Below, in pieces: positions 1-64,000 of a stretch of 64,000 nucleotides of DNA. The notes beneath the pieces are model-generated. The model saw only the letters and a program-made list of their open reading frames with translations. It was not told where the DNA came from and ran no database searches. Each line of letters opens with the position of its first letter. Position 1 is the first letter of the stretch. The position numbers and the translations under genes were made by a program. The DNA is taken from NCBI RefSeq assembly GCF_029581395.1, contig NZ_CP121113.1, positions 1,732,001 to 1,796,000 on the forward strand, given 5' to 3'. Origin of the DNA: Roseinatronobacter sp. S2 (GTDB lineage Bacteria; Pseudomonadota; Alphaproteobacteria; Rhodobacterales; Rhodobacteraceae).

Positions 1-2
1 AG

Positions 3-50
3 ATCACCGGCACCACGATTTCGGTCGACGGAGGCTGGACGGCGCTTTGA
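3..50 (+). CDS. C-terminal end of an SDR-family dehydrogenase, probably 3-hydroxybutyrate dehydrogenase (5' part outside window)
   Basis: Only the last 15 codons are present, ending in TGA. The peptide ITGTTISVDGGWTAL is the typical C-terminal strand of classical short-chain dehydrogenases, where G-x-x-x-x-V-D-G-G-W closes the NAD-binding fold. Members of the family reversibly oxidise hydroxyl groups with NAD(P). A patatin-like lipase gene follows on the same strand. In many Rhodobacteraceae a 3-hydroxybutyrate dehydrogenase (bdhA) sits in that position, so polyhydroxybutyrate turnover is a reasonable guess. The substrate cannot be read from this fragment. Confidence 0.6.
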   Translation: MTGTTISVDGGWTAL

Positions 51-239
51 CGATGCGGGCAGATTTGATGCTGGAATGAGTATTTTTGGCAAGGTGAAGG
101 ACCGGCCCCGCGCAGCCCGCCCAGGGGGGCGTGCAAAGCTGCGGGGCTGTCTGGAACTTCTGAATTTTGATCTGTCGCGTTTGCGGTTAAGGGGGCGTGT
201 GCCGACTGTCCGCAAGGCGCGGTATTGAAAGGCGATATA

Positions 240-1274
240 ATGGTAAAGCGTATCAATCTGGCATTGCAGGGCGGGGGCGCGCATGGCGCGTTTACATGGG
301 GGGTTCTGGACCGTCTGTTGCAAGATGACGGGATCGAGATTGCAGCGATTTCGGGAACATCCGCAGGCGCGTTGAACGCCGCCGCGCTGAAGGCGGGCAT
401 GGCGGACGGCGGGCGTGCCGGCGCGCGTGCACTTCTGGACCAGATCTGGCATCAGGTGGGGGCGGTGCATGACCTGCGCCTGACGGGTTGGATTGCGCAG
501 GCATTGCCGCCGATCGGCGTGATAAATTCGTGGATGGAAAACCTGATGCCGGTCTCGCCCATGGATATGGCGGCGCTGATGACCAGCCCTTATCAATATG
601 GTGCGCTCTATCGCAACCCGCTGGAACCGGTCGTGCGGTCCTTGCGGTTTGACAAGGTGTGCAGCCAGTCCGGGCCGGAGTTGTATATCGCCGCGACCAA
701 TGTGCGCACCGGCAAGATCCGGGTGTTTTCGGGGGAAGAGCTGACTTGCGATGTGATCCTTGCATCCGCATGCCTGCCGACCGTGTTTCAGGCCGTGGAA
801 TTTGTCGACCCGAAAACCGGCAAGCAAGAGGCCTTCTGGGATGGGGGATATACCGGAAACCCCGCATTATTCCCCTTGTTCGAGCCGCATTTGCCCGATG
901 ACATTATGATAGTGAATATCAACCCGCTGGTGCGGGACAGCCTGCCGCGCACAGCACAGGAGATACAGAACCGGCTGAACGAGATCAGCTTCAATTCATC
1001 GCTGCTGCGCGAGATGCGCGCCATAGGATTCGTCAAACGCCTGATCGCCGAAGGCCGCATGGAGCGTGGCACAATGAAGGATGTCTTGTTGCATATGGTG
1101 GCCGATGACGACCTTATGAACACGCTTTCGGTCACCAGCAAGGTCACGCCGACACCGTATCTTTTGCATTCGCTGAAAGAGGCAGGGCGCGCTGCCTGCA
1201 CGCGCTTTCTGGACCGGCATAAAGCCGATCTGAATGACCGCATGACGGTTGATCTGGAAGCGATGTTCAACTAG
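240..1274 (+). CDS. Patatin-like phospholipase / serine acyl hydrolase
   Basis: This 344-residue cytoplasmic protein of the patatin family hydrolyses acyl esters with a Ser-Asp dyad. The oxyanion-hole motif GGGAHGAF lies at residues 11-18, the nucleophile elbow GTSAG at 39-43 (Ser41) and the catalytic Asp in WDGGYTGNP near residue 201. An in-frame ATG at 225 is possible, but the ATG at 240 is preferred because AAAGGCG lies just upstream and the family normally begins right before the glycine loop. It follows the end of a probable 3-hydroxybutyrate dehydrogenase, so a role in intracellular polyester or lipid turnover is inferred. No signal peptide or membrane segment is visible. Confidence 0.88.
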   Translation: MVKRINLALQGGGAHGAFTWGVLDRLLQDDGIEIAAISGTSAGALNAAALKAGMADGGRAGARALLDQIWHQVGAVHDLRLTGWIAQALPPIGVINSWMENLMPVSPMDMAALMTSPYQYGALYRNPLEPVVRSLRFDKVCSQSGPELYIAATNVRTGKIRVFSGEELTCDVILASACLPTVFQAVEFVDPKTGKQEAFWDGGYTGNPALFPLFEPHLPDDIMIVNINPLVRDSLPRTAQEIQNRLNEISFNSSLLREMRAIGFVKRLIAEGRMERGTMKDVLLHMVADDDLMNTLSVTSKVTPTPYLLHSLKEAGRAACTRFLDRHKADLNDRMTVDLEAMFN

Positions 1275-1356
1275 CGCGCAGCCGTATCTGTTGAAGCGCA
1301 TGGTTGGCAGAGTTTGGCCTTTTGCTGCCATTGAGGCCATGGATATAGCCCGCGCT

Positions 1357-1482
1357 ATCGGTGGGCCGGGGTCTGCCGATCCGACATTATAAGAATGCAG
1401 TTTATGCAGGCTGAATATCCCTTACTTCAATGGCTTGGCCTGCCATCAGCCAAATCGGCAGGCCGCAGGACGGCCCACCGAT
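1357..1482. repeat. Dispersed intergenic repeat, copy A (core about 126 bp)
   Basis: The core begins ATCGGTGGGCCGGGGTCTGC and ends with GGCCCACCGAT. The two ends form an imperfect inverted repeat: ATCGGTGGGCCG leads inward to CTGCCGAT on both sides, with about five extra bases on one side. The centre holds TATGCAG-like palindromic bits. An inverted copy lies at 43325-43449 with roughly nine in ten bases identical, and a partial copy at 57034-57181. Similarity to copy B continues to about 1522 (CCCTTTGCTCCGCGCC). Like the other copies it sits between two convergent genes. Short reading frames across it, such as one with ISQIGRPQDGPPMA, come from the repeat and are not treated as genes. Confidence 0.85.
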
Positions 1483-1564
1483 GGCGCGGCGGGCTGCGCC
1501 CTTTGCTCCGCGCCTTTGTGCGTCCCCTTTAGGCCACCCCCCCAAAAAACACGCCGGGCGCGGA

Positions 1565-2260
1565 TCACCCCTTTGGGATACTGACGGGCGGCGTATCGCC
1601 ACCATTGCGTGGCTTGCCTTTGCGTGTGTCAGGATACACCAGACCCGCTGAAATCACCAGTTTCGCGGCATCTTCGATCGACATGTCCAGCTCGATCACA
1701 TCTTCACGCGGCACAAACAGCAAGAACCCTGATGTCGGGTTCGGCGTGGTGGGCAGGAAGATCGACACCATATCGCCCTTGCCCGACAGGTGATCCCCGA
1801 TTTCCCCGCGCGTGGTTGTCGAAATGAACGCCATCGCCCATAGGCCGGGGCGCGGGTATTGCACCAGACAGGCGCGGTCAAATGTGGGGGCTGTGCGCGC
1901 CAAAATCGTGTCGGCGATCTGCTTGACTGCGTTATAGATGGACCGGATGATGGGCATCGCCTCGACAATGCGTTCGCCCCAGCCCACAAGCGTGCGCCCG
2001 ATCAGCCCTTTTGTGAAATAGCCCATCACCAGCGTAAAGATGACAAATACAATCACCCCCACACCGGGCACATCCAGCCCGACCATCGCCTGCGGGTGAA
2101 AACTGCGCGGGATCAGCGGCAGAACCAGCCCGTCAATCCATGTAATCACGTTCCAGACCAGCCAGATGGTCAGCACGCCGGGCGCGATCACGGCCAGACC
2201 GGCGATGAAATTGCCGCGAAGCGATGCGATCAGTCCGCGTTTGGTTGGGTCTTGGCTCAT
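1565..2260 (-). CDS. DUF502 family membrane protein
   Basis: The protein has 231 residues and no assigned biochemical function. The start MSQDPTKRG at 2260 is chosen over an upstream in-frame ATG at 2320 because the family begins shortly before the first membrane segment. Two hydrophobic segments are seen, around residues 15-40 (FIAGLAVIAPGVLTIWLVWN) and 65-92. They are followed by a conserved-looking soluble part with GWGERIVEAMPIIRSIYNAVKQ and later TPNPTSGFLLFVPREDV, both characteristic of DUF502. It converges on the patatin gene across repeat copy A and diverges from the aldehyde dehydrogenase remnant. Confidence 0.85.
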   Translation of the reverse strand: MSQDPTKRGLIASLRGNFIAGLAVIAPGVLTIWLVWNVITWIDGLVLPLIPRSFHPQAMVGLDVPGVGVIVFVIFTLVMGYFTKGLIGRTLVGWGERIVEAMPIIRSIYNAVKQIADTILARTAPTFDRACLVQYPRPGLWAMAFISTTTRGEIGDHLSGKGDMVSIFLPTTPNPTSGFLLFVPREDVIELDMSIEDAAKLVISAGLVYPDTRKGKPRNGGDTPPVSIPKG

Positions 2261-2430
2261 ACGATGTTTTCCGTTTTGCGCAGGTCCGGCATAGATGTGC
2301 CAGCCGCAACGCCTATGCAAGCGGCTTTGCGAAATTTACATCCCCGCGCTTGCGCAAATTACGACGGGCCACGTTTTGTGTATATAGTGAAGTCTGGCAG
2401 CAGGTGCCGCACCCTGCTAAGGACACCAGC

Positions 2431-2994
2431 ATGGATGAGGATTTCACTGAACGGCTTTTTACGCATTTTGTCGGCGGGGCTTGGCGGGCGCCTTTGGGGA
2501 CATACGCAATGCCCGTTACCTTGCAAGACGGCCATGTGGTCGGGCAGGTCATTGCCGCAGAGCAGGCGGATATTGCACGCCTGTGCCGAACCATGCGCGG
2601 TGCGGACCCCGCGGCACGAACGCGCTTTGCCACGCTGATTGCGCGGGCTGCGGATGATCTTGCGCGCGCACTTGCCGCGCAAGGCGCAAATGTCGGACAG
2701 ACCGCAATCGCGGCCATGTCAGGGGGTGTTTGTCATGACCATCGCGCAGGTGGCGCTCCGGTCTGTCTGTGCGCGTCAGTCGGGCACGATCCGATATGGT
2801 TCGGGCAACGCCTGGGCGAGGGGGTGTCGCGCGGCGTTGCCTATTGCCCGCCCCCGAACGAGGTTTTGTTTGCAACACTGTTGGCAGGCCTTGCTGCGCA
2901 AGCAGACCTGCCGCCGGGTGCGTTTAATTTACTGCACGGTGACAATGCGCGGACAAAAACACTCCTGACAAGCGCGGGTGTGCCATGTCTGTAG
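2431..2994 (+). pseudogene. Aldehyde dehydrogenase family remnant (internally deleted)
   Basis: The frame encodes 187 residues starting MDEDFTERLF. Residues 13-75 (FVGGAWRAPLG, then VIAAEQADIARLC) resemble the N-terminal arm of NAD-dependent aldehyde dehydrogenases. A later stretch, ADLPPGAFNLLHGD, resembles the region just after the cofactor-binding strands (GLPPGVxNVVxG). The normal family length is about 480 residues. The N/KP and ExxKPSE segments between these parts, the catalytic Glu and the catalytic Cys are all absent, and the middle (around GGAPVCLCASVGHD) does not resemble the family. I read this as a decayed gene with an internal deletion and lost C-terminal half. A short novel protein cannot be excluded. 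Confidence 0.55.
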
Positions 2995-3016
2995 CCGCGC
3001 AGTGCCGCAAGATATG

Positions 3017-3223
3017 CTACAGATACATCCGCGGTCCGATGACCTTTGCGGGAATATCCTTGCGTGTCAGGCCCATTTCAGCCAATTCTTCGTCGGACTT
3101 GCTGTTGTAGTAGCTGATGCGCTGATATGTGGGTGACATGGTTGCAAGACGCGTCACAAAAGCCAGTAGCTTTTTGCCGAATTCATTGCTGCCGCTCACT
3201 GCATTGGTTGTGATATTCGCCAT
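3017..3223 (-). CDS. DUF1127 small protein
   Basis: A 68-residue protein ending in the DUF1127 pattern (SDEELAEMGLTRKDIPAKVIG), in which an acidic helix ExLxxxGLxRxDI is diagnostic. Alphaproteobacterial DUF1127 proteins are small, basic and often linked to phosphate, carbon or RNA-level adaptation, but no single activity is established for this one. The ribosome site AAAGGG lies seven bases before the ATG. It is a single-gene unit that converges on the aldehyde dehydrogenase remnant and diverges from recA. Confidence 0.85.
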   Translation of the reverse strand: MANITTNAVSGSNEFGKKLLAFVTRLATMSPTYQRISYYNSKSDEELAEMGLTRKDIPAKVIGPRMYL

Positions 3224-3435
3224 TTGGAAACCCTTTGCTCAGGTGTTTCCCCCCATATGCAGGAACTTAGGTCAGAAATGCTGACTTTACCAGTGCGGCC
3301 TTGACAACCCCGCCTTGCGCTGCGCGCAACACTGTCTGACGTATGGCAGGTCAACGGATTGTTAACCAGTTTTCGCTAAGATCGCAGAGAGCGAGGCAAG
3401 AAAAGTTCTCGCTTTGTGCCTTAATTTGAATTATA

Positions 3436-3450
3436 GAACAATTAATGAAC
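3436..3450 (+). promoter_or_regulatory. LexA (SOS) box upstream of recA
   Basis: GAACAATTAATGAAC is an exact GAAC-N7-GAAC direct repeat, the operator described for LexA of Rhodobacter and other alphaproteobacteria (GTTC-N7-GTTC on the other strand). It overlaps the promoter region 50 bases before the recA start. A weaker element, GTTC-N7-GTGC, lies at 3405-3419. Confidence 0.85.
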
Positions 3451-3499
3451 AAACCTGCGATTGCCGTGCGCGGCGCGCTGTGGAATAAGGGGCGAAACA

Positions 3500-4567
3500 A
3501 TGGCTGTAGCGGATTTGCTGACAATGACTGACAAGCGGACGGCGGAAAAACAAAAGGCGCTTGATTCAGCGCTTGCCCAGATTGAACGCCAGTTTGGCAA
3601 AGGCTCGATCATGCGGCTGGGTGCTGACAGCCCGGTGACCGAGATTGAGTCAACCTCCACAGGGTCGCTGGGGCTGGATATTGCGCTTGGAATCGGTGGT
3701 TTGCCCAAAGGGCGCATTATCGAAATTTATGGTCCTGAAAGTTCGGGCAAAACCACGCTGACCCTGCATGCCGTTGCAGAAGAACAGAAAAAGGGCGGCA
3801 TTTGCGCCTTTGTGGACGCCGAACACGCGATGGACCCGCAATATGCGCGCAAACTTGGCGTGAATCTGGATGACCTGCTGATTTCCCAGCCCGATACGGG
3901 CGAACAGGCGCTTGAAATCGTCGATACGCTTGTGCGTTCGGGCGCGGTGTCGATGGTTGTGGTCGATTCGGTGGCGGCATTGACGCCAAAATCCGAACTT
4001 GAAGGCGATATGGGCGATTCGAATGTTGGCGTGCACGCACGGCTGATGTCGCAGGCCATGCGCAAACTGACGGGGTCGATTTCGCGGTCGAATTGCATGG
4101 TGATTTTCATCAACCAGATTCGCATGAAAATCGGCGTGATGTTTGGCAGCCCCGAAACCACGACGGGTGGCAATGCGCTGAAATTCTACGCATCCGTCCG
4201 GCTGGATATTCGCCGGATCGGCGCAATCAAGGACCGCGATGAAGTGGTCGGAAATCAAACCCGCGTCAAGGTTGTCAAGAACAAGGTCGCGCCCCCCTTC
4301 AAACAGGTGGAATTCGACATCATGTATGGTGAAGGCATTTCCAAAACCGGCGAATTGCTGGATCTGGGCGTCAAGGCGGGCGTGGTCGAGAAATCGGGTG
4401 CGTGGTATTCCTACGGCGATGAACGCATTGGGCAAGGGCGCGAGAATGCGAAGACCTTCCTGAAGGAAAACCCGCAACGCGCGCTGGAAATTGAAGACAA
4501 GATCCGTGCAGCCCATGGTCTGGACTTTCCCATGGCGGAAGGCGACGCATCCCTGACCGAGGATTAA
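3500..4567 (+). CDS. recA: Recombinase RecA
   Basis: RecA (355 residues) forms ATP-dependent filaments on single-stranded DNA for homologous repair and triggers LexA self-cleavage. Walker A GPESSGKT is at about residues 78-85, followed by [10 protein letters not shown] and the L2-region signature [14 protein letters not shown] plus [17 protein letters not shown]. The chosen ATG at 3500 has AAGGGGCG six bases upstream; an in-frame ATG at 3461 has no such site and would add a non-family extension. The C-terminal tail is acidic, as usual. A LexA box precedes the gene, and alaS follows on the same strand after 249 bases. Confidence 0.98.
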
Positions 4568-4816
4568 GCGGCTCAGGACTATATAATCCTGGGGTGTCTG
4601 TTTTCCGACAGGCGCCCGATGATATACTGAACAAGCCGGGGGTGTCCGGGATATATAGCCTTGTTCTTGCTCGAAAATCGGAACCGCGTTGTGCTTTTCA
4701 ACGGATATGGGCGCAGGACGACCCGTCAGATTACGGCTCAGGTGTGGACAGGCCCTGTCTGCGCGGATAAACGGGATTGAAACTTGTCCCGTCCCGCTTT
4801 CGCGCCGGAGTGAAAA
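4568..4816 (+). other. recA-alaS intergenic region with a possible alaS leader hairpin
   Basis: No gene is seen in these 249 bases. Several short inverted repeats are present: GACAGGCCCTGTC at about 4757-4769, and a hairpin at 4771-4792 with arms ACGGGA and TCCCGT around a ten-base loop. The hairpin ends 24 bases before the alaS start, so it could be a leader structure. No T-run terminator is obvious after recA. Confidence 0.4.
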
Positions 4817-7477
4817 ATGCCCAGTCTGAACGACATTCGCACGACTTTCCTTGATTATTTTGCCCGAAACGGTCACGCGGTGGTCGACAGCTCGCCGCTT
4901 GTGCCGCGCAACGACCCTACCTTGATGTTCACCAATTCGGGCATGGTTCAGTTCAAGAATATGTTCACCGGGTTGGAACAGCGCGATTATAACCGCGCCA
5001 CCACATCGCAAAAATGCGTGCGCGCGGGCGGCAAACATAATGATCTGGACAATGTCGGCTATACGGCGCGCCACCATACATTTTTCGAAATGTTGGGGAA
5101 TTTCAGTTTCGGGGATTACTTCAAGGCTGAAGCGATTCCATTTGCGTGGGAATTGCTGACCCGCGATTTTGACATTCCCAAGGACCGGCTTCTGGTCACG
5201 GTATATCATACCGATGATGAAGCCGCTGAAATGTGGAAAAAAGTGGCGGGCCTGCCCGATGACCGCATCATCCGTATTGCGACCGACGACAATTTCTGGC
5301 GCATGGGGCCAACCGGCCCTTGCGGCCCCTGCACCGAGATATTTTTTGACCATGGCCCCAGCATCTGGGGCGGCCCTCCGGGCAGTGCGGAAGAAGATGG
5401 TGATCGTTTCATTGAAATCTGGAATCTGGTCTTCATGCAGAACGAGCAGCATGACGATGGCCGCCTGACCGAATTGCCGCGACAGTCGATTGATACCGGC
5501 ATGGGGCTGGAACGGATTGGCGCATTGCTGCAAGGCAAGCATGACAATTACGACACCGACCTGATGCGCGCCTTGATCGAAGCGTCCTGCCACGCCACAA
5601 GTTCGGACCCCGATGGTCCGGGCAAGACCCATCACCGCGTGATTGCCGACCATTTGCGCGCCGTGTCCTTCCTTATTGCGGATGGGGTCATGCCCGCAAA
5701 TGACGGGCGTGGCTATGTGTTGCGCCGGATCATGCGCCGCGCCATGCGCCATGCCCATATGCTGGGCGCGCAAGACCCCGTTATGCACCGTCTTGTGCCC
5801 GCGCTGGTCAGCGCGATGGGCAGCCATTACACCGAATTGCGGGATGCGCAGGCCCTGATCACACAAACCCTGCACGCCGAGGAAACGCGTTTCCGGCAGA
5901 CACTGGACCGCGGCCTGAAGCTGCTGGATGCCGAGTTGGAGGGGCTGCCCGAAGGGACAACCCTGTCGGGGCAGGCCGCTTTCAAACTGTATGACACGTT
6001 CGGCTTTCCGCTGGACCTGACGCAGGACGCTTTGCGCGAACGTGGTCGCGCCGTGGATGTTGCGGGATTCGATGCCGCCATGTCAGAGCAAAAGGCCCGC
6101 GCCCGCGCCAGTTGGGCAGGATCAGGTGACGCGGCCGATGCGACCATCTGGTTCGATCTGGCCGACCGCTTCGGGACCAGCGAGTTTCTGGGTTATGATA
6201 TGGAAACGGCCGAAGGGCAGGTTCTGGCGCTTGTTGTGGACGGGGCAGAGGCAAAATCTGCCACGGGCGAGGTGCAGATCATCACCAACCAGACGCCATT
6301 TTACGCCGAATCCGGCGGGCAGGTGGGCGATACCGGTTTCATCCGGTCGGGCAGCGGCGTGGCTGAGGTGACAGACACACGCAAATCTGCCGGGCTTATC
6401 ATCCATTTTGTCAAAGTGACCGAGGGCGAGATTGTGACGGGCCAGCCCGTCAAGCTGGAGGTGGCGCATGCCCGCCGCAGCGCCATTCGCGCCAACCATT
6501 CCGCGACGCATTTGCTGCATGAAGCGCTGCGCCGCGCATTGGGGGACCATGTTGCGCAAAAAGGATCGCTGAACGCGGCGGAGCGGTTGCGGTTCGATTT
6601 CAGCCATGGTGCGGCCATTGGTGCAGACCAACTGGCCCAGATCGAGGCAGAGGTGAACGCGTTTATCCGGCAGAACACCCCTGTCGATACCCGCATCATG
6701 ACACCCGATGATGCCCGCGCGCTGGGGGCGCAGGCGCTGTTTGGCGAAAAATACGGCGACGAAGTGCGCGTGGTGTCGATGGGCAATCTTGCCGGTTCGG
6801 GCAAGGGCCATGACGGCAATACCTATTCGCTGGAACTGTGCGGCGGCACCCATGTCGGGCGCACGGGCGATATTGGCGCGTTTGTCCTGCTGGGCGAGGG
6901 GGCGTCATCTGCCGGTGTGCGCCGCGTCGAGGGGCTGACAGGGCAGGCGGCGCTGGCCTATCTGCGCGCGCAGGATGCCCGTTTGTCGGAAATTGCAGGC
7001 GTGTTGAAAGCGCCCGCACAGGATGTAGGCGAGCGTGTCCGCACCCTGCTTGACGAACGCCGCGCCTTGCAAAACGAAATCGCACAGCTGAAACGTCAGG
7101 TGGCGATGGGCGGCAGCGGTGATGGTGGCGATGATGTGCGCGACGTTGCGGGGCTGAAAGTGATTGCCAAGGTCATGAACGGTGTTTCCGGCAAGGACCT
7201 GCCGTCGCTGATTGATGCGATGAAAGAAAAACTCGGGTCTGGTGTGGTTATTCTGATCGCGGATACAGGGGCCAAACCTGCGGTTGCCGCCGGTGTCACT
7301 GCGGATCTGGTTGAACGGCTTTCTGCCGTCGATCTGGTGCGCGAAGTTGTGGCCGGACTGGGCGGCAAGGGCGGTGGTGGCCGCCCTGACATGGCGCAAG
7401 GCGGCGGCGCCGATATTTCAAATGCGGACGCGGCGCTGGCCGCCGCACTGTCCCTGATAGAAAAGGAAACTGCATGA
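4817..7477 (+). CDS. alaS: Alanine--tRNA ligase
   Basis: At 886 residues this has the full length of bacterial AlaRS, which charges tRNA-Ala in the cytoplasm and edits mischarged Ser or Gly. The N-terminal class II catalytic domain shows [42 protein letters not shown] motifs (here [10 protein letters not shown]) and GPCGPCTEI. The editing domain carries [11 protein letters not shown] near residue 561 and its partner [13 protein letters not shown] near 675, which together form the zinc site. The C-terminal DHHA1-type glycine-rich region closes the protein. The stop overlaps the next start by four bases, implying translational coupling. Confidence 0.98.
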
Positions 7478-7767
7478 GCGCGCTTTGGATTGCACATGTC
7501 GAAGTAACCGACGCGGACGCCTATGGCGAATACGCCAAACGCGCGACAGGGGCCATCGCGGCACATGGTGGCGTGTTTATCGCGCGGGCGGGACGCTACG
7601 TTCAGCTTGAAGGGCGCGAACGCGCGCGCAATGTCGTCGCGCGCTTCCCATCCGTGGAAGATGCCGTTGCCTGCTATAATTCGCCCGAATATCAAGAAGC
7701 GCTTGGCTTTGCCAAAGGGGCCGCAGAACGCGATCTGGTTATCGTCGAGGAAGTCAGCCCCGGCTGA
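7474..7767 (+). CDS. DUF1330 domain protein
   Basis: A 97-residue ferredoxin-like dimeric alpha/beta-barrel protein. The family pattern is clear: [18 protein letters not shown] at the start, then [39 protein letters not shown] and RDLVIVEEV. Its function is unknown. Its ATG overlaps the alaS stop by four bases, so the two are probably co-transcribed. A short hairpin spanning the stop (7756-7775, arms AGCCCC and GGGGCT) may end the operon before the convergent truA gene. Confidence 0.88.
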
Positions 7768-7819
7768 ACGGGGCTGTCCGGTCAGGGCATGGGCCGTGCA
7801 TTCGGCCTGAAGGCGCCAT

Positions 7820-8590
7820 TTAAGTGGCGAACGGGTCTGACGGGTAACCAACGCCTGCAAGATATAAGCCGTCGGGCGGGCTTACCGGCCCGCAGGCGGC
7901 ACGGTCACAGGCTTCAAGCGCGGTTTTCACATCTTCCGGTGTCCATGCGCCTGACCCCACACGCTCCAATGTGCCAACAATGCTGCGCACCTGATTGTGC
8001 AGGAATGATCGCGCGCGCAGCGAAAAGCGGAATTCCTGCCCTTCGGGCAGGGTCACGCAGTCTATGTCGATGGCGTCCAGCGTCTTGACGGGCGATGCCG
8101 CCTGACACTGGCTTGCGCGGAAGGTGGTGAAATCATGCGTGCCCAGCAGATGCTGCGCTGCGTGCTGCATGGGTGCCAGCGAAAGTGCGTGCCGGACGTT
8201 CCAGACCTGTCCTGCCTCGAATGTGGGGGGGGCGCGACGGGCCAGCAGGCGGAACAGATAGCGCCGCTCGGTTGCGGAAAAACGGGCGTGAAACCTGTCA
8301 TCAACCTGCGCGCAATCAAGGATGGCAACAGGGGCAGGGCGCAGATGGTGGTTCAGGGCAGCCATCAGGCGGAAGGGGGGCCAATCGCGGCGCATGTCGC
8401 AATGGGCAACCTGACCCATGGCATGCACACCGGTATCAGTGCGCCCCGCAGCCCCGATGGACGGCAGATCAGGTTCCAGTTTTGCCAGTGCGGATTCTAT
8501 CGCGCCCTGGACTGACGGCAGGGTGACCTGACGCTGCCAGCCGCAGAACGGTCGGCCATCATATTCAATTTTCAGGGCATATCGTGGCAT
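7820..8590 (-). CDS. truA: tRNA pseudouridine(38-40) synthase TruA
   Basis: TruA (256 residues) isomerises uridines 38-40 in the anticodon arm of tRNAs. [21 protein letters not shown] is the family N terminus, and the catalytic aspartate lies in [11 protein letters not shown] (Asp52). Later motifs [10 protein letters not shown] and [13 protein letters not shown] are typical of the C-terminal half. The start at 8590 is used because the upstream in-frame ATG at 8626 would add a non-family leader that runs into the neighbouring gene. It lies just downstream of the SDR gene on the same strand. Confidence 0.95.
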
Positions 8591-8626
8591 GAACGGGCAA
8601 TTAGCGCGGGCGCGCGGATTTGGCAA

Positions 8627-9478
8627 TCAACCTTCTGCGTCCAGTATTGCGCGCAACCCGCTTTCGTAATCCGGATACAACAGTTTCAGCCCCAGTTCGC
8701 GCTTTATGCGGTCATTGCGGACACGTTTGCTGTCGGCATAAAAGCTGCGCGCCATGGGGGACAGATCCGCATCCTCGAACGGGACTTCGGGGGGGACGGG
8801 TAACCCTGCAATGCGGGCAGCATAAGCCAGCACATCCTGCGGGGGCGCAGGCTGGTCATCGCACAGGTTATAGACGCGACTGCCGATGTCCGAATGGATT
8901 GCAAGATCCAGCGCCTGCCCGATATCGGCCTGATGGATGCGCGAAAAATACTGTCCGGGCTTTACCACACGTTGCGCGCGCCCCTCGCGCAGTTTGGCAA
9001 TCGGGCCGCGCCCCGTCCCGTATATTCCCGCAAGCCGGAAGATATGCAACCGGACCCCAGCCGTGTTGCAGGCATTCTGCCATGCGGTTTCTGCCTGCAC
9101 ACGCGCCTGCGCGCGCGCAGATGCAGCGTTGGGAATTGTATCTTCGTCGACCCAGCCCCCTTGCTGGTCGCCATAGACGCCGATTGTGGACAGATAACCC
9201 ACCCAGCGCAGATGGGTCGCGCGTGCAATATTCGCGCCATGTGCAGCCAGAACCGGATCATCATCGCGGGGCGAAACCGATGTTAACAGATGCGTGGCTT
9301 GCGCCAGCGGCAACGGGTTTCCGGGCCAGATCAACGGGGTTACCCCGCGTTCCGTCATGGCGCGGGCCTTGTCGGTGCTGCGCGTTGTGCCAATGATGGT
9401 CCAGCCGCGCGGCAGCAAAAGCGGCTCCAGCGCCTGCGCACTGTATCCGTGCCCTATTGAGAGAAGTGTTCCTGTCAT
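8627..9478 (-). CDS. SDR / NAD-dependent epimerase-like protein (YeeZ type)
   Basis: A 283-residue extended short-chain dehydrogenase-like protein. The N terminus MTGTLLSIGHGYSAQAL carries a G-x-G-x-x-A nucleotide-binding loop, followed by GTTRS at the end of strand 2 (NADP-type). YLSTIGVYGDQQGGWVDEDT and RLAGIYGTGRGP are typical of atypical SDRs related to YeeZ/nucleoside-sugar epimerases. The usual Y-x-x-x-K pair is not clear, so the catalytic role is uncertain. The start at 9478 avoids overlap with the divergent gene. It precedes truA on the same strand, and the two may be co-transcribed. Confidence 0.75.
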   Translation of the reverse strand: MTGTLLSIGHGYSAQALEPLLLPRGWTIIGTTRSTDKARAMTERGVTPLIWPGNPLPLAQATHLLTSVSPRDDDPVLAAHGANIARATHLRWVGYLSTIGVYGDQQGGWVDEDTIPNAASARAQARVQAETAWQNACNTAGVRLHIFRLAGIYGTGRGPIAKLREGRAQRVVKPGQYFSRIHQADIGQALDLAIHSDIGSRVYNLCDDQPAPPQDVLAYAARIAGLPVPPEVPFEDADLSPMARSFYADSKRVRNDRIKRELGLKLLYPDYESGLRAILDAEG

Positions 9479-9592
9479 GCTGTCAGTATTGATCCAAGCG
9501 CCGCGGCACTGCAAGGGTTGGGCGCGGTATTTTCGCACTGGCGGGGCGCGGCGGGTGCTGGCAATGTGGCGAAAACTGAGAAGGTGCCATCC

Positions 9593-10048
9593 ATGACCCC
9601 TGAAACCGCTAAATACGCCTTGATCATGCTGGCCGCAGGTGTCGGTGTGCCGGTTCTGGCGGCGCTGAATGCGCAGCTTGGGGCGCGCATTGGATCGCCC
9701 GCGATTGCGGGCGCGATGATGTTCTTGATTGCCGCTGTTGTGGCCGTGGCGGTCGCGGCGGTTCTGGGGCAGGCGAATACGGTGACAGCGCTGCCTGCAC
9801 AGCCCAGATACCTGTTTCTGGCGGGCATTCTGATTGCGTTTTACTTGTTGTCGATCTCATGGGTTGCGCCGCGTTTTGGCGTGGGCAATGCCGTGATGTT
9901 CGTGCTGTTGGGGCAGATTGCCGCGATTTGCGTGATCGACCAGTTCGGCCTGTTCGGGGCGCGGCTGCGTCCGCTTGATCTGCCGCGCCTGATCGGAATT
10001 TTGCTGATGGCCGTAGGGGTCGTTCTGGCGCAGCGCCCGCCTTCATGA
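9593..10048 (+). CDS. DMT-superfamily membrane protein (YdcZ / DUF606 type)
   Basis: The protein has 151 residues with about five hydrophobic helices (for example LIMLAAGVGVPVLAALNAQL, AGAMMFLIAAVVAVAVAAVL and AVMFVLLGQIAAICVIDQFG). The pattern NAQLGARIGSPAIAGAMMF and DQFGLFG matches small DUF606/YdcZ inner-membrane proteins, a half-size relative of EamA drug/metabolite exporters. The substrate is unknown. The ATG at 9593 follows GAGAAGGTG; an upstream in-frame ATG at 9518 would give a non-hydrophobic leader. It is divergent from the SDR gene. Confidence 0.8.
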   Translation: MTPETAKYALIMLAAGVGVPVLAALNAQLGARIGSPAIAGAMMFLIAAVVAVAVAAVLGQANTVTALPAQPRYLFLAGILIAFYLLSISWVAPRFGVGNAVMFVLLGQIAAICVIDQFGLFGARLRPLDLPRLIGILLMAVGVVLAQRPPS

Positions 10049-10107
10049 AACAGATTTATGACGCGGACAGGCCGGACACACACGATGGCCGCTGAATCTG
10101 GTGTGAT

Positions 10108-10121
10108 TTGATCAATATCAA
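10108..10121 (+). promoter_or_regulatory. FNR/FnrL-type box in the ppk2 promoter
   Basis: TTGATCAATATCAA matches the FNR-family consensus TTGAT-N4-ATCAA exactly. A -10-like CATGAT lies at 10144-10149, which predicts a start near 10156. That places the box centre about 41-42 bases upstream, the position of a class II activating FNR site. The ppk2 start codon is at 10192. Confidence 0.75.
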
Positions 10122-10191
10122 AGACAGGTTTTCATCAATTTGCCATGATGCAACCTTGATATTTCGCCCAAACACAATTCAGGAGCAGTTA

Positions 10192-11250
10192 ATGAAAGAT
10201 GCAGTGCCAACCACGCCCGCAATTACGCCGGATCAGGACGTTCAGCAGTCCGTGGCATCTGACAATGACGCCGCAAATGAGTCCGTGCCTGATATTGATG
10301 CGGCCCCCCCGCAGGTGGTGGAACAGGAGGCCAAACCGCCCTTGCCCAAGGCAGACACGGCACAGAAGATGAAGACAGCGCCCAAGACCTACAGGTGGGT
10401 TCCCGACCCCGCTGACTTGACCACGGATGAGATTAATGCGTTTTTCGAGTCGGATCGCTACCCTTACCGCTACAAAATGCCACGGCGGACTTATGAGCAG
10501 GAAAAGGCGCGCCTTCAGGCCGAGCTGCTGAAAGTGCAGAAATGGGCCATCGATACCGGAGAGCGCTTCGTGTTCCTGTTTGAAGGGCGCGACGCTGCGG
10601 GCAAGGGCGGCACCATCAAGCGGTTCAACGAGCACCTGAACCCGCGTTTCGCGCGCGTTGTGGCACTCAACAAGCCGTCAGAACGTGAAGCGGGCCAATG
10701 GTATTTTCAACGCTATGTCGAGCATCTGCCAACATCAGGTGAAATGGTGTTTTACGACCGGTCGTGGTATAATCGCGCAGGCGTTGAACGGGTGATGGGG
10801 TTTTGCAGCCCGACAGAATATCTGGAATTCATGCGTCAGGCCCCGGAATTTGAACGCATGCTGGTGCGGTCCGGCATCCGGCTGCACAAGTTCTGGTTTT
10901 CTGTCACACCCGAAGAACAGTTGCGCCGTTTTACCGCGCGCGAAACAGACCCGCTAAAACGCTGGAAATTATCACCCATCGATAAGGCAAGTCTTGGCAA
11001 ATGGGACGAATACACCCAAGCCAAAGAAGCGATGTTCTTTTATACCGACACTGCCGATGCGCCGTGGACTGTCATCAAATCCAAAGACAAGAAACGCGCG
11101 CGGCTGGAATGCATGAAGCATTTTCTGTCCACGCTTGAGTATCCTGACAAAGACCCGGAAATCGCAAGAAAGCCTGATCCCCTGATCGTGGGGCGCGCGC
11201 GTCATGTGGTTCTGTCCGGCGCGGAACTGGGCCATGTCATGGGTGCATAA
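10192..11250 (+). CDS. ppk2: Polyphosphate kinase 2 (PPK2 family)
   Basis: The protein has 352 residues. PPK2 enzymes transfer phosphate between polyphosphate and nucleoside di- or monophosphates. The kinase core shows Walker A EGRDAAGKGG at about residues 131-140, then RFNEHLNPRFARVVALNKP, QWYFQRYVEHLP and the Walker B/lid motif FYDRSWYNRAGVERVMGFC near 188. An N-terminal extension of about 90 residues is rich in Ala, Pro, Asp and Lys. The ATG at 10192 is preceded by AGGAGCAG; an upstream in-frame ATG at 10108 falls inside the FNR-type box and is rejected. A strong terminator follows. The box suggests induction at low oxygen. Confidence 0.92.
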   Translation: MKDAVPTTPAITPDQDVQQSVASDNDAANESVPDIDAAPPQVVEQEAKPPLPKADTAQKMKTAPKTYRWVPDPADLTTDEINAFFESDRYPYRYKMPRRTYEQEKARLQAELLKVQKWAIDTGERFVFLFEGRDAAGKGGTIKRFNEHLNPRFARVVALNKPSEREAGQWYFQRYVEHLPTSGEMVFYDRSWYNRAGVERVMGFCSPTEYLEFMRQAPEFERMLVRSGIRLHKFWFSVTPEEQLRRFTARETDPLKRWKLSPIDKASLGKWDEYTQAKEAMFFYTDTADAPWTVIKSKDKKRARLECMKHFLSTLEYPDKDPEIARKPDPLIVGRARHVVLSGAELGHVMGA

Positions 11251-11269
11251 CCGGATGCGCAACCAAATG

Positions 11270-11298
11270 AAAAGGCGGGCCATCTGGCCCGCCTTTTT
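11270..11298 (+). terminator. Rho-independent terminator after ppk2
   Basis: The sequence has arms AAAAGGCGGGCC and GGCCCGCCTTTT around the loop ATCT, ending in a run of T. The symmetric A-run means it can also end the minus-strand small gene at 11328-11504. Confidence 0.88.
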
Positions 11299-11327
11299 CG
11301 ACAGCTTGCATCGCCCGTGACGGGCAA

Positions 11328-11504
11328 TCAGGCTTTGCTGGTGCCGTGGTCGTTTGCGTGCTGTGCCGTGTGAAACTGGGCCACAAGACGTGCCCAGCCT
11401 TTGCGGATACCTGCCTTAATGTATGCTGCGCGCAGGCGGCGGGCGTCTTGCTCCAGACGGGTCACGTCCAGAATTGTCGGTGCTTCATCGTGAAGTTGTG
11501 TCAT
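11328..11504 (-). CDS. Small protein of unknown function, RSP_7527/DUF1127-like helix
   Basis: A 58-residue protein starting MTQLHDEAPTILDVTRLEQD. The centre LEQDARRLRAAYIKAGIRKG is a basic amphipathic helix resembling small alphaproteobacterial proteins of the RSP_7527/DUF1127 kind, but the match is short. The ATG at 11504 has AAGGCTT seven bases upstream; a longer in-frame start at 11558 adds an unsupported N terminus. It stands alone, divergent from edd, and ends at the bidirectional terminator shared with ppk2. Confidence 0.55.
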   Translation of the reverse strand: MTQLHDEAPTILDVTRLEQDARRLRAAYIKAGIRKGWARLVAQFHTAQHANDHGTSKA

Positions 11505-11630
11505 TTTGTAAGCCTTGCCATAGTGTTTGTCTGTTGCATCAAGAAATAGACGCTGCATCGCAGCATTGCGAGGGACAATACGGAAAGCCCGTTATGCAAC
11601 CAGTGCATTCCTGTTCACATCGCTTGCCAC

Positions 11631-11642
11631 GTTAGCGCTAAC
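11631..11642 (+). promoter_or_regulatory. LacI-type operator upstream of edd
   Basis: GTTAGCGCTAAC is a perfect 12-base palindrome with a central CG, the hallmark of LacI-family operators. It lies 69 bases before the edd start, next to a possible promoter. A gluconate or sugar-acid responsive LacI regulator is a plausible ligand, but no such gene is in the window. Confidence 0.6.
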
Positions 11643-11710
11643 TGTTTATACGAAGGCAGGACACTGAACTTACGCCCGCGCGCATACCGCGCCAGCCAAT
11701 CGGAGGGATC

Positions 11711-13516
11711 ATGCCAATCAATTCCGGGATAGAAGCCGTCACGGACAGAATTCGCAACCGTTCGGCCGCGCGAAGGGCGCAGTATATGGACCGGATGCGC
11801 GCCGCTGCTGATGCCGGACCCGTGCGTGCGCATCTGTCTTGTGGCAATCAGGCCCATGCCTATGCCGCCATGCAGGACGACAAGGAAAATCTGGCCACAG
11901 GCCGCGCGCCCAATCTGGGCATTGTCACGGCCTATAATGACATGCTGTCGGCGCATCAGCCGTTTCAGGCCTATCCCGATATCATCCGTGCCGCGGCGCG
12001 TGCAGCTGGCGGCACTGCGCAGGTTGCAGGCGGTGTGCCTGCCATGTGTGACGGTGTCACCCAAGGTCAGCCCGGCATGGAATTGTCGCTGTTTTCGCGC
12101 GATGTGATTGCCTTGTCGGCGGGCGTTGCCATGTCGCATAACTGTTTTGATGCGGCTGTGTGGCTTGGGGTTTGTGACAAAATCGTGCCGGGGCTTATCA
12201 TTGCGGCGGCAACTTTTGGCCATGTGCCATCGGTGTTTATTCCTGCCGGTCCCATGACCAGTGGCTTGCCGAATGATGAAAAGTCAAAAATCCGTCAGCA
12301 ATTCGCCCAAGGTGAAATCGGGCGCGAAGACCTGATGAAGGCCGAAATGGCCAGTTATCACGGCCCGGGCACCTGCACATTCTATGGCACCGCCAATACA
12401 AATCAGATGCTGATGGAATTCATGGGCCTGCATCTGCCGGGCACCAGCTTCGTCAACCCGGGCACGCCACTGCGCGAGGCACTGACAGTCGCTGCGACCG
12501 AACGCGCGCTGGCCATTACTGCGCTTGGCAATGATTACCGCCCCGCCAGTCAGGTGCTGGATGAACGTGCTTTCGTGAATGGAATTGTTGGGTTGATGGC
12601 CACGGGCGGGTCCACCAATCTGGTGCTGCATCTGCCCGCGATGGCGCGCGCGGCAGGTATTGAACTGACCTTGCAGGATTTCGCCGATATCTCGGATATG
12701 GTGCCGTTGATGGCCAAGGTTTATCCCAACGGTCTTGCCGATGTGAACCATTTTCACGCTGCAGGCGGGCTGGGCTTCATGATTGGTGAATTGCTGGATG
12801 CGGGCCTGCTGCATGATGATGTGTGCACCATCGCGGGTGACGGGCTGGCACGCTATGCGCAGGAACCCAAACTGCATAACGGCGCGCTGGTCTGGGAGGA
12901 TGGCGCGGGACATACGCTGAATGACCGCATTCTGCGCCCCGCTGCGCAGGCGTTCCAGAAATCAGGCGGGCTGAAGCAACTGACGGGCAATCTGGGGCAG
13001 GGGGTGATCAAGACCTCGGCGGTGGACCCGTCGCGCCATGTGATCACGGCGCGTGCGCGCGTGTTTCACGAACAGGCAGCGGTCAAGGCGGCGTTTCAGG
13101 CGGGCGAATTTACCGAAGATACCATTGTCGTGGTGCGTTTTCAGGGACCTGCCGCCAATGGCATGCCGGAATTGCATTCACTGACGCCCATTCTGGCTGT
13201 GCTGCAAGATCGCGGGCTGAAAATGGCATTGGTCACCGACGGGCGCATGTCGGGGGCAAGTGGCAAGGTGCCGGCGGCAATTCATGTGGCCCCCGAAGCG
13301 GCCAAGGGGGGACCGCTGGCGCGGGTTCAGGACGGTGATATGATGCGCCTTGATGCGGTCACCGGACGTCTGGATGTGCTGGAAGAGGGCTTTGACGCAC
13401 GCACGCCTGTCACGGCAGACCTGTCCGCGAATGAATTCGGGCTGGGGCGGGAAATGTTCGCAGCCTTCCGACAGGCGGTGGGCGATTCAACCGAAGGGGC
13501 GGCGGTCGTCGTCTGA
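11711..13516 (+). CDS. edd: Phosphogluconate dehydratase
   Basis: A 601-residue [4Fe-4S] dehydratase of the IlvD/Edd family that converts 6-phosphogluconate to 2-keto-3-deoxy-6-phosphogluconate in the Entner-Doudoroff pathway. [29 protein letters not shown] and [20 protein letters not shown] contain the cluster-binding cysteines. [21 protein letters not shown] distinguishes Edd from dihydroxyacid dehydratase, and the length equals that of E. coli Edd. The start ATG follows CGGAGGG. The aldolase gene eda is not in the window. A LacI-type palindrome upstream suggests substrate induction. Confidence 0.95.
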
Positions 13517-13580
13517 CGGGGCGTCGCAATCGGGCGCGCAGCCCAGCGGGCGGGGGGGACCGGAGGGCGCAAGTCCCGAC

Positions 13581-13616
13581 GCGCGCCGTGGCCCCCTCAA
13601 TGGGGGCAAGGCGCGC
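13581..13616. terminator. Large hairpin between edd and the M48 peptidase gene
   Basis: The outer arms GCGCGCC (13581-13587) and GGCGCGC (13610-13616) enclose inner arms GCCCCC and GGGGGC around TCAAT. There is no clear T-run, so it is either a bidirectional transcription barrier or an mRNA-stabilising hairpin between convergent genes. Confidence 0.5.
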
Positions 13617-13640
13617 CCCCCTTCCAAGGTAAAGAAACGG

Positions 13641-14336
13641 CTACAGGCGCTTGGGCGCAATTTCCCAACGGGCCTCGTTCTCCTCTATGGCGCGAATGCG
13701 TTCTGCGGTTTTAGGATGGCTCATCAGCCATGCGGGCATCCCGCCGCCCATACCAGTCAGGGTTTCCAGCTTGCGAAACAGGTCTTTTTGCGGCGCGGTG
13801 CCGATCTCGGCCTTGACCAGTAGCGCAGATGCATAGGCATCCGCTTCATATTCGTCATTGCGGCTTAATTTTGCGGCCAGAACAGACACCAGAAAATTCG
13901 CAATGATCACACCCAAGCCCGGCAAAAAGCGGTTGAACACCGTGGCCAGCGCCATGCGCACGGCATTTGTTCCCGAAAAATCGATCATGCGCTTGCGCGA
14001 ATGTCCCAGCGCCACATGCCCCAGCTCATGCGCAATGACACTTGCCAGTTCTTCTGCCGTAACCTCTCCCTGACGGTATTTGTTATAGAATCCGCGGGTG
14101 ATGAAAATGCGCCCGTCGGGTGCTGCCAGCCCGTTCACCGGCTCGATTTCATAGATATGAACCTTGATATGATCGACGCCCACTGCCTTTGCAAAGCGGT
14201 CGGTCAACCGTTTCAGCCGCGCATCGGCCAGCGGAGAGGATTTCTCATCCAGCTCTTGTTTGGTACGCCAGCTTGAAAACCAGTACATCACCAGTCCATA
14301 TGCCAGCAGGATCAGAATAGGGGCAAGTTTCAACAT
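13641..14336 (-). CDS. M48-family zinc metalloprotease (HtpX/Ste24-like)
   Basis: A 231-residue membrane-anchored peptidase. An N-terminal hydrophobic segment MLKLAPILILLAYGLVMYWF is followed by the catalytic HELGH near residue 103 (in SVIAHELGHVALGH) and the third zinc ligand Glu in NDEYEADAYA. A second hydrophobic stretch, FLPGLGVIIANFLVSVLAA, lies between them. Such proteases take part in envelope protein quality control. The start at 14336 is chosen because it begins at the membrane anchor; longer in-frame starts run into the upstream ZIP gene with no family similarity. It follows the ZIP gene by 38 bases and may be co-transcribed. Confidence 0.85.
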   Translation of the reverse strand: MLKLAPILILLAYGLVMYWFSSWRTKQELDEKSSPLADARLKRLTDRFAKAVGVDHIKVHIYEIEPVNGLAAPDGRIFITRGFYNKYRQGEVTAEELASVIAHELGHVALGHSRKRMIDFSGTNAVRMALATVFNRFLPGLGVIIANFLVSVLAAKLSRNDEYEADAYASALLVKAEIGTAPQKDLFRKLETLTGMGGGMPAWLMSHPKTAERIRAIEENEARWEIAPKRL

Positions 14337-14374
14337 ATGCAGAATATGGGGCGCGTGCAGGGCATAGGCAATGC

Positions 14375-15118
14375 CTATCCGCCCAGAACAAGTGTCAGGC
14401 CCATCATCACCGTAAAAGAAAGTGTGACAATGACGCCGGTTGTCGCGTGCTCCACCCCCTCGCGTGCGTCTGGCAGAAGTTCCGAGAAGATCATCCAAAG
14501 CATGGCCCCTGCGGCAAGCCCCAAACCGACTGGCAAAAACGGCGCAAAACTTAGCACAAACAAAAAGGCAGGGACCGCCAGTAGCGGCTGCGGCATAGAT
14601 GACAGGATTGCCCACCGGGCCGCCTTGCCGACACTTGCGCCGCGCGGCACCATGATCAGCGCGATGGCAAGCCCTTCGGGCACGTTATGCAGCGCAATTG
14701 CGATGGTGATGAAATCGCCCAGTTCCCGCCCGCTGCCATAGGCCACGCCCACCCCCACACCTTCGGCGGCGGAATGCATGGTCATGACCCCCATGATCAA
14801 CAGGATCTTCAGCCCGTCCGCGCCTTGGACATTGGCAATGCTGACATCGGTGCGCGTGTCCAGAACCCGTTTTGCCAGCCATATGCCGATTAATCCCAGA
14901 ACCAGCCCGATCAGCGTGCGAAAGCCCGAAAACTCAAACCCTTCGCTAATCAGGCTGAAGGTCGCGGCCAGCATCAGCCCTGCGGCGAGGGCGTTGCCAT
15001 AGGCCAGCGCACGCGGGGTGACATTGCGCATCGCGACAAGCGGCAAGGCGCCAAGTCCGGTCGCAACTGCGGTGACGGTGGCGGCAAGGAATACCAGCAG
15101 GGTGGTTGGGTCGGACAC
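14375..15118 (-). CDS. ZIP-family divalent metal transporter
   Basis: The protein has 247 residues and about eight membrane helices. The metal-binding motifs of ZIP helices 4 and 5 are present: HSAAEGVGVGVA and HNVPEGLAIALI. ZIP proteins import Zn2+, Fe2+ or Mn2+. The start is a GTG (15118), since no ATG lies near the beginning of the first helix. A TTGACG -35 (15174-15169) and a -10-like TAAGTT (15150-15145) lie upstream, and the -10 is overlapped by an Irr-type palindrome. Iron is therefore a plausible substrate or signal, although zinc is equally common in the family. Confidence 0.88.
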   Translation of the reverse strand: MSDPTTLLVFLAATVTAVATGLGALPLVAMRNVTPRALAYGNALAAGLMLAATFSLISEGFEFSGFRTLIGLVLGLIGIWLAKRVLDTRTDVSIANVQGADGLKILLIMGVMTMHSAAEGVGVGVAYGSGRELGDFITIAIALHNVPEGLAIALIMVPRGASVGKAARWAILSSMPQPLLAVPAFLFVLSFAPFLPVGLGLAAGAMLWMIFSELLPDAREGVEHATTGVIVTLSFTVMMGLTLVLGG

Positions 15119-15131
15119 AGGTGAACCATAT

Positions 15132-15146
15132 TTAGAATAATTCTAA
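15132..15146 (-). promoter_or_regulatory. Irr/ICE-type palindrome over the ZIP promoter
   Basis: TTAGAATAATTCTAA is a perfect 15-base palindrome around a central A. It matches the iron control element bound by Irr in alphaproteobacteria (TTAGAA-N3-TTCTAA). It overlaps the candidate -10 (15150-15145) and the predicted start of transcription of the ZIP gene, an arrangement that would repress. Confidence 0.7.
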
Positions 15147-15451
15147 CTTACGTCCATTCTACTGGTATCGTCAAGTGCGGACAGGCGGATTTCACAGATT
15201 GCACGCCAGTTCGGCAGCTCTGGCAGGGGGGCGCGCGACCGTTTTGACCATAAATGCCGCAGGTGCATATGAATTGTCACATCAATGTTGTCTGAACGCG
15301 CTAAAAACCATCCTGCGACATTTGGTGTATCATAAAGACTTGCCAGATGGATTGCCCTATATATAGTCCAACTCACGGCGTAAGGAGTTTTTGCGCCACA
15401 GCCCCTGCGGGGTGCGAACCCTTGGGGGGTGCCAATACGGAGGCGGCACCT
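15147..15451. other. Region between the ZIP and HNH genes
   Basis: About 300 bases divide two divergent genes. On the minus strand it holds the ZIP promoter. On the plus strand TATATATAG at about 15358-15366 is a -10-like element for the HNH gene. An antisense reading frame at 15143-15376 has no ribosome site and overlaps the Irr-type box, so it is not called as a gene. Confidence 0.5.
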
Positions 15452-16036
15452 ATGGATGGTGATTTCAGAACTGATTTTGTGCGTGATCCGGTGTGCCTGC
15501 GGAATTTCCCGGCATTGGTGCTGAATGCAGATTACAGGCCGCTGTCCTATTACCCCTTGTCGCTATGGCCGTGGCAGGATGCTGTAAAGGCGGTGTTTCT
15601 GGACCGCGTCGACATTCTGGCCGAATACGATCAGGTTGTGCGCAGCCAGCGCATGGAAATTCGGGTGCCGTCGGTGGTCGTGCTGCGCGATTTTGTCAAA
15701 CCCCGCAAGCGTGTCGCCTTCACACGGTTCAACCTGTTCCTGCGCGATGAATTTTCATGCCAGTATTGCGGCGCGCGCAATGACCTGACATTCGACCATG
15801 TTGTGCCGCGCAAACTGGGTGGGGTGACAAGCTGGGAAAATGTGGTCGCGGCCTGCGCACCCTGCAATCTGGCGAAAGGGTCCAAAACCTTGCGGGACTC
15901 AGGGCTGAAGCTGCGCCAGACACCTTACCGCCCCGATGCCGAAACCCTGCGCAACCTTGGCCGCCGTTTTCCGCCGAACCATTTGCACGACAGTTGGCTG
16001 GATTACCTGTATTGGGACACCGAGCTGGAGGCCTGA
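15452..16036 (+). CDS. HNH endonuclease
   Basis: A 194-residue protein with a C-terminal HNH nuclease fold. CQYCG (Cys103, Cys106), LTFDHVVPRKLGG, WENVVAACAPCNLAKG (two further Cys) supply the structural zinc site and the catalytic His. The N-terminal part (LNADYRPLSYYPLSLWPWQDAVKAV) is the typical lead-in of a family of stand-alone HNH proteins common in Rhodobacteraceae and cyanobacteria, whose role is not settled. The start ATG is preceded by CGGAGGCGG. It is a single gene with no methylase or mobile element beside it, so restriction is not implied. Confidence 0.88.
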   Translation: MDGDFRTDFVRDPVCLRNFPALVLNADYRPLSYYPLSLWPWQDAVKAVFLDRVDILAEYDQVVRSQRMEIRVPSVVVLRDFVKPRKRVAFTRFNLFLRDEFSCQYCGARNDLTFDHVVPRKLGGVTSWENVVAACAPCNLAKGSKTLRDSGLKLRQTPYRPDAETLRNLGRRFPPNHLHDSWLDYLYWDTELEA

Positions 16037-16173
16037 CAAAAAACGCACGCCGTAGCGTTCGGAAAATGCACAGAAAAGCCGCACTCTGACCGCGCTGCGC
16101 TGCAATGCAGCAAGGTGTTTTCCTTTTCGGGTTGCGCAAGATGTATCTTTTCGCGTAACAGCAGGTCAAATAG

Positions 16174-16244
16174 CATGGACCCGGTGCAAGTCCGGGTGGC
16201 TCTTCCGGCCGCTGATCCGCCGGATAACCTGAACAACCACCATG
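16174..16244 (+). ncRNA. Structured cis-regulatory RNA leader of sulP (candidate sul1-type RNA)
   Basis: Three helices can be drawn directly. An outer stem pairs CATGG (16174-16178) with CCATG (16240-16244). Inside it one hairpin pairs ACCCGG (16179-16184) with CCGGGT (16192-16197), and another pairs TCCGGC (16204-16209) with GCCGGA (16219-16224). This makes a three-way junction ending 49 bases before the sulP ATG. Alphaproteobacterial sulfate-transporter genes are known to carry a conserved leader called sul1 RNA. I propose this as a member on position and structure only, since the published consensus could not be compared here. Confidence 0.6.
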
Positions 16245-16293
16245 AAAAGCCGGAGTGCTGTCGCTCAGTCTATTCCGGTCAGGAACCCAATAC

Positions 16294-17784
16294 ATGATTA
16301 CACTTGATGCTTACCGCGCACAGTGGTTCGGCAATGTGCGCGGCGATCTTATCGCCGGTCTTGTCGTGGCACTGGCCCTTATTCCCGAAGCAATTGCCTT
16401 CTCCATCATCGCGGGCGTTGACCCCAAAGTTGGGCTTTATGCCAGTTTCTCCATCGCGGTTCTGATTGCCTTTACCGGCGGCAGGCCGGGCATGATTTCG
16501 GCGGCCACGGCTGCGACAGCGGTGCTGATGGTCACGCTGGTGCGCGATCACGGGCTGGAATACCTGTTGGCGGCCACGGTGCTGGCGGGGCTGTTGCAGA
16601 TTGGCGCAGGCATCCTGAAGCTGGGGTTCATCATGCGCTATGTGTCGAAATCGGTGATGACCGGCTTCGTTAATGCGCTGGCGATCCTGATCTTTCTGGC
16701 GCAACTGCCGGAACTGGACCCGCGCGACGTATCGTGGATCACTTATGTTCTGGTCGCAGCAGGGCTTGGCATCATCTACGGGCTGCCGCTTCTGACCAAG
16801 GCAATTCCGTCGCCGCTGGTGACGATTGTGGTGCTGACGATTGTGGCGATTGTGCTGGGGCTGGATGTGCGCACCGTTGGCGATATGGGCGAATTGCCCG
16901 ACACGCTGCCGGTGTTTCTGATCCCCGATATTCCGCTGACTTTCGAGACACTGATGATCATTCTGCCCTATTCGGTGGCCGTCGCGGTTGTGGGCCTGCT
17001 GGAAAGCCTGATGACGCAGAATATCGTTGATGACCTGACCGACACCAAATCGAACCGCGATCAGGAATGCATCGGGCAGGGTATTTCCAACACCGCCACC
17101 GGCTTTATCGGTGGCATGGCGGGGTGCGCGATGATCGGGCAAAGCATCATCAACGTCAAATCCGGCGGGCGGGGGCGGTTGTCGTCTTTTGCAGCAGGGG
17201 TCTATCTGTTGTTCATGATCCTTGTGCTGGGTGATCTGGTCAGCCGGATTCCCATGGCCGCCCTTGTCGCGGTGATGATCATGGTGGCCATCGGCACATT
17301 CTCCTGGTCGTCGATCAAGGCGCTGAAGGTGCATCCGCGCTCCAGCTCCATCGTGATGATCGCGACTGTGGTGACGGTGGTGTATACCCATAACCTTGCC
17401 ATCGGTGTGCTGGTCGGCGTGTTGTTGTCGGGCATTTTCTTTGCGGGCAAAATCGCGCAGCTGTTTACCATGCGCACGGAAATTTCGCGTGATGGCCGCA
17501 CCCGCACCTATATCGTCGAGGGGCAGTTGTTCTATGGCTCGGTCGAGGATTTCATGAATGCCTTTGATTTCCGTGAAACGCTGGACCGTGTCGTCATTGA
17601 TGTCAGCCGTGCGCATATCTGGGATATCTCTTCCGTTCAGGCGCTGGACATGGCAATCCTTAAATTCCGCCGTGACGGGGCCGAAGTTGACGTGATCGGC
17701 ATGAATGAAGCGACAGAAACCATCGTTGACAAGCTTGCCATTCATGACAAGCCCGGCGCGATGGACAAGCTGATGTCGCATTGA
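16294..17784 (+). CDS. SulP-family anion transporter with STAS domain
   Basis: The protein has 496 residues. The transmembrane part begins [25 protein letters not shown], the SulP signature, and carries about 12 hydrophobic segments up to residue 400. A C-terminal STAS domain (about residues 405-490, [21 protein letters not shown] to [18 protein letters not shown]) follows. SulP proteins move sulfate, bicarbonate or other small anions with H+ or Na+. The ATG at 16294 follows AGGAACC and lies just after the structured leader. A universal stress protein gene follows within 13 bases, which suggests joint regulation. Sulfate versus bicarbonate cannot be decided. Confidence 0.92.
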
Positions 17785-17797
17785 AGGGGGACATGAC

Positions 17798-18661
17798 ATG
17801 ACTGACCAACCACAGAAAATCGTGGCCCTTATTGATGGGTCTGTCTATTCGGCCAGCGTGTGCGAACATGCCGCGTGGATTTCACAGCGCACGGATGCGC
17901 CTGTCGAATTGCTGCATGTGCTGGGCCGCCGTGACGCGCCGGAAAAGACGGACCTGTCCGGCGCCATCGCCCTTGGCGCGCGCTCGGCCCTGCTGGCCGA
18001 ACTGGCCGAACTGGATGCACAACGCGCCAAACTGATCAGCCACCGCGGCCGCGCCATACTGGAAGATGCGCGCGCCATTCTGGACAAGGCGGGTGTCAGC
18101 GAAATTACAACCCGCTTGCGTCAGGGCGATGTGGTCGAAACGGTCAGCGAGGTCGAAAAGGATGCCCGCGTTGTCATGGTCGGCAAACGTGGCGAAGCGG
18201 CGGATTTTGCCAAGGGCCATCTGGGGTCCAATCTGGAACGCATTATCCGTGCCAGCACCAAGCCTGTCTTTGTCGCCTCGCGCGCGTTCAAGCCCATCGA
18301 AAAGGTGCTGGTGGCTTATGATGGCGGCGTATCGTCCATGAAGGCCGTTGATCACATCGCCCGCAGCCCGCTGTTTCAGGGGCTTTCGGTGCATGTTGTC
18401 ACTGTGGGCACTGCCACCGCAGAGGTCAAGAAAGGGCTGGACGACGCAAAAGCGCTGCTGAAGGCCGCAGGGATCAACGCGGAAACATCTGTCATTGCGG
18501 GCCAGCCGGAAACAGCCCTTGGCAAACTGGTGGACGAGGCGGGCTTTGATATGCTGGTCATGGGCGCTTACGGCCATTCGCGCATCCGCAGTCTGATCAT
18601 CGGGTCCACCACCACGGAAATGATCCGCTCGTGCAAGGTGCCCGTGGTGCTGATGCGCTGA
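17798..18661 (+). CDS. Tandem-domain universal stress protein
   Basis: A 287-residue cytoplasmic protein with two UspA-like domains (about residues 5-145 and 155-287). Each has a nucleotide-binding motif of the G-x2-G-x9-G-S/T type: GKRGEAADFAKGHLGS in the first and GAYGHSRIRSLIIGSTT in the second. The start follows AAGGGGGAC. It lies 13 bases after sulP. Paired sulP-usp genes are frequent, and the stress protein may modulate the transporter, but that is inference. A terminator follows directly. Confidence 0.92.
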   Translation: MTDQPQKIVALIDGSVYSASVCEHAAWISQRTDAPVELLHVLGRRDAPEKTDLSGAIALGARSALLAELAELDAQRAKLISHRGRAILEDARAILDKAGVSEITTRLRQGDVVETVSEVEKDARVVMVGKRGEAADFAKGHLGSNLERIIRASTKPVFVASRAFKPIEKVLVAYDGGVSSMKAVDHIARSPLFQGLSVHVVTVGTATAEVKKGLDDAKALLKAAGINAETSVIAGQPETALGKLVDEAGFDMLVMGAYGHSRIRSLIIGSTTTEMIRSCKVPVVLMR

Positions 18662-18674
18662 TCTGCCAAAGTTG

Positions 18675-18701
18675 AAAGCCGCCCTGTTCAAGGCGGCTTT
18701 T
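18675..18701 (+). terminator. Terminator after the sulP-usp operon
   Basis: The arms AAAGCCGCC and GGCGGCTTT enclose CTGTTCAA, with a further T. It separates the operon from the convergent Hen1-like gene. Confidence 0.85.
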
Positions 18702-18754
18702 GCTGCTATGCGCGGCCTTTGTTCACACCATAGCAGGCCTTTGGCCGTGCCAGC

Positions 18755-19456
18755 TTATGGTCGGGCGGTAAACACCGCCATCTGACTGGCACCCCCAAGG
18801 TCCGGATGACAGCCCGCAATGTCGCGATAGCTGACATCATACCCAAACGCCGCACCCACACGGTCGCCCCATTTACAAAACCGCGCGCGCGGCCATTCAA
18901 AACGGTGGTCGGGGTGGCGAAACCGGTGCGCAGGCACCCCCAGAAGCACGTTGAATTCCGCATTCGGGGTTGTCACAACCACCATGCGCGGCCGCATCTG
19001 CCCGAATACGGCGCGTTCCAGCTGCGACAGGTTGGACGGGTCGATATGTTCAATCGTCTCGATCAAGACCGCGCAATCAAATCCGGCCAGCGCAGGGTGC
19101 GCTTCGGTCATGGACCCCGCGCGCAATTCGGTGCTGGCCACCGTTTGCGGCAGTTTCGACAGCCGGTTTTGCAATCGCGCAAGTGATGCGGTGCAAATAT
19201 CAACGCCCACCAGCCGTGTGATTTCCGGATGTGCGGCCAGCCGCACAAACAGATCACCGTCCCCGCATCCCAGATCAAGCACACTGCGCGCGCCCGAATT
19301 TGCGACCACACCAAAGGCCGCTTTCAGCCGTTCCTCATGCATCCATGTGGTCACGGTGTCCGCCCCCCAATGGGCACATCGCGCACGGGAAATTCGGCGG
19401 GTATGCTGGGGTATATCTGCAATACGTCCCGCCGTTTTGCGGGGCAGGTGGGGCAC
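18755..19456 (-). CDS. Hen1-type 3'-terminal RNA ribose 2'-O-methyltransferase domain protein
   Basis: A 233-residue SAM-dependent methyltransferase. Motif I is VLDLGCGDGD (residues 59-68). The metal-binding signature of HEN1 is present: E133-T-I-E136-H137 and a later His in RHPDHRFEW (181-188). VFGQMRPRMVVVTTPNAEFN and WPRARFCKWGDRV also fit HEN1. HEN1 enzymes methylate the 2'-OH of the terminal nucleotide of RNA. Bacterial Hen1 normally has an extra N-terminal domain and works with the end-healing and ligating enzyme Pnkp; both are absent here, as in short stand-alone versions. The start is a GTG at 19456; MHEERLKAAF at about residue 39 is an alternative. It follows a second methyltransferase gene by 33 bases. 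Confidence 0.78.
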   Translation of the reverse strand: MPHLPRKTAGRIADIPQHTRRISRARCAHWGADTVTTWMHEERLKAAFGVVANSGARSVLDLGCGDGDLFVRLAAHPEITRLVGVDICTASLARLQNRLSKLPQTVASTELRAGSMTEAHPALAGFDCAVLIETIEHIDPSNLSQLERAVFGQMRPRMVVVTTPNAEFNVLLGVPAHRFRHPDHRFEWPRARFCKWGDRVGAAFGYDVSYRDIAGCHPDLGGASQMAVFTARP

Positions 19457-19489
19457 TCATGCAGATGCGGCTTTGTCATGGCGCCACCG

Positions 19490-20176
19490 CTACCGCGAAA
19501 CAGGGCGTTGCATCAAGACCACATCTTTGACCGGCACATGACATGTCCACCCCCAAAGCTGCGCCAGATAGTGAAATGTTGCCTCGCGGTAAAACACCAC
19601 ATGTGTCGGGTCCTTACGGTAATGCCATGTCGCAAAGCGGGCATCCTCGGTCTGGAAACATGTCATCACGCCCATCCAGCCACCGGGGCGTACAAGCCCG
19701 CGCAAGCGGGCAAATTCGGCGCGGGGGGTATGGAAATGCTCGGCCGTCTCGGTGCAGGTCACGAAATCATACACTGACGACAAGGGCGCCGGATCAGGGG
19801 CAAAAAACGGATCGAACAGCGCCACGTTGTGGCCGGCCGCGCGCAGGATTTCCGCAAGCGCAGGACCAGGCCCACAGCCATAATCCAGCCCATGCGATGC
19901 CGGTGAAAGCCGTTCAAGCAACGGGTCGGCCAGTTTGCGCAGAAAACGGCGATAGCGCGGGTCGTCGGCATGGTTTTCGTGGTGCAGGTAGTGGGCGTAT
20001 TCGTCCTCGCGTGACAGCCTGTGTTGTGGCGCCAGAAATCGCGCTTCGCATGACAGGCACCGGAAATAGTCCTGCCCCCCGACAGACAGGAACACTTGGG
20101 GCTGTTTGGCTGCGCAGACCGGGCAACCGTCGGGGTCGGGCGATGATGGCGGAGCGAATTCCGCACGCCCCGTCAT
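19490..20176 (-). CDS. Class I SAM-dependent methyltransferase with N-terminal zinc ribbon
   Basis: A 228-residue protein. The N terminus carries four cysteines in two C-x2-C pairs (Cys18/Cys21 in CPVC and Cys40/Cys43 in CLSC), a zinc ribbon. Methyltransferase motif I is GLDYGCGPGPALAEIL, followed by LFDPFF and the post-motif CTETAEHFHTPRAEF typical of the Methyltransf_23 group. The substrate is unknown. The start at 20176 gives a family-like N terminus; the in-frame ATG at 20296 adds about 40 unrelated residues. It sits upstream of the Hen1-like gene, probably in the same transcript. Confidence 0.8.
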   Translation of the reverse strand: MTGRAEFAPPSSPDPDGCPVCAAKQPQVFLSVGGQDYFRCLSCEARFLAPQHRLSREDEYAHYLHHENHADDPRYRRFLRKLADPLLERLSPASHGLDYGCGPGPALAEILRAAGHNVALFDPFFAPDPAPLSSVYDFVTCTETAEHFHTPRAEFARLRGLVRPGGWMGVMTCFQTEDARFATWHYRKDPTHVVFYREATFHYLAQLWGWTCHVPVKDVVLMQRPVSR

Positions 20177-21049
20177 GTGGTTGATCCGGGAGTGCTGTGG
20201 TCCAGAAGGATTGCCAATGCGCAGGGCCGGAACATCTGTGGGGTGTGAAATACCGCAGGCGTTGCCCGTAGCCGCGGCAAAGCTTGCCCAAGGCATTCGG
20301 CGAATTGTGCAAAAGCCCGATCGTCTGACGATGGTCCGCCCCCTTCGTCCGGATTCAAATGCTTGCGGCCAGCGGCAATGCCCGAAGATTGGCAGGGATG
20401 CCCACCTTGCATGACAATGACCATGTCGGGCATATGGGCTTTTCTTCTCCCTCTCCAGATATCGGGCTTGCGCCTCAGGGACGGCGCACCAATGGCAGAA
20501 ATGACAAGGCAGAGGGTTTTGAACAAAGCGGGCATATTATCCCTATCTGATGGGTGCTCAGGTTTTGATCCGATGATTTTTCCTTATTGCAAGGTGCGTG
20601 TCGTCCGCTTTCGCCCATGTTTTCGCGCGAACGATACCCATGTTGGAACGGCCGTTATGGTAAGTCCAGTGCGAATATTCGAACTCAGATCCACCGCCAC
20701 CCGCCCGAAATACCATGAGGTGCGTTGCATATTTACCGTGTCACAAAATCGGGTTCGCATCGCCGGAATGTTTGCTCCACATGCCCCGGACAGATTGTGC
20801 GGCTGGAACTGCGGCCGGGAGTTCGTCCAACCGCCTCGATGAAATGCCGCCATGTACGATTTTGTATGCGCAGGCAAGAAATCGGGTCCGATGCTTCTGC
20901 GCGGGCGGTTGAGTTAGACCAGTAGCGCCGCTTGAAACTCAGGGATAAACGCCCCTGATCCGCCCCCAACGCAAAGGGATGGCGCGCGTCTACAGTCCCT
21001 CAGGCATGAGTGTGTCTTTGGTTTGACACTGTTGATCTGTTCTCAACCG
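20177..21049. other. Gene-poor stretch of about 870 bases
   Basis: I see no recognisable gene here. The longest frames (20363-20842 on plus, 20173-20535 on minus) have no domain, no convincing ribosome site and unusual composition for the window. The part 20560-20900 looks less GC-rich than its surroundings. It may be a decayed gene or an old insertion. The left end carries the promoter of the two methyltransferase genes; the right end is the 3' side of the large flagellar-cluster gene. Confidence 0.4.
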
Positions 21050-23299
21050 TCACGGGCTGGAAAGAAGAACATCGGCCAGACGTTCCCGTAACTGGGCGCT
21101 GCTCAGGACGGTGTTTCGGCCAGCGTCCAGCAGGCCTGTCTCTGCCCCAAATTCGCCTTCAACGGATTGGGGTGTGCCTTGGGCAAATTCTATATCATCT
21201 TGCTGAACTGATTGTGCGAGTATCGGTTCCTCAATCGTGCGTGTCTGCACCCCCCCCGAGGGCGCGGCTGAATCCTCGGGCATTGGGGGGGATGGTTGAG
21301 GTTCTGCTACGTTGGTCGCGTCAGGTTTCGGCGCAATCCGGACCGGCGGGTCAACGTCTGCCAGAAACGGTCCAGGCATTTCATCTCCGCGTGTCGCATT
21401 GCTGGCGCTGTCCGCTGATGGTTGTGTTAACAGGTATGCCTGCTCCTCAAATCCCAGCGACGCAAGACGGATTGCCAGCGCCTCTTTCCCTTCGGTGGAC
21501 AGCGGCAGGTCCCAGGGTGTGTGCTCGAATATCTGCTTGACGAACACCGTGTCATCGGCGCGCGCGGTCAGATCCAGCAGCAGTTCTTCCAGCAGGATTT
21601 CGTTTTCTCGGGCAATCAGCCCCGCATCATTCATGCGCACAAGCGCAAGTGCATCGGCAATGCGTTCCGAGCGTGACAACCCTAGCGCAAGAAGTGTGGA
21701 GAGCGAGCGCCCTTCGTCTGAACCGCGAAGCGCCCGCAGCAGCGATTGCGCTTCATCCGCAAGCTCGGATGAGATTGGCAGATTCAAGGCTTCCTGTCGT
21801 TGTAACAAGAAAATTAACGACTCTATGGTCGGATCAGACAGCAGATCATGTTCCAGTCTTTCTGCGTCCTTTTCGGACACCCGCGGCAGGTCAAGCGTTG
21901 CCTGGGCCAGCCGAAGGGGATCAGAACGTGTCTCCGAGATACGATCAAGACTGTCCCGAATGCTATGTGCCTGCGATAAATGGCCCTGCGCGGCAAGGTG
22001 GCGGATAACATGTGGACCAAGATGAAGTCGTAGATGGGCAGGCAGGGCCTGAAGCAATTGAACCAGTTGTGGAACGGGAAAGTTATCCGGTAGCGGACCC
22101 GGAAGCGTGGCAAGCGCCTGCCAAAGCGGCGCGACCCCACCGCAAGCCCCTATATCCAGTGCAGCAAGCCAATCTGGCAGGGGTTCAAGATCGACAAGAT
22201 AGCTGATACTTTCCAAAATCCCGTCTTCTGGCCGGAACGGCCTGATCAAAGACAGGATCTGGCGCGCCTCTGCCCCGAAACCAAGATAGAGGTTGTGTTT
22301 CACGAGGCTGCGTGTTGCGTCAAGATCAAGCGCGTCCATCTCATTGTACATCACCCCTGAACCATATGGTGCAAGCAGCAGGGGTGCATCCGTCCCCCAT
22401 TCCGAAGGGTCGATGCTGGCCGGGGCCGGACAGATTGAAAATATATCGTTTTGCAAGCTGCGCGGCGTGGTCCCGCGCGCGGCCGCCACGCTGTCCGTGA
22501 TTGTCAGATGTCCGGAAGCATTGGTGCCCTGCGCGGACACATCGGAGTGCGGTCTGTCTTCTGTGACGGGCATGTTTGGCTGGGGGGCGGGCTTGATATC
22601 CCGATCGGGGGTCAACAGCCCTTGACCAACGGCTTCGGACAAGGCGCGCCCGAGGTCCTGCGTCATCCCTTCCAGTGACGCGATCGGTTGCGAGGGAACA
22701 TCTGCGGGCAGATTTACGACATTACCTAAAGGTGCGCCGATGAGTTGAGAGAGCAACAACGACCTGTGCTGCTGCGTTTCAACAAGACGCCCGGTCAGCG
22801 AGTTGGCAAGCGATTGCCCTGCCGTCACGACATGATCAGGTGCTTTAACCGCGACATCGGGCCGCCCCGGTTGCATTTGCACAGAGCGGGTTTGCGGGCG
22901 CGTGGTGTTGGCTGCAGGCTTGGCCTTCGGGGCTTCGATTTCCACGATGTCCATGACCAGATACTGCGGTAAATCCTCGGAGGCGCGAACGATGCAGTCA
23001 CAGGCCAGCCGCATTTCCAGACCTGTATCTGTTTGCTGTAGCGAAGCAAGGCGCGTTCTGGGAATTCGGGAAAACGTCTGCGACAGGTCGAAATCAAGCG
23101 CGGGACCTGAAATACTTAGAATAGCCAAATGGCCGTCCTGTGTCAGGCGCCAGTCATTTGCTTCGGGTATCTGAATGACAAGGCGTGTGAAAACTGTATG
23201 TTCCCCCGCCCGCACGGGAACTGTGGTGGTTTGGGCAAAGGCCTTGAAGCCGATAACGGGCATACACAGTATGACCAGAAAAATAAAGAATTTCCACAT
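21050..23299 (-). CDS. Large periplasmic protein of the flagellar cluster, AMIN-like N terminus
   Basis: A 749-residue protein with a signal peptide (residues 1-22, cleavage after AFA). Residues 30-125 (GEHTVFTRLVIQIPEANDWR, then beta strands ending LPQYLVMDIVEIE) resemble an AMIN-type beta domain, known for binding peptidoglycan or secretin-like rings. A Pro/Gln-rich linker follows. The C-terminal half is mostly helical (SLVKHNLYLGFGAEARQILSLI and many similar helices), like a repeat solenoid. It begins two bases after motA and shares its operon. The position suggests a role at the stator or peptidoglycan interface, but no tested function is known to me. Confidence 0.65.
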   Translation of the reverse strand: MWKFFIFLVILCMPVIGFKAFAQTTTVPVRAGEHTVFTRLVIQIPEANDWRLTQDGHLAILSISGPALDFDLSQTFSRIPRTRLASLQQTDTGLEMRLACDCIVRASEDLPQYLVMDIVEIEAPKAKPAANTTRPQTRSVQMQPGRPDVAVKAPDHVVTAGQSLANSLTGRLVETQQHRSLLLSQLIGAPLGNVVNLPADVPSQPIASLEGMTQDLGRALSEAVGQGLLTPDRDIKPAPQPNMPVTEDRPHSDVSAQGTNASGHLTITDSVAAARGTTPRSLQNDIFSICPAPASIDPSEWGTDAPLLLAPYGSGVMYNEMDALDLDATRSLVKHNLYLGFGAEARQILSLIRPFRPEDGILESISYLVDLEPLPDWLAALDIGACGGVAPLWQALATLPGPLPDNFPVPQLVQLLQALPAHLRLHLGPHVIRHLAAQGHLSQAHSIRDSLDRISETRSDPLRLAQATLDLPRVSEKDAERLEHDLLSDPTIESLIFLLQRQEALNLPISSELADEAQSLLRALRGSDEGRSLSTLLALGLSRSERIADALALVRMNDAGLIARENEILLEELLLDLTARADDTVFVKQIFEHTPWDLPLSTEGKEALAIRLASLGFEEQAYLLTQPSADSASNATRGDEMPGPFLADVDPPVRIAPKPDATNVAEPQPSPPMPEDSAAPSGGVQTRTIEEPILAQSVQQDDIEFAQGTPQSVEGEFGAETGLLDAGRNTVLSSAQLRERLADVLLSSP

Positions 23300-23301
23300 A
23301 G

Positions 23302-24171
23302 TTACGCTACGTTCTTCTTGAGGTCCCGCATCGCGGTTTCCAGTTCGCTGAAATCCGGGCGTTGGTGATGTGGTGTGTTTTGTCGCCCGACTTCAATGCA
23401 GATATTGGCAGGATGGGCGTGCAGATTGGCGATCATCACTTCGCGGATCAGTTGGAAAAAATGATCGTCCTCTTCGACAATGTCTCGCATGCGTCCCGCG
23501 ATCGGCCCTACGAAACAATATGCCAGGAAAACCCCCAGAAATGTGCCAGTCAGCGCCCCACCGATCATCTTGCCCAGAATCTCCGGCGGCTCGGCAATTG
23601 AACCCATGGTTTTGATAATCCCCAGCACCGCTGCCACAATGCCCAGTGCGGGCAGGGCGTCTGCAACAATTTGCACCGCGTGGCTGGTGTGCAGCGCATG
23701 ATGTTTGTGCGCTTCGAGCCGTTTATCAAGCACTTCTTCAACCTGGTGGGGGTCGTCATAATTCATGGATGCCGCGCGTAAGGTGTCACAGATCAGGTCC
23801 ACAACATCATGATCCGCCAGAATTTTTGGGTATTTCAGAAAGATGGCAGAGTCAGAGGGAGCCTCGATCTGTTCCTCGATTGCGACAGGATTTTGCCGTG
23901 ACAGCCAGATCAGTTCAAACAGCAGGCACAAGAGATCGCGATAATCCGCCGCCAGCCATTTCGGTCCCTTGAACACACGTGAAATGTCCCGCCCGGTGCC
24001 TTTTATAGTTGCGATATTGTTGCCAAGGATGAATGCCCCCGCGGCGGCGCCACCAATCATTGCCATCTCGAATGGTAGCGCCTTCAGGATAATTCCCATC
24101 GTGCCCCCGGCGGCAAGATACCCGCCGAAAACCATGACGAAGACAATAACGATGCCAACAATTGCTATCAC
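23302..24171 (-). CDS. motA: Flagellar motor stator protein MotA
   Basis: MotA (289 residues) forms with MotB the ion channel that drives flagellar rotation. The N terminus IAIVGIVIVFVMVFGGYLAAGG is the first membrane helix, and four helices are visible in all. The cytoplasmic loop contains the charged torque-generating region, and the last two helices end in GIVAAVLGIIKTMG and GALTGTFLGVFLAYCFVGPIA. The start is a GTG (24171) with AGAGG seven bases upstream; no ATG fits the family N terminus. A (TG)7 tract lies in its leader. motB is not in the window. Confidence 0.95.
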   Translation of the reverse strand: MIAIVGIVIVFVMVFGGYLAAGGTMGIILKALPFEMAMIGGAAAGAFILGNNIATIKGTGRDISRVFKGPKWLAADYRDLLCLLFELIWLSRQNPVAIEEQIEAPSDSAIFLKYPKILADHDVVDLICDTLRAASMNYDDPHQVEEVLDKRLEAHKHHALHTSHAVQIVADALPALGIVAAVLGIIKTMGSIAEPPEILGKMIGGALTGTFLGVFLAYCFVGPIAGRMRDIVEEDDHFFQLIREVMIANLHAHPANICIEVGRQNTPHHQRPDFSELETAMRDLKKNVA

Positions 24172-24186
24172 AATAAGCCTCTGTCT

Positions 24187-24200
24187 TGTGTGTGTGTGTG
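24187..24200 (+). repeat. (TG)7 dinucleotide tract in the motA leader
   Basis: Seven perfect TG units lie 16 to 29 bases upstream of the motA start codon. On the motA strand the tract reads as (CA)7. Such a tract can change length by slippage, which would alter spacing in the leader or promoter of motA. No evidence of variation is available from one sequence. Confidence 0.8.
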
Positions 24201-24265
24201 ATGTGCTTCAAGCGATGATCTTGGCGCAGCTTCGTTAAGAAAGCGCTTCCGCGACTTGTGAAAAA

Positions 24266-24856
24266 TCAGTTCTGTGGCGCATTCGCGTTGCGTCCGGCAA
24301 GTACGGCACTGATTGCGTAGGCAGTCATAGGATCGAGTGCGGCCATGACGGCGCCGGCAAAATCCGGCCTAAGGCGGGCGAAGAACCCGGCGGCAAACTG
24401 GACGTCCATCTGCCCGAAAAGATCTGCGGCCTGCTGTGGTTTCATGTGTTCATAAACGGCTGTCAGGCGCGCGACATCATCCTCTGCGGCCGATTCGGTC
24501 AGGGCCAGCGTTTGCAACAGGCGTTCCTCTGCCAGTGCGAGTTGTTCCAGTTGCTGACGAATATCCGATTCCGCTTGCCGCAGGTCTTCGGCGCGCTGAT
24601 CAAGGCGCTCTTCCATTTGCTGCAAGCGTGCCTCTCTCGCGCGCAGGCTTTGGAAAAGATCGCCCGGATCGGGTGACGCGGCCTCCTGCGTGGTGGTGGC
24701 CTCGACTGGCGGCGGAGTATTTTCTGCGGCGATAACTTCCGCGACACCAAGGCCAAGACGGGACAGGCCCGCGAAAAAGAACAGCCCCGTCAACACCATA
24801 AGTGCAGAAGATGCACCGCGTTTGTGGGCTGGATTGCGTGTGACCGGTCTTTTCAT
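24266..24856 (-). CDS. MotE-like flagellar protein
   Basis: The protein has 196 residues with one membrane segment (about residues 18-40, SALMVLTGLFFFAGLSRLGL). A heptad-rich coiled coil follows (about 65-125, REARLQQMEERLDQRAEDLR). The C-terminal domain (AVYEHMKPQQAADLFGQMD, then FARLRPDFAGAVMAALDP) is the MgtE-N-like fold of MotE proteins. In Sinorhizobium, MotE acts as a periplasmic chaperone for the motor protein MotC. Its start overlaps the stop of the upstream gene by four bases (ATGA), so it is translationally coupled. motA lies 94 bases downstream. Confidence 0.72.
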   Translation of the reverse strand: MKRPVTRNPAHKRGASSALMVLTGLFFFAGLSRLGLGVAEVIAAENTPPPVEATTTQEAASPDPGDLFQSLRAREARLQQMEERLDQRAEDLRQAESDIRQQLEQLALAEERLLQTLALTESAAEDDVARLTAVYEHMKPQQAADLFGQMDVQFAAGFFARLRPDFAGAVMAALDPMTAYAISAVLAGRNANAPQN

Positions 24857-25272
24857 GCGCGACGACCTGCTGCTTCGCGTTGTCGCAAAACACGAGGTTT
24901 CTTCGCCTTGTCACGAATAAGGGGCGAAAAATCAGTGTCTTCGTCACAATCTAGGTCGTTGCCGGCACCTGCCGTCGCGCGGCTGGTGCGGGACCGCGGC
25001 TGCGTGGCGGCAAGCAGCAATTCAAGGTTTCGGGTCGCGGTTTCGGCGCGGGCAATTGTCAGGTTCAGACCGGATTCTGCCTTGGTGCTGGATTGCGACG
25101 CTGCATTCAGCGCCTGAGTCAATGCGTCCACCTGTTGGGACAAGATCGCGATTGCCGAACCCACATCCCCATCCAGCCGCGTCAGCGCGCGCAGCCTGCG
25201 CGACAGAAGCATGCAATAGGCGGCAGCGAGAAAGGCCCCAAGCGCAACAGCGATATCTATCAGAATTGCCAT
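24853..25272 (-). CDS. DUF6468-like flagellar-cluster membrane protein
   Basis: A 139-residue protein with one N-terminal membrane helix (MAILIDIAVALGAFLAAAYC), then RRLRALTRLDGDVGSAIAIL and a helical region, ending in a charged tail. The pattern of one helix, a YC motif and a following R-rich L-R stretch resembles DUF6468 proteins found beside fliL in alphaproteobacteria. The start at 25272 has AAGGGG seven bases upstream. The gene lies 10 bases after fliL and overlaps the MotE-like gene by four bases. Its function is unknown. Confidence 0.65.
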   Translation of the reverse strand: MAILIDIAVALGAFLAAAYCMLLSRRLRALTRLDGDVGSAIAILSQQVDALTQALNAASQSSTKAESGLNLTIARAETATRNLELLLAATQPRSRTSRATAGAGNDLDCDEDTDFSPLIRDKAKKPRVLRQREAAGRRA

Positions 25273-25282
25273 AAGAAACCCC

Positions 25283-25768
25283 TTAGCTAAGTACAAATTC
25301 AGTGATCAGGAAATCGCGAATATGCCCTTGGCCCGCGACAGTTTGCAGCCGCCGCAAGATCTGGGCGCGCAGCCGGATCAGCGAGGCCGGTTCAGCCAGA
25401 TCGCGCGGATCGACCGCGCGCAGATACATGTTGATGACGTCAATAAACCGGGGCTGAAGTCGCTCAATCTCGGTGCGCGACGTTGCTTCCACTTCGATTT
25501 GACCCGCGAACTGCAAATGCCGCGATGTTGACCCCGGCGCCAAGCTTATGGTGATTCGCTCAATCGGGATGAATGCAAAATCCTGCGCGATGGCAGCAGA
25601 CTTTTTGCCTTGCTCCGATGGGGCCAGAATCATGCCTGAATAGACCGCGAAAAACGCCCCCCCCCCCAGCAATAATGCGCCTGTCAGGCCAATAATGATT
25701 GGCCCCCTTCGCGACTTTCTGGAGGGGTCTGTTCCGTCACTGGCTGGTGTGTCTGTGGCTGTGGTCAT
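25283..25768 (-). CDS. fliL: Flagellar basal body-associated protein FliL
   Basis: FliL (161 residues) is a single-pass inner-membrane protein with a periplasmic stomatin-like domain that supports stator function. The membrane segment is GPIIIGLTGALLLGGGAFFAVY (about residues 22-43). The periplasmic part shows HLQFAGQIEVEATSRTEIERL and ends with the typical GQGHIRDFLITEFVL. The start at 25768 (MTTATDTP) has GGGAAATGG upstream. It is the first gene of the minus-strand flagellar arm and diverges from fliF. Confidence 0.88.
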   Translation of the reverse strand: MTTATDTPASDGTDPSRKSRRGPIIIGLTGALLLGGGAFFAVYSGMILAPSEQGKKSAAIAQDFAFIPIERITISLAPGSTSRHLQFAGQIEVEATSRTEIERLQPRFIDVINMYLRAVDPRDLAEPASLIRLRAQILRRLQTVAGQGHIRDFLITEFVLS

Positions 25769-25815
25769 CTGCCATTTCCCGAAAAGCGAATTTTCTTTGG
25801 TATGCCACAAGGTCA

Positions 25816-25830
25816 CTAACCGATTGTTAA
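25816..25830. promoter_or_regulatory. Candidate CtrA box between fliL and fliF
   Basis: CTAACCGATTGTTAA matches the CtrA consensus TTAA-N7-TTAA at seven of eight fixed bases; only the first T is C. It includes the AACC...GTTAA flanks preferred in Rhodobacterales. It lies roughly mid-way in the 121-base divergent region and could serve both arms. Confidence 0.6.
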
Positions 25831-25889
25831 GCGAGAGCGACGAGACTGCGATCAGGTCAAGGGCAGAAGCCCGCACAAGGAGATTCGCA

Positions 25890-27497
25890 GTGCAGAAGAT
25901 TCAGTCGCTCTGGTCCGCACTGGACACGACGAAACGCGTCATGATTATCGGGGCCGCCGTTTTGATGTTCGCGGCCATCATGGGACTGGCACGGCTTGCA
26001 TCCAGCCCCGGAATGTCACTGCTGTATGCAGGGCTGGAAGATGCGGCGTCCGGTGAAGTGATCCAGATGCTCGATACCCGCGGCATTCGCTATGATGTGC
26101 GCGGGGATGCGATTTTCGTGCCCTCCGCGCAGCGCGATGAGACGCGGCTGATGCTGGCGGCCGCAGGTTTGCCCGCCAATTCCCATTCCGGCTATGAATT
26201 GCTGGATTCGCTGTCCGGCTTTGGCACCACATCCCAGATGTTTGATGCCGCTTACTGGCGCGCGCGCGAAGGGGAACTTGCGCGCACCATATCGGCAAGC
26301 CCGCATATTCGTTCCGCGCGCGTGCATATTTCGCAAGGGGCGAATTCCGCGTTTCGGCGTGAAATCGCACCCAGTGCGTCGGTTACCGTGACAACCACCT
26401 CTGGTATGCTCAACCCTGCACAGGCGCGCGCGATCCGTTTTTTGGTGGCTTCGGCCATTGCCGGTATGCAGCCGGAGGATGTGTCGGTCATCGATGGCGC
26501 GGGCGGTCTGGTCTATGGTCCCGAAACCGAATCGCTCCCGAATGGCAGCGCTAGTGACCGTGAAGCCGACATGCGCCGCAGGGTGGAGCGACTGCTGGAA
26601 GCCCATGTCGGCTATGGCCGCGCCGTGGTCGAGTTGAGTGTCGAGACGGTGACCGACCGCGAGACGATTCAGGAACGACTGGTCGATCCTGATACGCGTG
26701 TCGCAATCAGCACCGACACCGAGGAAAGCGAAATAAACAGCACCGATTCGCGCGGGCAGGGCGTGACAGTTGCAAGCAATCTGCCCGATGGGGATGCGGC
26801 CGGGGCTGACGGCAGCGCGCAAAACCGCGAAAGCCAGACCCGCCAGCGCACCAATTTCGATGTGTCTGAAACCCGCCGCGAAATCGAGCGCGTTCCAGGC
26901 GCGATCCGGCGTTTGACCGTCGCGGTCTTGATCGACGGAATTACTGATACAGATGCGGATGGTGTCGCGACATGGCGCCCACGCAATGCGGACGAACTGG
27001 AAGGCCTGTACGAACTTGTGGCCTCCGCTGTAGGGTATGATGAGTCGCGCGGCGATGTCATAACCCTGCGCTCGCTTGCATTCGAACCCGTGGCCGCGCT
27101 GGGAACCGAGGCAAGCTCAGGTTTGTTTTCAGCCTCAAACCTGGACATCATGACATTGCTGAAATGGGTGTTTGCGCTGATTGCGCTGGTGGTTCTGGCC
27201 ATCTTTGTGCTGCGCCCGATTCTGCGGGCCGCCACGCAATCCGCCAATGTGCAGGGCCTCGCGGATTTTGACACCGATGCGCCCCCTGCCTTGATGGGGG
27301 GTGGGGGTGGATTTCCGGAAATGAACATGCCGCTTGCCCTGGATTTTCCCGCAATGGGAGGAGGGGGCGAGGCATATGGCGGGTCGGACGACCCTGTCGC
27401 GCGATTGCGTGAACTGATTGCAGAACGCCAGCAAGAATCGGTCGAAGTGTTGCGCCACTGGATGGATGACACCAGCAATTCCGCGAAGGGGAAATAG
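25890..27497 (+). CDS. fliF: Flagellar MS-ring protein FliF
   Basis: FliF (535 residues) forms the inner-membrane MS-ring on which the flagellum is built. The N-terminal membrane helix (VMIIGAAVLMFAAIMGLARL) is followed by the ring-building motif domains (LLYAGLEDAASGEVIQMLDT, then TISASPHIRSARVHIS) and the second membrane helix near residue 430 (LLKWVFALIALVVLAIFVL). The C-terminal end that binds FliG is present. The start is a GTG at 25890 with AAGGAG seven bases before it; no ATG is suitable. fliH, fliN and fliP follow. Confidence 0.95.
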   Translation: MQKIQSLWSALDTTKRVMIIGAAVLMFAAIMGLARLASSPGMSLLYAGLEDAASGEVIQMLDTRGIRYDVRGDAIFVPSAQRDETRLMLAAAGLPANSHSGYELLDSLSGFGTTSQMFDAAYWRAREGELARTISASPHIRSARVHISQGANSAFRREIAPSASVTVTTTSGMLNPAQARAIRFLVASAIAGMQPEDVSVIDGAGGLVYGPETESLPNGSASDREADMRRRVERLLEAHVGYGRAVVELSVETVTDRETIQERLVDPDTRVAISTDTEESEINSTDSRGQGVTVASNLPDGDAAGADGSAQNRESQTRQRTNFDVSETRREIERVPGAIRRLTVAVLIDGITDTDADGVATWRPRNADELEGLYELVASAVGYDESRGDVITLRSLAFEPVAALGTEASSGLFSASNLDIMTLLKWVFALIALVVLAIFVLRPILRAATQSANVQGLADFDTDAPPALMGGGGGFPEMNMPLALDFPAMGGGGEAYGGSDDPVARLRELIAERQQESVEVLRHWMDDTSNSAKGK

Positions 27498-28088
27498 ATG
27501 CGAAATGCGATGCTGAAGCTGGAGGTGTTTGAAACCGCAGCGCCGGATGAAGCCCCCTTGCTGGATGCGGAGGCGGCAGAAAGCCTGCGTGCGGATGCCT
27601 ATGAGCAGGGCTACGGTGCGGGCTGGCATGATGCCTTGCAGCAGATGCGCGATGAAGATGCGCTTCGCGAAAGTGCCGCACTGGAAGCGCTTCAGGCAAT
27701 CAGTTTTACCTATAATGAGGCGCATGGCGCGCTGGAAACTTCGTTTCTGTCCCTGACACGGTCCTTGCTTGAAGCGGTGGTTCCGGAAGTTCTGCGCCTT
27801 TCCTTGTCCGAGATTGTTCTGGAAAACCTGCACCATGCGGCTGCCAGAGAGACGCGTCTGCCGCTGAAGCTTTATTGTGCACCGCAGGCACGCGCGGCAC
27901 TGGAGCGCGTGACATCTGCGGTCCCGGGTCTGGAGATCCAGCTTCTGGACGAGCCGAGCTACAGCGAAGCGCAAGTGTCGTTGCGCGTTGAAGATCAACA
28001 GAGAAACATCGATCTGGATGCTGTTCTTGCGCAGCTTCATGCAGCCTTCGCGCACCAGATCGCGCTCAAGGACAGAAAAGAGGCCTGA
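27498..28088 (+). CDS. FliH-like flagellar assembly protein
   Basis: A 196-residue cytoplasmic protein between fliF and fliN, where FliH is encoded. It shows an early glycine-rich GYGAGWHDAL-type helix (FliH has G-x-x-x-G repeats), a long helix, and a C-terminal domain ending in SLRVEDQQRNIDLDAVLAQL that resembles the ATPase-stator domain of FliH/V-ATPase E subunits. FliH controls the export ATPase FliI. Sequence similarity is weak, so the call rests on position, length and domain order. The ATG follows the fliF stop directly, with AAGGGG upstream. Confidence 0.65.
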   Translation: MRNAMLKLEVFETAAPDEAPLLDAEAAESLRADAYEQGYGAGWHDALQQMRDEDALRESAALEALQAISFTYNEAHGALETSFLSLTRSLLEAVVPEVLRLSLSEIVLENLHHAAARETRLPLKLYCAPQARAALERVTSAVPGLEIQLLDEPSYSEAQVSLRVEDQQRNIDLDAVLAQLHAAFAHQIALKDRKEA

Positions 28089-28090
28089 CA

Positions 28091-28363
28091 ATGGAAGAAC
28101 GTGAGCTGAACACTGCGATACTGGAACAGGTGCCGGTTGAAATTGCCGTATCGGTGGGGCGCGCGCGGCCCATGGTGCGCGAGTTGATGCGACTGGGGCG
28201 TGAGTCGGTTTTGCCGCTGGACCGGCGCATCGACGACCCGGTAGAGCTGTTTATCGGCGACAAGCTTATCGCCCGCGGCGTGCTGGAGGAGATGGAGGGC
28301 GAGAATGCGGGGTTTCTGGGGGTGCGCCTGACAGAAATCATCGACCTGAAAGCGGCGCTTTAA
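28091..28363 (+). CDS. fliN: Flagellar C-ring protein FliN
   Basis: A 90-residue SpoA-domain protein. VPVEIAVSVGRARPMVRELM and GRESVLPLDRRIDDPVELFI, then GDKLIARGVLEEMEGENAGF, is the FliN pattern. The usual family length is 80-130 residues. FliN forms the lower part of the switch complex and docks the export apparatus. It lies two bases after fliH and four before fliP, so all are co-transcribed. Confidence 0.92.
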   Translation: MEERELNTAILEQVPVEIAVSVGRARPMVRELMRLGRESVLPLDRRIDDPVELFIGDKLIARGVLEEMEGENAGFLGVRLTEIIDLKAAL

Positions 28364-28367
28364 CACG

Positions 28368-29105
28368 ATGTTATTCAGGTTTTTCATAGTGACTGCTATT
28401 ATTGCGGCAGGGCTTGCGCTGTCGGGCACAAGTGCCTTCGCACAAGAGGTGACGTTCAGCTTCGGCGATGATGGATCGCTGGCGGTGCGCAGTGTTCAGC
28501 TGATCGTGGTGCTGACGCTGCTTAGTCTGGTTCCCGGTATTCTGGTGATGGTCACCTGTTTTCCATTCATTGTGACGGTTCTGGCAATTCTGCGTCAGGC
28601 GCTGGGCCTGATGCAGTCGCCGCCCAATATGCTGATCGTATCGCTTGCGTTGTTTCTGACCTATTTTGTGATGGAGCCGGTATTTGTCGCGGCGTGGCAG
28701 GGCGGCATTGTGCCCCTGAATGACGGCGATATCGGGCTGGAGGACGCATTTTTGCGTGTGGCCGATCCGTTTCGCCAGTTCATGGCCGCGCGTGTGGACG
28801 GTGCAACCTATGACAGTCTGGCCAGCCTGCGCCCGGCCGCTGCCGTGGATCTGTCCGCAGATGCGCCCTTGTCGGTGCTGGTGCCTGCTTTCATGCTGAG
28901 TGAGGTTGCGCGCGCCTTTCAGATCGGCTTTCTGATCTTCTTGCCATTTCTGATCATCGATCTGGTTGTCGCGGCGGTTCTGATGTCGATGGGAATGATG
29001 ATGGTGCCGCCTGCGATTGTGTCCTTGCCGTTCAAGCTGTCGTTTTTTGTTATTGCCGACGGTTGGCGGCTGGTATCGGAGGCGTTGGTGCGAAGTTACA
29101 TGTAA
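28368..29105 (+). CDS. fliP: Flagellar export apparatus protein FliP
   Basis: FliP (245 residues) is a core protein of the flagellar type III export gate. A cleavable signal sequence (about residues 1-24, ending SAFA) is followed by four membrane helices. Family motifs are MVTCFPFIVTVLAILRQALG, the SPPNMLIVSLALFLTYFVM stretch and FQIGFLIFLPFLIIDLVV. The C-terminal motif MGMMMVPPAIVSLPFKL is diagnostic. It is the last gene of this flagellar arm in the window; fliO, fliQ, fliR and flhA are not present. Confidence 0.95.
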   Translation: MLFRFFIVTAIIAAGLALSGTSAFAQEVTFSFGDDGSLAVRSVQLIVVLTLLSLVPGILVMVTCFPFIVTVLAILRQALGLMQSPPNMLIVSLALFLTYFVMEPVFVAAWQGGIVPLNDGDIGLEDAFLRVADPFRQFMAARVDGATYDSLASLRPAAAVDLSADAPLSVLVPAFMLSEVARAFQIGFLIFLPFLIIDLVVAAVLMSMGMMMVPPAIVSLPFKLSFFVIADGWRLVSEALVRSYM

Positions 29106-29191
29106 TATCAGCAATCCCTCCTGATGCCCTTGCCACATCTGCGGCCAAACCCTAAAAGCGGCCCTTGCGAATGCCAGTCAGGGGAATGGTG

Positions 29192-30289
29192 ATGGGTTTC
29201 AAAATGGGAATCGTGGGTTTGCCGAATGTGGGCAAATCGACATTGTTTAACGCATTGACGAAGACCGCTGCCGCACAGGCCGCGAATTTCCCGTTTTGCA
29301 CGATTGAACCCAATGTCGGTGATGTCGCGGTGCCTGACGACCGGTTGCAAAAGCTTGCCGATATCGCCAGATCGAAAGCGGTGATTCCGACGCGCATGAC
29401 CTTTGTGGATATTGCCGGTCTGGTGCGCGGCGCGTCCAAGGGAGAGGGGCTGGGCAACCAGTTTCTGGCAAATATCCGCGAAGTGGATGCTATTGCCCAT
29501 GTGCTGCGGTGTTTCGAGGATGATGATGTCACCCATGTCGAGGGCAAGATTGACCCCGTCGCAGATGCCGAAACCATCGAGACCGAGTTGATGATCGCGG
29601 ATATGGATTCCATTGAGCGGCGTCTGGCCAACCTGTCGCGCAAGCTGCGTGGCGGCGACAAGGAAGCGGTTGAGCAAGATGCGCTTTTGCGCCGCGCACT
29701 TATCGCGTTGGAGGCCGGAAAACCCGCCCGCACAGTTGAGATCAGCGCCGAGGAGACCAAAAACTGGCGCATGTTGCAGTTGCTGACGGCCAAACCGGTG
29801 CTGTTTGTGTGCAATGTCGAGGAATCCTCGGCGGGCACCGGAAACGGGCTGTCGGCCAAAGTGGCGGCCATGGCCGAAGCGCAAGGCGCGGCCCATGTTG
29901 TCATTTCTGCCCGTATCGAGGAAGAGATCAGCCAGCTTGACGCCGAAGAAGCGGCCATGTTCCTGTCGGAAATGGGGCTGGAGGAAGCGGGCCTCGACCG
30001 GCTTATTCGTGCGGGGTATCAGTTGCTGGGCTTGCAGACCTATTTCACCGTCGGCCCCAAGGAAGCGCGCGCGTGGACCATTCCTGTGGGCACCAGCGCG
30101 CCACAGGCCGCAGGCGTCATTCATGGTGATTTCGAGCGCGGCTTTATCCGCGCCGAGACGGTCGCCTATGATGATTACATCACCTGCAATGGCGAAGCCG
30201 GTGCCAAGGATGCCGGGAAATTCCGCGTCGAGGGAAAATCTTACGAGGTCAAGGACGGTGATGTGCTGCATTTCCTGTTCAATGCCTGA
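29192..30289 (+). CDS. ychF: Redox-regulated ATPase YchF (Obg-like)
   Basis: YchF (365 residues) is a ribosome-associated P-loop NTPase of the Obg family that prefers ATP. MGFKMGIVGLPNVGKSTLFN contains the Walker A motif GLPNVGKS. DIAGLVRGASKGEGLGNQFL is the G3 region, and the C-terminal TGS domain ends with GKSYEVKDGDVLHFLFN. The start at 29192 has AGGGG upstream; the in-frame ATG at 29165 adds a non-family leader. The gene stands alone after the flagellar operon. Confidence 0.96.
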   Translation: MGFKMGIVGLPNVGKSTLFNALTKTAAAQAANFPFCTIEPNVGDVAVPDDRLQKLADIARSKAVIPTRMTFVDIAGLVRGASKGEGLGNQFLANIREVDAIAHVLRCFEDDDVTHVEGKIDPVADAETIETELMIADMDSIERRLANLSRKLRGGDKEAVEQDALLRRALIALEAGKPARTVEISAEETKNWRMLQLLTAKPVLFVCNVEESSAGTGNGLSAKVAAMAEAQGAAHVVISARIEEEISQLDAEEAAMFLSEMGLEEAGLDRLIRAGYQLLGLQTYFTVGPKEARAWTIPVGTSAPQAAGVIHGDFERGFIRAETVAYDDYITCNGEAGAKDAGKFRVEGKSYEVKDGDVLHFLFNA

Positions 30290-30358
30290 TTGTCACATTT
30301 GACATCGCGACGGGCTTGGGGTTGTCTGGCATACAGGTCAATTCACACAGGTGCCCCG

Positions 30359-32212
30359 ATGCGATGGAACCGCCCGTTTCAGCTAGCACTTGGTGCGATC
30401 GCGGCATTGGCTGTTGTGGTCGCTCTTGGCTGGCTTGCGTGGCATCGCGCAACCGTGATCTATTTTACGCAGTTGCAGGACCGGGGACAGAACACGCTTA
30501 ATCTGGCCGAGGCGTCGTTGCGCGGGCAATTGTCGCGGTTTGAACGCTTGCCCCATCTTTTGGCCGAGCAGCGGGTCATACGTTCGCTGGTTCTGGCCCC
30601 GCGCGACCCCGATCTGGTGGTCGCGGCCAATCTGTATTTGCGCGACACCGCCGAAATGCTGGGCGCATCGGACATTTATGTCATGTATCGTGACGGTGTC
30701 ACGCTGGCGGCCAGCAATTTTGACCAGCCCCATAGTTTCGTGGGCGGTAATTTCGTGTTTCGTCCGTATTTTTTTGACGCGCTTGGCCCTAAGGGGGCGG
30801 GGCGGTTTTATGCGCTGGGCACGACCTCCAACAAGCGGGGGTATTATTTTGGCGCGCCCATTGATGTTGCAGGCCAGCGTCATGGCGTGATGGTTATCAA
30901 GATTGATGTGGATGAGATAGAACAGACCTGGGCCTCGGACGAGGTGCGCATCATCGTGACCGACCCCGAAAATATTGTGTTCCTGTCTAACCGGCCGGAC
31001 TGGCTGTTCCGGTCTTTCGGGCCGTTGACGTCCGCGCGCCTTGCGCGAACGGTGCAGACGCGGCGCTATGCGAATGCTGAAATCGGGCAGATCGACTATT
31101 CCCGCGAAACGGATGCAAGCGGGTTTGATTTGTTGCGCACCGCAGCCGATGATGGCGCCAAGCTGGAATACCTTGTCGCGCAGGCCCCTATGGCGGATGC
31201 GGAATGGACGGTGCAGGTGCTGCTTAACACGCGGCCTGCACGCGTGCAGGCGGCAAGTGCGGTGGCGCTTGCAGGGTTCGGGCTGGGTTTGATGGCGCTG
31301 ACCGCCCTGATCCTGTGGCAAAGGCGGCGCCAGCTGGCGGAACGGCTTGTTGTGCAACAAGCCGCCCGCGATGAATTGGAAGCCCGCGTCAGCGAACGCA
31401 CATCGCAACTTGCCGCAGTCAACGACGCCCTGCGCGACGAGGTCAGCGAACGCCGCGCCACTGAAGAACGGTTGCGCCAGACCCAGTCGGAACTGGTGCA
31501 GGCTGGCAAACTGGCAGCCCTTGGCCAGATGTCGGCGGCCCTAAGCCATGAATTCAACCAGCCACTGGCGGCTGCGCGCAATTATGCTGAAAATGCCCAA
31601 TTGTTGCTGGATCGCGGGCGCAGCGTGGATGCGCATGACAATATCGGGCGCATTCTGGGCATGATTGACCGCATGGGCCGCATCAGCCGCCATTTGCGCA
31701 ATTTCGCCCGCAAACCGCACCAGCAATTGCGGCCGGTGGATCTGGAACATGTGATTACGGACGCGCAGGAATTGCTGGGCTGGCAGTTGGACCGGACTGC
31801 GGTGAGGTTGAGTGTGGATCTGGATCTGGCGCAGGGGCCGCTTTTGGTTACCGCAGGGGCGGTGCGGTTGCAGCAGGTGCTTGTCAACCTGCTGGCCAAT
31901 GCGATTGACGCGGTCGAAGGGCAGGACACCAAGCAGTTGGATTTGGCCGCGTGCAGGGTTGGCGACATGATAGAGGTGCGCTTGCGCGACAACGGCCCCG
32001 GCATTGTCGATGCGGTCCAGCCGCGCATTTTCGATCCGTTCTTTTCAACGAAGGAAGTGGGCAAGGGGCTGGGGCTTGGGCTGTCGATTTCCTACAATAT
32101 CATCCGTGATTTTGATGGCCGGATTTCCGTGCGCAACCATCCCGACGGGGGCGCGGAATTTACGCTGTGCCTGCACGCGGCCCACCCCCTGACCGCCGAG
32201 GCCGCTGAATGA
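30359..32212 (+). CDS. dctB: Sensor histidine kinase, DctB-like
   Basis: The protein has 617 residues. Two membrane helices (about residues 8-30 and 300-325) flank a periplasmic PAS-like sensor domain. A coiled coil and the dimerisation/phosphorylation box ALSHEFNQPLAAARNYAENA (His near 397) follow, then the kinase boxes VNLLANAIDA, DNGPGI and GKGLGLGLSIS. DctB-type kinases sense C4-dicarboxylates; the real ligand here may differ. The ATG at 30359 is used because it precedes the first helix. Its stop overlaps the regulator gene by four bases, and a TAXI-TRAP transporter follows. Confidence 0.9.
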   Translation: MRWNRPFQLALGAIAALAVVVALGWLAWHRATVIYFTQLQDRGQNTLNLAEASLRGQLSRFERLPHLLAEQRVIRSLVLAPRDPDLVVAANLYLRDTAEMLGASDIYVMYRDGVTLAASNFDQPHSFVGGNFVFRPYFFDALGPKGAGRFYALGTTSNKRGYYFGAPIDVAGQRHGVMVIKIDVDEIEQTWASDEVRIIVTDPENIVFLSNRPDWLFRSFGPLTSARLARTVQTRRYANAEIGQIDYSRETDASGFDLLRTAADDGAKLEYLVAQAPMADAEWTVQVLLNTRPARVQAASAVALAGFGLGLMALTALILWQRRRQLAERLVVQQAARDELEARVSERTSQLAAVNDALRDEVSERRATEERLRQTQSELVQAGKLAALGQMSAALSHEFNQPLAAARNYAENAQLLLDRGRSVDAHDNIGRILGMIDRMGRISRHLRNFARKPHQQLRPVDLEHVITDAQELLGWQLDRTAVRLSVDLDLAQGPLLVTAGAVRLQQVLVNLLANAIDAVEGQDTKQLDLAACRVGDMIEVRLRDNGPGIVDAVQPRIFDPFFSTKEVGKGLGLGLSISYNIIRDFDGRISVRNHPDGGAEFTLCLHAAHPLTAEAAE

Positions 32213-33576
32213 CCCCGCCCGTCGTGTTGCTTGTCGATGATGATGAGGATTTGCGCAATTCGACCACGCAGGCACTCGATCTGGCCGGTCTTCAGGTGGA
32301 CGGGTTTTCGCGCGCCGAACCGGCGCTTGACCGCATTACCGCGGGTTTCGGCGGGGTGGTGATCAGTGACATCCGCATGCCCGGTCTGGACGGGCTGACG
32401 CTGATGAACCGCATTCATGACATCGACCGCGATGTGCCCGTCATCCTGATTACGGGGCATGGGGATGTGCCGCTGGCCGTGCGCGCCATGCGCGAGGGCG
32501 CGCATGATTTCATTGAAAAGCCGTTTTCGGGCGCGCAGCTTGCATCCATCGCAGTGCGGGCGTTGGAGTTTCGCCAGCTTGTGCTTGAAAACCGGCGGCT
32601 GCGCGCGGCGGCCGGACAAAGCGATGATCTGGAAATGCGGCTTGTGGGGCGGTCCGACAGGATGATCGCGCTGCGCCGCCAGATCCGCACCATTGGCCCG
32701 TCTGATGCGGATGTGCTGATTGTGGGCGACACTGGCACGGGCAAGGAAATCGTGGCGCGTGCGCTTCACGACCTGTCGCCGCGCGCCGCACGTCCGTTTA
32801 TCGCCATCACATGCAGTGCGCTTCCCGACACGTTGATCGAATCTGAATTGTTCGGCCATGAAGCGGGCGCCTTTCCCGGTGCAATCCGGGCACGCATGGG
32901 CAAGTTCGATCATGCACGCGGCGGCACAATTTTGCTGGATGATATTGGTGCAATGCCGATGGATGTGCAGGGCAAGCTGCTGCGCGTCATCGAGGAGCGC
33001 GTGATCACGCCGCTTGGGTCGAATGCCCAGCATCAGCTGGACGCGCGGTTCATTGCCACCAGCCGCGTGGCCCTGGAAGCAGAGGTTGCGGCAGGCCGCT
33101 TTCGGGCTGATTTGCTGTATCGGCTGAATGTGGTCAGTTTGCGCGTGCCACCGCTGTCGGAACGCCTTGAAGATGTGCCGCAGCTTTTTACACGGTTGCT
33201 CTCCGAGGCCTGCCTGCGCCATCGTCTGCCGTCGCGTATGGCCAGTCCGGCCTTTCTGGCCGAGTTGTCGCGCAATGACTGGCCGGGAAATGTGCGCGAA
33301 TTGCGCAATACCGCCGAGCGTTTTGCCTTGGGTGTGCAGATGACTGATACGCCAACTGCCCCGCGCGATAATTCCGGCAAGCTGGCGGATATGATGGCCG
33401 CGCATGAACGCAAATTGCTGGTGGACGCGCTGATCCGTCATCAAGGTGCGTTGCGTCCGGTCTACGAGGCCTTGGGTCTGTCGCGCAAGGCGCTGTATGA
33501 CAAGCTGGTCCGGCATGGCATTGACAAGGGCCATTTCCTGCCGGCTGGGCCAGATACAGCACAGGGTGATGTGTAG
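32209..33576 (+). CDS. dctD: Sigma-54-type response regulator, DctD-like
   Basis: The protein has 455 residues. The receiver domain carries D10-D12 and the phospho-acceptor Asp54 (SDIRMPGLDG). The AAA+ domain has Walker A GDTGTGKE (about 174-181), the loop GAFPGA in place of the standard GAFTGA (222-227), and Walker B LLDDIG in place of LLDEIG. The C-terminal Fis-type helix-turn-helix is ALGLSRKALYDKL. The altered loop and Walker B may affect sigma-54 contact or hydrolysis. The stop codon TAG overlaps the first of two operator-like repeats upstream of the transporter genes. Confidence 0.9.
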   Translation: MTPPVVLLVDDDEDLRNSTTQALDLAGLQVDGFSRAEPALDRITAGFGGVVISDIRMPGLDGLTLMNRIHDIDRDVPVILITGHGDVPLAVRAMREGAHDFIEKPFSGAQLASIAVRALEFRQLVLENRRLRAAAGQSDDLEMRLVGRSDRMIALRRQIRTIGPSDADVLIVGDTGTGKEIVARALHDLSPRAARPFIAITCSALPDTLIESELFGHEAGAFPGAIRARMGKFDHARGGTILLDDIGAMPMDVQGKLLRVIEERVITPLGSNAQHQLDARFIATSRVALEAEVAAGRFRADLLYRLNVVSLRVPPLSERLEDVPQLFTRLLSEACLRHRLPSRMASPAFLAELSRNDWPGNVRELRNTAERFALGVQMTDTPTAPRDNSGKLADMMAAHERKLLVDALIRHQGALRPVYEALGLSRKALYDKLVRHGIDKGHFLPAGPDTAQGDV

Positions 33577-33619
33577 TAAACCACACACGCCTTGGCCGCA
33601 TTGTGTAGCTTTCTACACA
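33570..33619 (+). promoter_or_regulatory. Two phased inverted repeats upstream of the TAXI-TRAP operon
   Basis: Site 1 (33570-33587) is TGTGTAG-TAAA-CCACACA and overlaps the end of the regulator gene. Site 2 (33602-33619) is TGTGTAG-CTTT-CTACACA, a perfect inverted repeat. The centres are 32 bases apart, close to three helical turns, so two dimers would bind the same face of DNA. I infer they are upstream activating sites for the adjacent DctD-like regulator. No exactly spaced -24/-12 promoter was found; an imperfect one is TGGAACCGTTTGCT at 33680-33693. Confidence 0.7.
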
Positions 33620-33774
33620 TAGGCGCGGATTGCGCGCAAAAAACGGGGTTTCCCGGTGATGCGCGCTTGAATTCATCGGTGGAACCGTTTGCTGTGCCCC
33701 CAGTGCGTGCGACACCGAGTGAGGGGTGGCGCAGGCGCAATGCACATACGCAAAAACCAAAGGGGAGGTTCCCA

Positions 33775-34749
33775 ATGCGTTACACCAATTTCGCGGCTCT
33801 GGCCGCTGCATCGATCATGGCGGTTTCCGCAGCATCCGCACAAGACCGCGATGGCTGGCCATCCGAGTTGACGGTTGGCACAGCCAGCCAGGGCGGCGTT
33901 TATTTTGTTTACGGCAATGGTCTGGCAGGGTTTCTGGCCGAAGAACTGAACCTGAATTCGTCTGGTGAAGTGACGGGCGGACCGGTTCAGAACGTCACGC
34001 TTGTTCAGATGCGCGACCATGATATCGGTCTGGTGACAATGGGTCCGGCATTCGAGGCGTGGACTGGTGTGTCCGAACTGGCACCGGGGCTGGAGCACAG
34101 CGATATCCGCGCCCTGTTCCCGATGTATGAAACACCGTTTCAGGGGGTTGCACTGCGCGGCTCTGGCATCACTTCGGTCAGTGATTTTGAAGGCAAGCGC
34201 GTGGGTGTAGGCCCCGCTGGCGGCACGCCCGGCACCTATTGGCCACGTTTCTTTGACACGCTGGGTCTGAATGTCACTGTGTCAAACGCGGGTGCTGCCG
34301 ACACGGCCGGCCAGTTGAAAGATGGTCTGGTTGATGCGTTCGTCTTTGCGGCAGGTCTGCCCATTGGCGCGTTCTCGCAACTGGCCGCCGAAGCTGATGT
34401 CGATATGTTCGGCTTCACCGAAGATGAACTGGCCACCATCATGGAAGGTCACCCTGAAGTGTCGCAGTTCACCATTCCGGCAGGTACATACACAGCGCAG
34501 GACGAAGACCAGCATTCGGTTGCAATGTGGAACTTCGCCATCGCACATGCCGACATGCCCGAAAGTCTGGCCTATGAAATCACCAAGCTGGTGATGGAAA
34601 ACAACGACCGCATGTTGCAGATTCACGCAGCCGCTGCCGCGACCCTGCCAGAGAATGTGGGCAACAACTCGTTCCTGCCATTCCACCCCGGTGCTGTGCG
34701 CTATTTCGAGGAAATCGGGATCGAGATTTCCGACGACCTGAAAGGTTGA
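33775..34749 (+). CDS. TAXI-family TRAP transporter substrate-binding protein
   Basis: A 324-residue periplasmic protein with a signal peptide (about residues 1-22, cleavage after ASA). The mature part opens ELTVGTASQGGVYFVYGNGLA, the start of the TAXI fold, and shows GGPVQNVTLVQMRDHDIGLV, GKRVGVGPAGGTPGTYWPRF and AAATLPENVGNNSFLPFHPGA. TAXI proteins bind small carboxylates such as glutamate or 2-oxoglutarate in characterised cases. The ATG at 33775 has AGGGGAGG upstream. A fused TRAP permease follows after a strong hairpin. Confidence 0.95.
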   Translation: MRYTNFAALAAASIMAVSAASAQDRDGWPSELTVGTASQGGVYFVYGNGLAGFLAEELNLNSSGEVTGGPVQNVTLVQMRDHDIGLVTMGPAFEAWTGVSELAPGLEHSDIRALFPMYETPFQGVALRGSGITSVSDFEGKRVGVGPAGGTPGTYWPRFFDTLGLNVTVSNAGAADTAGQLKDGLVDAFVFAAGLPIGAFSQLAAEADVDMFGFTEDELATIMEGHPEVSQFTIPAGTYTAQDEDQHSVAMWNFAIAHADMPESLAYEITKLVMENNDRMLQIHAAAAATLPENVGNNSFLPFHPGAVRYFEEIGIEISDDLKG

Positions 34750-34773
34750 TCTTGCGATTTACCCAGTGATTCA

Positions 34774-34799
34774 GGGCCGGAGCGTTCGCGCTCTGGCCC
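34774..34799 (+). terminator. Intercistronic hairpin between binding protein and permease
   Basis: The arms GGGCC-g-GAGCG and CGCTC-t-GGCCC close on a TTCG loop. There is no T-run, so partial termination or protection of the 5' mRNA from decay is more likely than full termination. Such hairpins allow more binding protein than permease. Confidence 0.6.
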
Positions 34800-34900
34800 A
34801 TTCTTGAACCGTGCGCATACACGGGCTTTGATACTTCCGGTGCGTGTTCGTGCCCCATGATGGCCCAGTCATCGCAGCAATTTCCAGATTTGGGGGAACC

Positions 34901-37114
34901 ATGTCTCAAACTGCAGCGCAGGTTGCGCAAACCGAAGACGACAATATTGCCAAGGGCGTCGACAACGAGATCGTCACCGGCAACCAGCGCGTTTTCGCAG
35001 GCGTGGTGGGCATTATTGTGACCACCATGTGCATCGTCTACACGCTGTTTCATGTGGGCGCGATGAATGGTCTGCATGATCGCATCACCGATTTTCTGGG
35101 CCTTCCGTCGGTCGACCTAACCGAACCTTGGCGCTACCGGCTTGTGCATGTCGCCGGTGGTCTGGCCTTGGGGTTCATCCTGTTTTCGGCGCGTGTGCTG
35201 CATGACGAAGACACTGACGCGCCGCTGTCGATTGCCGAAAAAGGGCTGCTTGCCATAGGTGGCGCGCTGATCGTGCTGGCGCTTGGTCAGGTGTCGCTTA
35301 TGCTGCTGACCGGCGACAGGGTCACCACAGGTGCGCCCGCAGGCAAGCATCTTATGACTTTCGGGTATCCGCTGATCGCGGGCACGGTGCTGGTGCTTGT
35401 GGCAAGTTGGATACAGCCTATCAGAAACCGCACCAACCTGTCGCTGGCAGATACGCTTCTTGCGCTCGCCGCTATTGTTGTTGGTGTCTATATTATTGGC
35501 CATGCTGATTTTCTGCGCACGCGCGCACAGGTGTTCCCGCACCCTAATGACATGTGGGCCTCCATCGCGGGGATCATCCTGATCCTGGAATTGACGCGGC
35601 GTCTGGCGGGCTTGGCGCTGGTTATTATTGTGGGTGTGTTTCTGGCTTACGGGTTTGTCGGGCCATGGTTGCCGGGGGTTCTGAACCATCGCGGTTATGC
35701 GCCAGCGCGCTTTTTCGGGTTTATCTATACCGATAACGGTATTCTGGGGCCGACAACCGCGATTTCATCCACCTACATCATTCTGTTCATTACCTTTGCC
35801 GCCTTTTTGCAAGCCAGCCGTGTGGGTGAATATTTTGTGAACTTTGCCTTTGCTGCCGCAGGTGGCACGCGCGGGGGGCCGGCCAAGGTGGCAGTGTTTG
35901 CATCCGGCCTGATGGGCATGATCAACGGCACATCTGCGGGCAATGTGGTGTCCACCGGATCTTTGACCATCCCGTTGATGAAAAAGGTGGGGTATCGTCC
36001 GCAAACCGCCGCCAGTGTCGAGGCTGCGGCCAGTTCCGGCGGGCAGATCCTGCCGCCCATCATGGGGGCGGGGGCCTTCATCATGGCGGAAATCACCGGC
36101 ATTGCGTATCGTGACATCGTGATTGCCGCGATCATTCCTGCGATCCTGTATTTCACATCCGTGTATTTCATGGTCGACAAGGAAGCGCTGAAAAAGGGCA
36201 TGAAGGGGCTGCCGCGTGATATGCTGCCGCGGTTTGATGTGCTGGCGCGGCGTGTGTTCCTGTTTATTCCGATCATCATTCTGATTGGTGCGCTGTTCAT
36301 GGGCTATTCGGTCATTCGTGCGGGCACGCTGGCCATGGCGTCTGCGGCGGTCGTCAGCTGGTTCACGCCACATAAGATGCTGGTGCGCGAAATCCTGTAT
36401 GCGTTTGAAATTGCCGCGCGCATGTCGCTGCAACTGGTGGCGGTATGTGCGGCCGCAGGCATTATCGTTGGTGTGATCGCGCTGACAGGGGTTGGGACAC
36501 GGTTTTCATCCATGCTGCTGGGGCTTGCAGGCCAAAGCCAGTTGCTGGCGCTGGTATTTGCGATGCTGGTGGCGATCATTCTTGGCATGGGAATGCCCAC
36601 CACGGCGGCCTATGCGGTGGCGGCGGCGGTCATTGCGCCGGGGCTGATCCGCATGGGGATTGAACCGCTGACGGCGCATTTTTTCATCTTCTATTACGCT
36701 GTGATGTCGGCCATCACGCCACCGGTCGCGCTTGCGGCCTATGCGGGCGCGGCGATTGCGCAGTCCGACCCGATGCGCACATCGGTTGAAAGCTTCAAGA
36801 TCGGTCTTGCAGCCTTCATCGTGCCCTTCATCTTCTTCTTCAATGATGGCCTGCTGATGCAGGGGGACTGGCTGAATATCATCCATGTGTTCTTTACCGC
36901 GCTGCTGGGCATTTACCTGCTGGCATCTGCGGTGCAGGGCTGGCTGTTTGGTGCCATCGGCTGGCCGTTGCGGCTGATTGTCGGTGTGGCCGCGATTGCG
37001 ATGATTTCGGGCGGCTGGGTTTCCGACGCCATTGGCCTTGGTGTGGCGGCGCTGGTGTTTTTCATCCAGCGCAAAGCCGCCACACCCAATACCGTGGCGC
37101 AAAGCCACGACTGA
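34901..37114 (+). CDS. TRAP transporter, fused small and large membrane subunits (TAXI type)
   Basis: The protein has 737 residues and about 16-18 hydrophobic helices. The N-terminal portion (to about residue 210) corresponds to the DctQ-like small subunit, and the rest to the DctM-like large subunit. Typical DctM motifs are MGMINGTSAGNVVSTGSLTIP, EAAASSGGQILPPIMGAGAF and MLVAIILGMGMPTTAAYAVAAA. Fused subunits are the rule for TAXI systems, which are driven by Na+ or H+. The start at 34901 follows GGGGGAACC. A strong terminator follows the stop. Confidence 0.95.
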   Translation: MSQTAAQVAQTEDDNIAKGVDNEIVTGNQRVFAGVVGIIVTTMCIVYTLFHVGAMNGLHDRITDFLGLPSVDLTEPWRYRLVHVAGGLALGFILFSARVLHDEDTDAPLSIAEKGLLAIGGALIVLALGQVSLMLLTGDRVTTGAPAGKHLMTFGYPLIAGTVLVLVASWIQPIRNRTNLSLADTLLALAAIVVGVYIIGHADFLRTRAQVFPHPNDMWASIAGIILILELTRRLAGLALVIIVGVFLAYGFVGPWLPGVLNHRGYAPARFFGFIYTDNGILGPTTAISSTYIILFITFAAFLQASRVGEYFVNFAFAAAGGTRGGPAKVAVFASGLMGMINGTSAGNVVSTGSLTIPLMKKVGYRPQTAASVEAAASSGGQILPPIMGAGAFIMAEITGIAYRDIVIAAIIPAILYFTSVYFMVDKEALKKGMKGLPRDMLPRFDVLARRVFLFIPIIILIGALFMGYSVIRAGTLAMASAAVVSWFTPHKMLVREILYAFEIAARMSLQLVAVCAAAGIIVGVIALTGVGTRFSSMLLGLAGQSQLLALVFAMLVAIILGMGMPTTAAYAVAAAVIAPGLIRMGIEPLTAHFFIFYYAVMSAITPPVALAAYAGAAIAQSDPMRTSVESFKIGLAAFIVPFIFFFNDGLLMQGDWLNIIHVFFTALLGIYLLASAVQGWLFGAIGWPLRLIVGVAAIAMISGGWVSDAIGLGVAALVFFIQRKAATPNTVAQSHD

Positions 37115-37137
37115 CCCTGACAGGGGGTAAAGGTGCG

Positions 37138-37171
37138 AAGGGCCGCGTCACAGATGTGATGCGGCCCTTTT
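37138..37171 (+). terminator. Terminator after the TRAP operon
   Basis: The arms AAGGGCCGC and GCGGCCCTT enclose a loop of about 14 bases and end in TTTT. The gene on the other side is convergent, so it may act both ways. Confidence 0.88.
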
Positions 37172-37197
37172 CGCAGTCGGCAAAAGCGGAATGTAAG

Positions 37198-37581
37198 TCA
37201 GTCGATGTCGGTCGCATATCTTTGCAACACAACAAGCGGGACAATATCCAGCGTTTTCTGATGCGTTGATCTTAGGTTGACCAGCGGGGCCACGTTTTCT
37301 TCATGCGCCTGCAAGAAACGTGCGGCACACAGGCACCATTGATCCCCCGGTTTCAGCCCCGGAAAGGCATGTTCAGGGCGCGGTGTTGAAAGGTCATTGC
37401 CCAGATACTTGGAATAGGCCAGAAATTCCGCAGTCATTCTGGCACAGACCGTATGCCTGCCCTGATCCTGTTCGCAGGTGTCGCAGGCCCCGTTGCGGAA
37501 GAAACCGGTCATCGGGTCGCGTGAACACGGCTCCAGGGTGCCGCCCAGCACGTTTACCGATGGCTCCATTCTGATTGTCAT
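37198..37581 (-). CDS. DUF2237 family protein
   Basis: A 127-residue protein matching DUF2237 throughout: NVLGGTLEPCSRDPMTGFFR, GACDTCEQDQGRHTVCARMT, EFLAYSKYLGNDLSTPRPEH and FPGLKPGDQWCLCAARF. Several conserved cysteines suggest a metal or redox site, but the function is not established. The start at 37581 (MTIRMEP) gives the family N terminus. The DUF2332 gene lies upstream on the same strand. Confidence 0.92.
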   Translation of the reverse strand: MTIRMEPSVNVLGGTLEPCSRDPMTGFFRNGACDTCEQDQGRHTVCARMTAEFLAYSKYLGNDLSTPRPEHAFPGLKPGDQWCLCAARFLQAHEENVAPLVNLRSTHQKTLDIVPLVVLQRYATDID

Positions 37582-37655
37582 GATGCTCTCCTGATTGCGG
37601 GGTGTTCGGGATACCGTGACAGAAATAAAGCATAGGGCAAGCCCGACCAGTGCTT

Positions 37656-38699
37656 TCAGGTACGAAGTGCGGGTGCGCGCCAGTCCACCCATGCGCCATG
37701 AAAATCTGCACGCCCCAAATCTATGCAATCGCCTGCGGGCCACAGCGTCAGGGTCAGTTTCGCGCCCGGCCCCTCGCCATCATCTTCCATCGACAGATGC
37801 GCCAGCGGTTCGTCCTGACGCAGCCTTGCGCCTGTGCGGGCCAGCGCCATGCGCCCGCGTTCTTGCAGGTCAGGGTCAAGATACTGCCAGACGATTGTAT
37901 GATACACAAAATGCAGGGCGTGGGGCAGGGGGCGCGACAGGCGCCGCTCCAGCCACTCAATCGCGCATCCGCGCGTGATTTCAGGACGCAGCGTTGCAGC
38001 AAGGTCCAGGGCGTGTGCGGTCCGGTTCAGGCGGTCTTGCTGGTCTGCCCAGATATAGCTTAGCAGCCGCAACCGGTCTGTTTCAGGGTCCAGCGGGTTC
38101 AGATCGACGCCCGCGCGCGCACGGATGACAGGTGTTGCCGCAGGCGGGGGCGCGCCGTGCCAATCCGGTGATAGTGTCAATGCGGCATCGTCCGGCCCGT
38201 AATCATGACCGCCCGCCCTTAAGGCGTAATGATCCCAGATCAGGTTCAGCCCCGCGCTGCTGCCCAGCTCCGACAGGACCAGCGGGCGGTTAAACGCAGC
38301 GGTCAGCCATTGCGCGGCTGCGATGATGACGCTTGAGCGGCGCAATTCATTGGTCTGGGGGGCAAAATCCAGCGTTGCCAAAATTGCGCTTTCATGCAGG
38401 CGCAACAATGCTTCTATCGCGCGCCAAAGCTGGATATCGGGAACCGTGTCCGGCGCGTGATAAAGCCGCGACAGAATGGGGGCCTGCCCGCACAGCACCA
38501 GATGATGCAACGCGCCCGCAAGGCGCAGGGCCACCGCGTCGGGTTTCAGCCGGTCTTCGGGCCAATACAGCAACCTGTCTGCCACAGCACGCCCCGGCAA
38601 CAGACGGTCGGCGACAAGGCCCAGAACCCGCGCGGTTAATGGAGAGCCGAGCGCGGCACAGGCGGCGGCTTGCCTGCGCGCATGATCCCGAAATGTCAT
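37656..38699 (-). CDS. DUF2332 family protein
   Basis: A 347-residue protein of a conserved uncharacterised family. Recognisable parts are [20 protein letters not shown] at the N terminus, then [37 protein letters not shown] and [12 protein letters not shown]. The motif LGSSAGLNL and the following order of strands resemble a Rossmann-like SAM fold, which remains a guess. Its start overlaps the pth stop by four bases, so it is translationally coupled to pth. Confidence 0.85.
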
Positions 38700-39400
38700 T
38701 TGAAGCGGTCCATCAGCCTTTGCAGCGGCGTGCGTGTTTCTATGGGTGCGGGATCGTCCTTCGGGGCAGTCTGTCGTGCCGGTTCAGGTTTCGGGGCGTC
38801 CGGCGCGGGTTTATCGGATGAACTCTTGCGTTGTGGCGTTGTGCGCAGCGCCACCATGTTTGAAAACCGCGCCCCGTCGCCTTGTGCCAAGGCGCCGGCA
38901 CCATCGGCAATGCCCTGAAGCAGGGCATCCAGCCAGTCCTGATCCGATTTTGCAAAATCGGACAACACATAGGCCGACACGCGGTCCTTGTGGCCCGGAT
39001 GCCCAATGCCCAGCCGCACGCGTGCATAATCCGGCCCCGCATGGGCATGAATTGATCGCAGCCCGTTATGGCCCGCATGCCCGCCGCCTTGCTTCAGGCG
39101 CAGCTTTCCGGGGGCCAGGTCCAGTTCGTCATGAAAGACCACCAGATCGGCAAGCTCCAGCTTGTAAAAGCGCAGCGCTTCGCCCACGGATTGCCCGGAC
39201 AGGTTCATGAATGTTCCCGGTTTCAGCAAGACCAGCTTTTCGCGACCAATCCGGCCTTCGGTCATGCTGCCCTGAAATTTGCTGCGCCACGGTGCAAACC
39301 CGTGTTCGCTGGCAATACGGTCCAGCGCCATGAACCCGATATTATGCCTGTTTGCGGCGTATTTTGTTCCAGGGTTTCCCAGACCAACAAATAGCTTCAT
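38696..39400 (-). CDS. pth: Peptidyl-tRNA hydrolase
   Basis: Pth (234 residues) cleaves peptidyl-tRNAs released from stalled ribosomes. [20 protein letters not shown] contains the catalytic His (RHNIGF, His20). [33 protein letters not shown] and GHNGLRSI complete the pattern. The core ends near residue 185; a Pro/Lys/Ser-rich tail of about 50 residues follows (rich in [10 protein letters not shown]), an extension seen in related bacteria. The ATG at 39400 is the family start. It lies downstream of rplY, as in many bacteria. Confidence 0.95.
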
Positions 39401-39542
39401 GTGACATGTCCCCTGTGTGCAGTGCAGCATAAAGGTCCAGCGCATTTGTGAAAAGCGCTGAGTGTGCGAATTCGACTCTAGCCGCCCTGAATTGGCCGTG
39501 ATGGGGGATTGCCGGACACTGCATGCATCCGCCGCGCCAAAT

Positions 39543-39572
39543 GAAAACGGGGCACCTGTCTGGGCGCCCCGT
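39543..39572 (-). terminator. Attenuator/terminator between rplY and pth
   Basis: On the minus strand the arms ACGGGGC and GCCCCGT enclose CGCCCAGACAGGT-like loop bases and are followed by TTTTC. It lies after rplY and before pth, so pth may be expressed partly by read-through. Confidence 0.65.
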
Positions 39573-39601
39573 AAACAATATGCATTCCGGTCGAGAAAGA
39601 C

Positions 39602-40228
39602 TTATTCCTCGGCGGTTGCGTCTTCTTCTTCACCGTCCTCGTTGTCGGATGCAACCAGTGCGCGCGGCGCAGAGATGTTTGCAATCACGAAATCGCGGTC
39701 GATTGTCGGCTTGGTGCCTTCGGGCAGTTTGATGGCCGAAATCGTGATGGTGTCGCCAATTTGCAGACCAGCCAGATCAAAGACCAGCTTTTCCGGAATG
39801 TCACCGGCCAACACGTTCAACTCCACCTCGGGGCGCACGACAGACAACATGCCACCGCGTTTCAGGCCGACGCATTGTTCATGGTTGATGAATTCAACCG
39901 GAATGAACAGATTGATACGGCTGGTGCGGCGCAGGCGCATCAGGTCGACATGTTCGGGCAGGCCATTCACGACATGGCGCTGAATGCCACGGCAGATAAC
40001 GCGCACATCTTCCTGACCTTCAACCTTCAGGTTGAACAATGTCGATACAAAGCGACCAGCTTTCAGCATCTTGATCAGGTAGTGGTAGTTGAAGTTCACG
40101 GCCAGGGGGTCGGAACCACCGCCATAAACCACACCGGGTACTTTATGCTCACGACGAGCTTGACGAGCGGCCCCCTTGCCTGTCCCCGTCCGTACCTCGG
40201 CCAAAAGATCCGGGATCTCACCAGCCAT
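39602..40228 (-). CDS. rplY: 50S ribosomal protein L25 (CTC type)
   Basis: A 208-residue 5S rRNA-binding protein of the long L25/CTC type. The L25 part (residues 1-95) shows [20 protein letters not shown] and [13 protein letters not shown]. The TL5/CTC C-terminal beta domain follows ([20 protein letters not shown], then [19 protein letters not shown]). An acidic tail ends the protein. The ATG at 40228 has GGAG seven bases upstream. Binding to 5S rRNA is the family role. Confidence 0.95.
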
Positions 40229-40404
40229 TGGAATTCTCCATTTTCTACAAGTTGAAATGCCCGCCTCCAAGGGTGCGGGCTGTAAGTCTGGCGGCTATAG
40301 GGCAGATTCGGGTTATTGAAAAGGGCAAAAGGCGATTTCCCCCCCGCCAATACCCCCGCGAAGGCCATTTCAGTGCCCGAAATGCGCCCAAGGCCCCCGT
40401 GGCG

Positions 40405-41574
40405 TTACAACAATACCGTCGGGTCACCGAAGCCCTGCGGCACATACAGGTTTTGCGGTCCAAGGTTGTGCACATCGGTTTCGCCGCATAGCGCCATGGT
40501 GATGTCCAGTTCCTTATGAATGATTTCCAGTGCTTTGGTGACACCGGCCTGACCCATTGCACCCAACCCGTAAGTAAAGGCGCGGCCGATATATGTGCCG
40601 GTTGCCCCCAGCGCCAGCGCCTTCAGCACATCCTGACCGGACCGTATGCCACTATCAAGATGCACCTCCACCTTGTCGCCCACAGCGTCCATGATCGCGG
40701 GCAGCATACGGATGGAACTGACCGCCCCGTCCAGCTGGCGCCCGCCATGGTTGGACACGATGATGGCATCTGCGCCAATTTCTACCGCGCGGCGGGCATC
40801 TTCGGCGTCCATGATGCCTTTGATAATCAGCTTGCCGCCCCACCATTCCTTGAATTGTGCAATGCGCGTCCAGTCCAGCGCCACATCAAACGCTTCCGAT
40901 GTCCATGTCGACAATGACGACGGGTCCGTGACCCCCTTGGCATGGCCCACGATATTGCCAAAGAAGCGCCGCTTGGTGCCCAGCATTTCAAGGCCCCAAG
41001 GAATTTTGGTCATCATATTGGCTATGGATCGTGGTGTCAGTTTCGGCGGCGCGGACAGGCCGTTTTTCAAATCCTTGTGGCGTTGGCCCAGAACCTGCAA
41101 ATCCACCGTCACCACAATGGCCGAACAGTTTGCTGCGCGGGCGCGTTCAATCAGGCGGCGCATGAAGTCGTCGTCTTTCAATGTGTAGACCTGAAACCAG
41201 AAGGGCTTGGTGGTGTGTTCCGCGACATCCTCTATCGAGCAGATCGACATGGTTGACAGGGTGAAGGGCACACCGAACGCTTCGGCGGCGCGGGCGGCCT
41301 TGATTTCGCCATCGGCAGACTGCATGCCCGTCAGTCCGACCGGTGCAAGCGCCACAGGCATGGACACGTCCTGCCCGATCATCTTTGATGCGGTGCTGCG
41401 GCCCGACATGTCGACGGCAACACGCTGTTTCAGCCGGATATGGCTGAAATCGCTGATATTCTCGCGAAAGGTCTGTTCGGACCAACTGCCGGATTCCGCA
41501 TAATCATAGAACATGCGCGGGGTGCGTTTTTCATAGATGCGGCGCAGGTCTTCGATATTGGTAATCACCGGCAT
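40405..41574 (-). CDS. lldD: FMN-dependent alpha-hydroxy-acid dehydrogenase, probably L-lactate dehydrogenase
   Basis: A 389-residue TIM-barrel flavoenzyme that oxidises L-lactate or a similar 2-hydroxy acid to the 2-oxo acid at the membrane. Typical parts are MFYDYAESGSWSEQTF, LAPVGLTGMQSADGEIKAA, FWFQVYTLKDDDFMRRLIER and the catalytic region IIVSNHGGRQLDGA with the His and Arg of the active site. HLDSGIRSGQDVLKALALGA binds FMN phosphate. A GntR/LldR-like operator lies just upstream, consistent with induction by lactate. Glycolate or mandelate cannot be excluded as substrate. Confidence 0.88.
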   Translation of the reverse strand: MPVITNIEDLRRIYEKRTPRMFYDYAESGSWSEQTFRENISDFSHIRLKQRVAVDMSGRSTASKMIGQDVSMPVALAPVGLTGMQSADGEIKAARAAEAFGVPFTLSTMSICSIEDVAEHTTKPFWFQVYTLKDDDFMRRLIERARAANCSAIVVTVDLQVLGQRHKDLKNGLSAPPKLTPRSIANMMTKIPWGLEMLGTKRRFFGNIVGHAKGVTDPSSLSTWTSEAFDVALDWTRIAQFKEWWGGKLIIKGIMDAEDARRAVEIGADAIIVSNHGGRQLDGAVSSIRMLPAIMDAVGDKVEVHLDSGIRSGQDVLKALALGATGTYIGRAFTYGLGAMGQAGVTKALEIIHKELDITMALCGETDVHNLGPQNLYVPQGFGDPTVLL

Positions 41575-41591
41575 GGCAGCCCCCTGAAATT

Positions 41592-41608
41592 GGTAAAATT
41601 TTGTTACC
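41592..41608 (-). promoter_or_regulatory. GntR/LldR-like operator upstream of lldD
   Basis: GGTAA-AATTTTG-TTACC is an inverted repeat with five-base arms and a seven-base spacer, resembling LldR/FadR-subfamily GntR operators (GGTnnnACC core). It lies 18 bases upstream of the lldD start codon, where binding would block transcription or early elongation. Confidence 0.55.
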
Positions 41609-41760
41609 TGATCGCGGGGGGGCGTGCAAGCTGCGCCACGACGTTGCGCACGGGTCTATAGCGTGCCCGCGTTCATGCGCCATTCACGCAACCCACTCTA
41701 GCCTATTGAGAACGCATGTTCAGGACGCGCAAAGCCTGCTCCTGCTTTCTCGCGGTTGCT

Positions 41761-42297
41761 TTATCCAAGGATGCGCTTGACCCAGCCCTTGCGCGGCTCA
41801 TCGCTGTCTTGTGCGGCTTCGGGGGCGGCGGCGGTGTCTGGCGCGGGCGTTTCCGGCCCTTCGATCTGTTCCTGAAAACGGGTGAAGAATTCAGTGGCCA
41901 TGCGGCGGGCAAACCCGTCCACGATGCGGCTGCCAAGCTGGGCCAGTTTGCCGCCGACATTGGCATCAACGTCATAATGCAGCAGGGTTCCGCCATCGTC
42001 GGCAGGCTCCAGCCGGACGCGCGCCTGCCCTTTGGCAAAACCGGCGGCGCCGCCTTTGCCCTCTCCGACCAGGGTGCAGCTTTCGCCTTCTATGACATCG
42101 GCCATTGTGACCATGCCTTTGAAGGTCGCTTTGACGGGGCCGACCTTCTGAACGACAACGGCTTCATAGCCTTGCTCGGGGTTGCCGGACAGGTCCTGAC
42201 ATCCCGGCACACAGGCTTTCAGAACATCGGGATCGAACAGGGCAGTCCAGACCTGTTGCGGGGGGGCCGCGATCTGGCGGGTGTCATTCATTTGCAT
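41761..42297 (-). CDS. CoxG/SRPBCC family protein
   Basis: The protein has 178 residues. The N-terminal SRPBCC domain matches the carbon monoxide dehydrogenase subunit G group: RQIAAPPQQVWTALFDPDVL, KACVPGCQDLSGNPEQGYEA, then GPVKATFKGMVTM and LHYDVDANVGGKLAQLGSRI. A charged C-terminal tail (PRKGWVKRIL) may contact the membrane. Genuine CoxG acts in maturation of molybdenum CO dehydrogenase, but no cox genes are nearby, so a different role is likely. The start at 42297 is taken; the ATG six bases on is equally possible. It diverges from a GntR regulator. Confidence 0.82.
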   Translation of the reverse strand: MQMNDTRQIAAPPQQVWTALFDPDVLKACVPGCQDLSGNPEQGYEAVVVQKVGPVKATFKGMVTMADVIEGESCTLVGEGKGGAAGFAKGQARVRLEPADDGGTLLHYDVDANVGGKLAQLGSRIVDGFARRMATEFFTRFQEQIEGPETPAPDTAAAPEAAQDSDEPRKGWVKRILG

Positions 42298-42450
42298 TGG
42301 CGGTGTTCCTATATCCCTAAGTTCTGGCGCATAGGTTAGGACATTCGCAGATAACATGAAATCACGCTTTGGTCGTATCTACCTTGGTCGCCCGAACCCG
42401 CACCGAACCCGCCCCGAACCCGCACTGAATGCATTGACGAGAGCGGGGTT

Positions 42451-42462
42451 TTGTGATCACAA
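42451..42462. promoter_or_regulatory. Palindromic operator before the GntR regulator gene
   Basis: TTGTGATCACAA is a perfect 12-base palindrome ending six bases before the regulator start codon. This is the place and symmetry expected for autoregulation by a FadR-type GntR protein, and it could also act on the divergent CoxG gene. No ribosome site is visible between it and the ATG. Confidence 0.55.
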
Positions 42463-42468
42463 TTTCGG

Positions 42469-43134
42469 ATGCAGAAATCTGTCTTGCGCCCCTCTGTTGC
42501 CGCTGAAACTGCGCCCTTGTCAGCACATGACAGGGTGTATCGCGGCTTGCGTCAGCAAATCATGCATGGGGAATTGCCGCCCGGACATGCGCTGACGCTG
42601 CGCGGGATCGGAAAATCCTTCGGGGTCAGCATGACACCTGCACGCGAATCCGTGCGCCGCCTGTCGGCGGAAGGGGCGCTGACGCTGTCGGCGTCGGGCC
42701 GTGTCACTACGCCGGAACTGAGCAATGAACGCATCGAGGAGCTGGCCTCGATCCGCGCGCTGCTGGAACCGGAACTGGCAAGTCGTGCGCTGCGGCGGGC
42801 GCATCTGGCGTTGATCGACCGGATGGACATTATCAACGAAGCCAATGCACGCGCGGTCAACCAGCAAAATCCGGTCGAGTATATTCGTACGAATCTGGAA
42901 TTTCATCGCACCCTGTATCTGCGCGCCCAAAGCCCTGCGATGCTGGGGTTGCTGGAAACGGTGTGGTTGCAGCTTGGCCCGACCATGCGTGCATTATACA
43001 CGCGCTTGCGCCGCACCACGGCACCGCCGCACCACCGCCTGATCCTTGAAGCGCTGCGTGCAGGTGACGATGCCGCGCTGCGGCTGGCCTTGCGCACCGA
43101 TGTGACCCAAGGGCTGCGGCATCTTCAGGCGTGA
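42469..43134 (+). CDS. GntR-family (FadR/FCD type) transcriptional regulator
   Basis: A 221-residue regulator. The winged helix lies at about residues 18-80 (HDRVYRGLRQQIMHGELPPG, then SFGVSMTPARESVRRLSAEG). The FCD effector domain follows with IEELASIRALLEPELASRAL and the metal/ligand His residues in FHRTLYLRAQSP. FCD members sense organic acids. The neighbours are a CoxG-like gene and, further off, lldD, so a hydroxy-acid ligand is possible but unproven. Confidence 0.88.
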   Translation: MQKSVLRPSVAAETAPLSAHDRVYRGLRQQIMHGELPPGHALTLRGIGKSFGVSMTPARESVRRLSAEGALTLSASGRVTTPELSNERIEELASIRALLEPELASRALRRAHLALIDRMDIINEANARAVNQQNPVEYIRTNLEFHRTLYLRAQSPAMLGLLETVWLQLGPTMRALYTRLRRTTAPPHHRLILEALRAGDDAALRLALRTDVTQGLRHLQA

Positions 43135-43139
43135 TTTAG

Positions 43140-43242
43140 AGTATGTTGTTCAAAAGTGGGAACCGGTTTTGAGCTTCTCGAACATGCGAAATCAATAAGT
43201 TAGAGCATGTCTCGTGAATGCGCATGAACGTGATATGCTCTA
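43140..43242. repeat. Palindromic intergenic repeat resembling RIME-type elements
   Basis: The first half contains TCAAAA-GTGGGAACCGG-TTTTGA, an inverted repeat. The second half begins TAGAGCAT at 43201-43208 and ends ATGCTCTA at 43235-43242, with a CGT/ACG pair inside, forming a large hairpin. The motifs AAAAGTGGGAACCGGTTTT and ATGCGAAATCAATAAGTTAG closely resemble palindromic intergenic repeats widespread in alphaproteobacteria, particularly RIME-like elements of Rhizobiales. The family name is from memory and not verified. Confidence 0.6.
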
Positions 43243-43324
43243 ATCAGGTCAAAGCAATCTGGTTGCGGGATGGCCTGTAACCGATCGCGAAGGCGCGGAG
43301 CAAAGGGCGAAGCTGGCCCACGCC

Positions 43325-43449
43325 ATCGGCGGGCCGTCCTGCGGCCTGCCGATTTGGCTGATGGCACCCCAAGCCTTTGAACGCAGGAATATGCAGCCTG
43401 CATAAACTGCATTCCCATAACGTGGGATCGGCAGACCCCGGCCCACCGA
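43325..43449. repeat. Dispersed intergenic repeat, copy B (inverted relative to copy A)
   Basis: This copy carries the same core and imperfect inverted ends as copy A at 1357-1482, in the opposite orientation. It shares CAGCCAAATCGGCAGGCCGC on the minus strand and differs at scattered single bases. Beyond the core, similarity to copy A continues to about 43280, and similarity to copy C to about 43504. It lies between the GntR and ftsH genes, which converge. Confidence 0.85.
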
Positions 43450-43540
43450 CAGCGCGGACCTTGTCCAAGCACGAACACCCCTTCCGGCCAGAATTTAGAC
43501 CAGCCCGATTCCTGCACATGACCGCGCACTGCACCCAACA

Positions 43541-43569
43541 AAAAGCCCCGGCACAGGGCCGGGGCTTTT
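43541..43569 (-). terminator. Terminator after ftsH
   Basis: The arms AAAAGCCCCGGC and GCCGGGGCTTTT surround ACAGG. On the ftsH strand it ends with a T-run. It can also stop transcription from the other side. Confidence 0.88.
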
Positions 43570-43587
43570 GTCTTATATCGCAGGTAT

Positions 43588-45510
43588 TTACGCAGACGGT
43601 TCGGGTTCCATACCGTCCCCGCTTTCGTCGCCACGTTTGCGGCCACGCGTCTTGGGGATGGCCGCAACCGACGGGGTGCCGCTGCCGGGTGTGTCTGCAT
43701 CATCATCGCCGCGGTTCAAGGGTTCACCGCGCATGACGCGCGCGATTTCAGGCCCTGTCAGGGTCTCGTATTCCAGCAAGCCCTGCGCAAGGTTTTCCAG
43801 ATCATTGGCATGTTCGGTCAGGATTTTCTTGGCAGTGTCATAGCCTTCCTGAACCAGTTGCCGCACCTTGTCGTCGATCATCTTCTGGGTCATGCTGGAA
43901 TGGTTCGAACCACCCCCGTAAGCGCCCAGATAGCTTTGCTGTTCATTGGCGTAATCGACATACCCCAATTCAGGGTCGAAGCCGAATTGGGTGACCATGG
44001 CGCGCGCAATCTTGGTGACCTGCTGAATGTCGCTTGCCGCACCGGATGTGACCGCATCTTCCCCGAAAGTCAGTTCTTCAGCCACACGCCCACCCATCGC
44101 CATGGCGATCTTGGATTTGTATTTGCGATAGCTGACAGACAACTGATCGCGTTCGGGCAGCGACAGCACCAGACCCAGCGCGCGACCGCGCGGGATGATA
44201 GTTGCCTTGTGGATGGGGTCGTGTTCGGGCACATGCAGGCCCACGACCGCGTGACCGGCTTCGTGATAGGCGGTCAGTTTCTTCTCATCTTCGGACATGA
44301 CCATGGACCGGCGTTCGGCCCCCATCATGACCTTGTCCTTGGCCGACTCGAAGTCTTCCATGGTGACAAAGCGACGGTTTGAGCGCGCGCCCATCAATGC
44401 CGCTTCATTCACAAGGTTCGCCAGATCAGCACCCGAGAAGCCCGGTGTGCCGCGTGCGATGATGCGCAGATCCACATTCGGACCCAGCGGCACCTTGCGC
44501 GCATGCACGCCCAGGATACGCTCGCGCCCCTTGATGTCGGGGTTGGGCACCTGCACCTGACGGTCAAACCGGCCCGGACGCAGCAGCGCGGGGTCCAGCA
44601 CATCGGGGCGGTTGGTGGCCGCCACGATGATGATGCCCTCATTGGCTTCGAACCCGTCCATTTCGACCAGAAGCTGGTTCAGGGTCTGTTCGCGTTCGTC
44701 ATTGCCGCCGCCATAGCCCACGCCACGCGACCGGCCGACGGCGTCAATCTCGTCGATAAAGACAATGCAGGGGGCGTTTTTCTTGGCTTGCTCGAACATG
44801 TCACGCACACGGCTGGCACCGACACCCACGAACATTTCCACAAAATCGGACCCCGAAATCGTGAAGAAGGGCACGCCTGCTTCGCCTGCGATGGCGCGTG
44901 CAAGCAGCGTTTTACCGGTGCCGGGAGGGCCGACCAGAAGCGCGCCTTTGGGGATTTTGCCACCAAGGCGGCTGAATTTCTGGGGGTTGCGCAGAAACTC
45001 GACAATCTCTTCCAGCTCGTCCTTGGCTTCATCAATGCCCGCAACATCGTCAAATGTCACACGACCGCTTTTTTCGGTCAGCAGCTTGGCCTTGGATTTG
45101 CCAAACCCCATCGCGCCGCCTTTGCCACCGCCCTGCATGCGGTTCATGAAATAGATCCAGACGCCGATCAGCAGCAGGAATGGCAGCCACAGCATAAGCG
45201 TGGACAGGAAACCGGATTGCTGTTGGGGCCGTGCCTCGATGGGGATGCCCGCATCCAGCAGCCGATCAGTCAGGCCTGCGTCGTCTGGTCGCACGGTCGA
45301 ATATTGCTGGCCGTCACTGCCCACGAACACAATGCGTTCGCCATCAATGGTAACCCTGCTGACAGTGCCCGAATCGACCCGCTGGACGAAATCAGAATAA
45401 TTCACGCTGCGCGCTGATGATGTGCCCTGATTGTTGCTGAACATGTTGAAAAGCATGATCATCAACAAAAACAGCACGATCCAGAAAGCGAAATTCCGTG
45501 CGTTGCCCAC
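43588..45510 (-). CDS. ftsH: ATP-dependent zinc metalloprotease FtsH
   Basis: FtsH (640 residues) is a hexameric membrane protease that degrades unfolded membrane proteins and regulators such as sigma-32 and LpxC. Two membrane helices (residues 8-24 and 102-122) flank a periplasmic domain. Walker A is GPPGTGKT (194-201), Walker [10 protein letters not shown], and [12 protein letters not shown]. The zinc motif is HEAGH (416-420). The C-terminal tail is acidic and Gly/Asp-rich. The start follows AAAGGAGACGCCC. It ends the tol-pal-tilS-ftsH gene line. Confidence 0.97.
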
Positions 45511-45661
45511 GGGCGTCTCCTTTGGTTTCGATCAGGTGCGCGGCGTATAGTGCTGCCCGAAAGCGCAGTATCGCGCACCGTTCGTGGTGTTATCACGCAC
45601 AAAAGCGTGCTTCTTACCCTTGTTACATAGCGATCATAGTTCTGCAATCAATCTGCACGTA

Positions 45662-46936
45662 TCAAGAAATGCGCATGCGTGGCCAAATATGGTAAGATTC
45701 CGCCTGCCAGCCGCAATTTTGCATCGCCAAAGGGGCCGCTATAAGGGTTGTGCCCTGCCAGACTGCCGGACTGGCCAGAAGCGATGCATAAGGCACACGC
45801 CAGTCGCTGCGGGGGCGGCACTGGTTGGCCCCGTCCGGTCCCAGTGCGGCAATGTGCAGATCGTGCGCATTATCGGGCGGCGCAGACACGGGCTGAACGC
45901 GCCAGCGCCCGTCCCATGTCGCGCCAATCGGTGCGCGCAGGCGGGTAACGGCGCTGTATTCGCGCGTAACCCTAAGCGCGCCTTTGCTGCGCGACAATAC
46001 GCAGCCATGCAGTGTGGTGCGCGATGTGCTGTGCAGTGCCGCGTGCAAGGCGTCCAGACGCGGTCGGTATGCATTGCCTGATATTGCCTGAAGGGCGTGC
46101 GCTGCAAGTCGTGTGCGTGTGTCTTGTGGCAGAGCGTCCAGTTCCCGAGCATCAAAGATAAAATCGCCATGTTCCACGGTCAGGATTTTTGCGGCCTGCG
46201 CATCGGCCAGAAAATCCAGACTTGTGCGGGCCGCGCGCATGCGGTCTGCGGTTTGCCCAAGCCGCTTTGCATCCAGTCCCAACGGGGCGAGATAGTCCAG
46301 CGCCTGCCGTGCCTTGACCCTGTCAAAACTGGTATCGTGATTCGACGGATCGTCCACCCATGTTTCCCGCAATGCGCGCAAATAGGCGCGCAACTGTGCG
46401 CGGCCCATTCCCAGAAGCGGGCGCAGCCATGTAGTGCCTTGTGCGACATGGTGCGCAGCCATCCCCGACAACCCTTCGACACCTGATCCGCGCGCAAGGC
46501 GCATCAACAAGGTTTCGGCCTGATCATCGAGTGTGTGGCCAAGGGCAACGGCATCAAGTGCATGGGCCTGTGCCCATTGTGACAACAGCCGCTTGCGGGC
46601 CTCGCGCGCGTTATCTTGCAGGTTGCCATGCCTGTCCCAGCCCCGCCATTCAAGCGTTTGATGGGGCAGGCCAAGTCGGGTCGCGCAGCGGGCAACCATT
46701 GCAGCCTCGTCCGCGGCTTGCGGCCGCAGCCCGTGATCGACGGTTGCAACCAGCAGGGTCTTTTGGTGGCGCTGCGCCCAGTCCTGCGCCAGCCGCAGCA
46801 AGGCCATGGAATCCCCGCCGCCCGAAACCGCCACCCCAAGCCGCTGGATGGGGGCCCTGGTGCCTACCGCGTGCATCTGCGCGGCAAAACCAGCCCGAAG
46901 GGCGTCCACGTCAGTATGCGGCGTGCCTAGGGGCAT
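45662..46936 (-). CDS. tilS: tRNA(Ile)-lysidine synthase TilS
   Basis: TilS (424 residues) attaches lysine to C34 of tRNA-Ile(CAU), changing its reading from AUG to AUA. The PP-loop is VSGGGDSMALL (residues 37-47). VDHGLRPQAADEA, HTLDDQAETLLMRLARGSGV and RPLL(G)M complete the N-terminal catalytic domain. The C-terminal part is less conserved. Its start overlaps the cpoB stop by ten bases, so it is part of the tol-pal transcript. Confidence 0.93.
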   Translation of the reverse strand: MPLGTPHTDVDALRAGFAAQMHAVGTRAPIQRLGVAVSGGGDSMALLRLAQDWAQRHQKTLLVATVDHGLRPQAADEAAMVARCATRLGLPHQTLEWRGWDRHGNLQDNAREARKRLLSQWAQAHALDAVALGHTLDDQAETLLMRLARGSGVEGLSGMAAHHVAQGTTWLRPLLGMGRAQLRAYLRALRETWVDDPSNHDTSFDRVKARQALDYLAPLGLDAKRLGQTADRMRAARTSLDFLADAQAAKILTVEHGDFIFDARELDALPQDTRTRLAAHALQAISGNAYRPRLDALHAALHSTSRTTLHGCVLSRSKGALRVTREYSAVTRLRAPIGATWDGRWRVQPVSAPPDNAHDLHIAALGPDGANQCRPRSDWRVPYASLLASPAVWQGTTLIAAPLAMQNCGWQAESYHIWPRMRIS

Positions 46937-47772
46937 TCTTGGCGGCTATGGGCGTCGCGCGCATCCGGTGCCTGTGGTGCGTCGGGGAAGCGTGTGAACA
47001 GTTCCTCGAACATCACGCAGGCTTCGGCCTGCTGTCCCAACTGCGCCAGACTGTTGCCCAGTTCCAGCAGAGCATGAGGGGCATCAGGCCCTTCGGGATT
47101 GGCCAGATACAGGTTCAGCCATGTGCGTGCGGCATCGGATTCGGCGCCGGTGTCACGCTGCGCCTGTGCCAGCAACGCGCTGGCCTGTGCCGCAAGCGGG
47201 CTGCCCGGATAGGTTTCCAGAAAGACGGACAGGGCGGATTTTCCCGCGTCGGTGTCCCCGTCATCCAGCAACGCGCGCGCGGCATCAAAGGCGGATTGTT
47301 CGCCAGCGGCAAGCTGGGGGGCCTGCACGGGGTCACTGACCCCGCCACTGGTCGCGCCATTTTCACCGCCAAGCGGGGGCGTGGGTGGCAGGGCGGATGT
47401 ATCCCCGCCTTCCAGTTCGGTCAGGCGGAATTCCATATCCCCGATCCGGTTTGATGCATCATCAACAACGCTGCGAATGCGAAATTCCAATGCTTCGGCG
47501 CGCGCGGTCAGATTGGCCAGTTCTTCGCGGATGCGTTCCACCTGGTCAATCATGCTGCCGTCGAAACCTTGCGTTTGCGCGGCCCCGCCCGAACCTGACG
47601 ACAGGTTCGCCGCCAGATCTGCGACCAGCGCGCTGAGGGCGCTGATTTCACTGCGCAACTGGGCAAGGCTGTCGCCTTGCTCTGCCGTGGGTGCTGCCTC
47701 TTGTGCCAGTACCGGGGCCGAAACCGGCCCCAGCATCAGAATGGCGATGGTCGTGATCCGCAACAAACGCAT
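46927..47772 (-). CDS. cpoB: Cell division coordinator CpoB (YbgF)
   Basis: A 281-residue periplasmic protein. A signal peptide (about residues 1-23, ending VLA) is followed by a coiled coil (about 30-110, QLRSEISALSALVADLAANL), a linker, and C-terminal TPR repeats (about 160-275, AFDAARALLDDGDTDAGKSA and SALLAQAQRDTGAESDAART). CpoB links Tol-Pal constriction to peptidoglycan synthesis in E. coli. It lies four bases after pal, the standard position. Confidence 0.92.
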   Translation of the reverse strand: MRLLRITTIAILMLGPVSAPVLAQEAAPTAEQGDSLAQLRSEISALSALVADLAANLSSGSGGAAQTQGFDGSMIDQVERIREELANLTARAEALEFRIRSVVDDASNRIGDMEFRLTELEGGDTSALPPTPPLGGENGATSGGVSDPVQAPQLAAGEQSAFDAARALLDDGDTDAGKSALSVFLETYPGSPLAAQASALLAQAQRDTGAESDAARTWLNLYLANPEGPDAPHALLELGNSLAQLGQQAEACVMFEELFTRFPDAPQAPDARDAHSRQECP

Positions 47773-47776
47773 GATG

Positions 47777-48316
47777 TTACCCCGACAGACCGCCGGAAAT
47801 CACCGTGACCGAGCGGCGGTTGATATCCCAGCATCGTTGTGCGGCACAGGCTTCGACAGGGCGTTCCTTGCCATAGCTGACGGTGCGCATGCGTCCAGCG
47901 CTTACGCCCTGGCTGACCAGATATTGCAGAACGGCGTTTGCACGACGTTCCCCAAGAGCCACGTTATATTCACGCGTGCCGCGTTCATCGGCATGGCCTT
48001 CGACCACAATCGCATATTGCGCGTTCGCGTTCAGCCAGCGGGCCTGCGCGTTCAGTGTCTCGCGCCCTTCAGATGTCAGGCTGGAACTGTCCACGGTGAA
48101 GAATACGCGATCCCCGATGCGCTGGTTGAAATGCGCAATGGAACGGGGGTCATTGGGGTCGCCCAGCTCGCCCGTGCTGATGCCAGTGCCAAAGCCCCCT
48201 TCGCCGCCGAAGCCGTCAGCGCCCCCACCGCCGAACGTGTCGCCGGGGCGCGGGTTGTTGCAAGCTGCAAGCGCCAGCGCGCCCAGCAAAAGCAGTGTTT
48301 TGGTTGTCAGTGTCAT
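47777..48316 (-). CDS. pal: Peptidoglycan-associated lipoprotein Pal
   Basis: A 179-residue outer-membrane lipoprotein. The lipobox LALAAC places the lipidated Cys at residue 19. A glycine-rich linker follows, then an OmpA-C domain with DRVFFTVDSSSLTSEGRETL, VVEGHADERGTREYNVALGE and RRANAVLQYLVSQG, which binds diaminopimelate in peptidoglycan. The start at 48316 is taken because it begins a normal lipoprotein signal; the longer frame from 48346 is charged. It follows tolB. Confidence 0.96.
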   Translation of the reverse strand: MTLTTKTLLLLGALALAACNNPRPGDTFGGGGADGFGGEGGFGTGISTGELGDPNDPRSIAHFNQRIGDRVFFTVDSSSLTSEGRETLNAQARWLNANAQYAIVVEGHADERGTREYNVALGERRANAVLQYLVSQGVSAGRMRTVSYGKERPVEACAAQRCWDINRRSVTVISGGLSG

Positions 48317-48373
48317 GGGTCTATCCCTTGGTCTTGTTGATGTCATGTGTTGGTGGTGCAGGTGTGATCTTGA

Positions 48374-49699
48374 TCAGGGGCGCAACGGTCCCCAGGCAGG
48401 GTCAGATGCGGCGCCTTGTGTTGTCACCCGTCGCAGATTTCGCCCTGTAATATCAACCGAATATATGGACGGGTCACCGCCTTGTGCTTCGCGGGTGAAC
48501 ATAACGACGCGGCCATTGGGTGCCCATGTCGGCCCTTCGTCAAGGAACGACGCCGTAAGCAGCCGTTCTTCCGACCCGTCCGTGCGCATGACCCCGATAT
48601 GAAACCGGCCCGCATTCGATTTGGTGAAGGCGATCAGGTCGCCGCGCGGGGACCAGACAGGCGTTGAATACCGCCCTTGACCAAAGCTGATGCGCCGGGC
48701 TTCGCCGCCGCCTGCTGGCATGATATAAATCTGGCTGGTGCCGGAACGGTCGGACTCAAACGTGATGAAGCGACCGTCAGGCGAAAAGCTGGGTGCGGTG
48801 GCGATTGATGGCGAATTGGTAAGCTGGGTTTGCTGGCCATTGCGCAAGTCCATCCGGTACAGGTCCGTATTCCCGCCGCGCGCCAGTGAATAGACCAGCG
48901 ACTGCCCGTCGGGTGCGAAACGTGGCGAAAAGGTCATCGCACCGGGTTGGTCACCGACCATCTGACGCTGACCGCTGGACAGGTTCAGCAACACAATGCG
49001 CGGGCTGCCCGAATCGTAGCTGGTATACACAACACGGTCGCCCGTGGGTGACATGCGCGGCGCAATCACCAACGCGCGCCCGTCCGACAGGTATTCAGTA
49101 TTCTCGCCGTCCTGATCCATGATCGCCAGCCGTTTGTTGCGGTTGTCGCGTGGACCGGTTTCGGCCACGAACACAACGCGGCTGTCGAAATAGCCATCCT
49201 CGCCGGTGATGCGGCTATAGACCGCATCAGAGACTTTGTGCCCCATCCGCCGCCAGTCATCGACTGTGCCTGCGAATTGCAGCCCCTGACCCAGTTGCTG
49301 GCCGGACACCACATCATAGACGCGGAATTTCACATTCATACGGTTGCCGGATACCGACACCGCGCCGGTGATCAGCGCCTGAACATTGACCGCGCGCCAA
49401 TCGGCAAACCCTATGCCCGCATCAAAACTGGTGATCCGCGCAATGTGGGCATTGGGGGGCACTTCGCGGAACAATCCGGTGCCGGTCAGGTTGGCAACCA
49501 CCACGCGTGCCAGCGCATCGGTATAGCGCGCCCCGCCGCTATCCTCGGCCACGAAGGCGGGAACGGCAATCGGCATCGGGTCGATCACGCCTTCGGTGAT
49601 CTGAAGTCGCAAGGGCTGCGCTTGCGCGGGGGCCGGGGCCACGAACATTGTCATGCATGTCAGGGCAAGCAGGGGCAGAATCTGGAAAATCCGTTTCAT
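48374..49699 (-). CDS. tolB: Tol-Pal system protein TolB
   Basis: TolB (441 residues) is a periplasmic beta-propeller that binds Pal. A signal peptide (about residues 1-27, ending AQA) is followed by the N-terminal domain [20 protein letters not shown] and a six-bladed propeller with repeated patterns such as [20 protein letters not shown] and [19 protein letters not shown]. The length is standard. The start overlaps the tolA-like stop by four bases. Confidence 0.97.
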
Positions 49700-50922
49700 C
49701 TGAGTCTCATGCCTTCGGGGTTGAATGTAATCTCTATATCACGCCACGCGTCATATTGCTCGGGGGGAAGGCCATATCCGTCCCCTGCACAGCGAATGAT
49801 TGCGCGGCGCGCCACTTCGAATGCCTGATTGACCGCCGCTTCCGACCCGCCAGATGCGCCCACGACGCGAATCGTGCCCTGTTCGGGCATGGCAGACGGG
49901 GTCATCGAAAAGCCGACTGTCACGGTGACTTGCAGCGCTTCGGTCGACAGCGACACAATATTCCAGCATTGCTGGATTGCCAGACGCAGCGCATCGGCCT
50001 GACTGGCCGACAGGCCGGCACTGACGGGGGCTGACGGTGCGGCGCTTTCGGCCAGGGCGGCCGCCAGCGCATCATTGATGGCATCCGCAGGCGCGTCTGC
50101 GGGTTCGGGGTCGGGTTGTGGTGTCGGCGTTGGTGTAGGTGTCGGTTCGGGCGTGGGGTCGGGTGCCGCGGCTGTTTGCGCGGGTTCCGGTTCCGGCGCG
50201 GGCGTCGGGCGGTCGGGCCGCGGGCGCGGGCGCTGGCTGATGTTGGGGGCCGCTGCCGCGCGTTCGGTCGAACTGTCGTCGGTTTCGGTCGCTTCGGTCA
50301 CGATTTCGGTCGTGGCTTCGGGCGGCGCGGTTTCCGGCTGCTCTTCTACCGGCGCGGATTGTTCGTCACCCGGATCGGGTGTTGTTGCCGGTTGCGCGGC
50401 CAGATCTGTCTGCGCGTCCTCGGGCGGGGCTTCGGTGGGGGCAGGGGCCACGCGGTCCACAGGACGCGGGCGCGGGCGCTGACTGGCCCCCGGTGTGGTT
50501 TGTGGCGAAAAGATCACCCCTGTTGACGGTGCGGCAGGTTCCGGTTCGGGTTGGGGGGCCGGTTCTGGTGTCGGTGTCGGTTCTGGTGTCGGTGGCGGCG
50601 GTGTTGGTTCCGGTGCGGGTTCGGGTGTGGGTTGCGGTGTAATCGGTTCGGGTGCCGAAATTTCTGGCTCCGGTGCGGGGGCTGGCTGCGGTTCGGGTTC
50701 GGGTTCCGGCGCAGGTGGTGGCGGGGCACTTGCGGGCGCGGACAGTGCCGCGAATTCTTCTGATGAAATCAGCGCAACATCGGTCACCGGAATGCTGGAC
50801 GCAGTGTCGGGGGCCTGAAACAGGTCGAACAGCATAACCCACGCGATCAGCGCAATATGTGCCCCGCCCGAGACTTTCTGCCCCGTGTCCAACCGTGATA
50901 TGATGTCAACAGCGACTGCCAT
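49696..50922 (-). CDS. tolA: TolA-like cell envelope protein with a long Pro/Glu-rich region
   Basis: The protein has 408 residues with an N-terminal membrane helix ([15 protein letters not shown], about residues 22-36). A long low-complexity stretch (about 65-300), dense in Pro, Glu, Ala and Thr with repeats such as [16 protein letters not shown], spans the periplasm. The C-terminal domain (about 315-408) shows [29 protein letters not shown] and [20 protein letters not shown], which is TolA/TonB-like. E. coli TolA uses an Ala/Lys-rich helix instead, so the central region differs in kind. Position between tolR and tolB supports the call. Confidence 0.85.
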
Positions 50923-50943
50923 GTGCCAGACCGGCTTTCTACA

Positions 50944-51414
50944 TCAGTTAGGCTGCCCGTCGAAGCGCGGGCCGCCTTGTTCGGTCACCAGACCGATATT
51001 GTTGAATCCCCCCGAATTCAGCGCGCCCATCACCTGAACGACACGTTCATAGGGAATGGACCCGTCCGCACGCAGATACACGCGGTTGTCACGCCGTTCG
51101 GCGGCAATCGCACGCAGTTGCGGGATCAGGTCATTCAGGCTGACCTCGGATGACATGATCATCACCGTCCCATCGGTGCTAAGGGTGACTGACAGCGGCT
51201 CTTCCTGTTCGGCAGGCAAGGCGCCCGCCGATGTGCGCGGCAATTCCACCGGCACGCCGACAGTCAGCATGGGTGCAGCGACCATGAAGATGATCAGCAA
51301 CACCAGCATCACATCCACAAAGGGGGTGACGTTGATTTCGGACATGCGCGCGGCCCCGCCGCGGCGTCTGCGCCGCCCCGTCCCGCCGCCTTTTTTCAGA
51401 AACTGCGCACCCAT
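50944..51414 (-). CDS. tolR: Tol-Pal system protein TolR
   Basis: A 156-residue ExbD/TolR protein with one membrane helix (VTPFVDVMLVLLIIFMVAAP) holding the conserved ion-path Asp. The periplasmic domain includes DGTVMIMSSEVSLNDLIPQL and YLRADGSIPYERVVQVMGAL. It has a basic, glycine-rich N terminus (GGGTGRRRRRGGAARM). It works with TolQ to use the proton motive force on TolA. It is three bases downstream of tolQ. Confidence 0.95.
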   Translation of the reverse strand: MGAQFLKKGGGTGRRRRRGGAARMSEINVTPFVDVMLVLLIIFMVAAPMLTVGVPVELPRTSAGALPAEQEEPLSVTLSTDGTVMIMSSEVSLNDLIPQLRAIAAERRDNRVYLRADGSIPYERVVQVMGALNSGGFNNIGLVTEQGGPRFDGQPN

Positions 51415-51417
51415 GGA

Positions 51418-52116
51418 TCAGGCTGCGTCCATCTGGCGCGACAGGATGGTGTTGAACTCGTCCGCGAAGGCTTCATATCCCGAAATAATCTCGTCTGAAT
51501 CATCGGTCAGTTTGTTGTAGAAGATCGTTGCGGGAATAGCGGCCAGCAGGCCTAGCCCTGTGGCCAGAAGTGCTTCGGCAATGCCGGGGGCGACAACGGC
51601 CAGATTGGTGGATTGCGCCAGCGCGATTTCCTCAAACGCGTGCTTGATCCCCCAGACCGTTCCAAACAACCCGATAAAGGGCGACGCCGACCCGACAGAG
51701 GCCAGAAAGGTAAGTCCCTGGGTCAGTTCGCGCGATTCCTTGCTGATGGCCACATCCATGGAACGGTCGATGCGCGCCACAGCGCCGGGAATAAGCGCCC
51801 CGTCCGCACGGTGCGAACGGCGCCATTCGGTCATCCCTGACGCGAACACCCGTTGCGGTGACGTGGCGGGTGCAGGGCCGATCTGGTCATACAGTTCGTC
51901 CAGCGGTTCACCCGACCAGAATGCGGCTTCAAATTCTTCGGCTTCCGCACGGGCACGCCGGTAGCGGATATGCTTTTGCACGATGATGCCCCATGACCAG
52001 AAAGAGGCAAGGATCAGGCTGATCATCACCAGTTGCACGGTCAGGGTGGCGCGGGCAAATAACGCAACCAGAGAAAAGTCGATCTCTTGCGTCACGCTCA
52101 GAGTTTGTGGGTCCAT
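51418..52116 (-). CDS. tolQ: Tol-Pal system protein TolQ
   Basis: TolQ (232 residues) has three membrane helices: one near residues 15-40 (LTVQLVMISLILASFWSWGI) and two toward the C terminus (TFLASVGSASPFIGLFGTVW and GIAEALLATGLGLLAAIPAT). The latter carry the MotA/ExbB motif. The start at 52116 is preferred; the in-frame ATG at 52167 lies in a charged stretch. The 100-base gap to ybgC probably holds the tolQ promoter. Confidence 0.95.
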   Translation of the reverse strand: MDPQTLSVTQEIDFSLVALFARATLTVQLVMISLILASFWSWGIIVQKHIRYRRARAEAEEFEAAFWSGEPLDELYDQIGPAPATSPQRVFASGMTEWRRSHRADGALIPGAVARIDRSMDVAISKESRELTQGLTFLASVGSASPFIGLFGTVWGIKHAFEEIALAQSTNLAVVAPGIAEALLATGLGLLAAIPATIFYNKLTDDSDEIISGYEAFADEFNTILSRQMDAA

Positions 52117-52219
52117 GGTCTGCTCACTCAAAATGCGCCGCTTCTCGGGCGGCTTGCTTTGACGCAAAGCATACAGGAATAAAAGCGCCTTACCAACACA
52201 AGCGCGTTATACCTTGGGT

Positions 52220-52624
52220 TTAATTTGTAACATTTTCGCCCAAATGGGCAAGCAACCGCGCAGGAAGCGGCTGCGGGCGGCCTGTATCGGCCAGACACAC
52301 CAGCGTGACCTGTGCTTCAAACAGCAATTTGGCGTCGCGCAGCACGCATTGGCGCAACTCCAGCCGCGCGCCGGAATGCGACACATAGGCTGTCGTGACA
52401 TCCAGCATATCATCGAAACGGGCAGGGGCGCGGTAATCGGCCACCACGCGGCGCACGGCGAACACACCGCCGCCATCGGCCTTCAGTTTCGCCTGATCGA
52501 TACCCAGATCACGCACCCATTCCGACCGGGCGCGTTCAATGAATTTCAGGTAATTCGCGTAATAGACAATGCCCGCTAGGTCAGTGTCTTCATAATAGAC
52601 GCGAAGGCGGAATGAATGCGGCAT
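52220..52624 (-). CDS. ybgC: Acyl-CoA thioesterase YbgC
   Basis: A 134-residue hotdog-fold thioesterase. YYEDTDLAGIVYYANYLKFI followed by ERARSEWVRDLG is the YbgC signature, including the catalytic Asp. RDAKLLFEAQVTLVCLADTG is the back strand. YbgC is regularly encoded in front of tolQ and is associated with acyl-ACP or phospholipid turnover near the envelope. Confidence 0.93.
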   Translation of the reverse strand: MPHSFRLRVYYEDTDLAGIVYYANYLKFIERARSEWVRDLGIDQAKLKADGGGVFAVRRVVADYRAPARFDDMLDVTTAYVSHSGARLELRQCVLRDAKLLFEAQVTLVCLADTGRPQPLPARLLAHLGENVTN

Positions 52625-52642
52625 TTTCCCTGCCTGTTGCGG

Positions 52643-53311
52643 TTAGCTTGCGGCCCAGTCGCGGGGGGCGCGCAAGAACCCCTCGACCGCATCAAGGGTT
52701 TCGGTGTCGAAATCGCCCCCGCGACGCGCTTCTGCCAGAACATCCCACCATGTGCACAGGTAGTGCAGTTTGACGCCATGTTCGGCCAGCCGGGGTTCGG
52801 TTTCGGGGAAGATGCCGTAATAGAAAATCACCGCCGTATGCGCACATTCTGCGCCTGTGTCGCGGATGGCGTCCACGAAACTAAGCTTTGATCCGCCATC
52901 GGTTGTCAGGTCTTCTACCAGCAGCACGCGCTGCCCTTCGGACATGGCCCCTTCAATGCGGGCGTTGCGCCCGTAGCCCTTGGGCTTCTTGCGCACATAG
53001 GTCATGGGCAGCGCCATGCGTTCGGCCACAAGTGCTGCAAAGGGAATGCCCGCCGTTTCGCCGCCTGCGATGTTGTCAAATGCCTCAAGTCCTGCATCTT
53101 CCAACACACGGCAGGTCAGAAAATCCATCAGCGCGCTGCGAATGCGCGCAAAGCTGATCAGCTTGCGGCAGTCAATATAGGTGGGCGCCTGCAATCCGCT
53201 GGCAAATGTGAAGGGTTCGCGCGCATTGAAATGCACGGCCTTGATGTCCAGCAGCATGCGTGCGGTCAGGCGGGCAACAGTCTGGCGGTCGGGAAAACTG
53301 GAAGGGATCAT
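52643..53311 (-). CDS. pyrE: Orotate phosphoribosyltransferase
   Basis: PyrE (222 residues) joins orotate to PRPP to give orotidine 5'-phosphate in pyrimidine synthesis. The PRPP-binding loop [14 protein letters not shown] is plain, with [20 protein letters not shown] and [20 protein letters not shown] before it. The start at 53311 follows AAGGGATC-type bases (GGAAGGGATC). The pyrC gene lies nine bases upstream, so the pair is an operon. Confidence 0.96.
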
Positions 53312-53320
53312 ATGCGTGCC

Positions 53321-54358
53321 TTATTCTGCGACCCGCCAGAACAGCGGGAAACCGGGGTCAAAGACCGTGACCGGCCCGGTGCCGGTGTCGATCCTGGCGG
53401 GATAGGTGACGGGGGTATCGCCGCGTTCCAGCGTCAATGTGCTGTCATTGACGGGCAGGCCGTAGAATGCCGGACCATTGCGCGAGGCGAACCCTTCAAG
53501 CTTGTCCAATGCGCCCGCATCTTCAAACACATGGGCCAGAATGGACATTGTGTTTGTCGCCGTAAAACAGCCCGCGCAGCCGCAGGCGGATTCTTTGGCG
53601 TCATCCGTGTGGGGGGCGCTGTCAGTGCCAAGGAAAAACCGCGCATCGCCAGACGTGGCAGCCCCCACCAGTGCCAGCCGGTGGCTTTCGCGTTTGGCCA
53701 CGGGCAGGCAATAGTAATGCGGCTTGATCCCGCCCACCAGAATATGATTGCGGTTGATCACCAGATGATGGGTCGTGATTGTAGCCCCCAGATTTTCCGG
53801 CTGGCTTTGGACATAGGCCACAGCATTGGCGGTGGTGATATGCTCCATCACGACACGCAGTTCAGGCGTTGCGCGGCGGATCGGGTCCAGCACACGGTCG
53901 ATGAACACGGCTTCGCGGTCGAAAATGTCAATTGCGGGGTCGGTCACCTCGCCATGTGTCAGCAGGGGAATGCCCGCCTGCGCCATGGCGTCCAGCACAG
54001 GGCGCACGCGGTCGAAATTCTGCACGCCCGATGCCGAATTCGTGGTGGCGCCCGCAGGATACAGCTTGACCGCCGTGATGATGCCTGCCGCATGGGCGGC
54101 AACCACATCTGCGGGGTCCGTCTGCTCGGTCAGGTATAAGGTCATCAGCGGGGTGAAGCTGCTGCCCGTCACGGTGTTGATGCGCGTCCGGTAGGCGCTG
54201 GCCTGCGCGCCGGTCACCACCGGCGGCACCAGATTGGGCATGATGATAGCGCGCGCAAAATGGCGGGCGGTTTCAGGGGCCACGGCCTGCATCATCGCGC
54301 CATCGCGCAAATGCAGATGCCAGTCATCGGGGCGGGGTATGGTCAGGGTCTGCTGCAT
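53321..54358 (-). CDS. pyrC: Dihydroorotase
   Basis: A 345-residue amidohydrolase that cyclises carbamoyl aspartate. The first metal ligands are His14 and His16 in [23 protein letters not shown] contains the carbamylated Lys of the bimetallic site. [28 protein letters not shown] and [16 protein letters not shown] complete the type I (E. coli PyrC-like) pattern. It pairs with pyrE. Confidence 0.96.
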
Positions 54359-54452
54359 GCATGTTCCCTAGCCAAAACCCGCAGCCAGTTCCAGCCCGAA
54401 TGCGCAGGTCAGTGCGGGATTTTGCGGGGCTGCGGAATTGGCAGGCAGGCCG

Positions 54453-55457
54453 TCAGCGCGACAATTGCTTTTCGGCCTTGCTCAGGCATTTGCGCAGCTT
54501 GCGGCTGTCGGATTGCGCCAGCGCGTGGCGCGCGGCCGCAAGTGTCAGTGCGGGATGGCGGCCCAGTTTGGCACAACGTCTGGTCAGGCGTTCCAGATAG
54601 GCCCCGTCATTGCGCCTTGCGCGCATCAGGGTGTGAAACACCGCTGGCGTCAGTTTCCCCTGCGCGGCGGCGTCGATCATGGGGGCCAACGCCCCCATCC
54701 GCGCCAGTGCGGCGGCCGTGTCCCGGCCCAGATCGGGGCTGCGCAACACGGTCACGAAGGGGCGGCGGAACAGGGTTGCGTGCATCATGTCCAGCCTGCG
54801 CGCGGGATCATGCACGATAAACGCGCCCCGTCCCCCGTCCAGCATGGCGGGCGCAAACCCGAAACGGCTGGTGAAATCCAGCCGTCGCGCATGCATGTAG
54901 CGGCGGTCCCAGCCTGCGATCGTGGGATCAAGTGTCGCTTGTGGGGCAATCGCCAGCACCGTGGAACCGGCAGCCGCCAGACTATAGGCGCAGGCGGCAT
55001 AGCCACACATCCCTTCACCGTAAAACAACACACGGCGGAACCCGTCAAAAAAGCCCGCGTCAATCTGGGCGTCGAAATAGTCGGCAATTTCGGGATCGCG
55101 GAACCAGCGCGGCTGGCGGGCCATGATGGACAGGCTGGACCAGCCCCGCGCCTGTGCATGCGTAAACCCCATTGGCCGGTGATCGGGCTGGCGTTCGCGG
55201 ATTGTGGCGATGGTTTCGAATGTTACCAGCAAGGTGTCGTCACCATCGCTGTAGAGCGCTGCATGATGTGCGCCAAGCGGGGAAAACCCGCCATCGACGG
55301 GATCAAGCTCGTCGCCGATTTCATCAAGGCGTGCCAGCCACTCTGCCTCGGTCCCGGCGCTTGCAAGGTCAATCTCCTGTGCAACACGCGACACGGGCGT
55401 GTCGGTTGCTTCAGGCGTGTCAATAGTTTGCAGGTCGTCTTGATACTGGTCTGACAT
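54453..55457 (-). CDS. Unknown protein with a hydrolase-like central segment
   Basis: A 334-residue cytoplasmic protein. Residues 145-180 (RRVLFYGEGMCGYAACAYSL, then AAAGSTVLAIAPQATLDP) resemble the nucleophile elbow and following strand of an alpha/beta hydrolase of the type Y-G-S-S-M-G-G-Y-A-A. The expected nucleophile Ser is Gly here, so a catalytic triad cannot be assigned. The N terminus is acidic and the C terminus basic and helical (ALTLAAARHALAQSDSRKLR). Similar proteins are widespread in Rhodobacteraceae, sometimes with a sulfate-reductase label that I cannot support. It lies upstream of pyrC on the same strand. Confidence 0.5.
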   Translation of the reverse strand: MSDQYQDDLQTIDTPEATDTPVSRVAQEIDLASAGTEAEWLARLDEIGDELDPVDGGFSPLGAHHAALYSDGDDTLLVTFETIATIRERQPDHRPMGFTHAQARGWSSLSIMARQPRWFRDPEIADYFDAQIDAGFFDGFRRVLFYGEGMCGYAACAYSLAAAGSTVLAIAPQATLDPTIAGWDRRYMHARRLDFTSRFGFAPAMLDGGRGAFIVHDPARRLDMMHATLFRRPFVTVLRSPDLGRDTAAALARMGALAPMIDAAAQGKLTPAVFHTLMRARRNDGAYLERLTRRCAKLGRHPALTLAAARHALAQSDSRKLRKCLSKAEKQLSR

Positions 55458-55934
55458 ATCTGCTTTTTCCGCAAATCAGGGGGCATGGTGCATACCCTTC
55501 ACGATAGGCGAAACACAGTTACTTCAAAAGCCCTTGCAGGTAATTTTGCGCGTGTCTGCGTAAATGACCTGCGGTCTGTTGTCCGGTTGGGCGACAATGC
55601 GGGTTGCATGCGGTCATTGCGCAATAGGTAGAAACAAAATGAGTTTGTGCAGGGAAAGGTATTTTTCATCACGAACCGGATTGCAGCTTCGACAATCCCT
55701 CAATAGGGTGGCGCGGTGTTGGTTTGAATGCCCCTGTCCTGATCGTGCTTTCGTTGGTTATGCCACATAGCCAGCCCGGATTTGGGTAAATTTCTGTTGT
55801 ATCCTTTTATAAAATACGGCTTGTTGCAGCGGCTGGGCAGGGATGGCAGTGATGGTCTGTCTGCCGGATCGACATGCGTGTAGATCTGCGTTCCGGCCTG
55901 TAACTGAGCAGCGTGAACCGAAACGGGAGGCTAA
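55458..55934. other. Divergent region without a recognised gene
   Basis: No convincing gene is seen in these 477 bases. It must hold the promoters of the two divergent genes on either side. A short AT-rich palindrome, TTTTATAAAA, occurs near 55806-55815 and may be part of the plus-strand promoter. Reading frames here are short, and the largest belongs to the antisense of the following gene. Confidence 0.4.
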
Positions 55935-56957
55935 ATGAGGCAACAGGATATGCCGTTGCGTGTCTTGCGCCAACTGGGCAAACAGGTTTTGTTTGGTGCG
56001 CTGGTTGTCGCTTGGGCCGGATATGGCACTGCCGCAGATGCAGAAGCGATACCCGGCAGGTCCGACCCGGATTTTCACAGCGCTTTTGAAAACTGGCTGA
56101 GTGATGAAGAGCAGGACGCCTTGCCCGCACTTTCGCGGCTGGCCCATGACGGCAATGGTGCGGCGCGCGTCTTGCTGGGCGTGATCGACAAGAAATCCGC
56201 CTTGCAGGGGCCATGGGTCACGGCATTGTCCCGACAAGACAGAATTTCCGTTTTGCGCGCGCCCGGTGGCCTGTCCGGCCAGAACTGGATGACGATTGCC
56301 GCCCCCGATATTGCCTATGCACAGCTTTGGAGCAGGCTTTGGCATGTGGATGGTGGTCTGGATATCGCGCAGGGTTTCGCGGAGAGAGGGGATACCCGCG
56401 CTGTGCGCGAAGCCTTGCTGGTGATCGCCAGCCGACGCGAAAGCGGCTTTCCCGCTGAACTTCTGGCCGCAGAGTGGTTCCCCGCGACATTGTCCTATCT
56501 GGCGGCAGACTGGCCTGCCTTGCCCGATGATCTTGGCACCGGCGATCAAGGTGATCCGCAGTTGCGTATGTCGGGGCAATACGTTGATGATGCTGATCTG
56601 CGCGGTTGGCTGGGGCAGTCCGATCTGGGTGCCCCTTTGCGCAATGTGTGTGATCAGCAATGCCCAAGTGATCCGTCGGAATGCAGCCTTGCATTGTATA
56701 AGGGTCTGGGCAGCTACCCCGCGCTTGCCATGCTGGGCAGTCCGGTGCCTGATCTGGTGTCATCAGATGAATTTTACCAATCGCCACGCGGGCGCACCAG
56801 CCTTGCGCGCCGTATCATGCTGACCCGTTCGGCGCGGATGCGTGAAGCGGATCTTGCGCGGTTGGGCGATGTCAGCACCTGTGCGGCGGATTGGTTGCGC
56901 GACGAATATGGCCGCTACGCATATTCCCTGCCGACTGTGCCTTTATCCCCGCAATAG
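55935..56957 (+). CDS. Secreted protein of unknown function
   Basis: A 340-residue protein with an N-terminal hydrophobic segment (residues 15-37, QVLFGALVVAWAGYGTAADA) that looks like a signal peptide. The mature part begins HSAFENWLSDEEQDALPALS and RLAHDGNGAARVLLGVID, which resembles a single Sel1/TPR-like helix pair. Two Cys pairs (NVCDQQCPSD and SECSLA) suggest disulphides in the periplasm. The start follows CGGGAGGC. No family was recognised. It stands alone, with a repeat copy between it and rsmA. Confidence 0.55.
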   Translation: MRQQDMPLRVLRQLGKQVLFGALVVAWAGYGTAADAEAIPGRSDPDFHSAFENWLSDEEQDALPALSRLAHDGNGAARVLLGVIDKKSALQGPWVTALSRQDRISVLRAPGGLSGQNWMTIAAPDIAYAQLWSRLWHVDGGLDIAQGFAERGDTRAVREALLVIASRRESGFPAELLAAEWFPATLSYLAADWPALPDDLGTGDQGDPQLRMSGQYVDDADLRGWLGQSDLGAPLRNVCDQQCPSDPSECSLALYKGLGSYPALAMLGSPVPDLVSSDEFYQSPRGRTSLARRIMLTRSARMREADLARLGDVSTCAADWLRDEYGRYAYSLPTVPLSPQ

Positions 56958-57033
56958 GCCCCCCGGGGGGGGGCGCACCGCCGATATGTCCGGTGGGTGC
57001 TGGCGCGAAGCGCGCGTTGGACTTTCCCAAGGC

Positions 57034-57181
57034 GCTGATGGCAGGCCAAGCCTTTGAACGCAGGAGTGTGCAGCCTGCAAAAAGTGAACTTCACCAACGC
57101 GGGATCGGCAGTCCCCGGCCCACCGCTGGCGCGGGCTTTGTCCATGCCCCAACGTCCCCTTCGGCCCTGAATGAACCAGCC
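57034..57181. repeat. Dispersed intergenic repeat, copy C (partial, more diverged)
   Basis: The copy shares GCTGATGGCA, AAGCCTTTGAACGCAGGA and GGGATCGGCAG-CCCCGGCCC with copy B in the same orientation. The inverted end found at the other side of copies A and B is replaced by unrelated sequence. On the right, similarity to copy B runs through TTTGTCC to ACCAGCC at about 57181. It lies between the secreted protein gene and rsmA, which converge. Confidence 0.75.
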
Positions 57182-57263
57182 TTGTGATTCCGTTTAACAT
57201 GACAATGCTTCAGTGAATCTTGCAAAAGCCGGGCGCGCGCCTGCAAATGAATGCGGGCACGCC

Positions 57264-58109
57264 CTAAGATTTACGCGCCGCAGCAAGGGCGCGGGCAAGG
57301 GCACAGAACCCTTCAAGGCCGATTTCTTCGGCGCGGGCCGTGGGCGCAATGCCCACCTGTTGCAGCAAATCCTCGATTTGCGGGTGCAGCCCGCGCAAGG
57401 CGGCGCGCAGCATTTTGCGCCGCTGGTTGAACGCGGCCGCAACCACAGTTTCCAGCACGCGCGCATCCGCCGGATAGCGCGGGCTTGACAGTCGCGTAAT
57501 ATGCACCACGGCGGAACTGACCTTTGGCGGCGGCGTAAACGCTTCGGGCGGCAGATGCAGTACCACGCGGGCATCTGCGCGCCACTGCACCATCAGCGCC
57601 AGCCGCCCATAGGCCTTGGAACCGGGGCGCGCGACAATGCGTTCGGCGACTTCGCGCTGGAACATCAGCGTCAGACTGTCCCAGAAGGGTGGCCACTGCG
57701 CGGGCGTCATCCAGCGGATCAACAGTTCGGTGCCCACATTATAGGGCAGGTTGGCCACCACCTTGACCGGCGGGGTCAGATGGGCCAGCGGGTCCACCGC
57801 CAGCGCGTCCCCTTCGATGATCTGCAACCGGCCCGGATAGGCACCCGCGATTTCCGCCAGCGCGGGCATGCAACGGGGGTCTTTTTCAATGGCCAGAACC
57901 TTGCGCGCCCCTTCGGCCAGCAAGCCGCGCGTCAAACCGCCGGGGCCGGGGCCGACCTCCAGAATGTCAGCGCCGTGCAGATCGCCTGCTGCGCGCGCGA
58001 TCCGCGCGGTCAGGTTCAAATCCAGCAGGAAGTTCTGGCCAAAACTTTTCCTGGCGCGCAGATCATGGGTGCGGATCACATCGCGCAAGGGGGGTAGGGC
58101 GTCGATCAT
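57264..58109 (-). CDS. rsmA: 16S rRNA (adenine(1518)-N6/adenine(1519)-N6)-dimethyltransferase
   Basis: RsmA/KsgA (281 residues) dimethylates two adenines in helix 45 of 16S rRNA. The N-terminal lead-in is [20 protein letters not shown]. Motif I is [16 protein letters not shown], the catalytic NLPY lies in [18 protein letters not shown], and [13 protein letters not shown] follows. The start overlaps the pdxA stop by four bases, the standard pdxA-rsmA arrangement. Confidence 0.96.
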
Positions 58110-59071
58110 GCGGCGCGCCTTGCGGCCATGCTGCGCGCCAATTTCAACGCCGCAATCAGCGATGTGGAATCGGCCTTGCCCTGACCGGCGATGTCATAGG
58201 CGGTGCCATGGTCCGGCGATGTGCGGATAAAGGGCAGGCCCAGTGTCACATTCACGCCGCCTGCAAAATCAATCGTCTTGATGGGGATCAGCGCCTGATC
58301 ATGATACATCGCCACCGCCGCATCATACTGCGCGCGCGCACCTGCATGAAACATGGTATCGCCAGACAGCGGCCCTGAAATCACCATGCCTTCGGCGCGC
58401 AGTCTTTGCAGAACGGGTGCTATCACCGTGATTTCTTCTTGTCCCATGGTGCCGCTTTCGCCTGCATGGGGGTTCAGACCTGCAACGGCCAGTCGCGGTG
58501 TTGCGACCCCGAAATCGCGCATCAGGCCCGCATGGGTGATGCGCAGACTGCGTTCCAGCAGGTCTTGCGTCAGTTGTGCAGGCACGTCTGACAGCGGAAT
58601 ATGAATTGTCACGGGGACCACGCGCAGCCCGTCGCAGGCCAGCATCATCACCACATCGGCACCGCCCGCCAGATCGGCCAGAAATTCGGTATGGCCGGGA
58701 AAGGCAAAGCCCGCACCCGCCTTCAGCGCGGCCTTGTTGATGGGGCAGGTGACAAGCCCGCAGGCCGCCCCCGATTGAACCAGTGCCACGCCCTGACGAA
58801 TTGCATCGATCACGCCTGCAGCATTGGCAGGGTCGGGCTGGCCCGGACCGGCATCTGCCGCGAAATCAACCTGAAGCACTGGAAATTTGTGGCCGGTCAT
58901 CTGGTCTGGCAAAGACACCAGTTCAAATTCCGTGCCGTCGGGCAAATGGCGCGGATCGCCCAGCCACACAAAAGGGCAGCTTGGCCCCATGGCGCGCCAT
59001 GCCTTGACCGCGATTTCAGGACCAACCCCGGACGGGTCGCCGCAACTCATGACCAGTGGTGCCAACGCCAT
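58106..59071 (-). CDS. pdxA: 4-hydroxythreonine-4-phosphate dehydrogenase
   Basis: PdxA (321 residues) is an NAD-dependent enzyme of vitamin B6 synthesis that needs a divalent metal. [17 protein letters not shown] is the start motif. [31 protein letters not shown] and [20 protein letters not shown] contain the substrate and metal ligands (His and Asp). It is translationally coupled to rsmA. Confidence 0.96.
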
Positions 59072-59166
59072 GCGCGTGCCTGTCCTTTTGCTAGTACCTG
59101 TCTTCCCTATCCCCTAGCGGGGTGCAAGGGCAAGGCCAACAGGCGCAAGCCCTGCACAGGGGCGGC

Positions 59167-60306
59167 TCAACGTCCCTTCCATATCCAGCCACCGCCCATC
59201 ACACGGCTGCCTTCGGGCGCGTAGAACACACAGGCCTGACCGGGGCTGACGCCTTCTTCAGGGGTCAGCAGGTCCACCTCTGCCTCGGTGTCCGAGATTG
59301 GCCGCAGTATGGCTGGTGCTGGCGGGCGGGTCGAGCGCAGCTTGACCGACATTTCCCATTCTGACTGCGCCGTGAAGGGTTGGTCGCCCAACCAGTTGAT
59401 TTCGCGCACCGGCACGGTTCGGGTGGCCAGCGCCGCTTTTGGCCCCACAATCACCCGCCGCGCGTCGGGGTCCAGCTTCACGACATAAAGCGGCTTTGTC
59501 AGCCCGCCAATGCCCAGGCCGCGCCGCTGGCCGATGGTATAATGAATCACGCCCTCATGGTGTCCCAGCACATGGCCTTGCATGTCCACAATCTCTCCGG
59601 GGTCTGCGGCACCGGGGCGCAGCTTTTCAATGACTGCGGCGTAATTGCCATCAGGCACAAAACAGATGTCCTGACTGTCCGGCTTGTCGGCCACGCTTAG
59701 CCCGTGCCTGACAGCAAGGGCGCGTGTTTCAGCCTTGGTGCGCAGGTGCCCCAGGGGGAAGCGCAGGTAATCCAGCTGTTCGCGCGTGGTGGAGAACAAA
59801 AAGTAGCTTTGGTCGCGCACAGGGTCGGCCGCGCGGTGCAGCTCCGCACCATTATCGCCCTGCATACGCTGGATATAATGCCCCGTCGCCATGCAGTCGG
59901 CCCCCAGATCGCGCGCGGTTTCCAGCAGGTCGCGGAATTTCACCCGTTCGTTGCAGCGAATGCAGGGCACAGGTGTTGCGCCCGCCAGATAGGCATCTGC
60001 GAATTCGTCAATGACGGAATCGCGGAATTTGGATTCGTAATCCAGCACATAATGCGGGAACCCCATCGCCTCGGCCACGCGGCGGGCATCATGGATGTCA
60101 CGGCCCGCGCAGCAGGCCCCCTTTTTCGCCAGTGCGGCCCCGTGATCATAAAGCTGCAATGTCACGCCGACCACGTCATAGCCTTCGGCGGCCAGTTCGG
60201 CGGCGACCACCGAACTGTCGACACCACCCGACATGGCAACGACCACCCGTGTTTGCGCAGGCGTTTTGGGAAAGCCCATTGAATTCAAGGGCGGGTCAAA
60301 GGGCAT
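59167..60306 (-). CDS. mnmA: tRNA-specific 2-thiouridylase MnmA
   Basis: MnmA (379 residues) puts sulfur on U34 of Lys, Glu and Gln tRNAs. The PP-loop is [20 protein letters not shown] (SGGVDS near 26-31). The catalytic cysteines lie in [13 protein letters not shown] and [24 protein letters not shown] is the third motif. The start at 60306 has GGAG seven bases upstream; the frame from 60351 adds a non-family leader. It diverges from sciP. Confidence 0.96.
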
Positions 60307-60444
60307 TTGGGAACTCCGGCAAGATTGCCGACAAAATATAAGAAAATGCAACGTATTCTCAAGGGGGCATCCGCAGTTTCATAAACCCGCCATTAAGGCT
60401 GGCGCGCGATCATCGCCGCGAAACGAAGCTGGAAAGGGGCCAAC

Positions 60445-60723
60445 ATGTATATCAAGAAGGTCGAGGGGCCGCGCGCCGTCACGTTGCCGGATGGGCGCGT
60501 CCTGACTTTGGCTGACCTGCCCCCGGCGAATACGCGGCGATGGGTTGCCAGTCGAAAAGCCCTTGTGGTGCTGGCGGTTCAGCATGGTCTGATGACCCGC
60601 AAATCGGCGCAGGATCGTTATGACCTAAGCGAGGAAGAATTCATCTTGTGGGAAACTGCGGTATCCCTGCACGGTATTGAGGCGCTGAAGGTCACAAGCT
60701 TGCAAAAGTATCGACAACCTTAG
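60445..60723 (+). CDS. sciP: CtrA inhibitor SciP (DUF1153)
   Basis: A 92-residue DUF1153 protein. KVEGPRAVTLPDGRVLTLAD, then LPPANTRRWVASRKALVV and LSEEEFILWETAVSLHGIEA, matches SciP, the small helix-turn-helix protein that binds CtrA and blocks transcription of CtrA targets in Caulobacter. The start follows GAAAGGGG. It lies 86 bases before ctrA on the same strand, which links the two functionally. Confidence 0.9.
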   Translation: MYIKKVEGPRAVTLPDGRVLTLADLPPANTRRWVASRKALVVLAVQHGLMTRKSAQDRYDLSEEEFILWETAVSLHGIEALKVTSLQKYRQP

Positions 60724-60809
60724 GTTGATGGTGCTATTTTTCTGTATTGGTAATAGAGAATTAACGAATTTCATTAAATGTGGTGAAAGCTGCGACAAAG
60801 GAGAACCTC

Positions 60810-61526
60810 ATGCGCGTTTTGCTCGTTGAAGACGATCCCACCACATCAAGAAGTATTGAATTGATGCTAACCCATTCAAATTTCAATGTATATTGCACAG
60901 ATATGGGGGAAGAAGCGATCGAACTCAGCAAGATTTATGATTATGATTTGATTTTGCTGGATCTGAACCTGCCTGATCTTGGCGGCCTTGACGTGTTGCG
61001 CCAGATCCGGCTGTCACGGGTGGACACTCCGATCCTGATCCTGACCGGCGAAACAGATACCGATACCAAATTGCGCGGATTCGGCGGCGGGGCTGATGAT
61101 TACCTGACCAAACCTTTTCATCGCGAAGAACTGGTCGCGCGCATTCACGCGATTGTCCGCCGCAGTCAGGGGCATGCACAATCGGTCATTTGCACCGGCA
61201 AGGTGGCCGTTAATCTGGATGCCAAAACCGTCGAGGTTGACAACAAGATCGTCCATCTGACCGGCAAGGAATACCAGATGATTGAATTGCTGAGTCTGCG
61301 CAAGGGCACGACACTGACCAAGGAAATGTTCCTCAATCACCTGTATGGCGGAATGGACGAACCGGAATTGAAAATCATCGACGTATTTATCTGCAAATTG
61401 CGCAAGAAACTGGCGGAAGCGACAGCAGGCGAAAACTACATCGAAACCGTCTGGGGCCGTGGGTATGTCCTGCGCGACCCCGCTGTGGCCACTGAACCTG
61501 CGCCAGCAAGGATCATGTCAGCATAG
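60810..61526 (+). CDS. ctrA: Cell cycle response regulator CtrA
   Basis: CtrA (238 residues) is the master OmpR-type regulator of cell cycle, motility and gene-transfer-agent genes in alphaproteobacteria. The receiver domain has the phospho-acceptor Asp51 in [13 protein letters not shown], the same position as in Caulobacter. [24 protein letters not shown] follows within the receiver. The C-terminal DNA-binding domain contains [20 protein letters not shown] and [20 protein letters not shown]. The ATG at 60810 has AAAGGAG upstream. Only a half CtrA site (TTAAC at 60763) was seen in front of it. Confidence 0.97.
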
Positions 61527-61562
61527 CGGCATTAATATACGGCGTCTTCGGGCTGGACCTGA

Positions 61563-63764
<2,202 letters not shown>

Positions 63765-63765
63765 C

Positions 63766-64000
63766 ATGGCGGCGCGCCCTGAAATTCTGTTCCCGTTATT
63801 TGCAGGGCTGGATGTGCTGGACGGTATTGGCCCGAAATCCGCGCGGAATTTCGCGGCCTTGCATGTGGAAACGCCGCGCGATCTGATATTCCACCTGCCG
63901 CATGCGCTTGTGGACCGCTCGCGGCGCGCGTCCATTCAGGGCTTGGAATTTCCCGCCACCGCCACGGTTGAAGTGACGGTCCTGACCCATCAGCCGCCAA
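63766..64000 (+). CDS. recG: ATP-dependent DNA helicase RecG, N-terminal part (continues beyond window)
   Basis: The first 78 codons are present, starting MAARPEILFPLFAGLDVLDG with GIGPKSARNFAALHVETP and DLIFHLPHALVDRS. This is the start of the RecG wedge domain that remodels stalled replication forks. The ATG is one base after the ligA stop, so the genes are probably co-transcribed. The helicase domain lies outside the window. Confidence 0.9.
   Translation, partial: MAARPEILFPLFAGLDVLDGIGPKSARNFAALHVETPRDLIFHLPHALVDRSRRASIQGLEFPATATVEVTVLTHQPP

Follow-up and report, generated by a model that had tools for sequence, protein, structure and literature searches.

A large palindromic intergenic repeat family of Rhodobacteraceae whose copies may recombine with one another at fixed sites

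The window (the whole stretch of 64,000 nucleotides analyzed here) carries three copies, A, B and C, of a long palindromic repeat that is present at least 112 times in the genome of the window (G000), 110 of these copies being on the main replicon. Comparison with relatives shows that sites stay occupied while many of the occupants have given way to different copies of the family, inserted in one orientation or the other. On balance, we favor the reading that the repeat is a new REP/MITE-like family, copies of which recombine mutually at fixed sites.

Results

The three copies in the window share 88.7% identity over 168 bp (A and B, E 6e-58), 80.6% over 139 bp (B and C) and 77.6% over 116 bp (A and C), which bears out an earlier note that had described three related intergenic copies at these places (Table 1). 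The core of about 125 bp given there is indeed shared sequence, but the unit is longer, about 220-230 bp in this genome, and the inverted ends noticed there are present but correspond to the inner arms, not to the outer inverted ends TGGCC...GGCCA that bound the unit. B and C are oriented opposite to A, and C has lost the P3 hairpin and the greater part of its right arm through an internal deletion. By our own gene calls, all three flanking gene pairs are convergent (1274+/1565- for A, 43134+/43588- for B, and 57264- facing 56957+ for C); the claim that the repeat is located only between convergent genes holds within the window but not genome-wide. Open frames spanning copies could be falsely annotated, and two such frames cross copy B.

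Table 1. Positions of the repeat copies and of the parts of copy A in the window
Feature	Position	Strand	Remarks
Copy A, whole unit, TGGCC to GGCCA	1315..1536	+	From sequence; putative unit ends
Copy A, conserved core, 166 nt	1348..1513	+	Model R1 match G000:C1:1733348-1733513
Copy A, left arm (5' strand of stems P1/P2)	1357..1381	+	
Copy A, apical-loop motif GCAGTTTATGCAGGC	1397..1411	+	CACTTTATGGC-type in other genera
Copy A, right arm (3' strand of stems P2/P1)	1453..1482	+	
Copy A, 3' hairpin P3	1483..1514	+	First strand also able to pair with left arm
Copy A, 5' outer module	1315..1347	+	
Copy A, 3' outer module	1515..1536	+	
Copy B, whole unit	43271..43490	-	Opposite orientation to A; putative ends
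Copy C, unit	about 57001..57166	-	One outer end degenerate; putative ends

A 23-mer of the right arm, with up to three mismatches, gave 114 matches in the genome, not all of them listed singly, and 0 for the reversed control, a number far above chance. The 112 copies were defined within G000 stretches fetched around copies, so that sites empty in G000 are under-sampled among them. A covariance model matched 72 of 198 genomes of Rhodobacteraceae, and model R2, applied to 289 drawn genomes of the class, matched solely in the window's own family. As far as tested, the repeat family is confined to Rhodobacteraceae, where it occurs in many genera, with further copies of the core both in this genome and in relatives. 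Rfam 15 had no family above the gathering cut-off at the repeat (its sole match in the window, sul1, lies elsewhere), and the 401 bases around copy A gave three weak matches, all far below the cut-offs. No phage record matched copy A, and no paper on this repeat was found in the literature searched, which covered few subscription journals.

The 166-nt core folds into a long stem in two parts, P1 and P2, built from complementary arms, with a conserved CACTTTATG-type motif in the apical loop and a separate 3' hairpin. The alignment comprised 37 sequences, of which 28 came from other genera (one per genome) and 9 from the genus of the window; 91.4% of its cells are paired and 19 of 35 pairs are altered on both sides. 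Covariation was 0.267 against 0.100 when shuffled, with 0 of 500 shuffles as good, and pairing falls to 30-46% when the partners are slid out of register. Compensatory changes keep the stems paired; selection on the fold may relate to copying of the element itself or to a role as RNA. G-U cells outnumber A-C cells 56 to 13 overall and 54 to 7 in P1+P2 alone, a strand signal softer than its binomial p because cells are not independent events and 27 of the 54 G-U cells of P1+P2 fall in just two pairs; P3 in the same alignment has no excess of G-U over A-C. Among the copies of G000, G-U prevails in 16 pairs and A-C in 13. Of 104 copies, 62 remained untyped at one or both ends; in the other 42 the combinations of outer modules GAAG and TTTTG numbered 15, 3, 14 and 10, which gives no convincing sign that the two types are coupled.

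In the genus of the window, copies sit mostly behind gene ends. They are unevenly spread over the gap classes of G000, with 86 of 112 in convergent, 25 in tandem and only one in divergent gaps, and 24 of the 25 in tandem gaps are closer to the upstream stop. In a control of evenly spaced stretches, a copy was found in 6 of 35 convergent pairs versus 1 of 288 other pairs. Loci of other genera show no such bias (9 convergent, 16 tandem, 3 divergent). No gene pair was assigned for 10 of 99 elements in the relative G012, 2 of 15 in the relative HJB301 and 1 of 29 in other genera. Gene 3' ends may be places where units are tolerated. The convergent bias seems stronger than mere tolerance, and it is missing from the loci of other genera. 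Orientation relative to neighboring genes is near random: the convergent gaps of G000 hold 43 copies in each orientation, and 25 of 65 tandem copies are co-directional with the genes (p 0.08). Moreover, GC skew and strand counts gave no evident bias of copies relative to replication, as judged without a formal test.

To follow single sites, we used G012, a metagenome assembly with a median flank identity to G000 of 96%; 95 places were taken among the matches listed, of 113, and five near contig ends were left out. Loci L287, L288 and L296 lie close to contig ends. In the first mapping, 73 of 99 G012 elements had both flanks collinear and 26 had one or no flank placed. The collinear elements comprise 45 in the same orientation as in G000, 26 in the opposite one and 2 facing no full copy, and 71 sites are filled in both genomes. 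The ortholog was the best match among the 112 copies in 23 of the 45 same-orientation pairs and in none of the 26 opposite pairs, which rules against in-place inversion as the source of opposite copies. The same-orientation pairs were classed as 23 vertical, 15 apparently replaced and 7 ambiguous, the last being of rank 2-10 and excluded from both other classes. Median spacer identity was 0.97 for vertical, 0.73 for opposite and 0.72 for same-orientation replaced pairs, and 0.72 for random pairs. In all, the occupant appears to have changed at 41 of the 71 shared sites (48 including the ambiguous ones), while the flanks diverged by about 4%.

Opposite pairs have 52 ends, and at 38 of them flank homology stops at a distance of 5-35 nt from the edge of the core, often just inside TGGCCT; the scanned interval contained exact TGGCC at 24 of the 52 ends and TGGCCT with one mismatch at 31. 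Two of the ten closest pairs of G000 copies are bounded on both sides by TGGCC and GGCC(A). When the unmapped G012 elements were re-examined, five had flanks at two different G000 places, and two of these lie at the borders of a single ~7 kb inversion, where the copies at either end are oriented oppositely. One element (L217) had both flanks at one G000 place, with a partial copy in the gap between them; 20 were left unpaired, some of which may be sites empty in G000. The second relative, HJB301, which is not titled a metagenome and whose loci were picked by an exact 28-mer, gave 5 opposite copies and 1 in the same orientation, with a flank identity of 84% that makes orientation alone informative. 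Only two sites without a full copy were found and both hold element remnants; the 10-bp direct repeat seen at one of them consists of element sequence.

Y1_Tnp had no match over the cut-off in the window's genome, where one partial match of 22.6 bits lies below it, and 62 of the 72 element-bearing genomes lack a Y1 transposase match. Over the 198 genomes, presence of the element was not significantly associated with Y1 or with reverse transcriptase (Fisher p 0.14 and 0.10), the window's genome being scored as having both with its Y1 match under the cut-off. This argues against mobilization that needs either enzyme. Of the 15 genomes with at least 14 element matches, 9 carry neither. A scan of the three copies for intrinsic-terminator-like sites (a GC-rich hairpin then a T run) found none inside A, B or C, so we rejected the reading of the repeat as an intrinsic terminator; terminator-like sites near A and B fall outside the units, and no sigma-70-type promoter was found near the three copies.

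Discussion

Occupants are probably replaced through ectopic recombination among copies, in most cases by conversion and now and then by crossover. Because the arms are almost identical and the outer ends inverted, two copies could pair in either register. The hairpin-prone palindrome may break and so trigger the exchange, which would run out to the limit of shared sequence near TGGCC. Counting against recombination, the homology available at the outer ends for conversion in the inverted register is short, and traces of this sort could also be produced by a recombinase that acts on the ends. A bolder form of the idea, which we put forward tentatively and regard as rather doubtful, is that a structured nucleic acid common to the whole family spreads by overwriting resident copies at permanent docking sites, as a selfish and transposase-free process in which hairpin-provoked breakage is repaired from other copies. 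Strand-specific RNA or single-stranded DNA would then be involved, pairing might switch among the left arm, the middle strand and P3, and occupants would turn over quickly at sites that stay fixed.

The inverted ends, the strand-biased fold, the high copy number and the recent duplicates bounded by or near TGGCC would also suit a non-autonomous mobile element of MITE or REPIN type, re-inserted into used sites by a trans-acting transposase or recombinase that acts on the inverted TGGCC ends or on a single-stranded hairpin. We consider this unlikely, since both sites without a full copy carry remnants, none of the 26 opposite pairs is the in-place flip that action on inverted ends should give, and the enzyme data above speak against it as far as the Y1 family is concerned. 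The MITE-like or REP-type class proposed in the earlier note fits in that the copies are many, intergenic, palindromic and 3' of genes, and fails in detail, in that the architecture is not of the GTAG/CGTC kind, the own genome is without Y1 above the cut-off and the two sites without a full copy hold remnants. Neither of the outcomes named there as refuting was observed, since copies are spread unevenly over the intergenic classes and related genomes have further ones. The terminal inverted repeats of a MITE are found in the TGGCC...GGCCA ends.

The transcription barrier also proposed there finds no support in the sequence, with no terminator inside A-C and near-random orientation. A wider version, in which a host-useful RNA insulates or ends convergent transcripts or protects mRNA 3' ends and any copy is kept, would account for the gap-class bias, the position behind upstream stops, the strong fold and sites that remain filled though occupants change; near-random orientation to genes, although the G-U signal favors one strand, and a copy in so few convergent pairs of the even control, together with the lack of terminator-like sites, make it quite improbable in our judgment. 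An artifact, with orientation changes created by misassembly in relatives and a fold owed to common descent alone, is very improbable. Repeats are assembly hazards and G012 comes from a metagenome, but flanks that are collinear in 71 occupied pairs would take two wrong joins inside some 250 bp. Opposite copies are seen in HJB301 as well, 23 sites are vertical, and pairing drops when partners are slid.

This large conserved family, which is outside Rfam and on which the literature searched showed no paper, may also document ectopic exchange in bacteria with unusual clarity, its direction being near random. It offers a way to test whether intergenic repeats of high copy number are maintained through transposition or through inter-copy recombination, and why they prefer gene 3' ends. 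In practice, copies mark the ends of rearrangements between relatives.

Among known systems, ERIC sequences or intergenic repeat units are imperfect palindromes of about 126 bp between enterobacterial genes, and our repeat is like them, by description only, as an intergenic imperfect palindrome. Brucella Bru-RS, Rickettsia RPE and rhizobial RIME are alpha-proteobacterial palindromic repeats, again likened by description only, from which ours differs in that model R2 matches stay within the window's family among the 289 genomes of the class. Bru-RS and RPE are mentioned by name in PMC2267715 and PMC3733652. According to the latter paper, REPs of the GTAG and CGTC super-families are 20-40 bp long with a terminal tag, CGTC stems have 8-9 bp, and CGTC families are present in alpha-proteobacteria; six Rhodobacteraceae genus-name fragments are absent from its main text. 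Our repeat lacks the size, tag and short stem of these REPs, having a 166-nt core, 28 pairs in P1+P2 and a 220-230-bp unit, whereas it shares with them a high copy number of intergenic palindromes, a location mainly in unidirectional or convergent gaps near 3' ends, and G-T stem pairs (PMC3733652). REPINs, as treated in PMC3116915, are proposed to be mobilized by RAYT, have 71 bp between the invariant 16-mers of the GI doublet, and are reported to be excised. Our repeat is much longer, is apparently exchanged at fixed sites and shows no requirement for Y1, a TnpA_REP-like transposase over the cut-off being absent from the genome; like REPINs, it occurs in many copies and forms a long hairpin from two palindromic arms that lie inverted on either side of a spacer (PMC3116915).

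Extent and distribution of the repeat family

The three window repeats of the earlier note (copies A, B and C) are real and mutually related by sequence comparison; the window covers positions 1732001-1796000 of contig C1 of genome G000. A genome-wide search of the 4.45-Mb genome (G000, six contigs) gave 86 matches to the left-arm pattern and 114 to the right-arm pattern, with 0 for the reversed controls; merging the pattern matches listed left at least 110 places. A profile scan of fetched stretches gave at least 112 copies, including 104 of nearly full length; 110 copies are on the main replicon, C1, and 2 on contig C3. The core delimited earlier is conserved but too short, as in this genome conservation reaches the outer inverted ends TGGCC...GGCCA. 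One pair in this genome spans TGGCC to GGCCA (98.8% identical), another TGGCC to GGCC (96.4%), and a 99.4% identical pair in G012, a metagenome assembly of a relative, extends slightly beyond both unit ends, while in the remaining close within-genome pairs listed similarity stops inside the unit. Because the closest within-genome pairs are alike up to or near these ends, the repeat unit is about 220-230 bp long. No Rfam family exceeded its cut-off at the repeat. The two open frames at copy B could be liable to false annotation.

Coordinates of the repeats and neighbouring features
Feature	Position	Strand	Remark
Copy A	window 1315-1536	+	
Copy B	window 43271-43490	-	
Copy C	window 57001-57166	-	internal deletion
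Open frame, 168 aa	window 43200-43706	-	enters or crosses copy B
Open frame, 119 aa	window 43377-43736	+	enters or crosses copy B
Second MITE-like repeat	window 43201-43245		ends TAGAGCAT...ATGCTCTA
Second MITE-like repeat	C1 near 2388225, 2481391, 2697284		same ends
sul1 RNA (RF03058)	window 16174-16229		Rfam search, E 3.2e-12
Inversion site (L202)	C1 about 2260.6k-2267.7k		

The second MITE-like repeat looks unrelated; in G012 (L031) it adjoins the 3' outer module, beyond the core, of one copy.

Relatives were found to carry the element, named carriers including Roseinatronobacter and Roseibaca. A covariance model built from 58 sequences matched in 72 of 198 family genomes (nearly one per genus), 15 of which had at least 14 matches each. 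In a class-wide draw of 289 genomes, a diverse-alignment model matched 3, namely the own genome and, weakly, two more members of its family, the others being nearly all from other families as judged by listing order, with 266 not individually listed. Plasmids of Pseudosulfitobacter and Salipiger also carry the element, and no annotated feature lies beneath the plasmid matches listed in the gene table, which is incomplete.

Position relative to genes

The claim that copies lie only between convergent genes does not hold genome-wide, but survives as a bias: with gene pairs assigned by a custom-written gene caller, 86 of the 112 copies are convergent, 25 tandem and 1 divergent. Copy-free pairs in the same stretches, which were chosen around copies, numbered 55, 510 and 130, respectively. 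Since these stretches centred on copies, 20 evenly spaced 20-kb stretches were added as a control, and here the excess over chance was confirmed, with a copy in 6/35 convergent, 1/253 tandem and 0/35 divergent pairs (Fisher p = 7e-6). The same bias is seen in G012 (70 convergent, 19 tandem, 10 unassigned; n = 99), in the relative HJB301 (9 convergent, 3 tandem, 1 divergent, 2 unassigned; n = 15) and in Roseibaca plus ZodW loci (12, 2 and 2; n = 16), and is absent in 29 loci of other genera (9 convergent, 16 tandem, 3 divergent, 1 unassigned). Tandem copies are closer to the upstream stop in 24/25 cases in G000 and 19/19 in G012, and in just 10/16 in the other genera. Orientation in convergent gaps of G000 is near random (43 vs 43), and 25 of 65 tandem copies are co-directional with the genes (p = 0.08), the G000 and G012 cases being partly orthologous.

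Exchange of occupants at fixed sites

A first comparison of orthologous sites gave 18 same and 7 opposite orientations for the relative bin.17, and 1 and 5 for HJB301. A second comparison used 99 G012 elements, G012 and bin.17 being apparently one metagenome assembly. Of these, 73 had collinear flanks on both sides: 45 in the same orientation, 26 opposite and 2 with no full copy to face. At the 71 occupied sites, flank identity had a median of 96.0 (range 87.8-98.1). When each element was matched to all 112 copies, the ortholog ranked first in 23/45 same-orientation pairs and in 0/26 opposite pairs. Median spacer identity was 0.97 in the 23 vertical pairs, 0.73 in opposite pairs, 0.72 in the 15 same-orientation pairs with ortholog rank above 10 (same-replaced) and 0.72 in random pairs; identity of the outer modules was at random level in opposite pairs and intermediate in same-replaced ones. 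Therefore, occupants are replaced by other family members, in either orientation (26 opposite and 15 same; p = 0.12), and in-place flipping is rejected as the source of opposite copies.

At the two sites where a G012 copy has no full counterpart, G000 holds remnants and no clean empty site; sites empty in G000 may be among the 20/99 unpaired elements. For five more elements the left and right flanks map apart in G000. Two of the five mark the ends of a single inversion of about 7 kb, lying between copies of opposite orientation; it distinguishes G012 from G000 and is what a crossover between copies would give. The flanks of each of the G012 copies L216, L224 and L239 are separated in G000; L216 has one of them at about position 37,250 of the window, a place without a copy in G000. 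In two further genomes, copies L033 (G015) and L035 (G024) lie in opposite orientation 3' of seemingly the same gene, which we take to be superoxide-dismutase-like.

Fold of the repeat

Folding of both strands bore out a structure for copies A and B, better than shuffles (z -3.8 to -4.7), but not for copy C, which is without one arm and folds no better than shuffles. Hairpin pair 182-188 is GC in 51/104 and CG in 51/104 G000 copies, which are related, so that these are not many independent events. The terminal pair of stem P1, counted by pattern over own and related copies (189 readable, 60/249 unreadable), is C-G in 126, T-G in 41, A-T in 9, T-A in 8 and others in 5. In an alignment of 37 sequences made by MAFFT without structure (9 belonging to the genus of the window and 28 to other genera), 91.4% of cells are paired vs 81.4% shuffled and 30-46% with slid partners, and both-side changes occur at 19 pairs (112 such cells vs 34.5 shuffled), in a sample that leans towards this structure, as a model of it served to collect the sequences. 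The alternative pairing, in which the middle strand joins the 3' end to form the outer part of the 3' hairpin (P3), is 98.2% paired, so that this strand has two partners that are conserved.

Discussion

Recombination between copies is, on balance, the account of occupant replacement that we favour, because it explains why copies are replaced, why both orientations occur, why in-place flips are absent and how the inversion arose. The process would start with breakage at the hairpin; SbcCD is the usual hairpin nuclease. In opposite pairs, flank homology often ends just inside the TGGCCT end, and exact TGGCC is present in the scanned interval at only 24/52 opposite-pair ends. It is possible that an enzyme acts on the unit ends, but neither a Y1 transposase (match in 10/72 element genomes) nor a reverse transcriptase (25/72) is general.

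Among half-compensated pairs of the 37-sequence alignment, the excess of G-U (56) over A-C (13) suggests that one particular strand folds, as RNA or single-stranded DNA. This reading is weakened by the concentration of 27/54 G-U cells of stems P1 and P2 in two pairs, and the lack of a G-U excess in P3 and its confinement to a few pairs within G000 also count against it. The fold may help the element to be copied, act as an RNA in the host, or do both; that copies face host genes almost at random favours a role in copying.

Finally, the family differs from CGTC/GTAG REPs and from RAYT-driven REPINs, as it lacks defining features of each that were tested, and behaves like REP, ERIC and MITE-type repeats.
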